From contig JANYJW010000037.1 in NCBI GenBank assembly GCA_025361705.1, positions 1 through 44,488 on the forward strand: a stretch of 44,488 bases of DNA, written 5' to 3'. A model generated the notes under the pieces. That model had not been told where the DNA came from and did not search any database. It saw only the letters and a program-made list of their open reading frames with translations. Of the stretch, positions 1-44,488 are shown piece by piece (position 1 is the first letter of the stretch; each line of letters begins with the position of its first letter). A program made the position numbers and the translations under genes. The DNA is from Gemmatimonas sp. GTDB lineage: Bacteria; Gemmatimonadota; Gemmatimonadetes; Gemmatimonadales; Gemmatimonadaceae.

Positions 1-405
1 GAAAACGTGCTGGCCGGCACGGCGCGTGTGCTTGCCGATGCTGCGCCCGACTGGCTCGAGGGCGACACGCCCCCGCTGGCGCACGGCAATCGCGCCATTG
101 AGTTCACGACGGGCGCACTCACGCTGTACACCGTCGGCGACTTTCCGTCCGAGGCAGGCTACGCGGTAATTCGCGCCGAGGAGATCGTGCTCTCGCTCGA
201 GCCGCCGACGGGCTCGGCGCGCAACCGGTTCCGTGGTGTCGTGGTGGAACTGGCGACGCTTGGCGCGCTCACCCGCGTCACCGTCGAGGTCGATGGCCTA
301 CCGATCATCGCGTCGCTGACAACGCGGTCAGCCAAGGAACTTGGGCTGGCGACGGGGTTGCCCGTGACGGCGTCGTTCAAGGCGATGGCGGTGCATCTAT
401 GCTGA
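1..405 (+). CDS. modC: ModC-like molybdate ABC transporter ATPase, C-terminal part (5' truncated)
   Basis: The open frame runs in from the window edge, so only about 134 C-terminal residues are visible. The ATPase core (Walker A and B, LSGGQ) lies outside. What remains begins with the NVLAG-type linker that follows the ATPase domain in molybdate/tungstate/sulfate importers. It ends in a TOBE/Mop-like beta domain (roughly the last 65 residues, RFRGVVVELATLGALTRVTV onward), which in ModC binds oxyanion or mediates regulation. I infer molybdate rather than sulfate or spermidine from the single Mop-like repeat and from molybdenum enzymes elsewhere in the window; the family call is firmer than the substrate. 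A heptad repeat array starts inside its TGA stop codon. Confidence 0.72.
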   Translation, partial: ENVLAGTARVLADAAPDWLEGDTPPLAHGNRAIEFTTGALTLYTVGDFPSEAGYAVIRAEEIVLSLEPPTGSARNRFRGVVVELATLGALTRVTVEVDGLPIIASLTTRSAKELGLATGLPVTASFKAMAVHLC

Positions 406-466
406 CGACAGACGGCAGACGGCAGACGGTAGATGGCAGATGGCAGGTGGCAGATGGCAGATAGCG
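404..466 (+). repeat. Heptanucleotide array, nine GAYGGCA-type units
   Basis: Nine consecutive 7-base units starting with GA or GG (GACGACA, GACGGCA twice, GACGGTA, GATGGCA and variants). The first unit starts at the second base of the modC stop codon. The array runs into the next open frame and supplies its first residues. Shortly downstream (about 514-537) a second 7-base pattern, GCGTACA GCGTACA GCCCACG, appears. Confidence 0.85.
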
Positions 467-2262
467 GGCCAGTGCTGGCATCCGCCGCCACCGCCGCCCC
501 TCGTACGGCCTCCGGCGTACAGCGTACAGCCCACGGCTGCTTTTGGGCGCTGATCGTGCTCGCCGCCCTGCAGGCTGCTTGGTACCGCCGCACCCTCAAC
601 CCCGACGGCGTCGCCTACCTCGACTTGTCGGATGCCGTGCTCGACGGACGCTGGGGCGATCTGGTGCAGGCGTACTGGAGTCCGGTGTATCCCGTGCTGC
701 TGGCCCTGGCTCGGCGCGTGGCGGGACGGGATGCGCTGCACGAGACGCTCATTGCGCACGGCGTGAACCTCGCGGGTTTCATGTTCGCGTTGCGCGGATG
801 GCACATGCTGCTCGCACAACTCGCGCGCCGACGCGTGGGACTGGTGGCGTTTGGCACGCCGCTGGGCATGGCCGCGGGGTACGCCGTCTTTGCGTGGGCC
901 ATGCTCTGGCTTACGTCTTTGCACTTCGTCACACCGGACCTGTGGCTTGCCGGGTGGATCTTCGCCGCCGCCGCGCTCGTGGTGCGTCACGACGAGACAG
1001 TGCGTGCGCACCTCCCACTGGCTTTGGGCGCTGCACTTGGTGCGGGGTACCTCACCAAGTCGGTGTTGCTGCCCGTGGCGCCGTTCTTCATTGCGGGGGC
1101 GGTGCTGCTGGCGCCCGGCGCCCAGCGTGTGCGGGTGGCGCTGCGTGCGGGGGCGATGCTGGCGCTCGTCGCCGGCCCGTGGATTGCGGCCATCTCCATG
1201 CACGCCAAGCGCCCGACATTTGGGGACAACGGCCGCTTCAATTATGCCTGGTTCGTGAATGGCGATCGCTGGCTGTCGCCCGATCCGCAGCGCGAATCAG
1301 GTCCCGGGGCCGCCGTCTTTCCGCGCGTTGTCGCGGCGCCGGCGACGTACGCGTGGCCCACTGCAGCGGGGACGTATGCGCCGTGGCGCGATCCCTCGTC
1401 GTGGCACAGTGAAATGACGGTGCGCGTGGACGCCGCGCGGCAGATGCGCGTGCTCACCCGATCGTGGAGTCAGTTGGCGTTCTGGATGGTCCCGTGGGGC
1501 GTGCTGCTGACCGTCATGGTGCTGGCTGGTGCGACAGTCTCGCGCGATGCGGTGCGTCCGGGGCTCGCGCTGGCGGTGCCGTCCGTGGGTGCGCTCGCTG
1601 GATATGCGCTCGTCTTCGTCGAGGGGCGGTATGTGGCGCCGTTCCTCGCGCTGCTTGCCGTGGCTGTGGTGGCTGCGCTGCGCCGCACACAGGTGCCGGT
1701 ACGCCGGCTCGTGCTCGCGGCGGCGGCTGGCACGGCACTGTGGATCGCGCTCGACATCCCGATCCCGGGACCAATGGAGCTGTTGATCGGCCTGCTCGTC
1801 TATGCTGGCATGGTGGCGCGCGGGGCGTGTCCACGACAGGTGGCGACCGTCGCCGGCGCCGCGATGATCACCATCGGCGGATCGCACGTGGTGTTTCGCT
1901 CCGTCGGCGAGGCGGCACAGCTCGCGGCGCACACGGCGATGGTCGACGGGGCGCTCGTCGTGCGCACGGTCCTGAAGACCGAGTCGTTTCCGGAGGGGCG
2001 GAGCATCGCAGTGATTGGCGATGGGCCGTCGTGTGCTGTCTGGGCGCGCGAGATCCGGGCGCGCATCGTTGCCGAAGTGCCCGCCTCACAGGCGGCGGCG
2101 TTCTGGGGTGCGGCAGACGAGGCGCGCTCGACCGTGGCTCGTGCGATGCGCGCGGCCGGCGCGCAGGAGATCATCGCCAGCGGCGTCCTGCCCGCCACGC
2201 TGCCGCCCGGCTGGCACCGCGCGAGCGCCAGCGTGGCGCGCTACGCGCTCGACGTCCCCTGA
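433..2262 (+). CDS. Polytopic membrane protein, GT-C-like (ArnT/PMT-type) glycosyltransferase
   Basis: A 609-residue protein with about ten hydrophobic segments. The first loop carries an acidic motif (NPDGVAYLDLSDAVLDG, about residues 55-71), the position where GT-C enzymes of the GT39/ArnT group keep their catalytic acidic residue, followed by a Trp/Tyr-rich stretch (YWSPVYPVLLAL). The family uses polyprenyl-phosphate sugars as donors and acts on the periplasmic face. The C-terminal 120 residues look soluble. The first 11 residues (MADGRWQMADS) are encoded by the heptad array, so the true start may be the in-frame GTG at 472. It overlaps the convergent DUF2304 gene by 22 bp. GT2/DUF2304 neighbours support a lipid-linked sugar role; substrate unknown. 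Confidence 0.6.
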   Translation: MADGRWQMADSGPVLASAATAAPRTASGVQRTAHGCFWALIVLAALQAAWYRRTLNPDGVAYLDLSDAVLDGRWGDLVQAYWSPVYPVLLALARRVAGRDALHETLIAHGVNLAGFMFALRGWHMLLAQLARRRVGLVAFGTPLGMAAGYAVFAWAMLWLTSLHFVTPDLWLAGWIFAAAALVVRHDETVRAHLPLALGAALGAGYLTKSVLLPVAPFFIAGAVLLAPGAQRVRVALRAGAMLALVAGPWIAAISMHAKRPTFGDNGRFNYAWFVNGDRWLSPDPQRESGPGAAVFPRVVAAPATYAWPTAAGTYAPWRDPSSWHSEMTVRVDAARQMRVLTRSWSQLAFWMVPWGVLLTVMVLAGATVSRDAVRPGLALAVPSVGALAGYALVFVEGRYVAPFLALLAVAVVAALRRTQVPVRRLVLAAAAGTALWIALDIPIPGPMELLIGLLVYAGMVARGACPRQVATVAGAAMITIGGSHVVFRSVGEAAQLAAHTAMVDGALVVRTVLKTESFPEGRSIAVIGDGPSCAVWAREIRARIVAEVPASQAAAFWGAADEARSTVARAMRAAGAQEIIASGVLPATLPPGWHRASASVARYALDVP

Positions 2263-2585
2263 TCGCGCGGTTGGTCGGGCGCGGCGAGTGCGCGGTCCTG
2301 CACCAGCTGGGTGAGCTGTCGCTCGAGTTGGCGAATGCGCGATGCGCTCGTCGCAAAGTGGAACAGGCTGAAGATGATGAACAGGTAGAAGACGAGGTCG
2401 GCGCCGCGGCCGATTCCCACCGTATGCGCCACCACGTTGGACGCGTCGGGAAAGAGGACGAGGGGCACGCCGACGCCCACCATCACCACGTAGAGCAGGC
2501 GGTCGCGCGGCGTGGTCCGCAGGCGGAAGAGGTAGAGCGCGAGCGCGGCGAGCAGGGCGATGAGCAGAATTTGGCTGCGCAGCAT
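2241..2585 (-). CDS. DUF2304 membrane protein
   Basis: A small protein of 114 residues with three hydrophobic segments (about 5-22, 30-48 and 62-82), the last ending in FYLFIIFSLFHFATSASRIRQLERQLTQLV as separate membrane and amphipathic parts. This matches DUF2304, usually encoded directly after a GT2 glycosyltransferase, where it is thought to help anchor or activate a polyprenyl-phosphate monosaccharide synthase. The ATG sits 5 bp after the stop of the GT2 gene, so the two are almost certainly co-transcribed. The C-terminus overlaps the opposite-strand GT-C-like gene by 22 bp. Confidence 0.75.
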   Translation of the reverse strand: MLRSQILLIALLAALALYLFRLRTTPRDRLLYVVMVGVGVPLVLFPDASNVVAHTVGIGRGADLVFYLFIIFSLFHFATSASRIRQLERQLTQLVQDRALAAPDQPRDQGTSSA

Positions 2586-2590
2586 GGGCG

Positions 2591-3280
2591 TTACCGGAGG
2601 CCGGCGGTGAAGATGTCCCAGAGGATGGCAATGGCGTCGAGCGGGCGCTGCCCCTTGGCCATCGAGTAATCCGTGTAGCGAATGGTCACGGGCGCCTCGG
2701 CGTAGCGGAGGTTCAGCCGGGCGATCTCGCTGAGGATTTCGGACGCATGCGCCATGCGGTTGTGCGAGAGATGCAGTTGGGCGGCTGCCTTCACGGTGAA
2801 TGCGCGCAGTCCGTTGTGCGCATCGGTGACGCGCAGGCCTGTGGTGAGGCGCGTGAAGACCGTCGCCAGCCGCAGCAGCGCACGACGTGCGGCGGGCACG
2901 GCAGTGCGCGCCGCGCCGTCGAGAAACCGCGAGCCCAAGGCGACGTCGGCGCCGCTGCGTGCGAGCACGTCGAGCAGGGCGGCGACCGCCTCGGGCTGGT
3001 GCTGGCCGTCGGCATCGTACGTCACGACGCGCTCGGCGTTGTGCTGGCGCTGTATGAAGGCGAATCCCGTGCGGAGGCCGGCGCCCTGCCCAAGGTTGAT
3101 GGCGTGACGCAGCACCACGGCACCGGCAGCGCGCGCGGCGTCGCCCGTCGCGTCGCGTGACCCGTCGTCCACCACCACCACGCGCCAGCCGCGCGCGCAC
3201 AGCGGCGCAACGACGTCGCCGATGGTGCGCGCTTCGTTGAATGCGGGAATCACGATCCAGACCTTGGTGGCGTCGGGCAT
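2591..3280 (-). CDS. GT2 glycosyltransferase (polyprenyl-phosphate hexose synthase type)
   Basis: A 229-residue GT-A fold protein. It opens with VWIVIPAFNEARTIGDVV, has the nucleotide-binding VVDDGS at residues 36-41 and the metal-binding DADGQHQP at 89-96, and ends in the conserved SILSEIARLNLRYAEAPV-like acceptor region typical of dolichol-phosphate mannosyltransferase relatives. I chose the ATG at 3280 because residues start at the canonical core there; longer in-frame extensions look non-homologous. There are no C-terminal membrane helices, consistent with the separate DUF2304 gene 5 bp downstream doing the membrane part. Likely job: charge undecaprenyl phosphate with a sugar for the flanking GT-C-like enzymes (inference). 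Confidence 0.85.
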   Translation of the reverse strand: MPDATKVWIVIPAFNEARTIGDVVAPLCARGWRVVVVDDGSRDATGDAARAAGAVVLRHAINLGQGAGLRTGFAFIQRQHNAERVVTYDADGQHQPEAVAALLDVLARSGADVALGSRFLDGAARTAVPAARRALLRLATVFTRLTTGLRVTDAHNGLRAFTVKAAAQLHLSHNRMAHASEILSEIARLNLRYAEAPVTIRYTDYSMAKGQRPLDAIAILWDIFTAGLR

Positions 3281-3355
3281 TGGGTGAAACGTGCGACGCG
3301 TGCCGCGGCCGGGCCAGTCGCCCGAGGCTCGGCCGGGGGGTAGATTCTCGCGCGC

Positions 3356-4978
3356 ATGCCTTCGCTTCTCCTGATTGCCCTCCTGCTGGTCATCGCGTGG
3401 TTGATGGCGCGATGCCCCGCGCGCGCGCCGTGGATCGCCGCGCTCGACCGGGCGCTCGATGGATGGATGCTGCCCGCGGTCGCGTTCGCCGCCGCCGTGG
3501 CCGTGACAGCCTACGTGTGGGGCAGCCTGAACCCCGTGGCCGTCTATCACGACGAGGCGGCGTACCTGCTGCAGGCAGAACTGCTGGCGCGTTTCCGCTG
3601 GACGCTCCCCGCGCCGGTGGTGCCGAGGGCGTTCGAGCAGGCCGCGGTGCTCGTCACGCCTGTGCTGGCGCCCAAGATGGGACCTGGGCACGCGCTGGCG
3701 CTCGTTCCAGGCATCTGGCTTGGCGCGCCCGCGCTCATGCCGCTGCTCCTTACCGGCCTCACGGCCGCGCTACTCGTCGTGCTGGTGCGGCGCGTGGTCG
3801 GCGCATCGGTGGCGTTGCTCACGTTCATTCTCTGGCTGACCACCCCGGGCAACCTCAGCTGGCGCCCGACCTTCTTCAGCGAAACGTCGAGTGGTGCGGC
3901 GTGGCTCGGCGCGTGGTGGTGCCTGCTCGAATGGCGCGCGACGCGGCGTCCGCGCTGGCTGCTTGCCGTGGCCGCGCTCACTGGCTGGGGCGCGATCACG
4001 CGCCCGCTCACCTTCGTCGCGTTCGCCGTGCCGCTTGGCGCCATCGTGCTGTGGGATGTCGTGCGCGGCGGGCATTGGCGGCAGCTGGCCGCCGCGGTGG
4101 CCGTTGGCACGGCGTGCCTTCTGGTGATCCCGCTGCAGGCGTGGCGCGTGACCGGCAGTCCGCTGGTGTCGCCGCTGAGCGTCTACACCCGACAGTATCT
4201 GCCGTCCGATGTCATCGGCTTCGGGCTGCGCGCGGGAACGCCGGAGCGTACCTCGCCGCCCGACATTGCCCGCGTGTACCAGGACTTCAACGCCCTGCAC
4301 GCGACGCACACGGTGGCGTCGCTGCCCAAGACGTTCGGTGAGCGCACTGCGGCGGTGTTCAACATCCAGTTCGGCGGATGGCGCGGCATCCTGGCGCCAG
4401 TGACGCTGGTCGGCATGCTCGCCGGCCTGCCCGAGATGGCGTTTGCGCTGGTGACTGCGCTGCTGGTGATGCTGGCGTATCTCCTGTACGCGCATGTGCC
4501 GCAGTGGACGGTCTATTACCTCGAGCTGCTGCCGGTGCTCAGCTTTGCTTTTGCGCTCGGCCTCGCGCGCTCCATGAGGTGGCTGGCACGTCGTATCCGT
4601 CGGCGCGCGCTCCCGCAGGGCGCCGAGTTGCTGGGGGTCGTGATGGTGCTGCTGGTGTCGCTGCAGCCGACGGCGCGCGAAGTCGTGGCGTATCGCCGGC
4701 GCATCGAGCACCTCACGGAGTACCAGCAGCAGTTCCGGCAGGCGTTCGCACAGCTGCCCGACCGCCGGTCACTCGTCTTCGTGCGCTATGGCAAGGGGCA
4801 CCCGGCGCACTACAGCCTCGTGCGCAACGTGGCTGATCCGGCCACTGCGCCGGTGGTGACGGCGTACGACCTCGGGCCGGCCGCCAATGACTCCGTGGTG
4901 CGCGCGTTCCCGGGTCGTGCGATCTACGTGCTGGACGAAGGCCGGCGGACGTTGCAGAAGATCGTCTTCGCGCCGTAA
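3356..4978 (+). CDS. Polytopic GT-C-like glycosyltransferase (GT39/ArnT-like)
   Basis: A 540-residue membrane protein with an N-terminal helix, then AVYHDEAAYLLQAELL (about residues 62-77). This DE motif in the first extracytoplasmic loop is the hallmark of GT39/ArnT/Glycos_transf_PMT_2 proteins. About ten further hydrophobic segments follow, and a short soluble C-terminus. It is divergent from the GT2/DUF2304 pair (75 bp apart) and probably shares their control region. The protein is distinct from the first GT-C-like protein; the two together with the GT2 pair look like a small lipid-linked sugar transfer module. Acceptor and donor cannot be read from sequence. Confidence 0.68.
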   Translation: MPSLLLIALLLVIAWLMARCPARAPWIAALDRALDGWMLPAVAFAAAVAVTAYVWGSLNPVAVYHDEAAYLLQAELLARFRWTLPAPVVPRAFEQAAVLVTPVLAPKMGPGHALALVPGIWLGAPALMPLLLTGLTAALLVVLVRRVVGASVALLTFILWLTTPGNLSWRPTFFSETSSGAAWLGAWWCLLEWRATRRPRWLLAVAALTGWGAITRPLTFVAFAVPLGAIVLWDVVRGGHWRQLAAAVAVGTACLLVIPLQAWRVTGSPLVSPLSVYTRQYLPSDVIGFGLRAGTPERTSPPDIARVYQDFNALHATHTVASLPKTFGERTAAVFNIQFGGWRGILAPVTLVGMLAGLPEMAFALVTALLVMLAYLLYAHVPQWTVYYLELLPVLSFAFALGLARSMRWLARRIRRRALPQGAELLGVVMVLLVSLQPTAREVVAYRRRIEHLTEYQQQFRQAFAQLPDRRSLVFVRYGKGHPAHYSLVRNVADPATAPVVTAYDLGPAANDSVVRAFPGRAIYVLDEGRRTLQKIVFAP

Positions 4979-4985
4979 CTCTCGC

Positions 4986-5008
4986 GGCGCCGCTGGTCAT
5001 GTGGCGCC
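4986..5008. terminator. Short inverted repeat between convergent genes
   Basis: GGCGCC at 4986-4991 is repeated at 5003-5008 (self-complementary, so the copies pair) with an 11-base loop. It lies in the 36 bp between the stops of convergent genes. There is no T-tract, so a terminator role is only plausible. Confidence 0.35.
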
Positions 5009-5014
5009 GATCAT

Positions 5015-5308
5015 CTACAAGGCGTCCAGCGCCTCGCGTCCGATCACCGGGTTCCACTGGATCAGCTCGTAGTTGGCGAGCCCGAGCTGGAAGAACGGGT
5101 CGCCGTCCCGAACGGCGTCCAGTGCGGTAGCCGCGCCGTCGTCGGGCACGCGCAACAGCAGCGCCCCACCCGTGCGCGGCACGAACGGCCCCGAACTGAT
5201 GAGCGTACCGGCCCCCTTCAGCGCACGGAGCCAGGCGCGATGCGCGTCGGTGTTGGCCTCGATGACGTCAATCGGGGCGCGGTAGCGTATGAGGGCGAGG
5301 GCGTACAT
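5015..5308 (-). CDS. YciI family protein
   Basis: A 97-residue protein of the YciI (DABB-fold) family. It shows the family layout: beta-strand MYALALIRYR, the helix with the conserved His (DAHRAWLRAL, His23), the GTLISSGPFVP turn and the C-terminal PFFQLGLANYELIQWNPV. Family members form ferredoxin-like dimers with a putative His/Asp active site; functions are largely unknown. The start is placed at the Met that begins the first strand; the reading frame extends further upstream without homologous sequence. It is separated from the upstream ggt gene by a strong hairpin. Confidence 0.8.
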   Translation of the reverse strand: MYALALIRYRAPIDVIEANTDAHRAWLRALKGAGTLISSGPFVPRTGGALLLRVPDDGAATALDAVRDGDPFFQLGLANYELIQWNPVIGREALDAL

Positions 5309-5340
5309 GTCGGTCTCTCGTGAGGAAGGAGGCACGGACG

Positions 5341-5401
5341 GCGTACTGCGGACAGCGTATCGCTCACCACGATCGTGAGCCGACCGCCATACGCAGTACG
5401 C
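5341..5401. repeat. Palindromic heptad element, GCGTAYG type, between ggt and yciI-like gene
   Basis: The left arm GCGTACTGCG (5341-5350) pairs perfectly with CGCAGTACGC (5392-5401), and an inner stem pairs GCTCAC (5362-5367) with GTGAGC (5375-5380). Both arms read as 7-base units (GCGTACT GCGGACA GCGTATC GCTCACC; GCCATAC GCAGTAC GCGGAGG). It sits 6 bp after the ggt stop codon on the minus strand and could act as its terminator. Confidence 0.75.
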
Positions 5402-5406
5402 GGAGG

Positions 5407-7317
5407 CTACCACCCGATTCCGTAGTCTTCCCCGTGATTTGATGCCGCGCCCCACAGGGTCTTGTGCTTGCGGTCGAGCAGGATGGCCGTGATGGGTCCG
5501 GAGGTGCGCTCCTCGAACTCGAGCGTGTATCCCATCCGCTGCAGGTCGCGCCGCACATAGAACGGCAGCGACTCGGCGGCCAGCATCCGCCCCGGCCGGC
5601 TCTCGTGCTGGCCAAAGGACGACCGCATCTGGAACGAGTTGATGTTTGGCGCTTCCACTGCCTCCTGCGGCGTCATGTTGAACTCGACGACGTTCAGCAG
5701 GAACTGCAGGAGATTCTGGTCCTGCGAATCGCCGCCCTGCACGGAGAAGGCGAGGTACGGCGCGCCGTCCTTGAGGGCCAGCGTGGGCGTGAGCGTGACG
5801 CGCGGGCGCTTGCCCGGCTCGATGACATTGAATGGTCCGTCGATGGCGTCGGTGACGAAGCTCTGCGCGCGTTGCGACAATCCCACGCCCGTGTGCCCGG
5901 CAATCACCGCCGGCGGCCAGCCGCCTGACGGCGTGACGGAAATGACCCAGCCCTCTTCATCCGCCGCCTGAATGGATGTCGTGCCCGCATAGAAGGCCTG
6001 CTTGAACGCCTCATCTGATGTCTGACGTCCGCCATCTGCCGTCTCTGGTGGCGTCAGCCGATCCTGCTGTCCACTCCGTGGCATGTTCGCCGCCGCCGGC
6101 AGCACCGTCCACGCATCCAGTTGCGCCTTCAGCGGGTTGGTGCGCCCCTCAAACGGATACGGGTCGCCCGGCTTGATGCCGGCGTCATTGCGCGACCAGT
6201 CAATCTGTGCGTACCGCGCCTTGCCGTACTCCTTGGAAAGCAGGCCCTTCATGGGCTGGCCCTGCACGAAAGCGGGGTCGCCGTAATAGAAGTCACGGTC
6301 GGCAAACGACATCGACATCGCCTGATACACCGTGTGCAGGTATCGCGCGCTGTTATAGCCCATCGCCTTGAGGTCGGCGTTCTCGAGGATGTTCAGCGCC
6401 TGCAGCAGCGCGGGTCCCTGCTGCCACTGCTGCAGCTTGAAGACATCGACGCCCTTGTACGTCGTGGTCAGGGGCTCCTCGATCTTTACCTTCCAGTTGG
6501 CGAGGTCCTGCATGGTGAACAGGCCGCCTTCCTCGCGCACGCCGCGCACGAGCTCCTGCGCGATGTCCCCGGTGTAGAACCTCGCGTACGCCGCGTAGAT
6601 GGCGTCCTTGCGGCTCTTGCCAGCCTTCAGGGCAGCCTGCTCGGCGTCCACGAGCTTGCGCAGCGTCACGGCGAGGTCCTTCTGCACGAACACCTCGCCG
6701 GCCTCCGGCGCTTCGCGCTTCTCGCCCAGGTGCGGCAGGTAGACGGCCGTGGAGTACTTCCATTCCTTGATCTTCTTCTTGTTGGTCTCAATCAGGTTCG
6801 CCGTCTGCGCCTCGATGGCGTAGCCGTCGGCCATCTCGATGGCCGGCGCGAGCACTTCCTTGAGCGAGAGCCGCCCGTATTCGGCGAGCATCGTCATCAG
6901 GCCGCCCGGCGTGCCGGGCGTCACGGCGGCCAGCGGCCCGAACTCGGGCGGATACCGGTAGCCCTTGCCGCGGTAGAACTCGGCGGTCGCGCCCGTCGGG
7001 GCGACGCCAAGCGCGTTGATGCCGATGACCTTCTTCAGCCCCGGGTGGTAGATGAGCGCCTGCGTCTCGCCGCCCCAGCTCAACACGTCCCACATCGTCG
7101 TCACGGCGGCGAGCATGGCACACGCGGCGTCAATGGCGTTGCCGCCCTTGGTGAACATCATCGAGCCGGCCGTGGCGGCCAGCGGCTTGCCCGTAATTGC
7201 CATCCAGTGACGGCCATGCAGCGGCGGCTTGTTGGTCTTCTGGGCCGAGGCAGGATTGGCAATTGCGACCAGCGTCGCGAGTGTCGCAAACAGGATGGCG
7301 ATCGAACGTCGGCGCAT
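5407..7317 (-). CDS. ggt: Gamma-glutamyltransferase (secreted, autoprocessing Ntn-hydrolase)
   Basis: A 636-residue GGT family protein that cleaves or transfers gamma-glutamyl groups, for example from glutathione. It has a signal peptide (RRRSIAILFATLATLVAIANPASA). The large subunit includes GGNAIDAACAMLAAV and TPGTPGGLMTMLAEYGRLSL. The processing site is GTTSIQ with the predicted nucleophile Thr446, followed by the small subunit with PSGGWPP and GPFNVIEPGKRPR. The usual TTH is TTS here. Just upstream, residues about 420-437 (PPETADGGRQTSDEAF) are encoded by an in-frame heptad array, at the mobile C-terminus of the large subunit. The start has a GAGGAAT Shine-Dalgarno. Divergent from the GH9 gene. 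Confidence 0.9.
   Translation of the reverse strand: MRRRSIAILFATLATLVAIANPASAQKTNKPPLHGRHWMAITGKPLAATAGSMMFTKGGNAIDAACAMLAAVTTMWDVLSWGGETQALIYHPGLKKVIGINALGVAPTGATAEFYRGKGYRYPPEFGPLAAVTPGTPGGLMTMLAEYGRLSLKEVLAPAIEMADGYAIEAQTANLIETNKKKIKEWKYSTAVYLPHLGEKREAPEAGEVFVQKDLAVTLRKLVDAEQAALKAGKSRKDAIYAAYARFYTGDIAQELVRGVREEGGLFTMQDLANWKVKIEEPLTTTYKGVDVFKLQQWQQGPALLQALNILENADLKAMGYNSARYLHTVYQAMSMSFADRDFYYGDPAFVQGQPMKGLLSKEYGKARYAQIDWSRNDAGIKPGDPYPFEGRTNPLKAQLDAWTVLPAAANMPRSGQQDRLTPPETADGGRQTSDEAFKQAFYAGTTSIQAADEEGWVISVTPSGGWPPAVIAGHTGVGLSQRAQSFVTDAIDGPFNVIEPGKRPRVTLTPTLALKDGAPYLAFSVQGGDSQDQNLLQFLLNVVEFNMTPQEAVEAPNINSFQMRSSFGQHESRPGRMLAAESLPFYVRRDLQRMGYTLEFEERTSGPITAILLDRKHKTLWGAASNHGEDYGIGW
6009..6043 (-). 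repeat. Heptad array inside the ggt coding sequence
   Basis: Five consecutive 7-base units on the minus strand (GACGGCA, GATGGCG, GACGTCA, GACATCA, GATGAGG) of the same kind as the intergenic arrays. With one flanking base they amount to 12 codons and keep the ggt frame open, encoding roughly ADGGRQTSDEA shortly before the processing threonine. Confidence 0.8.
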
Positions 7318-7449
7318 CGGAGATTCCTCAGTCGGGATCGCCCGCGTCGGGCGGGCGGCATCGACTCGCACGCGGCGCGAGTCACCCCGAATACTCATCG
7401 AGATGTCCCTTCGTTGGCTAGGGCGTCGGAGCCACGGTACTTTCGTGGC
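7318..7449. promoter_or_regulatory. Divergent intergenic region ggt / GH9
   Basis: 132 bp separate the divergent starts. On the minus strand a GAGGAAT Shine-Dalgarno precedes ggt. On the plus side no Shine-Dalgarno is visible before the GH9 ATG. I see no convincing -35/-10 pair, but the promoters of both genes must lie here. Confidence 0.4.
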
Positions 7450-9237
7450 ATGACACGTTCCGCCCGACGCTCCCTTGCCGCACTGCTGCTGGCCACCGGC
7501 ACTCACGCCCTCGCGGCGCAGGCCCCCGGCACTCCCGATGACGCTATTCGCATCAATCAGGTGGGCTACCTGCCCGACGCGCCCAAAGTGGCGGTGGTCT
7601 GCGCGCTCGCACCGCGCGCCGTTACGGCGTTTGAAGTCGTCGATGCCAGCGGTCGGCGCGTCCTTGGGCCCAAGCGCGCGACGGCGCACGGCGCCTGGGG
7701 GCCGTGCGCGGAAACCTATCGCCTCGACTTCTCCGCCCTCCGCGCGCCGGGCACCTATCGCGTGCACGCCGGCGATCTGGCATCACCCAACGTGACCATC
7801 GGCCCCAACGTGTGGAATGGACTCGCCGATATGCCGCTCCGCTACATGCGCCAGCAGCGCTCGGGGTGGAACCCGACCTACAACGTGGCCGTGCATACCA
7901 AGGATGGCGTGCTCGTCGATCACCCCACGCGGGCGGGCGAGTTCATTTCTGCCAGCGGCGGCTGGGCCGACGCGTCGGACTACCTGCAGTACGTCGCGAC
8001 GTCTGCCACCGCCACGTTTCAGCTGCTGCAGGCGTGGCGCGACCATCCGCGTGCCTTCGGCGACGCGTATCAGGCGGACGGCCGCCCGGGCACCAACGGC
8101 GTGCCCGACGTGATTGACGAGGCGCGCCACGGGCTGACCTGGCTGCTGAAGATGTTCCCCGATGACTCCCTGATGCTCAACCAGCTCGGCGATGACCGCG
8201 ATCACATGTTCTTCGACCTGCCGCAGAACGACTCGTCCGACTACGGCTGGGGGAAGGGCGGCGCACGTCCGCTCTATCCGTGCACCGGCATCGCGCAGGG
8301 GCTGCTGCGCTACCAGAACCGCGCCACGGGATACGCGTCCACGGCGGGCAAGTTCGCGGCCGCGTTCGCGCTCGGTGCGCAACTGCTGCGTGGGCGCGAG
8401 CCGGCGCTTGCCGACACGCTCACCCGCAAGGCGCGGGCGGCGTTTGCGCTTGGCGAGAAATTCCCCGGTGCCTGCCAGACGGCGCCGGCGCGCGGGCCGT
8501 ACTTCTACGAGGAAGATGACTGGGCCGACGACATGGAACTCGGTGCCGCGGCGCTGTATGCCCTGACGGGCGAGCGGAAATATCGCGGGCGTGCGATGTC
8601 CCTTGCCGCGCAGGCCAAAGTGAAGCCGTGGATGGGCGCCGACACCGCGAGCCACTACCAGTGGTATCCGTTCCACAACATCGGCCACTTCGAAGCCGCA
8701 CGCCGCGCCGAACCCGAAACGCGAGCGCTGCTGGCGGGCTACTATGGCGAGGGCATGAAGGCCGTCGCTGCCCGGGCGAAGAACGGGTTCAATGTGGGCA
8801 TCCCGTTCATTTGGTGCTCCAATGACCTCATGACGTCGCTGGCGGTGCAGGGCGTTCTCTACCGCCAGATGACTGGCGACACCCGCTACCGCGCGCTCGA
8901 GCAGTCGGCCATCGACTGGCTCTTTGGCACCAATCCGTGGGGCATTTCGATGGTGATCGGCGTCCCGGCCAACGGAACGTTCGCCCGCGATCCGCATGCC
9001 GTCATCTCGATCCGGCTCAAGTATCAGCTCGACGGCGCGCTCCTCGACGGTCCCGTCTACTCATCCATTTACAAGAACCTGCTCGGCATCGCGCTGACCA
9101 AACCCGATGCATACGCCAAGTGGAACACCGGCTTCATCGTCTACCACGACGACTGGGGCGACTACTCCACCAACGAACCCATCATGGACGGGTCGGTGAA
9201 CGTCCTCTACCTCCTGTCGGCGCTCGCCAGACCGTAG
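7450..9237 (+). CDS. Secreted glycoside hydrolase family 9 (endoglucanase/exo-glucosaminidase type)
   Basis: A 595-residue GH9 protein with signal peptide (cleavage near HALAAQA). An N-terminal Ig-like CelD_N domain starts at IRINQVGYLPDAPKVAVV (about 30-110), followed by the (alpha/alpha)6 catalytic domain. The conserved Asp pair is in GGWADASDYLQYV (about 169-181), DVIDEARHGLTWLLKMF follows, and the proton-donor Glu is in STNEPIMDGSVNVLYLLSAL near residue 575. The usual DAGD reads DASD. GH9 enzymes invert beta-1,4-glucosidic bonds in cellulose, mixed glucans or chito-oligosaccharides; the substrate here cannot be fixed. No carbohydrate-binding module and no neighbouring cellulosome-like genes. 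A strong hairpin follows the stop. Confidence 0.85.
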   Translation: MTRSARRSLAALLLATGTHALAAQAPGTPDDAIRINQVGYLPDAPKVAVVCALAPRAVTAFEVVDASGRRVLGPKRATAHGAWGPCAETYRLDFSALRAPGTYRVHAGDLASPNVTIGPNVWNGLADMPLRYMRQQRSGWNPTYNVAVHTKDGVLVDHPTRAGEFISASGGWADASDYLQYVATSATATFQLLQAWRDHPRAFGDAYQADGRPGTNGVPDVIDEARHGLTWLLKMFPDDSLMLNQLGDDRDHMFFDLPQNDSSDYGWGKGGARPLYPCTGIAQGLLRYQNRATGYASTAGKFAAAFALGAQLLRGREPALADTLTRKARAAFALGEKFPGACQTAPARGPYFYEEDDWADDMELGAAALYALTGERKYRGRAMSLAAQAKVKPWMGADTASHYQWYPFHNIGHFEAARRAEPETRALLAGYYGEGMKAVAARAKNGFNVGIPFIWCSNDLMTSLAVQGVLYRQMTGDTRYRALEQSAIDWLFGTNPWGISMVIGVPANGTFARDPHAVISIRLKYQLDGALLDGPVYSSIYKNLLGIALTKPDAYAKWNTGFIVYHDDWGDYSTNEPIMDGSVNVLYLLSALARP

Positions 9238-9255
9238 GAGCAGTCACCCCAAACG

Positions 9256-9290
9256 ACAGGGCCGCCCCGCGCAGTGCGGAGCGGCCCTGT
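9256..9290. terminator. Bidirectional hairpin terminator between GH9 gene and chemoreceptor gene
   Basis: A perfect 10-bp stem, ACAGGGCCGC (9256-9265) with GCGGCCCTGT (9281-9290), plus an inner CCGC/GCGG pairing. It sits between convergent stops. There is no T-run, but position and stability fit a shared terminator. Confidence 0.7.
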
Positions 9291-9307
9291 GTGCACCCGG
9301 TGGAGAG

Positions 9308-11416
9308 CTAGAACTGCGACGCTGCGTCGTCGTCGTCGCCAAACGGGATCGTCGCGGCGGCACTCAGCACCGCCGCCCGGCCATTGCTGGCCGCCGGCTT
9401 GCGCGCCGTGATGCTCTTGGGCGCCACCGACCGCTTCACCGCGTGCACCTGGGCCGGCGCAGCGCTGAACGATCCGCTCCCGCTGTCCAGCACGAACTGC
9501 GCCACAAGCCCCTTCACCTGCGTGGCCTGGCTCGTCAGCTCCTCGGCCGCGCTCGCCGACTCCTCGGCCGCCGCCGCGGTCATCTGGGTGACGGCGTTCA
9601 TCTGCTCAACGGAGGTGTTCACCTGGTCGACGCCGAGCGTCTGCTGCTCGCTGGCCGCGGCCATCTCCGCCATCACCTCGCGCACGCGGTTTGCCCGCTT
9701 GGCGATGTCGAAGAACGTCTCCTGCACGTCCTTGGTCATCGTCACGCCGCGCTGCGTGTGCGCCACCGACTCCTCGATCAGGGTCGCGGTCTGCTTGGCC
9801 GCCTCCGCTGCGCGGATCGAGAGCGCGCGCACCTCGTCGGCCACCACGGCAAAACCCTTGCCTGCATCGCCGGCCCGCGCCGCTTCCACTGCGGCATTCA
9901 GCGCCAGCAGGTTGGTCTGGAACGCGATCTCGTCGATGGTCTTCACGATCTTCGCGGTCTGGTCGGACGAGCTCTTGAGCTTGCCCATCGCTTCGGCCAG
10001 CTGGACCATCTTCTCGCCGCCCTGGTCGGTGCCAGCCTTCGCGGCCTCGGCCAGCGTCTCCGCCTCCTTGGCGCTCGCCGCACTCGACTTGGCCATCGAG
10101 GTGATCTCGTGCAGGCTCGACGACACCTCTTCGATGGTGCTCGCCTCCTCGCTCGCGCCCTGGGCCAACGACTGACTGCTCGTCGCGATCTGGTCAGCGG
10201 CGGCAGCCACCTGTTCGGCGGCGCCGGAAATCTCGGCCAGCGTCTGCTGCAGGTTGTCAACGGCGCTATTCAGCGCAGTCTTGATCTTGGCGTGGTCGCC
10301 CTTGAAGTCTGCGGTGATGCGGGCCGTCAGGTCGCGGTCTGCCACGCGCTCGAGGACGACCGTCGCTTCGTTGACCGGATCAAGCAACAGGTCCATCGTG
10401 TTGTTGAAGCCCTGCACGAGTTCCTTGTACGAGCCGTCAAACTGCGCCGTGTCACCACGCGTAGACAGCAAGCCGTCTTCGGCTGCCGCGGTCAGCTTCT
10501 CCGTCTCGGTCACCAGCGCCCGCATGATGCCCTGCAGCCTGCCGTACGACACAATCGCGCCCTGTGCCTTTGCAATTAGTCCGTCGACGGTCGTTGCCAG
10601 CATGCCAATCTCGTCGGCGCGGTCGAACGAGAGCTGCTTCGTTGACGCCTCGCACGGCACGCTCAGGTCGCCCTTGGCCATCGCGTTCAGGCCATGCTCG
10701 AGGTCGGCGATGCACTTGCTCTGCACGCGCTCGGCGCGTTCGGCCACCTCGGCCAGCGGTCCCGTCAGCGACTTCGAGATGACGAGGCCAAGAACCAATG
10801 CCACCAGCATGGCGATGGCGGCCGATGTCAGCAGGATGATGCGGCTCGAGCTGTACGTCGCCGCGATGGTCTCCGCCTTCACGCCGGCGCTGACGCTGAT
10901 ATGCGTGGCGAGGGCGATGAGATCTGTGTCGACGCTGGCGAACTGCTTCGCACCCTTGTCCATGGCGGTCGAATGGGCCTGGGGGTACATGCCCTTGCCA
11001 AGCAGGCCCTCGACCTCATCAACCGTCTGAAGGTACACGGCCGACGTGGCGAGCAGCGTCTTCCACATCGAATCGGCCGTGGCCGACCGCGTCGTCTTCT
11101 CGAACGCCGTGCGCGTCCTGGTCAGCTCGTCGCCGCGGTGCTTCGCAAGCTCGCCGCGGTACTGCTCGGCCATGGCGTCGTCCTTGTCGCTCTTGGCGAG
11201 CAGCTCGCTCATCTGCAGGCTGACGATGTTCCGCATCGCGCCATCGTAATCGATCAGCGCGGTCAACTGCGGAACGCTGGCGCCTGTGACCAACTCCGAC
11301 TTGGCCTTGATGGAACCGAGTTCCATCAGCCCCACGAGGCCGATGATGAATGAAAAGGCGGCAACGATGCCGAACGCGGCAAGCAGCTTGGGTCCGATCT
11401 TGACGTTCTTCAGCAC
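9308..11416 (-). CDS. Methyl-accepting chemotaxis protein with two HAMP-like regions
   Basis: A 702-residue transmembrane chemoreceptor. It has an N-terminal membrane helix (about 10-33), a periplasmic four-helix-bundle-like sensor (about 35-188), a second membrane helix (about 190-213), a HAMP domain, and then a second HAMP-like segment ([20 protein letters not shown] and after). The signalling coiled coil has the canonical tip [15 protein letters not shown] and [14 protein letters not shown], which contacts CheA/CheW. The C-terminal tail is flexible and ends in DDDDAASQF, with no NWETF-like CheR pentapeptide. No che or flagellar genes are nearby, so it is an orphan receptor; ligand unknown. 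The ATG follows an AGGTGATC Shine-Dalgarno. Confidence 0.92.
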
Positions 11417-11712
11417 TGGTGATCACCTGAAGTGGTAGAGTCGTTGCCGACAATCGTTGCCGCGCAACGGCGTTGGGAACACGCGAGATGCCGTGCGCAC
11501 AGACAGCCTAACATGGCAATTCATAGGCACTTCCCTGTTCTTCATGAGCGACGCTTCGGCCTGGTGCGCCGTTCCCGGGACTCGCCGCATGGAGTGTGGG
11601 GGAATGCCCTGCTCGGAGTGCATTGGCGCGAACATGAAGAAGCCGGCGATGGCTGGGAGCCACCGCCGGCTTGCATTGCCTGGCCACGGGTCATTGGCCA
11701 GGGGTGCGTCTG
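11417..11712. other. Intergenic region upstream of the chemoreceptor gene
   Basis: About 300 bp without a credible gene. It contains the chemoreceptor ribosome-binding site near 11417-11428, presumably its promoter (no clear sigma70, sigma28 or sigma54 boxes found on the minus strand), and the terminator hairpin of the S15 hydrolase gene at 11640-11672. Short open frames here have no recognisable features. Confidence 0.5.
11640..11672 (-). terminator. Rho-independent-like terminator of the S15 hydrolase gene
   Basis: AAGCCGGCG (11640-11648) pairs with CGCCGGCTT (11664-11672), and an inner TGGCT/AGCCA stem extends the hairpin, leaving a tight loop. On the minus strand it lies 41 bp after the hydrolase stop and is followed by a short pyrimidine stretch (TCTTC). 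Confidence 0.7.
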
Positions 11713-13602
11713 CTACGGCAACTGCAGCACCTCGATGCGCGTGGGCTTGGCCGCAGAGTGGTACACGCGCATCGTGGCCGTCTTGTAGTCCGAGGGCTTG
11801 GCGAAGAAGATGTTGGGCACGTACGTCTGCGGGTTGCGCTCAATGTGCGGAAACCAGGTGCTCTGCACCTGCACCATGATCCGGTGGCCCTTCCGGAACG
11901 TGTGGTGGATGGAGACCATGTCGAACGCCACCGAATCGGCCTGATTGGGCACCATTGCCTGTGGGTTGGTGAATGATCGCCGGTAGCGCGCGCGGAACGG
12001 CTCGCCGCGCACGAGCTGCTGGTAGCCGCCCACCAGGAACCCGCTTTGGTCACCCTGCCAGTTGGGTGCATCGCCAGGATAGACGTCAATGAGCTTCACA
12101 ATGAAATCGGCGTCAGTGCCTGTGGTGCTTACGTGCAGCACCGGGTGCAGTGGGCCGGACAGCGTCACGTCTTCGGTGAGCACGTCGGTCTGGTAGGTCA
12201 GCACATCGGGCCGCCGCGAGGCGAAGCGCTGGTCGGCGGTGATGTAGTCGCGCGGCATCCCCTGGCTTTCCACGCGGTCCACCAGCGGCACGGGGTGTGC
12301 GGGATCGCTCACGTACTGGTCAAACGCGCCGTTCTGGGTCGGCGCGGTGAAGCCCAGCTTGCCGTCGGGCTGCAGGTACAGCGCGGCCTTCTTTGCGCCC
12401 GGAGCTGGCCACGTCGGGTAACGATCCCACTTGTCGGCTCCCGTGCGGAAGACCATCACGCCGGGCTCGATCTTGGTTGCGCCGCCGGCGAGATGCTGTG
12501 CGAAGAACGGGTATTCCACCGAGTCACGGAAGAACGGCCCGGTCTTGTACGTCCAGCGCAGGTTGCCCAGCACCGTGCCGTCGCCGCGGCTCCACCCGCC
12601 ATGCGACCACGGTCCGACGATCAGGGTGTTCTTCGTGGCGGGGCTCAGCTTGGCAATGCTCTCGTACACCCACCACGGACCATGCAGGTCCTCGGTGTCG
12701 TAGAAGCCGCCGACCGTGAGCACCGCCGCCTTCACGTCGTGCAGGTGCGGGCGCACGTTGCGCGCGGTCCAGTACTCGTCGTACGTCGGGTGGGCGAGGA
12801 TCTCCTCCCAGTACGAGCCGGTTCCCGGTGTGATGTACTTGCGCGAGCCGGGCCCGACGGGCCCCATGTCCATGTAGAACTGGTAGGCGTCGGGAGTGCC
12901 CATCGCGAACGGATAGCGTGGATCGAACCCCGGTTCCGTGCGTGGCCCGCGCCCAAAGCCCGTGTAGAACCCGAAGTTGTGCGGCAGCAGGAAGGCGCCA
13001 CCGTGAAACGTGTCGTCGCCCATCCAGATATCGGTCATCGGTGCCTGCGGCGAGCAGGCCACCAGTGCCGGGTGGCGCGCCAGGCAACTCGCGCTCGTGT
13101 AGAAGCCGGGATACGACGTGCCGTAGATGCCCATCTTGCCGTTGGTCGGCAGGTTCTTGAGCAGCCACTCGATGGTGTCGTAGGTGTCGGTTCCCTCATC
13201 GACGTCGGTGGGCTTGTCGTGCTTCTCGAGGATGGGCGTCATCTCGCGAAAGACGCCCTCGGAGAAGTGGCGTCCGCGTCCGTCCTGGTAGACGAAGATG
13301 TAGCCGTCGTCCACATACTTCGGGTTGCTGGATGGCCCCAGTGCGCCCTTGAAGAGCGTGTCGCCATACGGTGCCACCGAGTACGGCGTGCGCGACATCA
13401 GCACGGGATACCGGCGCGTCGTGTCCTTGGGCACGTAAATCGACGTGAAGAGCTTCACGCCGTCGCGCACCGGGATCTTCACTTCGATCTTCCGGTAGTT
13501 CTGGCGGATGCGGCCGGCGAGCGCGGGGTCGCCCTGCGGCTGGGCATACGCAGGGGCGGCCGCGAGGACAGCGGCGAGGGAGGCGGCGAGCAGTCGGCGC
13601 AT
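11713..13602 (-). CDS. Secreted CocE/NonD (S15, alpha-amino-acid ester hydrolase-like) hydrolase
   Basis: A 629-residue protein with a signal peptide ending near AAPAYAQ. An alpha/beta hydrolase domain opens with KIPVRDGVKLFTSIYVPKD. The nucleophile is in GIYGTSYPGFY, the acid region in GGFYDTEDLHGPWW, and the catalytic His in VGPWSHGGW. A C-terminal galactose-binding-like jelly-roll (X-Pro dipeptidyl-peptidase C domain, LSGPLHPVLHVSTTGTDADF) follows. This is the CocE/PepX/alpha-amino-acid ester hydrolase family; members act on acylated amines, esters or X-Pro peptides. The Ser-adjacent Tyr (SY) and the acidic pair ED near the catalytic Asp favour the ester hydrolase branch. A paralogue lies at 27763-29622. 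No Shine-Dalgarno visible. Confidence 0.85.
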   Translation of the reverse strand: MRRLLAASLAAVLAAAPAYAQPQGDPALAGRIRQNYRKIEVKIPVRDGVKLFTSIYVPKDTTRRYPVLMSRTPYSVAPYGDTLFKGALGPSSNPKYVDDGYIFVYQDGRGRHFSEGVFREMTPILEKHDKPTDVDEGTDTYDTIEWLLKNLPTNGKMGIYGTSYPGFYTSASCLARHPALVACSPQAPMTDIWMGDDTFHGGAFLLPHNFGFYTGFGRGPRTEPGFDPRYPFAMGTPDAYQFYMDMGPVGPGSRKYITPGTGSYWEEILAHPTYDEYWTARNVRPHLHDVKAAVLTVGGFYDTEDLHGPWWVYESIAKLSPATKNTLIVGPWSHGGWSRGDGTVLGNLRWTYKTGPFFRDSVEYPFFAQHLAGGATKIEPGVMVFRTGADKWDRYPTWPAPGAKKAALYLQPDGKLGFTAPTQNGAFDQYVSDPAHPVPLVDRVESQGMPRDYITADQRFASRRPDVLTYQTDVLTEDVTLSGPLHPVLHVSTTGTDADFIVKLIDVYPGDAPNWQGDQSGFLVGGYQQLVRGEPFRARYRRSFTNPQAMVPNQADSVAFDMVSIHHTFRKGHRIMVQVQSTWFPHIERNPQTYVPNIFFAKPSDYKTATMRVYHSAAKPTRIEVLQLP

Positions 13603-13705
13603 GGGGAAAGGGACCGAAGAGGGGGGAATGCTCGGCCGGGCGGTGATTCACCCGGACGACAAAGGATGCCGCACCCCCTTCGCCAGCGCAATTGGGCTAA
13701 TTTGA

Positions 13706-15178
<1,473 letters not shown>

Positions 15179-15193
15179 ACAGGACAGAGTATT

Positions 15194-15274
15194 GCAGAGT
15201 ACGGGCAGGGTACGACAGAGGGGTGACGCGGCGTCCGCGGCACCCCTCTGCCGTACGCTGCCGTCGTCCTCTGC
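15194..15274. terminator. Long imperfect hairpin between tpl and the ThDP-enzyme gene
   Basis: Central stem CAGAGGGGTG (15216-15225) pairs with CACCCCTCTG (15241-15250). The pairing extends outward through GTACG/CGTAC and GCAGAG (15194-15199) with CTCTGC (15269-15274). It lies between convergent stops and is built of short GCAGAGTACG-like units, so it may belong to the dispersed repeat family as well as serve as a shared terminator. Confidence 0.65.
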
Positions 15275-15278
15275 GACG

Positions 15279-17027
15279 CTACATCGACAACGACCCCGCC
15301 CGGAACGCTGACACCCCGATGTGCGCGTTCACCAGCACCGGCGTGCCACCGCGTGCCGTGTCCCGCGCCTCACGCAGCGTCGCCTCGATCTTCGACGCGT
15401 CGTCGAGCAGAATGCCGCGTGCCCCGAGCGACTCGGCGACGCCGTGGAACGCCGTGCGCCCCAACTGCGTGCCCACGTCGTCCCCCAGCATGGGCACCTG
15501 GCCACGCGCAATCTGTGTCCACGCGCCGTCGTTGCCCACCACGCATATCACCGGCAGCCTGTGGCGCACGAACGTGTCGAGCTCGACGATGCCATAGCCG
15601 GCCGCGCCGTCGCCCCACACCAGCCAGACGTCGTCGTCTGGGCGTGCGAGCTTGGACGCCATGGCGAAGCCCGCACCGACTCCCAGCGTGCCGAACACGC
15701 CGGGGTCGAGCCAGCGCATGGGTGCACGCGGGCGCACGACATACGATGCCGTGCCCACAAAGTCCCCACCGTCGGCCACAATCGTCGACTGCTCGGTGAG
15801 CAGGTCGTCCACGCGGCGACACAGCGCCAGCGGGTTAAGTGGAAGCAGCGCCGCCGTCGCGTCCACGGCGATGGCCGCGTCGCGTGCCGCATCGCGCTCC
15901 GCGAGCCGCGTGGCCCATGGCGCGCACGTGGCACGCGCGCCGGCGCCGGCCAGCGCGCGTACAAACAGGTCGGCGTCGGCGCACACGGCCAGCGTACTGC
16001 GCCGATTCTTGTTGAGTTCACCGTGGTCGCGGTTCACGCTGACGACGGCGCAGTGTGCGCCGATATGCCGTCCGTAGTCGAGCCGGAAGTCCATCGGCAC
16101 ACCGCAGAGCAGCACCAGGTCGGCCTCGCGCAGCGCTTCCTTGCGATGGTGCCGCACTTGCCGCACGCCCGTGGTGCCCAACAAACCACGCGCCATGCCG
16201 GCGAGAAATACGGGCACATCGAGCGCGCGCACGGAATCGGCCAGCGCCACCGCCTCGGCGGCGCATTCCACGCCCTGACTGCCGATGACCAGCACTGGGC
16301 GCTCGGCCCGCGCCAGCAGTGCCGCCGAACGCGCAATCGCACGGGCGCTGGGCCACATGCGCATCACGTGCACCGGGTCGTTGGGCGCGGCGCCGCCCGG
16401 TGAGAACACCGCGTTGGCATGCCGATTGAGGTACCAGTGCTCGAGCTTCTTTCGCCAGGACGCGCCGACGGCAGGCTGCGTCGCCACGCCCATCGTCTCG
16501 CGCACGAGATCTTCGGCATACAGCACGTCGAGCGGCAGTTCCACGAAGACCGGCCCCGGCACGCCCTCGCGCGCCACGCGGAGCGCCCGCTCGAGCACTT
16601 GCACGATGTCCGCCACGCGGCGCACCTGCTCGGCGTGCTTCACGTGCGGGCGGATCACCGCCATCTGGTCGATGTCCTGCAGCGAGCCGCGCCCGCGCAG
16701 CACCGTGGCCGTCGCGCCACCGATGAGCAGCATCGGCGACCGCGCCATGCGCGCATTGGTGAGCGCGGTGAGCGCGTTGGTCACGCCAGGGCCGGCCGTC
16801 ACGACCGCCACGCCCACGCCGGTCAGTCGCGCGGTGGCATCGGCGGCGAAGATGGCAGTCTGCTCCTGCCGCGTGTCGATGACGCGAATGCCGCGCCGCT
16901 TGGCCTCGACCAGGATGGGGGCAATGTGCCCGCCGGCCAGCGCAAAGAGCGCGCGCACGCCATGGCGGTGCAGCACCTCGGCCACGAGATGGCCGCCCGA
17001 GGGACGCGTGGAATCAGGGAGTGGCAT
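15279..17027 (-). CDS. ThDP-dependent enzyme of the ILVBL/HACL2 type (2-hydroxyacyl-CoA lyase-like)
   Basis: A 582-residue three-domain ThDP enzyme. The Pyr domain has GGHIAPIL and the catalytic Glu55 in [15 protein letters not shown] central NAD/FAD-like domain carries GGMARGLLG-like sequence ([14 protein letters not shown]) and DFRLDYGR. The PP domain has the metal/ThDP signature [19 protein letters not shown]...VGNDGAW. The closest relative I recognise is vertebrate ILVBL (HACL2), including [11 protein letters not shown]-like, [18 protein letters not shown] and the C-terminal FRAGSLSM (human DFRDGSIAV). I therefore prefer a 2-hydroxyacyl-CoA lyase cleaving off formyl-CoA over acetolactate synthase; the activity is untested. 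The start lies 3 bp after the GHL10 stop, so they are co-transcribed. Confidence 0.78.
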
Positions 17028-17030
17028 GGC

Positions 17031-18593
17031 TCATTGCGCTGAAGCGCGCCAGATGCCCTGCGATGAAGCGTTCATCGCGGCGTCGAAGGCGGTGACCACC
17101 ACGATGTCCGCGCGGTCGGCACTGCTGGTAAATGCGATGTCGAGTGTGCGGTCCGCACCCCACACCATCCGGCTGCCCCACGCGCTGCCGGCGCGCCACT
17201 GCACCAGCCACCAGCGCGCGGCCTCCGTGCCGCCCGGCATCCATTGTGCGCGCATTGCCGTACCCTGCAGCGTGGCCGTCACCGATGGCGCTCCGGGCAC
17301 CGTGGCATCGAGCCACGCCGAGGCCGGCACGACACCGATGTTCGTGAAGCCCGCGGAGGCCAGCAGGTCGGCGAGGCCGCCTTTGTTGGTGCGCACGGCC
17401 GTGGTGTTGTAGAGCAGCGTGCCACTGGCGCCGCCCGCCGCCGCCCCGGCGCGCGTGCGCGTCGCGGTGATTTCAGCGAGAATCTCCGACGCGGCGTACG
17501 TCTCCGTCTGCCCATCGGCCACACGATATGCGGCAAGGCCGGGCCAGAGGTGGCGCTTCTGCGTGTTCATCGCCAACCACCAGTCAAGCAGGGCGTTGAA
17601 GGGCTGCCCCGTGTCGTACGTCGACCAATAGAGCTGCGGTGCGAAATAGTCGAGCCAACCGTTCTGCAGCCAGGTCCTGGAGTCGGCAAAGATTGCCGCA
17701 AAGGCATCGAGGCCCGTGACGCCGGAGGGATACCCCGGCCGCCAGATGCCGAACGGTGAAAGACCCACCTTCACCGTCGGCTTCACCCGATGCACCTCGG
17801 CGTACAGCCGTTCGATGAACGCATTGACGTTCTGACGGCGCCAATCGGCGCGCGCCATGGCCACGCCGCCCGCCGCGAGGTACTTGGCGTACGAAGCGTC
17901 GTCGGGAAATACCGGCGTACTTCCCAGCGGGTACGGATAGAAATAGTCGTCGAGGTGCACGCCATCGATGTCGTAGCGCGTGAGCACATCGGTGACAACG
18001 GCCAGCGTCTGCGCCTGCACCTCGGGCTCACCGGGGTCGAACCACAACTGGCCCTCGGCGATGCGCGCGAGGTCGGGGCGCCTCTTGGCGAGATGCGTCG
18101 GCGCCAGACGCGAGGTGTCGCTGACGTTGCCGGCGCGATACGGATTGAACCAGGCGTGCAGTTCGAGGCCGCGTGCATGCGCCTCGGTGACCCACGCGTC
18201 GAGCGGATCCCACCCCGGATCGGTGCCCTGCGTGCCGGTGAGCGCCTTGGCCCACGGTTCGAGGGGGGAGCGATACAGCGCGTCGCCCGCGGCGCGCACC
18301 TGGACGATGACGGCGTTCATGCGCAGTGCCTGCGCGCGGTCGAGGATCACGCGCATCTGATCCATCGACGCCGCCTGATTCTGCCCGGCAACGGTCGGCC
18401 AGTCGATGTTGCCGACCGTTGCCACCCAGAGCCCGCGGAACTCGCGCGTGAACGCGGGCGGATCGGCGGGCGCCGTTGGGGTGGGCGGCGTCACCGGGGG
18501 GATGGGTGTCGTCTTCGGCGCCGTTGGAACGTCGGCGCCTGTCGCGCAGGCGGCGGCAACTATGACGAAGGCAGAAAGGATGACGCGGCGCAT
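17031..18593 (-). CDS. GHL10-family (DUF187/YngK-like) lipoprotein glycosidase
   Basis: A 520-residue lipoprotein: signal sequence with lipobox VAAAC (Cys16), a Pro/Thr-rich linker (about 22-48), then a TIM-barrel of the glycosyl-hydrolase-like 10 family. The family opens with [16 protein letters not shown] (about 52-67); further blocks are [12 protein letters not shown], the acidic [14 protein letters not shown] and [15 protein letters not shown]. The C-terminal 90 residues resemble a fibronectin-III-like domain. Family members hydrolyse unusual surface or peptidoglycan-linked glycans; substrate unknown here. It is the first gene of a two-gene unit with the ThDP enzyme and is preceded by a heptad array and a probable promoter gap of about 75 bp. 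Confidence 0.82.
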
Positions 18594-18667
18594 CCCGAAA
18601 GTTGCCGCGCGGGTCGCGTGCAGTCGAGAGGAGCGCTGGGCGCCGGGAAGTACGGCGCGCTGGCCAG

Positions 18668-18751
18668 TAACGTCAGACGTCAGACTTCAAACGTCCGCCA
18701 TCCGCCATCTGCCATCTGCCATCTGCCCTCTGCCCTCTGCCCTCTGCCCTC
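18668..18751 (-). repeat. Heptad array of twelve units starting in the sufU stop codon
   Basis: Reading the minus strand, the last two bases of the TGA stop of the second sufU gene begin twelve uninterrupted 7-base units, each starting with GA: GAGGGCA four times, GATGGCA twice, GATGGCG twice, then GACGTTT, GAAGTCT, GACGTCT and GACGTTA. Sequence drifts from near-perfect to degenerate with distance from the gene. It is the longest array in the window. Confidence 0.9.
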
Positions 18752-19217
18752 AGCCGCTCCCAATCGCTCCTTTCAGCGCCGCCCACGGCAGCTTCGCGCA
18801 CTTGTGCCGCGCCGGAAATCCGGCAACTCCCGCCAATGCGCCCAGCGCGCCGAGCGATTCGTCCGCGGCGCCACCCGCGAGCATCGCGTCGAAGTGGTGC
18901 ACCAGCGCCTCGATCTCCTCGCGGGATTTGCCGTGCACCGCGTCCATCAGCATCGACGCCGTCGCCTGCATGATGGAGCACCCAACGCCCGTGAAACGCG
19001 CCTCCACGACGACGCCGTCGCGTTCAAGGACGCTCACCGTCACGTCGTCCCCGCACAGCGGGTTCTTGACAGCGTGCACGCCAGTGGCGCGGTCGAGTGC
19101 CCCCTTGTGGCGCGGCCGTCGATAATGGTCGAGAATGCGCTCCTGGTACAGCGCGGCGAGCCCGGCCCCGGGAGCCTCTGCGGCCGAGCGAACAACCGCA
19201 TCAGCCGGCGTGGGCAC
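18750..19217 (-). CDS. sufU: SufU-like Fe-S scaffold/sulfur acceptor (second copy)
   Basis: About 155 residues, starting at GTG (or TTG just before it) so that it overlaps the sufS end by 17 bp, which implies translational coupling. SufU signature: LYQERILDHYRRPRHKG, Cys with neighbouring Asp in NPLCGDD, second Cys in GVGCSIMQATASML, and third Cys in RHKCAKLPW. The spacer between the second and third Cys contains the roughly 20-residue insertion that separates SufU from IscU. SufU takes sulfur from SufS via a Zn-bound ligand swap. All ligand residues are kept, so it looks functional; the N-terminus is about 20 residues longer than that of the other copy and low in complexity. Confidence 0.83.
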   Translation of the reverse strand: MPTPADAVVRSAAEAPGAGLAALYQERILDHYRRPRHKGALDRATGVHAVKNPLCGDDVTVSVLERDGVVVEARFTGVGCSIMQATASMLMDAVHGKSREEIEALVHHFDAMLAGGAADESLGALGALAGVAGFPARHKCAKLPWAALKGAIGSG

Positions 19218-20418
19218 CAAACCGCACCTTCGCCTTGCGCAGTGACGCCACCAATGCGTCCACATCCGCGGGCGTGTTGTAGACGTAGAAGCTGGCGCGC
19301 ACCGTGGCGTTCACCCGCAGCGCGCGCATCAGCGGCTGCGCGCAATGGTGCCCGGCGCGCACGCAGACGCCATCGACGTCGAGCATCGTGCTGAGGTCGT
19401 GCGGGTGGATGTCGCCCAGCGTGAAGCTCACCACGCCGCTGCGCGCCTCCGCCGTCGCGGGCCCTTGCACGTGCAGGCCGTCGATCGTCGCGAGCTGCTG
19501 CAGCGCGTATCGCGTGAGCGATACCTCGTGCGCACGCACCGCGTCCATCCCCAGCCCGTCGAGGTAGCGCACCGCGGCGGCCAGCCCCACGGCGCCTTCG
19601 ACGTTTGGCGTGCCGGCCTCGAACTTGTGCGGGAGCACGTTGAAGGTGGTATCGCCATCGAACACATACTCGATCATGTCGCCGCCGTACTGGTACGGCG
19701 GCGTCGCCTCGAGCAGGCTGCGCCGTGCCACCACGCCGCCGATGCCCATGGGCCCGAGCATCTTGTGGCCGCTGAACGCGTACGCGTCCACGCCCAGCGC
19801 ATCGAAGTCCACGCGCAGGTGCGGCGCACCCTGCGCGCCATCGCAGAACGCCATCGCGCCCGCGGTGTGCGCGATCTTCACGATGTCCGTCACGTCGTTG
19901 ATGGTGCCGAGCGCGTTGGACACATGCCCAAACGCCACCACGCGCGTGTTGGCCGTCACGAGCAGGCGCAGCTGGTCGAGGTCCACCTGCCCGTCGTGCG
20001 TCATCTCGCAGATGCGGAACTCGGCGCCTACGGCGCGCGCCAGCTGCTGCCACGGCACGAAGTTGGCGTGATGCTCGAGGCGCGTCACCACCACGCGGTC
20101 GCCGCGGTGCACGTGCGCGTGTCCCCACGCGGTGGCAAGCAGGTTCAGCGCCTCGGTGGTGCCGCGCGTGAAGATGAGCGCATCGGCATCGGCCGCGCCG
20201 AGGAAGCGCGCGATGTCGCGGCGCGCGCCGTGATACGCTTCCGTGGCCGCGCCGCTCAGCCGGTACGCGCCGCGGTGCGGGTTGGCGTTGGTTGTCTCGT
20301 AGTAGTCGCGAATGGCGTCGAGCACCGCGCGCGGCTTCTGCGCCGTGGCTGCCGAGTCCAGGTAGACGAGCGACGGCTGCGCGGCGAGCAGCGGAAAGTC
20401 CGTGCGCGCGACGTTCAT
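19201..20418 (-). CDS. sufS: SufS group II cysteine desulfurase
   Basis: A 405-residue PLP enzyme converting cysteine to alanine and enzyme-bound persulfide for Fe-S cluster assembly. Seen: N-terminal VYLDSAATAQKPRAVLDAI, NPHRGAYRLS, TRLEHHANFVPWQQLA, DGAQGAPH, the PLP lysine Lys219 in FSGHKMLGP, and the persulfide-carrying Cys359 in VRAGHHCAQPLM. The short RAGHHC loop marks the SufS group rather than IscS. ATG start 46 bp downstream of the first sufU gene; sufU copies lie on both sides, which fits the SufS-SufU partnership of Gram-positive-type SUF systems. Confidence 0.95.
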   Translation of the reverse strand: MNVARTDFPLLAAQPSLVYLDSAATAQKPRAVLDAIRDYYETTNANPHRGAYRLSGAATEAYHGARRDIARFLGAADADALIFTRGTTEALNLLATAWGHAHVHRGDRVVVTRLEHHANFVPWQQLARAVGAEFRICEMTHDGQVDLDQLRLLVTANTRVVAFGHVSNALGTINDVTDIVKIAHTAGAMAFCDGAQGAPHLRVDFDALGVDAYAFSGHKMLGPMGIGGVVARRSLLEATPPYQYGGDMIEYVFDGDTTFNVLPHKFEAGTPNVEGAVGLAAAVRYLDGLGMDAVRAHEVSLTRYALQQLATIDGLHVQGPATAEARSGVVSFTLGDIHPHDLSTMLDVDGVCVRAGHHCAQPLMRALRVNATVRASFYVYNTPADVDALVASLRKAKVRFGAHAG

Positions 20419-20464
20419 GTGACGGCACTCCGCCGGTCGCGCGCCGCCTGTCGCATGGGGACGA

Positions 20465-20929
20465 TCACTCGGTGCTCACCGGTGCTGGGGGCGTGGCGTC
20501 GGCATGCTGGGCCAGCGCCGCGTGCATGGCGTGCCACGCCAGCGACGCGCACTTCACGCGCAGCGGAAAGCGCGACACGCCACCCAGCGCCTTCAGCGAA
20601 CCCATCGACTCGGCGTCCTCGGGATGCGCGCCGGTCACGACGCCATGGAACTTGGTGAACAGTGCGTCCGCCTCCTCGCGCGTCTTGCCCTTGATTGCCG
20701 CCGTCATCAGCGATGCGCTCGCCTTGGAGATGGCGCAGCCGCTGCCCTGAAACGACACGTCACTGATGCGCCCGCCGTCGACCTTCAGCCAGATGGTCAG
20801 CTGGTCGCCGCAGAGCGGGTTCTGGCCGTCGGCATGCGCGCTCGCGTCGTCCATCACGCGATAATTGCGCGGCCGGCGGTTGTGGTCGAGGATGATGCTC
20901 TGGTACAGCTCGTCGAGTTCGGCGGACAC
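20465..20929 (-). CDS. sufU: SufU Fe-S scaffold/sulfur acceptor (first copy)
   Basis: A 154-residue SufU protein: LYQSIILDHNRRPRNYRV, first Cys in NPLCGDQLT with the adjacent Asp, second Cys in GSGCAISKASASLM, and third Cys in RVKCASLAW, with the SufU-type insertion between the last two. The C-terminus adds a short Ala/Pro tail. GTG start preceded by GGAG that overlaps the sufD TGA, 10 bp away, so it is coupled to sufD. It is closer to standard SufU length and start than the second copy. Confidence 0.92.
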   Translation of the reverse strand: MSAELDELYQSIILDHNRRPRNYRVMDDASAHADGQNPLCGDQLTIWLKVDGGRISDVSFQGSGCAISKASASLMTAAIKGKTREEADALFTKFHGVVTGAHPEDAESMGSLKALGGVSRFPLRVKCASLAWHAMHAALAQHADATPPAPVSTE

Positions 20930-20939
20930 GAAGGACTCC

Positions 20940-22246
20940 TCAGGCCGCGTCGGGCGGGATGAAGCGCTCGAAGAGCAGCGCCTCGAGCGCGACCTTCAGC
21001 GGCTCGAGTTCGATGAGTTCCAGCACTTCGGCGGCAAAGGCGTACGTGAGCAGCGCGCGGGCGCGGTCGGCGCCGATGCCGCGGCTCTTCATGTAGAACA
21101 GCGCCATGTCATCCAGGCGACCCACCGTGGCGCCATGCGTGCACTTCACGTCGTCCGCGAAGATCTCCAGCTGCGGCTTGCTGTCCACCCGTGCGCCCTC
21201 GCTGAGCAGCAGCGCCTTGTTGGTCTGCTTGCCATCGGTCTTCTGCGCCTCGGGATGCACGAACACCTTGCCGTTGAACACCCCGTGCGACGTGCCGTCC
21301 AGGATGCCCTTGTACACCTCGCGGCTCGAGCAGCTCGGCGCAATGTGCTCGACGAATGTCTGGTGGTCGGCGTGCTGCGCCTCCTCCAGCGCGTACAGGC
21401 CGTTCAAGCGCACCTCGCAGTTCTCGCCCAACAGCTTCGCGTACACGTTGGTACGCGACAGCTGCGCGCCCGTGGCGAACGAGAACGAGTGGTAGATCGA
21501 GTCGCGCCCCTGCGTGGCCTGCGTCGTGCCCACGTGGTACGCAGCGCCCCCCTCGCGCTGCACCTTGTAGTGGTCCACCCGCGCGCCGTCACCGACGATG
21601 ACTTCTGCCACGTGGTTGGTGAAGTACGTGCCGCCGCCGATGGTGGCAAACGACTCCACGAGCGTCACCTGTGCGCCGCGCTCGGCGATGACCAGCGTGC
21701 GCGGATGCTGCGACGCGTTGGTGGCATGTGCGTCGGTGAGGTGCAGGATGTGCACCGGCGCCTCGAGCGCGATGTCCACCGGCACGCGAATCACCACGCC
21801 GTCGGCCATGAACGCCGTGTTGAGCGCGGTGAACGCCTGCGTGCGGGGGGCCAGCGTCCCCAGCCGCTCGGCGAGGAGTTCGGGCGCTTCCTTGAACGCC
21901 TCGGAGAACGTCATCACCTGCGCGTCGACGTCGAGCTGCGCGAAGGACGACAGGGCCGGCTCATAGTGTCCGTTGACGAAGACCAGCAGGTGCCAGTCGG
22001 ACTGGCCGTAGGTGAACGGCGCGAGGTCGGCAGCCGTCAGCGTCGACGGCGACGGTCGCACCGGCTTGAACGTGCGTTCGGCGATGGGCGACACCGACGT
22101 GAAGTGCCAGTCTTCGTCGCGCGTCGTGGGAAAGCCCAGGGCCTCGAACTGCTCGATGGCCGCAATCTTCATCCGCGGCAGCCACGCCTTGCGCGCGTCG
22201 GGGTGCGCCGTCGCGTCGAACACGTCGCGATAGTTGGACTGCGCGC

Positions 22247-22250
<4 letters not shown>
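20940..22250 (-). CDS. sufD: SufD, Fe-S assembly scaffold subunit
   Basis: A 436-residue protein of the SufB/SufD beta-helix family: TTRDEDWHFTSV near the N-terminus, a right-handed beta-helix core (VIVGDGARVDHYKVQREG), and the C-terminal block VKCTHGATVGRLDDMALFYM (with the conserved Cys and His) followed by SRGIGADRARALLTYAFAAEVL, which contacts SufC. SufD joins SufB and two SufC in the SufBC2D scaffold. The start is a GTG overlapping the sufC stop by 4 bp (GTGA). Confidence 0.94.
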
Positions 22251-23005
<755 letters not shown>

Positions 23006-23043
23006 GATATGTGGAGCGAAAGTGAGTGCGGTGTGTGGCGAGT

Positions 23044-23129
23044 GATGGCAGACGGCAGACAGCAGACAGCAGAAGAGCAGAGGTCAGTCGTGGCAGTCAT
23101 CCGCCATCTGACGTCCACCATCCGCCATC
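23044..23129. repeat. Inverted heptad array inside the suf operon (sufB-sufC gap)
   Basis: The right arm, read on the minus strand, starts one base after the sufB TAG: GATGGCG, GATGGTG, GACGTCA, GATGGCG, GATGACT. The left arm carries the same family in the opposite orientation (plus strand 23044-23071: GATGGCA, GACGGCA, GACAGCA twice). The arms can pair into a long imperfect hairpin in the sufB-sufC mRNA, where it could tune the expression ratio or stability of the two parts. Confidence 0.82.
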
Positions 23130-23130
23130 C

Positions 23131-24560
<1,430 letters not shown>

Positions 24561-24564
<4 letters not shown>

Positions 24565-25265
24565 CGCATAGTCTCGGGTGCGGTAGCAGGTACAGAAATT
24601 GGTGCGGGCACGCTGGCGGGCGCGCGCCCGATGGCGTCGTACTCACAGGCGCGACAGCCGTCCTTCAGGTGCATGCGGCGTTCGACGGGTGCGTCGAGCA
24701 CCGTCGCAATGAACTCCGCTTCGGCCGAGCAAACTTCCGGAAAGCGCAGCGCGATTTCACGCACCGCGCAGTTGTGGTGTCGAATGGTGGTGGCGTCGCC
24801 CAGTCCGGGAATCGCCTCGCTCATGTACCCCTCGGCCGTCAGCAACTCGGCAAGGAGCTGGGCCCGCTCGTGCAGGGGGAGCATGGCGAGCCGCGGCCGC
24901 GCCGCTTCCGCCATGGTGTCCCACCGCCGACGGAACAGCTGAACCACCGCCTCGGTTCCCTCGCGATCGCGCAGTGATTCGAGCGCGTCGACCAGTGGAT
25001 CGATGTAGGCGCGTGGGAAGAGCGCCTCGCCGGCCGGGCTCAGCGAATACGCGAAGACCGGCGCGCCCAGGCCGCGAATCTCGCGGCGGTAGGCGACGAG
25101 TCCCGCCTCGATGAGTTCGGTGAGGTGCCGACGCAGCGCATTGGCGGTGAGGCCGAACTGATCGGCGAGCGCCCTGATGGTGAGCGGCTGCTCCTTGCGG
25201 AGCGCGACGAGAATGTCGCTCCGCATGCCCTTGAATCCGGCCAGAGTAAGAGAGGAAGCCGCCAT
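24561..25265 (-). CDS. sufR: SufR-like Fe-S-responsive transcriptional regulator
   Basis: A 234-residue DeoR/ArsR-like winged-helix protein: helix-turn-helix [20 protein letters not shown] (about 28-46), a wing [20 protein letters not shown], a helical middle, and a C-terminal Cys set Cys166-x12-Cys179-x24-Cys204-x2-Cys207. SufR proteins use such cysteines to hold a [4Fe-4S] cluster and repress suf genes when cluster supply is adequate. I start it at the ATG at 25265, where the family N-terminus begins; the frame opens further to 25379 but that part covers a likely promoter. First gene of the suf operon, so it is probably autoregulated. Confidence 0.85.
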
Positions 25266-25543
25266 GCCGAGTAAAGTAGTCGGTATAATGGAATTTGCAA
25301 ACGAAAGTGTGTGGGAAAGGTCAGGGCACCGGGCGAAGGCATGTTGCCGACTGCTCGACCTGGACTTGAAACGGTACATTCTCTGGGAAACATAAGTTCA
25401 TTTGATGGCGTATATTATTATTTTACAAGCGTTTACATAAGTTGTACACATCCCGTCGTGGGACTTCGGATTAACATTGGCAATCCTCGAACGTCCCATT
25501 GGCAACGGGGCGACACAGCCCCGACGTTCCTGAGGAGGCGCAG
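25266..25543. promoter_or_regulatory. AT-rich divergent control region, sufR operon / small secreted protein
   Basis: About 280 bp without a gene and clearly richer in A/T than the rest. On the minus strand, TTGCAA (25295-25300) and TACTTT (25273-25278), 16 bp apart, form a plausible -35/-10 that would give a nearly leaderless sufR transcript. On the plus strand TTTACA (25422-25427) and TACACA (25445-25450), 17 bp apart, are a weak candidate. An imperfect palindrome with TTTACAA and TTGTACA arms (25422-25449) could be an operator, and a CGGGGC/GCCCCG hairpin (25506-25523) lies in the leader of the plus-strand gene. Confidence 0.45.
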
Positions 25544-25984
25544 ATGCGCACCATCAAGTTCCTTGGTTTCGCCGTGGCGTTGGCCGCGGTGACCGTCCCG
25601 GCTTTCGCGCAGGGTGGCCTGCAGCCGGGAACATTCCCGAACATCGATCGCCTGGCTCGTATGGAGGCCCGGCGACTCGAGCACCGCCAGCTGAAACACC
25701 AATTCCGTGGCCAGCGGGTGGCGGCCCGAGTTGGGAAGGGCCAGCGCTTCCAGCGCGGACCGCGCTTTGGCGCGGGAGTGGCTGCGGGGGTCCACGGCGG
25801 TGTGAAGGCCGGCACGCGCGCCGGGCTCCGCGCCAACGCCACACCGGAACAGCAGGCGTTCTTCGAGGCGCGACAGGCTCAGCTGAAGGCCATGCACGCC
25901 CAAGTGACCGCCGGCACGCTGACCCGCGAACAGGCCCGTACCCAGATGCACGCGTGGGTCACGGAACATCGCCCCAAGAAGTAG
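25544..25984 (+). CDS. Small basic secreted protein, unknown function
   Basis: 146 residues with a clear signal peptide (IKFLGFAVALAAVTVPAFAQ). The mature part is rich in Arg, His and Gln (LARMEARRLEHRQLKHQFRG) with a Gly/Ala-rich middle. The C-terminal amphipathic helices have the rhythm EQQAFFEARQAQLKAMHAQV and LTREQARTQMHAWV, loosely reminiscent of Spy/CpxP-like periplasmic chaperone or metal-responsive proteins, but I do not recognise the family. The ATG follows a strong GAGGAGG Shine-Dalgarno, so good expression is likely. It is divergent from the suf operon and followed by a strong terminator, hence monocistronic. Confidence 0.72.
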   Translation: MRTIKFLGFAVALAAVTVPAFAQGGLQPGTFPNIDRLARMEARRLEHRQLKHQFRGQRVAARVGKGQRFQRGPRFGAGVAAGVHGGVKAGTRAGLRANATPEQQAFFEARQAQLKAMHAQVTAGTLTREQARTQMHAWVTEHRPKK

Positions 25985-26023
25985 GTACAACGTGCAGGCC
26001 TCCAGGGGTGGGGGTGAGAACAC

Positions 26024-26057
26024 AAACGCCGCAGCGGCTGGTCGCGCTGCGGCGTTT
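26024..26057 (+). terminator. Strong hairpin terminator
   Basis: A perfect 13-bp stem, AAACGCCGCAGCG (26024-26036) with CGCTGCGGCGTTT (26045-26057), loop of 8 bases, 40 bp after the stop of the small secreted protein and followed by GCGTTCTATT. Confidence 0.8.
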
Positions 26058-26097
26058 GCGTTCTATTAGATGCTTCCCAAACCGCGAGGCCCCCCCC

Positions 26098-26655
26098 ATG
26101 GCATTCGTCGCGCATTTGTGGCTCCCGATCGTGGTGTCGGGCGTCATCGTCTTCTTCGTCTCCGCCCTGTTCTGGATGTTGTCGCCACACCACCAGACGG
26201 AATGGGGCAAGCTCCCCTCCGAAGCTGGCGTGCTGGCCGCGTTGCGCGCACATCCGGCGCCGCCAGGGCTCTACTCCGTGCCCGGCGTCAACGCGGCCGC
26301 CGACCGCAAGGACCCGGCATGGCGCGCCGAACTCGAGCGCGGACCGACGGCGATGATTACGCTGCGTCCAGCCGGCACGGGCAAGATGGGCGCGTCGATG
26401 ATGCAGAGCCTCGGCTCGAATCTCATCGTCTCGTTCTTCTGCGCGTACGTGGCCTCGCATGCCGTGCCTGCGAGCGCGACCTATCTCGAGGTCTTCCGCA
26501 TCGTCGGCACCCTCGGCTTCATGAGCTACTCCTTTGCCAGCATCACCGATTCCGTCTGGTTCGGCCGGCCCTGGAGTTCCTTCTTCAAGCAGGCCCTTGA
26601 TGCGCTCGTCTACGGCTGCCTGATGGGGGGCGTGTTCGGGTGGCTGTGGAAGTGA
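26098..26655 (+). CDS. Hypothetical membrane protein with four hydrophobic segments
   Basis: 185 residues. An N-terminal membrane helix (LWLPIVVSGVIVFFVSALFW) ends in a Trp-rich interface, a soluble loop spans about residues 30-95 (SPHHQTEWGKLPSE, later RPAGTGKMGASM), and three further hydrophobic segments follow (SNLIVSFFCAYVASHAV; VFRIVGTLGFMSYSFASI; ALDALVYGCLMGGVFGWLW). It looks like a real gene by codon use and composition, but I do not recognise a family. It follows a poly-C run directly before the ATG, with no Shine-Dalgarno. Ends against a long inverted repeat. Confidence 0.68.
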   Translation: MAFVAHLWLPIVVSGVIVFFVSALFWMLSPHHQTEWGKLPSEAGVLAALRAHPAPPGLYSVPGVNAAADRKDPAWRAELERGPTAMITLRPAGTGKMGASMMQSLGSNLIVSFFCAYVASHAVPASATYLEVFRIVGTLGFMSYSFASITDSVWFGRPWSSFFKQALDALVYGCLMGGVFGWLWK

Positions 26656-26667
26656 CTGACGATTGAG

Positions 26668-26722
26668 GATCGGGAATCCAGATTGCGCTTCCGATCCTGA
26701 ATCGCCATCCGGATTCCCGATC
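26668..26722. terminator. Long inverted repeat between convergent genes (heptad-like)
   Basis: GATCGGGAATCC (26668-26679) and GGATTCCCGATC (26711-26722) are perfect 12-base inverted arms. The plus-strand gene's stop TGA begins a run of 7-base units (GACTGAC GATTGAG GATCGGG), so this also appears to be a degenerate member of the heptad family, placed as a bidirectional terminator. Confidence 0.68.
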
Positions 26723-26724
26723 TT

Positions 26725-27558
26725 CTATCGCTTGTGGTAGTTGATGATCGGCAGAAACTTCACGCTCGCATTCCGCGCGATGTTGATCACGCCAATCTGC
26801 ATGCCCTCGAGGTCGCGGGCGTAGTTGATGAGCCCGATGGTGAGACCCCGCTGCTCACCGCGCATGTAGTTGAAGCCCGACACGGAGACGCCACGCATGC
26901 TGCCTCCGGGCTCGAGGCGGGCCATGACGGGCGCGATCATCAGCCCGTTCATGTGAGTGGCGCCGATGAACGAGGCGAGGGCGAACGCGTGGATCGTTGG
27001 CGCGCCGACCGCGCCGCCGGCGATCGCGATGCCCTCGATGCTGCGTCCTGCGCCGAGCCCGACACCACCGACGGCGAGGCCGCGCAGGGTGCCGCCCACG
27101 CCCGCTCCGACGCCACCAATGGCGATGCCTTCGATGTCGCCACCACCACCCACGCCCACGCCGCCAATCGCAATGCCCTTGATCCGCCCACCAGCGCCTA
27201 TGCCAACCGGGGCGAACCCGATGCCGGTGAGGCTATTCGTGACGCCGGCGCCGAGGAGTCCGATCGCTACGCCGTGCACCGACCCCGCTCCGGTGCTTGG
27301 CAGCCCGATGGCAAACCCGCGTACGATGCCACCGGGATCACCCTCGTACGGCGACCAGATGGTCACGTTGGCGCCGCGCACGATGCCGAGCCGGCGATCG
27401 CGAAAGTTGATGCGCAGGCCCGATACGTTGGGGTAGTCGCCGATGGAAAGGCCGTGGCGCACCGGATTGTCGGACGCCGGATCCTGCGCGGCTGTGGGCA
27501 CGGCGACGGCCGCAGGCAACGCGAGCAACGCGAGCACGAGCGTGGTCTGGAGACGCAT
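26725..27558 (-). CDS. Secreted glycine-rich solenoid protein, LA_2272-like surface repeats
   Basis: 277 residues with a signal peptide (RLQTTLVLALLALPAAVAVP) followed by at least ten repeats of about 16 residues, clearest in IKGIAIGGVGVGGGGD, IEGIAIGGVGAGVGGT and LRGLAVGGVGLGAGRS. The pattern is x-x-G-hydrophobic-A-hydrophobic-G with Gly-rich turns, and degrades toward the C-terminus to GLTIGLINYARD and LEGMQIGVINIARN. This resembles the Leptospira LA_2272-type surface-repeat proteins; a beta-solenoid or beta-barrel-like outer surface protein is the likely fold (inference). Start placed at the second of two close ATGs, which has a better spaced GGA; three extra residues are possible. Confidence 0.78.
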   Translation of the reverse strand: MRLQTTLVLALLALPAAVAVPTAAQDPASDNPVRHGLSIGDYPNVSGLRINFRDRRLGIVRGANVTIWSPYEGDPGGIVRGFAIGLPSTGAGSVHGVAIGLLGAGVTNSLTGIGFAPVGIGAGGRIKGIAIGGVGVGGGGDIEGIAIGGVGAGVGGTLRGLAVGGVGLGAGRSIEGIAIAGGAVGAPTIHAFALASFIGATHMNGLMIAPVMARLEPGGSMRGVSVSGFNYMRGEQRGLTIGLINYARDLEGMQIGVINIARNASVKFLPIINYHKR

Positions 27559-27762
27559 GAGTGGCATTCCGTCGTGAGTGGTGATGCGACCCGTTGCTGG
27601 CAGTACCTCACTGGTTGCGCCTCGGTTTCCGCCTGAGTCGGCCGTCCGCGACACCTCCTCCCCCATTGGACCGTTCCGCGCTCGCGACGGTTTGCATGGA
27701 CCCCCGAGTGTCGGGCAGCACGCGATCGGCGTAGGTTCTGGCCATCACCTCAGGGGATACCG

Positions 27763-29622
27763 ATGACCACCAGCCTCCCGTTTCGCATCGCGCGCGCCAC
27801 CATCACTCTTGCCTTCTGCGCGCTGGCCGCAGCCGGCGTCGTCACGCGGGATGCAGTGGCCCAGGGCACTCCCGCGCCCGCCTACACGTTTCGCGAGGCG
27901 ATGATCCCCACGCGCGATGGCGTCACGCTGCATACGGTGATCTTTGCACCCACCGAACAGCGTGAACCGCTCCCGTTCATCTTCATCCGCACGCCGTACG
28001 GAGTGCCGGCCGCCCAGTTCCCGTTGGCAATGGCGTATCCGGAGCTCGCCGCGGAGCAGTACATCTTCGTCATGCAGGACATTCGCGGCCGCTACAAGAG
28101 TGAAGGGCAGTTCGTGATGCAGCGCCCGCCGCGCATCGTCGACGGCCCGGGGCCGCGCATCGACGAGTCCACCGACGCGTGGGACAGCATTGACTGGCTG
28201 TTGAAGAACGTGCCGAACCACAATGGCAAAGTAGGGATGATGGGCGTGTCGTACCCGGGCTGGACCACCGCGATGGCGATGCTCGACCCGCACCCGGCGC
28301 TGGCCGCCGTCAGCCCGCAGGCCTCGCCGGCCGACATGTGGATTGGTGACGACTTCCATCACAACGGCGCCTTCCGCCTGAGCTATGGCTTCGAGTACGC
28401 GGCGATGATGGAGACGTCCAAGGAGAACGAGAACTTCGCCTTCGACACGTACGACACCTATGACTGGTACTTGAAACTTGGCTCGCTGGCCAACGTCAAC
28501 GCGAAGTACCTCAAGGGGGAAATCCCCACCTGGAACGACTTTGCGACGCACCCCAACTACGACGGCTTCTGGCAGCGGCAGGCGATGCAATCGTACCTGA
28601 CGCGGGTCACCGTGCCGACGCTCAACGTCGGCGGCTGGTGGGACCAGGAGGATTTCTACGGGCCGGTGCACATCTACCGCACGCTCGAAAAAAAGGATGT
28701 GGCATCCAGGAACTTCCTCGTCGTCGGCCCGTGGAACCACGGCGGCTGGCGGCGTGACGGCCGCGCACTCGGCAAGATCGATTTCGGTGCCGCGACGGGC
28801 ACGGACTTTCGCGCAAAGATCGAGGCGCCATTCTTCGCGAAATACCTCAAGGGCACGGGCAACTACGTGCCCGCCGAGGCGACGGTGTTCGAGAGCGGGA
28901 GCAACACGTGGCGCACGTTCACGGCGTGGCCACCGAAGGAAGCGGTGACGAAGTCGCTCTACTTTCAGGCGAATGGCGCACTCTCATTCGATGCGCCGAA
29001 GACGACAGGCAACGACAGCTTCGTGTCGGACCCCGCGCATCCGGTGCCGTATCGCAACCGGCCCATCGAGCCCACGTACTTTCCCAAGGGCTCAGGGTGG
29101 CCGGCGTGGCTCACCGAGGATCAGCGCTTCGTGAAGGATCGTCCCGACGTGCTCGCGTGGGCCACCGAGCCGCTGGCTGACGATGTGGTGCTCGCCGGCG
29201 ACGTCACGGCCAAGCTGCAGGTGTCGACCACGGGCAGCGACGCCGACTGGATTGTAAAGCTCATCGACGTCTATCCCGAGGACTACACGGCCAACAGCAA
29301 GATGGGCGGGTACGAACTGATGGTCGCCAATGATGTATTCCGGTCACGCTTCCGCGAGTCGCTGGAGAAGCCGAAGGCGATGGTGCCCAACCAGGTGACG
29401 CCGATCACCATCGACCTGCACACGCAGAGCTATCGCTTCAAGAAGGGGCACCGAGTGATGGTGCAGGTGCAGAGCACATGGTTTCCGCTCATCGACCGCA
29501 ACCCGCAGGTGTACGTGCCGAATATTTTCGAGGCCAGGGACGGCGACTTCAAGGCGCAGACGCATCGCGTGTGGCGGTCGCCGACGCAGGCGTCGCGAGT
29601 GGAGATTCAGGTGGTGCCGTAG
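27763..29622 (+). CDS. Secreted CocE/NonD (S15, alpha-amino-acid ester hydrolase-like) hydrolase, second copy
   Basis: A 619-residue paralogue of the protein at 11713-13602, sharing the whole architecture: signal peptide ending near RDAVAQ, MIPTRDGVTLHTVIFAP, oxyanion region FIRTPYGVP, QDIRGRYKSEGQF, nucleophile in MMGVSYPGWT, acid region in GGWWDQEDFYGPVH, His in VGPWNHGGW, and the C-terminal jelly-roll ending in GHRVMVQVQSTWFPLIDRNP. Only this copy has an obvious Shine-Dalgarno (AGGGG, 6 bases before ATG). The two copies are too diverged to be a recent duplication and probably differ in substrate. Convergent with the MocA-like gene, only 7 bp between stops. Confidence 0.86.
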   Translation: MTTSLPFRIARATITLAFCALAAAGVVTRDAVAQGTPAPAYTFREAMIPTRDGVTLHTVIFAPTEQREPLPFIFIRTPYGVPAAQFPLAMAYPELAAEQYIFVMQDIRGRYKSEGQFVMQRPPRIVDGPGPRIDESTDAWDSIDWLLKNVPNHNGKVGMMGVSYPGWTTAMAMLDPHPALAAVSPQASPADMWIGDDFHHNGAFRLSYGFEYAAMMETSKENENFAFDTYDTYDWYLKLGSLANVNAKYLKGEIPTWNDFATHPNYDGFWQRQAMQSYLTRVTVPTLNVGGWWDQEDFYGPVHIYRTLEKKDVASRNFLVVGPWNHGGWRRDGRALGKIDFGAATGTDFRAKIEAPFFAKYLKGTGNYVPAEATVFESGSNTWRTFTAWPPKEAVTKSLYFQANGALSFDAPKTTGNDSFVSDPAHPVPYRNRPIEPTYFPKGSGWPAWLTEDQRFVKDRPDVLAWATEPLADDVVLAGDVTAKLQVSTTGSDADWIVKLIDVYPEDYTANSKMGGYELMVANDVFRSRFRESLEKPKAMVPNQVTPITIDLHTQSYRFKKGHRVMVQVQSTWFPLIDRNPQVYVPNIFEARDGDFKAQTHRVWRSPTQASRVEIQVVP

Positions 29623-29629
29623 GCGGCGT

Positions 29630-30202
29630 TCAGCCGAGGTCGGCCACGGTATCGATGTCCCGGCGCACTCCCGCGTCATCCACCGCCACCTCGTGCACGC
29701 GCCCCCCGTAGGCGTGCACCACCGCCCGCGCGCCGCCATCCGCCACGGTCATCAGCTCGCGCCACGTCTCGCGCGCAAACCAGACGGGATGTCCGCGCTT
29801 GCCCTCGTGCACGGGCACTACGATGGGCGCCTCGGTGCGGCGCGCGGCGTCCACCACCGCCATTGCACTCGTCGCTTGTACAAACGGATGATCCACGGGC
29901 CAAACGAGCGCGCCTCGCACATCGGTGTTGGTGAGCTGCGCGAGACCGAGCCGCAGGCTGGTGACCTGTTCATCGGTCGCCCGCGTATTCGCGACCGCGC
30001 GCACGCCATCGGGCACCGCAACGCCCAGCGGCACGACAACGACAATGGGATCGGCCCCTGTGGTGCGGCACTGCTCCACGACGACGTCGAGAAAGCGCCG
30101 GCCATCAGGAAGCGTTGCGTTGACCTTGGGCTCGCCAAAGCGCGTCCCCGCGCCGGCCGCCAGCACAATCGCAGCAAAAGGGTGCTCCGTGAACCGGCTC
30201 AC
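29630..30202 (-). CDS. mocA: MocA-like molybdenum cofactor cytidylyltransferase (NTP transferase)
   Basis: A 190-residue GT-A-like nucleotidyltransferase: FAAIVLAAGAGTRFGEPKV near the N-terminus, the metal-binding WPVDHPFVQ, and GKRGHPVWFARETW, the block typical of the MobA/MocA family that recognises the cofactor. The C-terminal GGARAVVHAYGGRVHEVAV and DIDTVADLG also fit. MocA makes the cytosine-dinucleotide form of molybdopterin used by xanthine-oxidase-family enzymes. The start is a GTG overlapping the FAD-subunit stop by 4 bp (GTGA), so coupling with a molybdenum hydroxylase subunit supports the call. Confidence 0.82.
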   Translation of the reverse strand: MSRFTEHPFAAIVLAAGAGTRFGEPKVNATLPDGRRFLDVVVEQCRTTGADPIVVVVPLGVAVPDGVRAVANTRATDEQVTSLRLGLAQLTNTDVRGALVWPVDHPFVQATSAMAVVDAARRTEAPIVVPVHEGKRGHPVWFARETWRELMTVADGGARAVVHAYGGRVHEVAVDDAGVRRDIDTVADLG

Positions 30203-31164
30203 GTGGGGTCGAGCCGACGGAGCGCCCGCCGCAACAACGCCTGCGCCTGCCACACCTTGTATCCGTTGTGCTCCAGCGGCCTGGCGTCGTACATCGCCCG
30301 CTCGGCCAGCGCGTCGATGCTGTCGTCGTCGAGGCCGCCCGTGGCTGCGTCTTCCTCGATCGACGAGTTCACTCGACACGGCCCAAGCGAGACGCCGCCG
30401 AGTGCAATGCGCACGCCGCCGTCGATGCGACGGTGCGCAGCCAGCGACACCGTGGCAAAATCCCACGCGCCGCGCTGCATCAGCTTCTCGTAGAACTGGT
30501 TGCCGCCCATTGCGGTGGCCGGGACAAGCACGGCGCTGATGAACTCATCGGCGCCAAGGGTTGTCTCACCAGACGCATTGCGTGCCGCGCCGGCGAACAA
30601 CGCGTCGAGCGTCAACGTGCGCGTGCCCGCGGCACCCGTCACCTCCACCGTTGCCTCGAGCACCGTGAGCGCCGCCAGCGGATCGCTGGGATGCACGGCG
30701 TGACACGGCCCGGGCGTGAACAGCGCGTGGTAGTGATTCTCGCCACGCTCGGCCAGACAGTCGGCGCTGCCGTTCTTGAAGCATGGAAGCCCGCCGCGAA
30801 AGTACCAGCAGCGTGGGCGCTGGGCGAGGTTGCCGCCAATCGTGCCCATCGCGCGTAGCTGTGGTGTGCCCACCGACGCGGCCGCCTGCGCGAGCGAGGC
30901 GTAGCGTTCCAGCACGCCCGCATGCGTCGCCAGGTCGGCCATGCGTACCGCGCAGCCAATGCGCGCCGAGCCGTCGTCGTGCAGCACGATGTCGCGTGCA
31001 CCGGGCAGGCGCCGGAGGTCGACAAGTGTCGTGGGGCGCGCGATGTCTTCCTTCATCGCCACCAGCAGGTCTGTGCCACCGCCGAGCGGCACGGCAGCCG
31101 GCGCGCCGAGTGCGCGCGTGGCGTCTGCGGCGTCGGTGGCCTGATGGTAGGTGAAGGGATGCAT
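30199..31164 (-). CDS. Molybdenum hydroxylase FAD subunit with four-Cys [4Fe-4S] insertion (PaoB/YagS-like)
   Basis: 321 residues. FAD-binding motifs of the CoxM/XdhB family: PLGGGTDLLVAMKE (about 26-39) and AMGTIGGNLAQR (105-116). Directly after comes a Cys-rich insertion with Cys119, Cys128, Cys136 and Cys154 (RCWYFRGGLPCFKNGSADC and PGPCHAVHPSDPLAAL), as in E. coli PaoB and 4-hydroxybenzoyl-CoA reductase beta subunits, where these residues hold an extra [4Fe-4S] cluster. The C-terminal CO-dehydrogenase flavoprotein domain follows. It needs [2Fe-2S] and molybdopterin partners; none are adjacent, but both lie at 40433-43164. It overlaps mocA by 4 bp. Confidence 0.87.
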   Translation of the reverse strand: MHPFTYHQATDAADATRALGAPAAVPLGGGTDLLVAMKEDIARPTTLVDLRRLPGARDIVLHDDGSARIGCAVRMADLATHAGVLERYASLAQAAASVGTPQLRAMGTIGGNLAQRPRCWYFRGGLPCFKNGSADCLAERGENHYHALFTPGPCHAVHPSDPLAALTVLEATVEVTGAAGTRTLTLDALFAGAARNASGETTLGADEFISAVLVPATAMGGNQFYEKLMQRGAWDFATVSLAAHRRIDGGVRIALGGVSLGPCRVNSSIEEDAATGGLDDDSIDALAERAMYDARPLEHNGYKVWQAQALLRRALRRLDPT

Positions 31165-31212
31165 GCGACGAGGGGATCGACGGGGAGCGTACAGGGCGTA
31201 GTTTCTACAATC

Positions 31213-32370
31213 GTGACCTGCACATTCCAGCACAAGCTCACTGATTGCGCGTTCTCTCGCCACCTCCGCGTGGGAGCGCTGGCCACTGCAGTCGCCGCCG
31301 GCGTGGTGGCCTGTGATGGGTCGCCCAAGCCGTCCGCTGCTGCAGGATCACCTGTACCGGCGAAGGGCGCTGTCGCCGTCGTGGTTGACAGCACCGCGCG
31401 CCGCACCGCCGACTCGGCAGCGGCAATGGCTGCGGTGCAGGAGACCGCCGCCGCGCGCAAGTTGTCGCCAGCCGCCGACTCCATTGCGCCGTATCTGGTC
31501 TTCGTGCCCACCGAGGAACGCGCGCTCGTGGCGGCCGTGCGCAACAAGCAATGGCTGCTCGACGTGGGGCGCATCGACGTCGACCTTCGCAAGGACAGCG
31601 CCAAGGCGCGCGCGTTCCGCGAGGCGGCAGCCGTGGTCAGTCCCATTCCGCCGCGCACCACGTTCCGCCTGCAGTGGGCCCGGGGTGCCGAGGATGTCAC
31701 GGTCGACACCTTTGCCGTGTACAGCGGGCGCCTCGTGATGCGCGTGCTCGGTTCGCCCATGCTCGACAGTGCCGCGAGGGGCAAGGGGGTGTTTGCCGCG
31801 CTCGCGACGCGCGCCGACAGTGCGGTGCCGGCCGTTGCGACCACCTGCGACCTGCGCGTCGACCCCGACAGCGTGACGCGCGCTGCGTTGGCCGCGCTCA
31901 CGCCTGCGGCGAGCAAGGCGCAGGCCACCGCGCGCAGGCAGGCCGACAGCGCCTATGACGCGCGGGTGATGGCCGTGCGCGATTCGCTCGAGACGCTGCT
32001 GAAGCTCGAGCGTCCGCCGTACGAACGGCTGCAACGTCGCACCAAAGTCGTGTCGAGCCATGTGCGCGGCTGCTTTGGCACGGCGCGGCGCGCTCTTGTG
32101 GTGAGCGTACGTGCGGGCGACGCCGAGTGGGTGCGGGAGCGGCTGGTGACGGTCGCGCCCGACGGCGCCGTCACGGCGATGCGCATTGACGACCTGCGAT
32201 TCCGCGCGCACGAACTGCTCACGGCGTTCGACGCCGACGGAGACGGGGTAGATGACCTCGCGGTGAAGGGCGTCACCGAGCGTGCCGGTGGCACGGCGAT
32301 CCTGCGCGTCGACCTCGCGAAGAAGCGCGTCGAGCGGCTGGCGGCGGGTTTTGCGTGGGAGTCGTTCTAG
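31213..32370 (+). CDS. Lipoprotein of unknown function with a DxDxDG calcium-like motif
   Basis: About 385 residues if translation starts at the GTG at 31213; that start gives a positively charged N-terminus (FSRHLRV), hydrophobic segment and lipobox GVVAC followed by a low-complexity Ala/Ser/Pro linker. The mature domain contains FVPTEERALVAAVRNKQWLLDVGRIDVDL, a long charged helix (about 230-265) and a C-terminal FDADGDGVDDLAVKG, the DxDxDG loop seen in FG-GAP/VCBS-type calcium sites. The family is not recognised. Its divergent partner is the PaoB-like gene, 48 bp away, so promoters overlap. Confidence 0.65.
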   Translation: MTCTFQHKLTDCAFSRHLRVGALATAVAAGVVACDGSPKPSAAAGSPVPAKGAVAVVVDSTARRTADSAAAMAAVQETAAARKLSPAADSIAPYLVFVPTEERALVAAVRNKQWLLDVGRIDVDLRKDSAKARAFREAAAVVSPIPPRTTFRLQWARGAEDVTVDTFAVYSGRLVMRVLGSPMLDSAARGKGVFAALATRADSAVPAVATTCDLRVDPDSVTRAALAALTPAASKAQATARRQADSAYDARVMAVRDSLETLLKLERPPYERLQRRTKVVSSHVRGCFGTARRALVVSVRAGDAEWVRERLVTVAPDGAVTAMRIDDLRFRAHELLTAFDADGDGVDDLAVKGVTERAGGTAILRVDLAKKRVERLAAGFAWESF

Positions 32371-32380
32371 GCACGGCAAA

Positions 32381-32407
32381 GGCGGCGTGCACACGCGGCG
32401 CGCCGCC
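32381..32407. terminator. GC-rich hairpin between convergent genes
   Basis: GGCGGCG (32381-32387) pairs with CGCCGCC (32401-32407), with an additional GC-rich inner region, in the 58 bp between the lipoprotein and S9 peptidase stops. Confidence 0.55.
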
Positions 32408-32428
32408 CCCGGCCATACGTGATGCGGC

Positions 32429-34531
32429 TTACTTTATGGCGCTCATCCCCGGCTCGATCACCAGCGCCTGGATGAAGAACTCCATCATGCGCTGCGAGTT
32501 GAGCGCGCTGTGACCGATGTCGGGGCCCACCTGCACGTCGAAGCTCTTGCCCGCGCGCTGCAGCGCGCGAATCAACTGCATGGCGTTGTTGGGATGCACG
32601 TTGTCGTCGGCCGTGCCGTAGTAGATCATCAGCCGTCCCTTGAGGTTCGCGGCGTACTCCATGGCGCTTCCCTTCTTGTAGCCGGCCGCGTTGTCCTGCG
32701 GCGTATACATGTAGCGCTCGGTGTAGATGGTGTCGTAGTGATTCCACGCCGTCACGGCCGACTGTGCCGACGCGGCGGCGAAGACGTCGGGGTAGCGCAG
32801 CAGCGCCATGGCCGAGGCGAACCCGCCGTACGACGTGCCGAAGATGCCGATGCGCTTGGCGTCCACGTACGGCAGCGTGCCCAGGTACTTCGCCGCCTCC
32901 GCGAGATCGTCGATCTCCACCTGCCCGAGCTTCAGGTAGATCGCGTCGAGCGCCTTCTTGCCTAGGCCGGCGGCGCTGCGCGTGTCGAGCGTGACGACGA
33001 GAAATCCGTACTCGGTCATCGCCGCCGGTGCCGCAAAGCGCTCGCTGGCGCCGTTGGTGGCCGGGCCGTCGTACACCGAGAAGAGCACCGGATACTTCCT
33101 GGTGGGGTCAAAGCGAGACGGTTTGCTGAGCATGCCGATGTGCTTGGTGACGCCGTCGCCCGCCGTGTAGGTGAACTGCTCCACCGGCGTGAGCCCCGCC
33201 GCCGCGAAACCCGCGAGGTCGCTCTCGGCGATGGTCGCCACGGACTTCACCGTCTTGCCGCTCGCGTCCATCAGGCGCGTGGTCGGAGCGCTGGCGTACG
33301 TCTGCGCGATGTCGGTGAAGAACTTCCCGTCGGGTGAGACAGCCACCGTGTGCAGGAAGGCCGGGTCGGTGAGGCGCCGGTCGCCCTTGCCGTCGAGCCC
33401 CACGCGGTGGAGCTGCAGTTTCATGTAGTTGTCGCCGCTGCGCGCGTAGTACCAGAGCGCCTTGGCTTTCTCGTCGAGCCTCACGATGCCGGCCACTTCG
33501 AACGCGTGCTGCGTGAGCGGCGCGATGAGCCTGCCCGACAGGTCGTACAGGTAATAGTTCTGGAAACCGGTGCGCTCCGACTCCCAGATGAAGCGCGTGC
33601 CGTCGGCGAGCCATGTGATGCCAGGGGAGTTGTCAGTCCAGCTGGCGGGCCACGTCTCGCGGATCACCACGCGGCACGCGCCGGTGGCGGGCGCGCACGC
33701 GGCGAGCTCCATGATGTTCTGGCGGCGGTTGGCGCGATGGATCAGCAGTTCGCTGCCATCCCTGGTCCACGTGATGCCGTAGACGTAGTGGCCCACGGCG
33801 TCGTCGGTGAGCGGCTTGCCGTCGCGCGCGTCGATGCGCGTGCTCTTGCCCGTGGCGACCTCGTACACGAACAGGTCGACGATGGGGTTGGGCGTGCCGG
33901 CCTTGGGATATGCTTCGGTCATCAGCGCGCCCTGCACCGTCGTCTGTTCGGTCTGCAGGGAGAAGTCCTTTACCGGCTTCTCGTCGAAGCGGTAGTAGGC
34001 GAGCCTGGTGCCGTCGGGCGACCACCACATGGCCGTGGTCTGGTTGAGTTCCTCGCCGTACACCCACGACGCCGTGCCGTACTTGATGCGCTGCGCCTCG
34101 CTGCCGTCGGTGGTGAGCTGCTTTTCGCCGGAGCCGTCGCGATTGACGATGTACAGGTTGCGGTCGCGATAGAGTGCTTTCTTCGAGGAATCGGCGGTCC
34201 ATGACTCGGTGGCCTGGCGACCGCGCGCCGGGCCGCCCATGCGGCGCAGGTTGTCGATTGGGGCCGCCGCGCCGGACGGCGCGTCACCGACCTTCAGCGA
34301 CGCGATGTCAAAACGCAGCCGCTTCCCGTCCCTAATAAAATCGAACGACCTGCCGTCGTCAGCCCACTGCGCGGTCACCGCACCCGACTTGATGGCGCCC
34401 TGCGCCTTGGGCAGCATCGCCATGTAGCGATCGTAGCCCGGCATCGACCTGATGCGGTCCTGCGCGTGCAGCGGAAGCGAGACGAGCACGAACAGCGCGG
34501 AAGCGGCGAGGCAAGTCGATGGAAGGCGCAT
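32429..34531 (-). CDS. Secreted S9B prolyl oligopeptidase family peptidase (DPP-IV-like)
   Basis: A 700-residue serine peptidase with signal peptide (ASALFVLVSLPLHAQ), an eight-bladed propeller N-domain (WWSPDGTRLAYYRFDEKPV; ASWVYGEELN, the Glu-Glu region that in DPP-IV holds the substrate N-terminus) and an alpha/beta hydrolase domain. Catalytic residues: Ser567 in FGTSYGGFA, Asp642 in YYGTADDNVHPNN, His674 in IGHSALNS. YTERYMYTPQDN is the DPP-IV family block after the active-site serine. Expected activity: release of N-terminal dipeptides, preferably X-Pro, in the periplasm. The His region (GHSALN rather than DHGI) is somewhat unusual. Confidence 0.92.
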   Translation of the reverse strand: MRLPSTCLAASALFVLVSLPLHAQDRIRSMPGYDRYMAMLPKAQGAIKSGAVTAQWADDGRSFDFIRDGKRLRFDIASLKVGDAPSGAAAPIDNLRRMGGPARGRQATESWTADSSKKALYRDRNLYIVNRDGSGEKQLTTDGSEAQRIKYGTASWVYGEELNQTTAMWWSPDGTRLAYYRFDEKPVKDFSLQTEQTTVQGALMTEAYPKAGTPNPIVDLFVYEVATGKSTRIDARDGKPLTDDAVGHYVYGITWTRDGSELLIHRANRRQNIMELAACAPATGACRVVIRETWPASWTDNSPGITWLADGTRFIWESERTGFQNYYLYDLSGRLIAPLTQHAFEVAGIVRLDEKAKALWYYARSGDNYMKLQLHRVGLDGKGDRRLTDPAFLHTVAVSPDGKFFTDIAQTYASAPTTRLMDASGKTVKSVATIAESDLAGFAAAGLTPVEQFTYTAGDGVTKHIGMLSKPSRFDPTRKYPVLFSVYDGPATNGASERFAAPAAMTEYGFLVVTLDTRSAAGLGKKALDAIYLKLGQVEIDDLAEAAKYLGTLPYVDAKRIGIFGTSYGGFASAMALLRYPDVFAAASAQSAVTAWNHYDTIYTERYMYTPQDNAAGYKKGSAMEYAANLKGRLMIYYGTADDNVHPNNAMQLIRALQRAGKSFDVQVGPDIGHSALNSQRMMEFFIQALVIEPGMSAIK

Positions 34532-34566
34532 GGTGGCGGGCGGAAGTCGGAGGGGTCAGACGTGAA

Positions 34567-34594
34567 CGCGGCGCATCCGGATGGGTGCGCCGCG
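34567..34594 (-). terminator. Hairpin terminator after the ChaN-like gene
   Basis: CGCGGCGCA (34567-34575) pairs perfectly with TGCGCCGCG (34586-34594), 11 bp past the ChaN-like stop on the minus strand and before the S9 peptidase start, so it would insulate the two genes. Confidence 0.65.
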
Positions 34595-34604
34595 AGCGAC
34601 ACGG

Positions 34605-35630
34605 TCAGTTGGACGATGCGGGTGGCTTAGGAGCGGCGGCCGGTGCTGCAGGCGGAACCGCGGCCGGCGCGGGCAGCGTCGCCGACTTGGGCGGTGCGGG
34701 CGGCTTGAGCGTGTACACGATGTAGTCGCCCTGCTTGCGGATCTTCTTGCCGTCCACCGCGTCGAGGTCCGTGGCGGGCACGAAACTCACCACGGCGATG
34801 CGCTGGCCGGGCAGCCGACGCCCGGCGCGGTCGGCCGTGCCCATGGTGAAGTCGGAGTGAAACGAGCCGTTGACGTGCACCACGATGGCGTCGGGGTACT
34901 TCTCGCGCGCACTCGCAATGGCCTCGCCCATCGTCTCATCCTTCACGCACTGCGCGTCATAAAAGCGGCCAATCATCGCCTCGGCTTCCTGCGCCGTGAT
35001 CTTCTGGCCGTGGCCGCTCATGTCGCCCATCGTCTCCTTGAAGCGCGCATAGTATTTGTCGCGCGGGCAGGTGAGCTGGGCCGCCACGAATGCGCGGTCC
35101 GTGGCCGGAAGCGAATCGACGCCGATGAGTCCCTTGCGGCCGACCAGCGATGCCAGGCGGCGCGGTACGTTGCCGGCAATCACCGGCCACCCCTTGGCCT
35201 TGGCGAACTCGACCATTGGGCGATAGTCGGTGACGTACTTGGGCCACGGACGCGAGGCCTTGAGGAAATCGGCCTCGGCCATCCTGCCGGCCAGATACTC
35301 ATTGAGGCTTGGCTGCGCGTCGCGCTCGAACATCTCCATCGCAAGCACCACACTCCCACGGCGACGCCCGATGCCCTCGAGTGCGGCGCGTTCCAGGCGG
35401 TGCGTGCCCGGATCGTCGTGCTCTTCGCCAAGGAAGACGACGTCGGCCTTGGCGACCTCGGCGAGCATCGACTCGAAGTCCTCAAAGCGCTTCTTCCCCG
35501 ACCGGTACACCCGGTGCGGCGTGTACGACGAGACCGAAGCGATGTGGCGCGAAATCTCGGAATCGGGAGCAACGACCGCCTGAATAGTTGGTGCCTGTAG
35601 AGACAAAAGTAAAATAGATGTCAGAAACAT
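34605..35630 (-). CDS. ChaN-like haem-binding/TIKI-fold exported protein
   Basis: 341 residues with a short signal sequence (FLTSILLLSLQAPTIQAVVA). The ChaN family core (PF04187) is clear: VVFLGEEHDDPGTHRLERAA, SVVLAMEMFERDAQPSLNEYL, GWPVIAGNVPRRLASLV, and near the end AIVVHVNGSFHSDFTMGT. ChaN proteins are outer-membrane-associated, bind haem in Campylobacter, and share a fold with TIKI proteases. The C-terminus adds a Pro/Ala-rich tail of about 30 residues. The start lies in an AT-rich divergent region with no Shine-Dalgarno. Confidence 0.84.
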   Translation of the reverse strand: MFLTSILLLSLQAPTIQAVVAPDSEISRHIASVSSYTPHRVYRSGKKRFEDFESMLAEVAKADVVFLGEEHDDPGTHRLERAALEGIGRRRGSVVLAMEMFERDAQPSLNEYLAGRMAEADFLKASRPWPKYVTDYRPMVEFAKAKGWPVIAGNVPRRLASLVGRKGLIGVDSLPATDRAFVAAQLTCPRDKYYARFKETMGDMSGHGQKITAQEAEAMIGRFYDAQCVKDETMGEAIASAREKYPDAIVVHVNGSFHSDFTMGTADRAGRRLPGQRIAVVSFVPATDLDAVDGKKIRKQGDYIVYTLKPPAPPKSATLPAPAAVPPAAPAAAPKPPASSN

Positions 35631-35737
35631 TATTAGTCTTTTGTTGGGTGTTTGCCAGTCTGGGCTGGCGCAAAGAGCAAAACAAAAATAAACTACTAAA
35701 TCATATTTACTGGATTGGCCTTCTGTTCGACATTGGT
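35631..35737. promoter_or_regulatory. AT-rich divergent promoter region with an inverted repeat
   Basis: About 105 bp, strikingly AT-rich against a GC-rich background, between the ChaN-like and Fic-like genes. It holds an inverted repeat TTTGCCAG / CTGGC-GC-AAA (about 35649-35672). The frame of the Fic-like gene stays open back to 35618, but TTA/TTG/AAA-rich codons there argue for promoter, not coding, sequence. Confidence 0.45.
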
Positions 35738-36604
35738 GTGGTTCGTGCCCTTGAAGATGCCGTCGATGCGCTCGCTCGCCTGGATGACCAGGTGGCGGGC
35801 ATGCCGGCTGGCACGGCCACGCTCGTGATGCTACGCAGCGCTCAAGCTATCGTTGCCGCGAGCGATCGGCCACTTCACGCCGCCCCTGCCATAAACGCGC
35901 CGTTCGCCGCACTCCTCGGATGGTGGTACTCGCCGGAGGCGCGGGAGTTCATAGTCGACGATGTGCCGCTGCGCACCACCGCCGTGGCGCTCGATGCCGC
36001 GGCGGGCACGGTGATGGCTGGCCGCACGCTGACGCTTGGCTTGCTGGACGATGCGATGCGTGCCGCGGAGGCCGGCACCTACCAGCTTCCCTCGCTCTTC
36101 GATGCCCCGTTGCGACGGGCAGAGGCGGAGGGTTGGCCTGCGCTGCTGCTTGCCGCAGAACTTTCATCGGGCGCCTGCGCTCACGTGCGCAGCGTTACCG
36201 CCTCGATGGCACGGGCCGTGGCGCCGCTCACCGGCAATGTCTGCGCCGGCGCGTTCGTCGTGCCGCCGCGCGCCGACCATGTGCCTGGCGCGTTGCACGC
36301 ACTGGCGAGCGAAGCGCGCGCCGTCCGCCGGCGCGTCGATGCCTATCGCGGTGCCTGCGGGCGCGCGGCCGACCAGTGCGACACGTTCGGCCGCGGGGGC
36401 GACTCGGCGCTTGCGCTGCTGCGCCTGCTCGCAGGCACCCCGGCCGTGACCATCGCCCGCGTGTCGTCGGCGTTGGAGGTGACGGTGCCCACTGCGGGGG
36501 CCGCGGTGGAACGGCTGCTGGGGGCCGGACTGCTGCGCGAACTCACTGGCCGCGGGCGCGACCGGGTGTTTGCCTACGAGCCGGCGATCGCGCTAGCGGG
36601 CTGA
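35738..36604 (+). CDS. Fic-like protein lacking the Fic motif (Fic-N helix plus C-terminal winged helix)
   Basis: 288 residues from the GTG chosen here (328 from an ATG at 35618). The N-terminus, RALEDAVDALARLDDQVAGM, resembles the Fic_N segment that precedes Fic AMP-transferase domains. The C-terminal 60 residues, TIARVSSALEVTVPTAGAAV and GLLRELTGRGRDRVFAYEPA, closely match the winged helix ending many Fic proteins. In between there is no HPFxxGNGR motif and no inhibitory helix motif, so AMPylation is not expected. It may be a transcription regulator descended from a Fic protein, or a DUF1612/RHE_PE00001-type DNA-binding protein; both are inference. The last 31 bp overlap the convergent thioredoxin-like gene. 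Confidence 0.6.
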   Translation: MVRALEDAVDALARLDDQVAGMPAGTATLVMLRSAQAIVAASDRPLHAAPAINAPFAALLGWWYSPEAREFIVDDVPLRTTAVALDAAAGTVMAGRTLTLGLLDDAMRAAEAGTYQLPSLFDAPLRRAEAEGWPALLLAAELSSGACAHVRSVTASMARAVAPLTGNVCAGAFVVPPRADHVPGALHALASEARAVRRRVDAYRGACGRAADQCDTFGRGGDSALALLRLLAGTPAVTIARVSSALEVTVPTAGAAVERLLGAGLLRELTGRGRDRVFAYEPAIALAG

Positions 36605-37134
36605 ACGGCCGCCGAGCGCTCGAGCAGCGCGGTCATCTCGTCGAGGATGGTGCGTCCCTTGTCGACGGCGTACCAGCGGCGGATTTCCTTGTTGCGCTCG
36701 GGCTTTTCCAGCTGCTTCCACTCGGCGACGACGCGCTGCTGCAGCGGGCCGGGGCGGGGACCCCACCAGCCGAGCTCCTGATAGTCGGCATCGAGAACGA
36801 TGACGACCGGGATGGAGCGCGCAGTGCCGTTGGTCAGGTGCGTGTCCATCAACTCCGGGTACGCGTCGCGGCCGACCACACGCAGGTCGAGGTTGGACGC
36901 CGCGTTGGCGAGGGCGCTGACGACTGGCACGCTGCTCTGGGAGTCGATGCACCAGTCCTCGGAGATCGCGAGGAGGTGCCACTGACCGCCCAGCGCCTCG
37001 ACGCGCGCGAGGAGGTCGGCGGGCACGAGGGCGCGATCACGCTGCGCCTTGAACAGGGGGCCGTAATCGGCGGAGGCGGCGGCCATCGTGTCGAACTCGA
37101 CGGCATCGCTGAAGTAGTCGCGGAGGGTTTTCAT
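36574..37134 (-). CDS. Thioredoxin-like protein (Thioredoxin_9 type) with a CxxS site
   Basis: 186 residues of thioredoxin fold: HLLAISEDWCIDSQSSVPVV carries Cys62-Ile-Asp-Ser65 where thioredoxins have CxxC, the cis-proline is in RSIPVVIVLD, and the conserved GWWGPRPGPLQQRVV follows. The family (PF14595) is annotated as thioredoxin-like with unknown partners. With one Cys, disulfide reduction by the usual dithiol mechanism is unlikely; a monothiol or isomerase-like role is possible. No signal peptide, so cytoplasmic. The start is next to an AT palindrome and a G-rich tandem repeat that lie upstream. Confidence 0.8.
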   Translation of the reverse strand: MKTLRDYFSDAVEFDTMAAASADYGPLFKAQRDRALVPADLLARVEALGGQWHLLAISEDWCIDSQSSVPVVSALANAASNLDLRVVGRDAYPELMDTHLTNGTARSIPVVIVLDADYQELGWWGPRPGPLQQRVVAEWKQLEKPERNKEIRRWYAVDKGRTILDEMTALLERSAAVQPASAIAGS

Positions 37135-37147
37135 GTCACTATAATAC

Positions 37148-37163
37148 TATATAGCTATATAAT
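37148..37163. promoter_or_regulatory. AT palindrome with plus-strand -10-like box
   Basis: TATATAGCTATATA (37148-37161) is a perfect palindrome, and TATAAT at 37158-37163 matches a -10 element on the plus strand. It lies 14 bp upstream of the thioredoxin-like start and precedes the G-rich repeat. A -35 is not evident. Confidence 0.45.
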
Positions 37164-37171
37164 ACGGCGCA

Positions 37172-37292
37172 AGGGGTGCGGGCGGGTGCGGGCGGGGGCG
37201 GGCGGGGGCGGGCGGGTGCGGGCTGGGGCGGGCTGGTGCGGGCGGGTGCGGGCGGGTGCGGGCGGGTGCGGCGGGTGCGGGCGGGGGCCCTG
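37172..37292 (+). repeat. G-rich 10-bp tandem repeat (GGGCGGGTGC), about eleven copies
   Basis: About 120 bp of near-perfect 10-mers, mostly GGGCGGGTGC with variants GGGCGGGGGC, GGGCTGGGGC and GGGCTGGTGC; one copy has lost a base. The plus strand carries dozens of GGG runs, so intramolecular G-quadruplexes are very likely. It fills the leader between a -10-like box and the M23 lipoprotein gene. Confidence 0.88.
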
Positions 37293-37346
37293 CGGGGCCT
37301 CGGCTGGGCGTGACGGGACGAACGGCCATTCGTTATTTCAATTGGA

Positions 37347-38009
37347 ATGCGTCTCCTGCAGTTTCTCCCCGCGTTGGCCATCACGGCTGCCGCGTGCGGC
37401 CCGGCCATTCGGCCGCTCGCACCGGTGGCTCCCATGCGCGCGCCAGTGGCCGAGTTGCCCGAGCCGCCGTCGGAGTCGCCGCCGCCGTCGGCGCCGCTCG
37501 CGCTGAGCGACGAGGAGTACCTGCACACACGCTCGCTGATGGTGCCCGTGCAAGGGGTGCGGCCGGAGAAGGTGGCCGACACCTACTTTCAGGACCGGGA
37601 CGGCGGCGCGCGCACGCACCAGGCAGTGGATATCCTGGCCAAGCGCAACACGCCCGTGCTCTCAGTGGACAGCGGCACCGTGCTGCGCCTGACCAGGAAC
37701 ACGCTGGGCGGAATCACGATCTACGCGACGGACCCGGAAAAGCGGTTCGTCTTTTACTATGCACACCTCGATCACTACGCATCGGGCCTGTACGAAGGGA
37801 AGCCGGTCGCGCAGGGTGAGGTGCTCGGCTACGTTGGGACAACGGGGAACGCGCCCAAGAACACGCCGCACCTGCACTTTCAGGTGATGCGGTTCGTGGA
37901 TGCGCGCAGCTGGTGGAACGGTCCGCCGTTCGATCCGCGTCCGTTCCTCGCCCAGACGGGCGAGGGCCGGGAGACGGCGCGCACGACGGCCGCGCTGCCG
38001 AAGCTGTGA
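37347..38009 (+). CDS. M23 (LytM) family metallopeptidase-like lipoprotein
   Basis: 220 residues with lipoprotein signal (lipobox ITAAAC, Cys17), a Pro-rich linker (about 23-52) and a LytM/M23 domain: His91 and Asp95 in THQAVDIL, His140 in FYYAHLDHY, and HLHFQVM with His175 and His177. All four zinc-site residues are present, so it could be an active cell-wall endopeptidase rather than a degenerate activator. ATG start; the 210-bp leader contains the G-rich tandem repeat. Followed 16 bp later by the YhbY-like gene, probably in one transcript. Confidence 0.88.
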   Translation: MRLLQFLPALAITAAACGPAIRPLAPVAPMRAPVAELPEPPSESPPPSAPLALSDEEYLHTRSLMVPVQGVRPEKVADTYFQDRDGGARTHQAVDILAKRNTPVLSVDSGTVLRLTRNTLGGITIYATDPEKRFVFYYAHLDHYASGLYEGKPVAQGEVLGYVGTTGNAPKNTPHLHFQVMRFVDARSWWNGPPFDPRPFLAQTGEGRETARTTAALPKL

Positions 38010-38025
38010 CTTTCGAGGGACAGCC

Positions 38026-38337
38026 ATGACGATGTCGGGGAAGATGCGCGCTTCACTACGCGCCGAATGCAATCGCCTGCAGGCCACCGTGCACGTGGGC
38101 AAGGAAGGCCTGACGCCGTCATTGCGGAAGTCGCTCGATGACGCGTTGCGCACGCACGAACTGGTGAAGGTGGTGCTCAACCGTTCGGTGGACGTCACGG
38201 CGAAGGCCGCCGCCACGGAGCTCGCCATCGCCGTCAACGCCGAGGTGATTCAGACCATCGGCAAGACGGCGACGCTGTATCGCCAGAACCCCGAGATCGA
38301 GGGGAAGAAGGGCGATCTGCCGCCGTGGCGGCGGTAG
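38026..38337 (+). CDS. yhbY: YhbY / CRM-domain RNA-binding protein
   Basis: 103 residues of the CRS1-YhbY domain: RASLRAECNRLQATVHVGKEGL with the GKEGL (GxxG-like) RNA-binding loop, LRKSLDDALRTHELVKVVLN, and the ending IGKTATLYRQNPE. The E. coli protein associates with pre-50S ribosomal particles. The ATG has a GAGGGA Shine-Dalgarno 5 bases upstream. The length is typical. Confidence 0.9.
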   Translation: MTMSGKMRASLRAECNRLQATVHVGKEGLTPSLRKSLDDALRTHELVKVVLNRSVDVTAKAAATELAIAVNAEVIQTIGKTATLYRQNPEIEGKKGDLPPWRR

Positions 38338-38344
38338 CGCACAC

Positions 38345-39958
38345 CTATTTTGTGTGCGCGAACACCAGGTCCCATACGCGGCTGGCGCCGAGGTGCATGG
38401 CGGTCGCGGTGCCCTTCTTGTCGCGTGTGAACCAGATGGTGCCGTAGGCGCCTGCTTCGAACGCATCGACGGAGGCGGGGATGAGCACCACCTGGGTGCC
38501 GGGGCGCAGCTCGAGCAAGAGCGCGCCCTTTTCAATCTTCGCGGTCCACGTGGCGTCGATCTCGGTCTGGTACCAGCGGCCGGTGAGGCCCTGCAGTTGC
38601 CCGTCGGTGGGGTGCCAGCGCGCGGCTGATGCGAAGGTCCACGTGAGCGTGTCGCCATCGGGAGCGAGAATGCGCACGCCGGTGGGCGATCCGTCGGCGG
38701 AGGTGTTCACGTGGACCCGCGAGGCGGCGCCCATCAGGAAATCGCCGTCGCGCAGCGCGCGCAGTGTGGCGCCGCCGCGGATGCGCAGTTGGCCGCGCTC
38801 GAGAAAGAGCTCCGAGATGTCGTGCGTGCGGTCATCGCGATAGATGCCGGTGTAGCGCGCGATGCGATTGGGATCGGCGACCGTCGTGTCCCACGCGGCG
38901 AGCGGCGCGAGTTCGGGAATGAGCGCGTCGGCGAGCTGGTGCACATACGACGTGGCGGGCGCGCCCGCCGCGTTGCAGAGGACGGCGATGGACAGGCCGG
39001 CGCTGGGATAGCGCGCGAGGTACGTGCTGTAGCCGGCGGTGCTGCCGCTGTGCGCCCACTCGGTGGTGCCGCGGTAGGTGCCGTTGATCATGCCCATGGC
39101 GTATGGAATCTTGCGGCCACTGGTGAGCGTTGCCTGGCTGAGCAGCGAGTCGCTGGCGGCGCCGAACGTGCGCGTGCTGAGCGCATCGTTCCACTTGAGC
39201 CAGTCGCCCACGGTGGTGAGCAATCCGCCCGGACCGTGCACGTTCTCGAATGGCATTTCCAGCCGCCATCCGTCGTTGCGGCGCGAGTAGGCCTGCGCGC
39301 GACGCGGCACGATGACGGTGTAGTCATCACGCCACCGGGTGTCGGTCATTCCCGCCGGCTTGAAGACGCGGTCGGCACTGAACTGCGCGAACGGCATGCC
39401 GCTGACGCGCTCCACAATGGTCGGCAGCAGGGCGAAGCCGGAGTTGGTGTACGAGTAGAAGTCGCCGACGGGATAGTTGAGCACCTTCTGGCGGACGATG
39501 AGGTCCACGAGGTCGGTCTGCGTCGTGACCCGCGTGCCGCGCGGGTAGCCCTGATCGGCCACGAGGTTGCTCCACTCGCGCAGTCCGCTCGTGTGCGACA
39601 ACAGATGGCGAATGGTGATGGTACGCCCGTACTGCGGCAGTTCGGGGACGAACTTCCGCACGTCGTCATCGAGGCGAATCTTGCCCTCGGCCACGAGCAG
39701 CAGCACCGCGGTGGCCGTGAACTGCTTGGCCACCGAGCCGCTCTCGAGGATGGTCTGTGCGGAGATGGGCGTGCCGGTTTCGAGGTCGGCCATGCCGTAT
39801 CCCCGCGCGAGGATCGTCGTGCCGTTGCGAGAAACCCCGACTGCGCACCCTGGCGTGTGCGTGCTGTTCCACGGCGCGAAGACCTTATCCGCCACTGCGG
39901 TGAGGTCCTGCGCGCCGAGCGCAGCGGGGAGGGCGAGGCAGGCGAGGAGTCGCTTCAT
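38345..39958 (-). CDS. Secreted class-C beta-lactamase-like serine hydrolase
   Basis: A 537-residue exported hydrolase (signal KRLLACLALPAALGAQ). The beta-lactamase/DD-peptidase domain (about 20-350) has Ser75-Val-Ala-Lys78 in SGSVAKQF, Tyr170-Thr-Asn172 in YSYTNSGF and a HSGSTAGY third motif. The C-terminal 190 residues form a lipocalin-like DUF3471-type beta domain (YTGIYRDDRTHDI; GRWYQTEIDATW). Such two-domain proteins are mostly esterases or D-aminopeptidases rather than true AmpC lactamases, and the KTG motif is replaced by HSG. The stop lies 7 bp from the convergent yhbY stop. Confidence 0.88.
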   Translation of the reverse strand: MKRLLACLALPAALGAQDLTAVADKVFAPWNSTHTPGCAVGVSRNGTTILARGYGMADLETGTPISAQTILESGSVAKQFTATAVLLLVAEGKIRLDDDVRKFVPELPQYGRTITIRHLLSHTSGLREWSNLVADQGYPRGTRVTTQTDLVDLIVRQKVLNYPVGDFYSYTNSGFALLPTIVERVSGMPFAQFSADRVFKPAGMTDTRWRDDYTVIVPRRAQAYSRRNDGWRLEMPFENVHGPGGLLTTVGDWLKWNDALSTRTFGAASDSLLSQATLTSGRKIPYAMGMINGTYRGTTEWAHSGSTAGYSTYLARYPSAGLSIAVLCNAAGAPATSYVHQLADALIPELAPLAAWDTTVADPNRIARYTGIYRDDRTHDISELFLERGQLRIRGGATLRALRDGDFLMGAASRVHVNTSADGSPTGVRILAPDGDTLTWTFASAARWHPTDGQLQGLTGRWYQTEIDATWTAKIEKGALLLELRPGTQVVLIPASVDAFEAGAYGTIWFTRDKKGTATAMHLGASRVWDLVFAHTK

Positions 39959-40034
39959 GGCCGGAGATGGCTGAGTGTGTGTCGTGGGATGATGACTGTT
40001 GGCGTACTGCTTGACTGCGAGGCGCGATGGACCG

Positions 40035-40436
40035 CTAAAGGCGCGGCGGCTCGCGCACGGTGCGCTCGCCGCCGGCGCTGCCGGTGTTCAGTGTACCTGC
40101 GGGTTCGAACAGCACCACCCACACTTCCTCCGCCGCCACGGGCCGGTGTTCGACACCGCGGGGGACGATGAGAAACTCGCCTTCGCCGAGCGATACCGTG
40201 CGGTCGCGCAACTGCATCGCGAATGAGCCGCGGACCACGAGAAACATCTCGTCCTCGTGCGCATGCTGGTGCCAGACGAACTCGCCCTGGAACTTGGCGA
40301 GCTTCACGTGCTGGCCGTTGAGTTCACCGATGATGCGTGGGCTCCAATGCTCGTTGAACTGCGCGAACGCGGCGGCGAGGTTCACCTTCTGTGCGCCCGC
40401 CACATCGCGCGTCGCGCCGCTGACGGGTTCGCTCAT
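40035..40436 (-). CDS. Cupin-domain protein
   Basis: 133 residues. The single cupin barrel has motif 1 WHQHAHEDEMFLVVRG (His56, His58, Glu61/Glu63) and motif 2 GEFLIVPRGVEHRP (His97), so the metal site is complete. The ATG overlaps the stop of the molybdopterin subunit by 4 bp (ATGA), making it the third gene of that operon. Its role there is unknown: possibly a dioxygenase, isomerase or product sensor acting on the hydroxylase product. Confidence 0.85.
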   Translation of the reverse strand: MSEPVSGATRDVAGAQKVNLAAAFAQFNEHWSPRIIGELNGQHVKLAKFQGEFVWHQHAHEDEMFLVVRGSFAMQLRDRTVSLGEGEFLIVPRGVEHRPVAAEEVWVVLFEPAGTLNTGSAGGERTVREPPRL

Positions 40437-42709
40437 TGTGCCAGCGCGCCGAGCACGCGCCACGGCGTGAGCGGGATCTCGCGCACTTCGACGCCCAGTG
40501 CGTCGGCCACAGCGGCGGCAATGGCTGGCGCGGTGGGAATGATGGGCGGCTCGGCGATGCCGCGCGCGCCGATGTGGTTGGCCGCGGGGTCGGCACCCAC
40601 GAGGAACGATGCGTCGATGGCGGGAATGTCGACCATCGTCGGCACCTTGTAGTCGTGCAGGTTGGCGTTGAGGGGCACGCCGCGCGCGCGGTCGAGGTGA
40701 CGCTCCTCGAACAGCGCATAGCCCAGCCCCTGGATGATGCCGCCGTGCAACTGGCTTTCGGCTAGCGCCGGGTTGATGATGCGTCCCGCATCGTGCACGG
40801 CGACGAGGCGCAGCACGCGCACCACGCCAGTGTCGGTGTCCACCTCGACCTCGGCGAACTGCGCGCCGACGGTGACGATGGCGAGCGCGGGATTGGGGCC
40901 GCGCGAACCGAGTCCGAGGATCTGGACGTTGCCGAGCTTGCGGCAGAGGTCAGCGAATGACAGGCATACGCCAGCGTGCGACAGAATCTGCGAGTCTCGG
41001 GTGGAGAGCGATTCCACGGGCTCATCGAGCATCTGCGCGGCGGCCTCGAGCAACTGCATGCGCGCATCCTCGGCGGCCATGCGCACGGCGGGGCCGACGC
41101 TTGGCGTGGTCATGGAGCCCCACGAGTTGCCGGTGTACGGCAGGCGCTCGGTGTCGCCGATGACGGCGCGCACGGTGTCGAGGCGCGCACCCAGCGCCTC
41201 GGCGGCGATCTGGGCGAAGATCGTGCGCGCGCCGGTGCCGAGGTCCTGCGTGCCGGCGAGGACGTCCACGGAGCCGTCGCTGTTGATGCGCACGTGGGCG
41301 TACGACGGCGGGCCGCCGCCGGTGGGCCAGGTTTGCGCGGCGATGCCGACGCCGCGTTTCACGCGGCTGAAGGGAGACGAGGGACGGGAAACGGACGATG
41401 GCCAGCCAAAGCGCTTCATGCCTTCGGCGTAGCATTCATCCAGGCGATTGCCGCTGAACTCGCGGTTGGCGCGCTCGTCGCGGGTGGCGAGGTTCCTGAG
41501 GCGCAGGGCCACGGGGTCCATCTGCAGGGTGCGCGCGAGGGTGTTCATAGCCCCCTCGAGTGCAAAGGCACCTTCGACGTACCCGGGACCTCGGAACGCC
41601 TGCATGCCGCTGGCGTTGATGTACACGAAGGTCTCGGTGGTGCGCACGTTGGGGCAGGCGTACATCTCGTGGAAGATCTGCGCGGGACCGCCCTCCCACC
41701 CGCTGACGCCGAGTGGGACGAGCGCATCGAGCACCAGCGCGGTGAGTGTGCCGTCGCGGCGCGCAGCAATGGTCACCTGTTGCACGGTGGCCGGGCGGTT
41801 GCCGCTGTCGGTCTGCTCGGCGCGGCGGTCGTTGATGCAGCGGACGGGCACGCCAAGGGCGCTGGCGAAGAGCGCGGCGGTGTAGGTGTGCGCGCCGGCG
41901 CCGTTCTTGGCGCCGAAGCCACCGCCCATGTAGTCCTTGAGCACGCGCACCCTGGCTTGGGGCAGATCGAGGGCGGTGGCGACGTCCTTTCGCACGCGGA
42001 ATATCCCTTGTGTCGACTCCCACACGGTGAGGTGGTCGCCGTTCCACTCGCAGACGGCGCCGTGCGGTTCAAGCGCGGAATGCAGCGCCACCGGGGTACG
42101 GTACTCGAGCGAGAGCGTAACATTGGCCTCGGCGAGTCCGCGGTCCACGTCCCCGCGGTGCACGACATCCGGTGCGATGGTGTTGCCGTCCTTGCGTACG
42201 CGTGGTGCGTCTGGCGCAATGGCGTCGTGTCCCGTAATGGCATGCGGCGCGAGGTCGAACGTCAGCGACGCGGCGATGGCGCCGGCCGCGCGCTCGGCCT
42301 GGTCGAGCGAATCGGCGCACACCGCCGCGAGTGGCTGCCCCGCGTACGACACCTCGCGGCGAAAGAGCCGCGTGGCGGCTGGCGCGTCGCCCGGACCGAA
42401 GACGGCCCGCACGCCGGAAAGGGTGCGCGCTGCGTCCAGGTCAATGGCGGTGAGCGTGCCCTTGGCAATCGGAGCGCGCACGATGACCGCGTGCAGCATG
42501 CCGGGGCGCGTGATGTCGGTGGTGAAACGCGCGCGGCCCGTCACCTTTTCGAACGCGTCGACGCGCAGCGGACTGGTACCGACAATGGAGAGCGGTGCGT
42601 CGGCGGTCCACGGCGCAGGCTCGAAGGCCGGCACCTCCACAATGCGCGTCTCGGTGCGTCCTTCCACCTCGACGACAGTCTGCAGGAAGCGCTTGCGCGG
42701 TGCGGTCAC
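40433..42709 (-). CDS. Molybdenum hydroxylase, molybdopterin-binding subunit (PaoC/XdhA-like)
   Basis: 758 residues of the xanthine oxidase family large subunit: GRARFTTDITRPGMLHAVIV at the start of the hammerhead domain, the cofactor motif GGGFGAKNGAGAHTYTA, QAFRGPGYVEGAFALE, GTQDLGTGARTIFAQIAAEALG, and the C-terminal GARGIAEPPIIPTAPAIAAAV, with the catalytic Glu in AEPP. The substrate is an aldehyde or N-heterocycle and cannot be fixed. GTG start overlaps the [2Fe-2S] subunit stop by 4 bp (GTGA). The FAD subunit expected between the two is missing here; the only candidate is at 30199-31164. Confidence 0.9.
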   Translation of the reverse strand: MTAPRKRFLQTVVEVEGRTETRIVEVPAFEPAPWTADAPLSIVGTSPLRVDAFEKVTGRARFTTDITRPGMLHAVIVRAPIAKGTLTAIDLDAARTLSGVRAVFGPGDAPAATRLFRREVSYAGQPLAAVCADSLDQAERAAGAIAASLTFDLAPHAITGHDAIAPDAPRVRKDGNTIAPDVVHRGDVDRGLAEANVTLSLEYRTPVALHSALEPHGAVCEWNGDHLTVWESTQGIFRVRKDVATALDLPQARVRVLKDYMGGGFGAKNGAGAHTYTAALFASALGVPVRCINDRRAEQTDSGNRPATVQQVTIAARRDGTLTALVLDALVPLGVSGWEGGPAQIFHEMYACPNVRTTETFVYINASGMQAFRGPGYVEGAFALEGAMNTLARTLQMDPVALRLRNLATRDERANREFSGNRLDECYAEGMKRFGWPSSVSRPSSPFSRVKRGVGIAAQTWPTGGGPPSYAHVRINSDGSVDVLAGTQDLGTGARTIFAQIAAEALGARLDTVRAVIGDTERLPYTGNSWGSMTTPSVGPAVRMAAEDARMQLLEAAAQMLDEPVESLSTRDSQILSHAGVCLSFADLCRKLGNVQILGLGSRGPNPALAIVTVGAQFAEVEVDTDTGVVRVLRLVAVHDAGRIINPALAESQLHGGIIQGLGYALFEERHLDRARGVPLNANLHDYKVPTMVDIPAIDASFLVGADPAANHIGARGIAEPPIIPTAPAIAAAVADALGVEVREIPLTPWRVLGALAQ

Positions 42710-43164
42710 TGCGACGCCCCGTTGGCCATCGCGCGAATGGCGTTGATGATCTTGGGGTAGGTGCCGCAGCGGCACAGGTTGCCGCTCATTGCCACGCGGA
42801 TCTCGTCGTCGGTCGGGTGCGGGTTCTGGTCGAGCAACGCGGTGGCGGCCATGAGCTGACCCGGCGTGCAGAAGCCGCACTGCGAGGCGTCGTGCGTGAT
42901 GAACGCCTGCTGCAGCGGGTGCAGGGTGTTGCCCGTCCCGAGACCCTCGACGGTCTCCACACGAGCGTTCTCGCAAGCGGCGGTGAGTGTGAGGCAGGCG
43001 TACACGAGGTCGCCATCGAGCCGCACGGTGCAGGCGCCGCATTCGCCGTGGTCGCAGCCGAGCTTGGGACCCGTGAGGTCGAGCTGATCGCGGAGGGCGG
43101 CGAGGAGGATGGGGCTCTGTTCTGTATCGACGTCGCGGGGGGAGCCGTTCACTGTGATTCTCAT
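42706..43164 (-). CDS. Molybdenum hydroxylase [2Fe-2S] subunit (PaoA/CoxS-like)
   Basis: 152 residues with both clusters intact: plant-type [2Fe-2S] ligands Cys37, Cys42, Cys45 (GCDHGECGACTVRL) and Cys57, and the helical [2Fe-2S] domain with Cys96, Cys99 (CGFCTPGQLM) and Cys131, Cys133 (NLCRCGTYPKI). It transfers electrons from the molybdenum site to the flavin. No Tat signal is visible, so a cytoplasmic enzyme is expected, unlike periplasmic E. coli PaoABC. First gene of the [2Fe-2S]-Mo-cupin operon; it diverges from the ferredoxin gene. Confidence 0.93.
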   Translation of the reverse strand: MRITVNGSPRDVDTEQSPILLAALRDQLDLTGPKLGCDHGECGACTVRLDGDLVYACLTLTAACENARVETVEGLGTGNTLHPLQQAFITHDASQCGFCTPGQLMAATALLDQNPHPTDDEIRVAMSGNLCRCGTYPKIINAIRAMANGASQ

Positions 43165-43203
43165 GCGTGCATGATATGGCTTCTCCTGCTGGAAAAAGCA
43201 AAA

Positions 43204-43279
43204 GACGCCGTGGGCTGTACGGTCCCTTCGTCCGCAACGGCCGTGCACGGACAGCGCATGGCGTATGGCCCACGGCGTC
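43204..43279. repeat. 76-bp palindromic heptad element in a divergent promoter region
   Basis: Perfect 12-base arms GACGCCGTGGGC (43204-43215) and GCCCACGGCGTC (43268-43279). The next six bases pair as well if G-U pairs are allowed, and an inner GTCCG/CGGAC stem follows. The right side reads in 7-base units (GCGCATG GCGTATG GCCCACG GCGTCAC). A 15-mer, GCCGTGGGCTGTACG at 43207-43221, occurs inverted at 523-537. Confidence 0.8.
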
Positions 43280-43362
43280 ACGTTGAGTCACCTGCAGTTG
43301 AGCGACTTGCGCGCCACGACTATCTTTTTCCGAGGCAGCCAGCACCCACCCCGAGGATCACC

Positions 43363-43626
43363 ATGCCGTACGTCATCACTGAAGCTTGCATTGGCACCAA
43401 GGACAAGGCGTGCGTCGATGTGTGCCCCGTGGACTGCATTTACGAGTCCGCGGACCAGCTCTACATCCACCCCGACGAGTGCATTGACTGCGGGGCGTGC
43501 GAGCCGGAGTGCCCGGTAACGGCGATCTTCCCGGAAGAGGACGTGCCGGCCAACCTGAAGACCTACATCGCGAAGAACCGCGACGTGTTCACGGGGCCGA
43601 ATCCGCCGGGGAAGCCGACGAGGTAG
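43363..43626 (+). CDS. Ferredoxin, 7Fe/8Fe bacterial type (FdxA-like)
   Basis: 87 residues with two cluster motifs: CIGTKDKACVDVCPVDCIYE at the N-terminus (Cys spacing with seven residues between the first two, as in [3Fe-4S][4Fe-4S] ferredoxins) and CIDCGACEPECPVTAIF. The C-terminal KTYIAKNRDVFTG extension fits the family. It is a low-potential electron carrier; its cluster demand links it to the SUF operon, and its position beside the molybdenum hydroxylase may be meaningful or chance. ATG with a CGAGGATCACC leader containing GAGG. A heptad array starts at the last base of its stop codon. Confidence 0.93.
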   Translation: MPYVITEACIGTKDKACVDVCPVDCIYESADQLYIHPDECIDCGACEPECPVTAIFPEEDVPANLKTYIAKNRDVFTGPNPPGKPTR

Positions 43627-43712
43627 ATGGCAGACGGTAGACAGTAGATGAAGGGCCCGGCGGATGGATCCGCGGGGCCCTTTGCATTGCCTGCCATCTG
43701 CCAGCTGCGGTC
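43626..43712. repeat. Mirrored heptad array flanking the ferredoxin terminator
   Basis: Left arm starts at the G of the ferredoxin TAG: GATGGCA, GACGGTA, GACAGTA, GATGAAG (43626-43653). The right arm carries the inverse units TGCCATC and TGCCAGC, then TGCGGTC (43692-43712). Between them lies the hairpin at 43651-43682. The array sits between convergent genes. Confidence 0.85.
43651..43682. terminator. Strong hairpin terminator, ferredoxin / methyltransferase-like gene
   Basis: AAGGGCCC (43651-43658) pairs with GGGCCCTT (43675-43682), and inside it GCGGAT pairs with ATCCGC across a two-base loop, giving an almost fully paired 32-bp hairpin followed by TTTGCATT on the plus strand. Confidence 0.8.
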
Positions 43713-43722
43713 TCCCGTGTCC

Positions 43723-44334
43723 TTAGAACAGCCCGTTCGGGAAGTACCGATCCTTCCCCACAAACACGATCAGCAGCGCGATGTACTGCATGAACGTGCT
43801 GATCTCGCTCTTCCACGCTTCGGCCCAGAAGAATTCGCCATCCACGGCGCCGGTGGCGCTGGTCGGAATCCAGCGTGGCGTGCGGCGCTTGAACGCCAGA
43901 TACTCCTCGCCAAAGATCGACTCGAGCACGCCCTCTTCGTAGCGCACGATGAAGTAGTACTCGATGGCGAACAGCACGCAGGCGACGGGAATGAACCACC
44001 AGACGCCGCTGATGGTCACGAAGCCGAGCCAGAGCAGCAGGTTGCCGTTGTAGAGCGGGTTGCGGCTGAGCGCAAACGGTCCGTGCGTCACGAGCTTCTG
44101 CACGTTGCGCGACCGGCGGCGCGTGACGGTGCCCGCGGTGGCGACACCCCACAGGCGCCATGCCTCGCCGAGCACGATGAGAATGACACCCACGATGACG
44201 CCCGTGCGGGTGATGCCGCCCGCCGCGAGCAGGGGGACGACGAGGAACGGCACGGGCAGCCAGCCGCGATTGCGGAAGATCACGCCGCCGATGCGGGCGG
44301 GGCGGGACGTCTCCGAAGCTGAAAATGTGGTCAA
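43723..44334 (-). CDS. Isoprenylcysteine carboxyl methyltransferase-like membrane protein
   Basis: 203 residues, four or five membrane segments, with the ICMT/PEMT family block LVTHGPFALSRNPLYNGNLL (about 82-101; the SRNPLY-type SAM-binding motif) and RYEEGVLESIFGEEYLAFKRRTPRWIP (given here as family landmarks, with the Glu-Glu-Tyr near the end of the catalytic region). Bacterial members methylate lipids or small substrates; the substrate is unknown. The last 40 residues (DGEFFWAEAWKSEISTFMQ) form an extra hydrophobic tail beyond the core. The upstream side carries a short heptad array. Confidence 0.82.
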   Translation of the reverse strand: MTTFSASETSRPARIGGVIFRNRGWLPVPFLVVPLLAAGGITRTGVIVGVILIVLGEAWRLWGVATAGTVTRRRSRNVQKLVTHGPFALSRNPLYNGNLLLWLGFVTISGVWWFIPVACVLFAIEYYFIVRYEEGVLESIFGEEYLAFKRRTPRWIPTSATGAVDGEFFWAEAWKSEISTFMQYIALLIVFVGKDRYFPNGLF

Positions 44335-44340
44335 ATCAGT

Positions 44341-44372
44341 GATGGCGGATGGCGGATGGCAGATGGCGGACC
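44341..44372 (+). repeat. Short heptad array between alpha/beta hydrolase and methyltransferase-like genes
   Basis: Four complete units (GATGGCG twice, GATGGCA, GATGGCG) and the start of a fifth (GACC), 7 bp upstream of the methyltransferase-like ATG on the minus strand and therefore in its leader, or in the tail of the alpha/beta hydrolase gene. Confidence 0.82.
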
Positions 44373-44393
44373 AACCAAAGATAACAGGGCCGC

Positions 44394-44488
44394 CTATTGC
44401 GCCGTCAGCGACACGAGGAACTCGCTGAGCACGTGATTGAACGTCGCCGGGCGCTCCATGTTGCTCACGTGGCCCGCGCCGGCAATCA
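44394..44488 (-). CDS. Alpha/beta hydrolase, C-terminal fragment (truncated by window edge)
   Basis: Only the last 31 residues are visible: IAGAGHVSNMERPATFNHVL, then SEFLVSLTAQ and TAG. The GAGHVSNMERP block is the C-terminal catalytic-histidine motif of alpha/beta hydrolases of the 3-oxoadipate enol-lactonase/haloperoxidase type, where His is followed by a small residue and N-x-E-x-P. The nucleophile and the rest of the fold are outside the window, so substrate is unknown. It is upstream of, and probably co-oriented with, the methyltransferase-like gene. Confidence 0.75.
   Translation of the reverse strand, partial: IAGAGHVSNMERPATFNHVLSEFLVSLTAQ

Follow-up and report, generated by a model that had tools for sequence, protein, structure and literature searches.

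The window, by which we mean the whole 44,488-nucleotide stretch of Gemmatimonas sp. DNA analyzed here, carries short arrays of seven-base units within and around genes for ModC-like, gamma-glutamyltransferase (GGT), SufU, SufB, ferredoxin-domain, and PEMT-family proteins. A sequence-only reading of this DNA had described a dispersed family of such arrays built on two units, GAYGGCA and GCGTAYG. The elements that we recognized, by position and strand, are as follows.

404 to 465, plus strand: G-rich heptamer array of GAYGGCA units, beginning inside the TGA that terminates the ModC-like gene; score 41.
506 to 537, plus strand: short run of GCGTACA units, lying past the 404-465 array and before the next gene, whose start is uncertain.
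5338 to 5406, minus strand: GCGTAYG hairpin directly 3' of the GGT stop; strong as a hairpin (z of -4.4) and weak as an array (p = 0.033).
6009 to 6044, minus strand: heptamer array in frame inside the GGT gene; the insert varies between species.
18670 to 18755, minus strand: array over the SufU TGA stop, passing from GAGGGCA to GATGGCR units and then to GACGTCA-like units; score 59.
23035 to 23130, minus strand: sufB-sufC spacer hairpin, with the G-rich arm past the SufB TAG and the C-rich arm toward sufC; z of -5.5.
43204 to 43279, no strand assigned: palindrome, read by eye as GACGCCGTGGGC...GCCCACGGCGTC, in which GCGTAYG-like units are weak; lag-7 p = 0.012.
43622 to 43648, plus strand: G-rich arm running from the TA|G of the ferredoxin-domain open reading frame (ORF).
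43649 to 43690, no strand assigned: central GC-rich hairpin between two arms; z of -6.7 for the whole element.
43691 to 43722, minus strand: mirrored C-rich arm adjoining the stop of the PEMT-family gene.
44341 to 44370, plus strand: GATGGCG array of 4.3 units.

The arrays listed in the sequence-only reading proved to be real when the best lag-7 score of each stretch was compared with 3,000 shuffles, seven of the nine stretches clearly exceeding their shuffles and two doing so weakly. Lag-7 scores were 41 at 404-466, 57 at 18668-18751, 19 at both 23044-23129 and 44341-44372, 11 at 6009-6043, and 10 at 514-537 (p = 0.0003 for each), and the stretch at 43626-43712 gave p = 0.002; weak as arrays were 43204-43279 (p = 0.012) and 5341-5401 (p = 0.033). 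By eye, units in the window run head to tail without spacers. One placement required correction, in that 6009-6043 lies inside the GGT gene. The GAYGGCA and GCGTAYG "families" appear to be a single phenomenon with two words, because in one congener, G003, units of GCGTACG type occupy the very polymerase loop and dehydrogenase site that are described below.

The dispersed character of the family and its period of 7 were likewise borne out, with a lag-7 excess in spacers that was absent from genes. Across 383 kb of this Gemmatimonadaceae draft genome (G000), the lag-7 match rate in noncoding DNA was 0.317, lags 14 and 21 gave 0.306, lag 28 gave 0.289, and all remaining lags from 2 to 30 lay between 0.266 and 0.291; coding DNA displayed a 3-base rhythm. 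Noncoding segments scoring at least 14 numbered 22 at lag 7 versus 1 at lag 8 and 0.55 in base shuffles, counts that carry a bias, as 10 of the 20 genome stretches came from contigs prelisted by a pattern search and the window itself was picked for its arrays. The effect was smaller in the 10 stretches not picked for arrays (140 kb), where lag 7 reached 0.304 versus 0.275 to 0.290 at lags 4 to 11, and segments scoring at least 12 numbered 3 at lag 7, 0 at lag 8, and 2 at lags 5 and 11. Lag 7 stood at 0.327 versus 0.286 to 0.303 in G001 (15 segments versus 2 at lag 8 and 7 at lag 11) and at only 0.289 versus 0.265 to 0.287 in G003 (4 segments versus 2 at lag 8). Two G005 stretches were chosen around listed pattern matches and the sufB stretches around SufB; L152 and L179 consist of N only and were excluded from array tests, each leaving one N row in the lag counts. 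Genome-wide, overlapping matches to (GAYGGCR)3 numbered 91 + 137, compared to 3 + 12 for the pattern read backwards, and in four genomes arrays of family words were 73 times denser outside genes than inside them (56 versus 7).

Several arrays sit at stop codons just as had been described: one starts at T|GA at 404, behind the gene for a TOBE/Mop-domain (ModC-like) protein, one lies at the SufU stop at 18750, one begins one base past the TAG of SufB, and one starts at the TA|G of the ferredoxin-domain ORF, which ends at 43626. Enrichment at stop codons stood, and exclusivity did not: 19 of 75 array edges in the genus and family sample fell between -6 and +3 bases from a stop, versus 10% under random placement, and arrays also occur in mid-gene and start-ward in spacers, some running on through the spacer toward the next start codon. 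The enrichment was slight in named Gemmatimonadota loci (6/34 versus 12%) and came to 11/40 versus 10% in a third data set; an earlier stop-distance test (19/75, 7/34, and 15/41) was dropped because the arrays had been cut at the stop codon. By spacer type, there were 14 arrays over 234 divergent, 24 over 151 convergent, and 102 over 705 codirectional spacers. Genes were called by a custom codon-usage script that overlooked the ferredoxin-domain ORF and whose start positions may be off, so distances to starts are approximate. Given that arrays also lie in frame inside genes, the anchoring at stop codons most likely marks where coding constraint ends and not a target.

Arrays were often one half of a larger structure. 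Among neighboring array pairs up to 200 nt apart, from Gemmatimonadota and other phyla, 35 of 38 were inverted, which agrees with the mirrored arms reported earlier, and the G-rich arm came first in 33 of the 35. A partner was present in the same spacer for 26/75, 12/25, and 21/40 arrays in three data sets, versus 3.7, 1.6, and 0.5% in control spacers. Facing arms of one word, G-rich at the 5' side and C-rich at the 3' side, yield a long hairpin in predicted folds. The order of units was not matched between arms in a register-free test (of 44, 29 exceeded the shuffled mean and 5 had p ≤ 0.05; combined p = 0.13); we set aside an in-register palindrome test (48/54 over the mean of permutations) because its register had been picked to give the highest observed score. 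Partner arms were no more alike than other arms in G000 (three pairs, p = 0.45) or G010 (four pairs, p = 0.26), and among 114 elements a shared loop or flank was detected in a single same-genome pair (23 bp). The G-first polarity is left unaccounted for by the copying and slippage reading set out below.

The sufB-sufC spacer holds a mirrored heptamer hairpin in seven of nine congeners, in five different words, so that one site keeps its build while its word changes between species. The words, read by eye as at all orthologous sites, are GATGGCR in G000 and G001, GATGGTA in G004 and G006, GACGGTA in G005, GACGGTT/G in G010, and GACGG[CG]A in G002. Of the two congeners without the paired build, G009, whose SufB is partial, carries GATGGGA in one arm only, and G007 (L135) has only weak traces. 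Predicted folds were obtained at z of -2.5 to -8.8, with 33 to 43 pairs, for seven of the eight spacers folded, which were those other than the G007 spacer. At another orthologous site, locus 4, the element is present in only 4 of 10 congeners.

Within one genome, spacer words are common to unlinked loci whose copies share nothing else detectable. In G010, for example, GACGGTG/T occurs at sufB, in two other spacers, and in the GGT, polymerase, and dehydrogenase genes. Word identity was 0.83 within versus 0.77 between genomes for 71 elements from 10 genomes, each represented by one arm (p = 0.0002), and at positions 3, 6, and 7 of the word it was 0.61 versus 0.47 (p = 0.0002). The same test gave p = 0.007 for all 114 arrays and p = 0.0002 for the 88 with a GAYGG core, a cut that drops 26 arrays with other words; keeping one arm per element drops 17 more. 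The presence of this core in 88 of the 114 arrays, through the genus, could reflect constraint. Two words stand side by side in G006, L120 has several unrelated words in one genome, and a cultured relative, Roseisolibacter sp. H3M3-2 (L072), has arrays of GGGCTGC. That the word tends to differ by species points to joint rewriting of a genome's copies.

Arrays lie in frame in three genes, namely, those for GGT (in this window), a DnaE-type polymerase, and an aldehyde dehydrogenase. The GGT insert is long in seven of nine congeners and 21 nt shorter in two. The polymerase loop scored 15 to 35 at lag 7 in all 10 congeners read; outside the genus, where we took the best-scoring 26 loci among 55 other family genomes (L297 ends before the right anchor), the same loop in G015, of another genus, carries words of that genome's spacers. 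Dehydrogenase arrays were found in all seven readable loci of 10, three lacking the left anchor used for reading, and this "insert" is a linker by position only because no bare orthologue was found. The words of coding inserts differ between species and match the spacer word only in part. In the polymerase loop they clearly match it in G002, G006, and G010, whereas G000 and G001 have GACGGGA in the polymerase and dehydrogenase versus GATGGCA/G in spacers; GACGGC units in the G004 polymerase and GTACGGC units in the G003 dehydrogenase also mismatch the spacer word.

Comparison with known kinds of element bore out the earlier view that these are neither REP elements nor ordinary terminators. No Y1 transposase (PF01797) was found in G000, and 2 of 11 genomes of the genus carry one; the reverse transcriptase domain PF00078, which would be expected of reverse-transcriptase writing, was present in 1 of the 11 and not in G000. 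Between positions 18000 and 37000, sites with a stem and T run were at chance (9 versus 9.6 expected), and by eye no T run followed the arms of sufB-sufC spacer hairpins. The window gave no Rfam match at the gathering score. An element with a shared body was rejected, as the 114 elements have no common body or ends beyond the word and so lack the terminal inverted repeats with shared ends of a MITE, and G-quadruplexes were rejected as a general cause, with GGG in 21 of 114 genus arrays and in 3/25 and 3/40 elsewhere. An uptake-sequence model fared no better, there being no clear species-matched excess of single words in the coding DNA of four genomes: relative to expectation, GATGGCA stood at 0.62 to 0.79 and GACGGTA at 0.42 to 0.86 in all four, GATGGCG and GACGGCA exceeded 1.2 in all four, and GACGGGA was at 1.2 in G000, 1.5 in G001, and 0.7 in G006 and G003.

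What we observe, then, are dispersed, palindromic, satellite-like repeats whose unit is seven bases, set in tandem arms. A DNA-level copied or mobile element, one of the possibilities raised by the sequence-only reading, is the better class of explanation. Within it we tentatively favor, at somewhat less than an even chance, a palindromic heptamer DNA in which slippage expands the arrays and template switching or conversion homogenizes them between loci. Replication would stall at the hairpin, and the nascent end would slip by whole heptamer units and at times switch template, to the partner arm or to an array elsewhere, copying a few units before returning. Such switching would spread one word through many loci as a dialect and keep arms complementary, and arrays would survive where selection allows, from the stop codon onward and in protein loops. 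A side effect at operon junctions, on how mRNA folds or decays, may arise but is not required. We infer conversion here, no conversion event having been directly observed.

Selected gene-end hairpins, which would protect or process mRNA at operon junctions such as sufB-sufC or insulate convergent genes while words drift and only pairing matters, would fit the pairing kept at sufB-sufC as words change, the stop-codon enrichment in all three data sets, and the scarcity of arrays in divergent relative to convergent or codirectional spacers. We nevertheless consider this unlikely: pair drift at single loci cannot make unlinked loci share a word, in-frame hairpins in mid-gene have no gene-end role, the locus 4 element is missing from most congeners, and terminator-like sites are at chance between 18000 and 37000. 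The bias of words by genome and the fixed GAYGG core would also suit a trans-acting factor (nucleoid, gyrase-like, or RNA binding) that reads the heptamer and whose specificity drifts with its sites following. Such a factor is hypothetical and seems improbable given the lack of clear species-matched enrichment in coding DNA and the several unrelated words of genomes such as L120. About equally improbable, and already weakened, is plain polymerase slippage, the chance expansion of seven-base units with no exchange between loci. This is the view of Mrazek (2007) as recounted in the available text of PMC4679880, according to which heptamers are the commonest class of long repeat in most genomes, and lag 7 also leads in other phyla (44 segments versus 2 at lag 8 and 6 at lag 9); however, slippage gives no inverted partners, G-first polarity, or words shared by unlinked loci. 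Very improbable is a true transposable palindrome with an unrecognized enzyme, which could explain filled and unfilled orthologous sites, seen in different species, but not the absence of a common body or ends or the rarity of both enzymes in the genus.

Eukaryotic satellites are a familiar case of short dispersed repeats that evolve in concert, and to our knowledge little that is comparable has been described in bacteria. It is conceivable, if doubtful, that several phyla harbor nontransposing palindromic DNA whose identity is a seven-base word and which is rewritten genome-wide by copying between loci, producing dialects in spacers and in housekeeping-protein loops, among them that of a DNA polymerase of error-prone type. 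Fixed sites with word turnover between congeners would then allow copying between loci to be counted, and at the coding sites such turnover is seen to alter protein sequence in bulk.

REP/BIME elements are palindromes outside genes, located at gene ends and at operon junctions and associated with a RAYT transposase; ours resemble them in position and differ in their tandem heptamer arms and in the absence of a Y1 transposase from G000. DNA uptake sequences are species dialects of a short word, with inverted pairs near gene ends; our arrays share the dialects with them, but in coding DNA our single words show no clear excess matched to the species. Rickettsia palindromic elements, as described in the available part of PMC10969869, form families of ∼150 bp with a conserved peptide, in unrelated metabolic genes and between genes; there, too, palindromic DNA is tolerated in frame and in spacers, whereas Gemmatimonadota copies lack a conserved body of ∼150 bp and share only the seven-base word. 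The TAACTGA heptamers of Beggiatoaceae, cyanobacteria, and Bacteroidetes (MacGregor 2015, PMC4679880, in the text available) are likewise dispersed intergenic arrays, with indels in seven-base steps among close relatives, and differ in using one word, lying mostly upstream of starts in the main genome, and having a single inverted case.

Closest are the GGGAATC and GGGGA(C/T)T heptamers of Xanthomonas and Nostoc (Rehm 2015, PMC4692102). By the accessible portion of that article, these are mostly noncoding, lie no more than 50 bp from stops, with the G-rich strand in sense orientation, and sometimes over the stop codon, are rarer between divergent genes, and vary in length and sequence among relatives, with convergent inverted pairs in 70 and 75 cases in Xanthomonas and few in Nostoc. 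Tandem seven-base units, mainly noncoding placement, inverted pairs, and a G-rich sense arm near stops are thus shared, and convergent pairs at gene ends were already known. Compared with what is described there, the Gemmatimonadota word mostly lacks GGG and departs from the GGGNATC tract, one site has different words in different congeners, and arrays lie in frame in metabolic and polymerase genes. Our search of the literature, mainly open access, returned nothing on dialects of heptamers, heptamers in Gemmatimonadota, in-frame insertion of heptamers, or word turnover at fixed sites, including coding loops. An edge of constraint, and not targeting, is a possible explanation for stop-hugging repeats in both Xanthomonas and Gemmatimonadota. 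The word GGGAATC itself does occur in one relative, L063.

The window corresponds to contig C19 of a draft genome (G000) of 2.97 Mb. Its SufB shares 91% identity with the SufB of a MAG deposited as Gemmatimonas and 90% with that of one deposited as Gemmatimonadaceae, which makes a member of the Gemmatimonadaceae the most probable host. In 383 kb of G000, half of the sampled stretches being on contigs previously known to bear the pattern, the self-match of non-coding DNA was 0.317 at an offset of seven bases (lag 7), 0.306 at lags 14 and 21, 0.289 at lag 28, and 0.266 to 0.291 at every other lag between 2 and 30; coding DNA carried a 3-base rhythm only, without the lag-7 signal. The lag-7 excess was smaller in G000 stretches not picked for the pattern (0.304 versus 0.275 to 0.290); comparable stretches of two congeners gave 0.327 versus 0.286 to 0.303 (G001) and 0.289 versus 0.265 to 0.287 (G003). 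Overlapping matches to (GAYGGCR)3 numbered 228 in G000, and of the 41 genomes searched, 11 contained the pattern; 10 of these, G000 counted, belong to the genus. Our read-backwards control shares GACGGCA-like units with this pattern and is therefore not a clean zero: G003 had 0 forward and 205 control matches because its own seven-base word is GACGGTA. Arrays of the family word were 73 times denser outside genes than inside (56 versus 7, four genomes). Within the window, seven of the nine arrays listed by the sequence-only reading were strong, while the other two were weak.

We read the spacer between sufB and sufC, which lie on the same strand, in nine genomes of the genus, assigning words by eye. 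Seven of the nine shared a plan in which one arm, of G-rich heptamers, sits at the stop of SufB and the other, C-rich, lies towards sufC, and the word itself differed:

Heptamer word in the sufB-sufC spacer, by genome
GATGGCR: G000, G001
GATGGTA: G004, G006
GACGGTA: G005
GACGGTT/G: G010
GACGG[CG]A: G002

These seven spacers folded with 33 to 43 pairs (z, -2.5 to -8.8). The G009 spacer has GATGGGA in one arm and different units in the other, with a fold not beyond chance (z +1.5), and G007 shows only weak heptamer traces. Among 22 more distant relatives, several carry other mirrored words here (GACGGAA at locus L052; GTAGGGA at L071; GGGCTGC at L072, whose record has no MAG label), and in roughly one third the spacer is short and plain. 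The Gemmatimonadaceae MAG locus L063 holds the Xanthomonas word GGGAATC alongside TGCAGAG in this spacer. A terminator role for the hairpin is opposed by its place between co-directional suf genes.

Of 38 neighboring array pairs (≤200 nt apart), 35 were inverted, 33 of these with the G-rich arm first, an order that is valid on both strands because such a hairpin retains it when reverse-complemented. A reverse-complement partner lay within the same spacer for 26/75 arrays in the genus/family sample (3.7% in control spacers), 12/25 at 33 named Gemmatimonadota loci (1.6%), and 21/40 at 47 loci from other phyla (0.5%). An array edge fell between positions -6 and +3 relative to a stop codon in 19/75, 6/34, and 11/40 arrays of these samples, respectively, versus 10%, 12%, and 10% by random placement. 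Four window elements folded well, as listed below, and the single array at 404-470 was unremarkable (z -1.8):

Folding of window elements
23035-23131, z -5.5
43620-43715, z -6.7
5338-5406, z -4.4
18664-18752, z -3.6

We then compared words within and between ten genomes of the genus, taking a single arm from each element (71 arrays, all with a GAYGG core). Word identity was 0.83 within versus 0.77 between genomes over all seven positions (P = 0.0002), and 0.61 versus 0.47 at positions 3, 6, and 7 (P = 0.0002).

Preferred word, by genome
G003: GACGGTA, 5/6
G008: GATGGGA, 4/5
G002: GACGGG[AG], 3/3
G010: mostly GACGGT, last base variable
G000 and G001: GATGGCA/G in common
G006: GATGGTA alongside GACGGCA
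G005: mixed

At three more orthologous spacers the array was present in some genomes and absent in others, with varying words. An Acidobacteria locus (L120) holds several words together, each with its own partner arm (four pairs; partner versus non-partner, P = 0.0005). Read by eye, a hairpin (GCGCCACGC..GCGTGGCGC in several) occupies the center of the locus 3 orthologues L221, L223, and L224, with convergent genes on either side. Mirrored CACGGAGGA-type repeats flank this hairpin in some congeners, and heptamers do so in G000; the outer arms seem to have been exchanged around it.

Arrays also occur in frame. One of the listed dispersed arrays (6009-6043) in fact lies within a gamma-glutamyltransferase gene, where the insert reads as heptamers in seven of nine orthologues (e.g., ADGGRQTS, VDGRRQTV, VDGGRWTVDGGRQ). 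The G006 and G007 genes are 21 nt shorter than that of G000, with one or two units at most, and by eye the G009 insert has one GACGGCA unit where GACGGTA would give an in-frame TAG. The insert region is identical in L246 (G004:C89) and L245 (G009:C65), nominally two species, perhaps through a mis-binned contig in one MAG. In a DnaE-type polymerase (best NCBIfam match error-prone DNA polymerase, partial and below cut-off), all 10 congeners read have heptamer arms at one loop (lag-7 scores, 15 to 35), and the G000 insert has a predicted stem of 3+8+21 pairs (z -8.5). The insert adjoins the peptide AEKQQ in five of the 10; in four of these five (L256, L258, L259, L261) a clear 11-base repeat (AGAGACAACAG) adjoins the heptamer arm. 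Among the 26 best-scoring loci from 55 other family genomes searched, the loop was bare (29 to 33 aa) in 12, longer in 13, and unreadable in one; two had heptamers, and those of G015 (GGCATCA and GAGTCAC) are rotations of words from its own spacers. In L285 (G050) the loop has the peptide QVLRSAQDDKK in repeated copies, which belong to another repeat family. An aldehyde-dehydrogenase linker carries heptamer stretches in all seven readable orthologues (of 10), and single cases occur in acyl-CoA dehydrogenase, RmlD, a PfkB kinase, and an E2 linker. Coding words clearly match the spacer word in G010 and G002, and in G006 for the polymerase. Against a simple genome dialect, G000 and G001 have GACGGGA in polymerase and dehydrogenase and GATGGCA/G in spacers, and the G004 polymerase and G003 dehydrogenase words are also unlike their spacer words.

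From these patterns we infer a mechanism in which arrays would be common in sequence free of constraint and would often start where constraint ends; since it ends at the stop codon, arrays would often begin there. Spacer words are common to loci without other detectable common sequence, so it seems to be the unit that spreads and not an element. Slippage would set unit number, and template switching, either to the partner arm or to another array, could produce both matching arms and dialects. Unit order in the two arms showed no demonstrable match, which fits copying of a few units better than copying of whole arms.

An earlier study (Rehm 2015, PMC4692102) described heptamers of G-rich sequence in Xanthomonas and Nostoc that favor the sense strand near stops, some overlapping the stop, and that form convergent pairs in Xanthomonas; these descriptions account for much of what had seemed surprising from sequence alone. 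Within the literature searched, the points that appear to be new are the turnover of words at fixed sites, a word bias at the level of the genome, independence from G-tracts, and the occurrence of sites in frame; in-frame palindromes as such have been described in Rickettsia (PMC10969869). Two other structures in the window are a 14-bp hairpin without mismatches, followed by a weak T tail, 3' of a short gene (26023-26058) and, in a divergent spacer, a ten-base tandem array (GGGTGCGGGC; 37174-37285; 11 copies, 92% match) whose period is unlike that of the heptamers.
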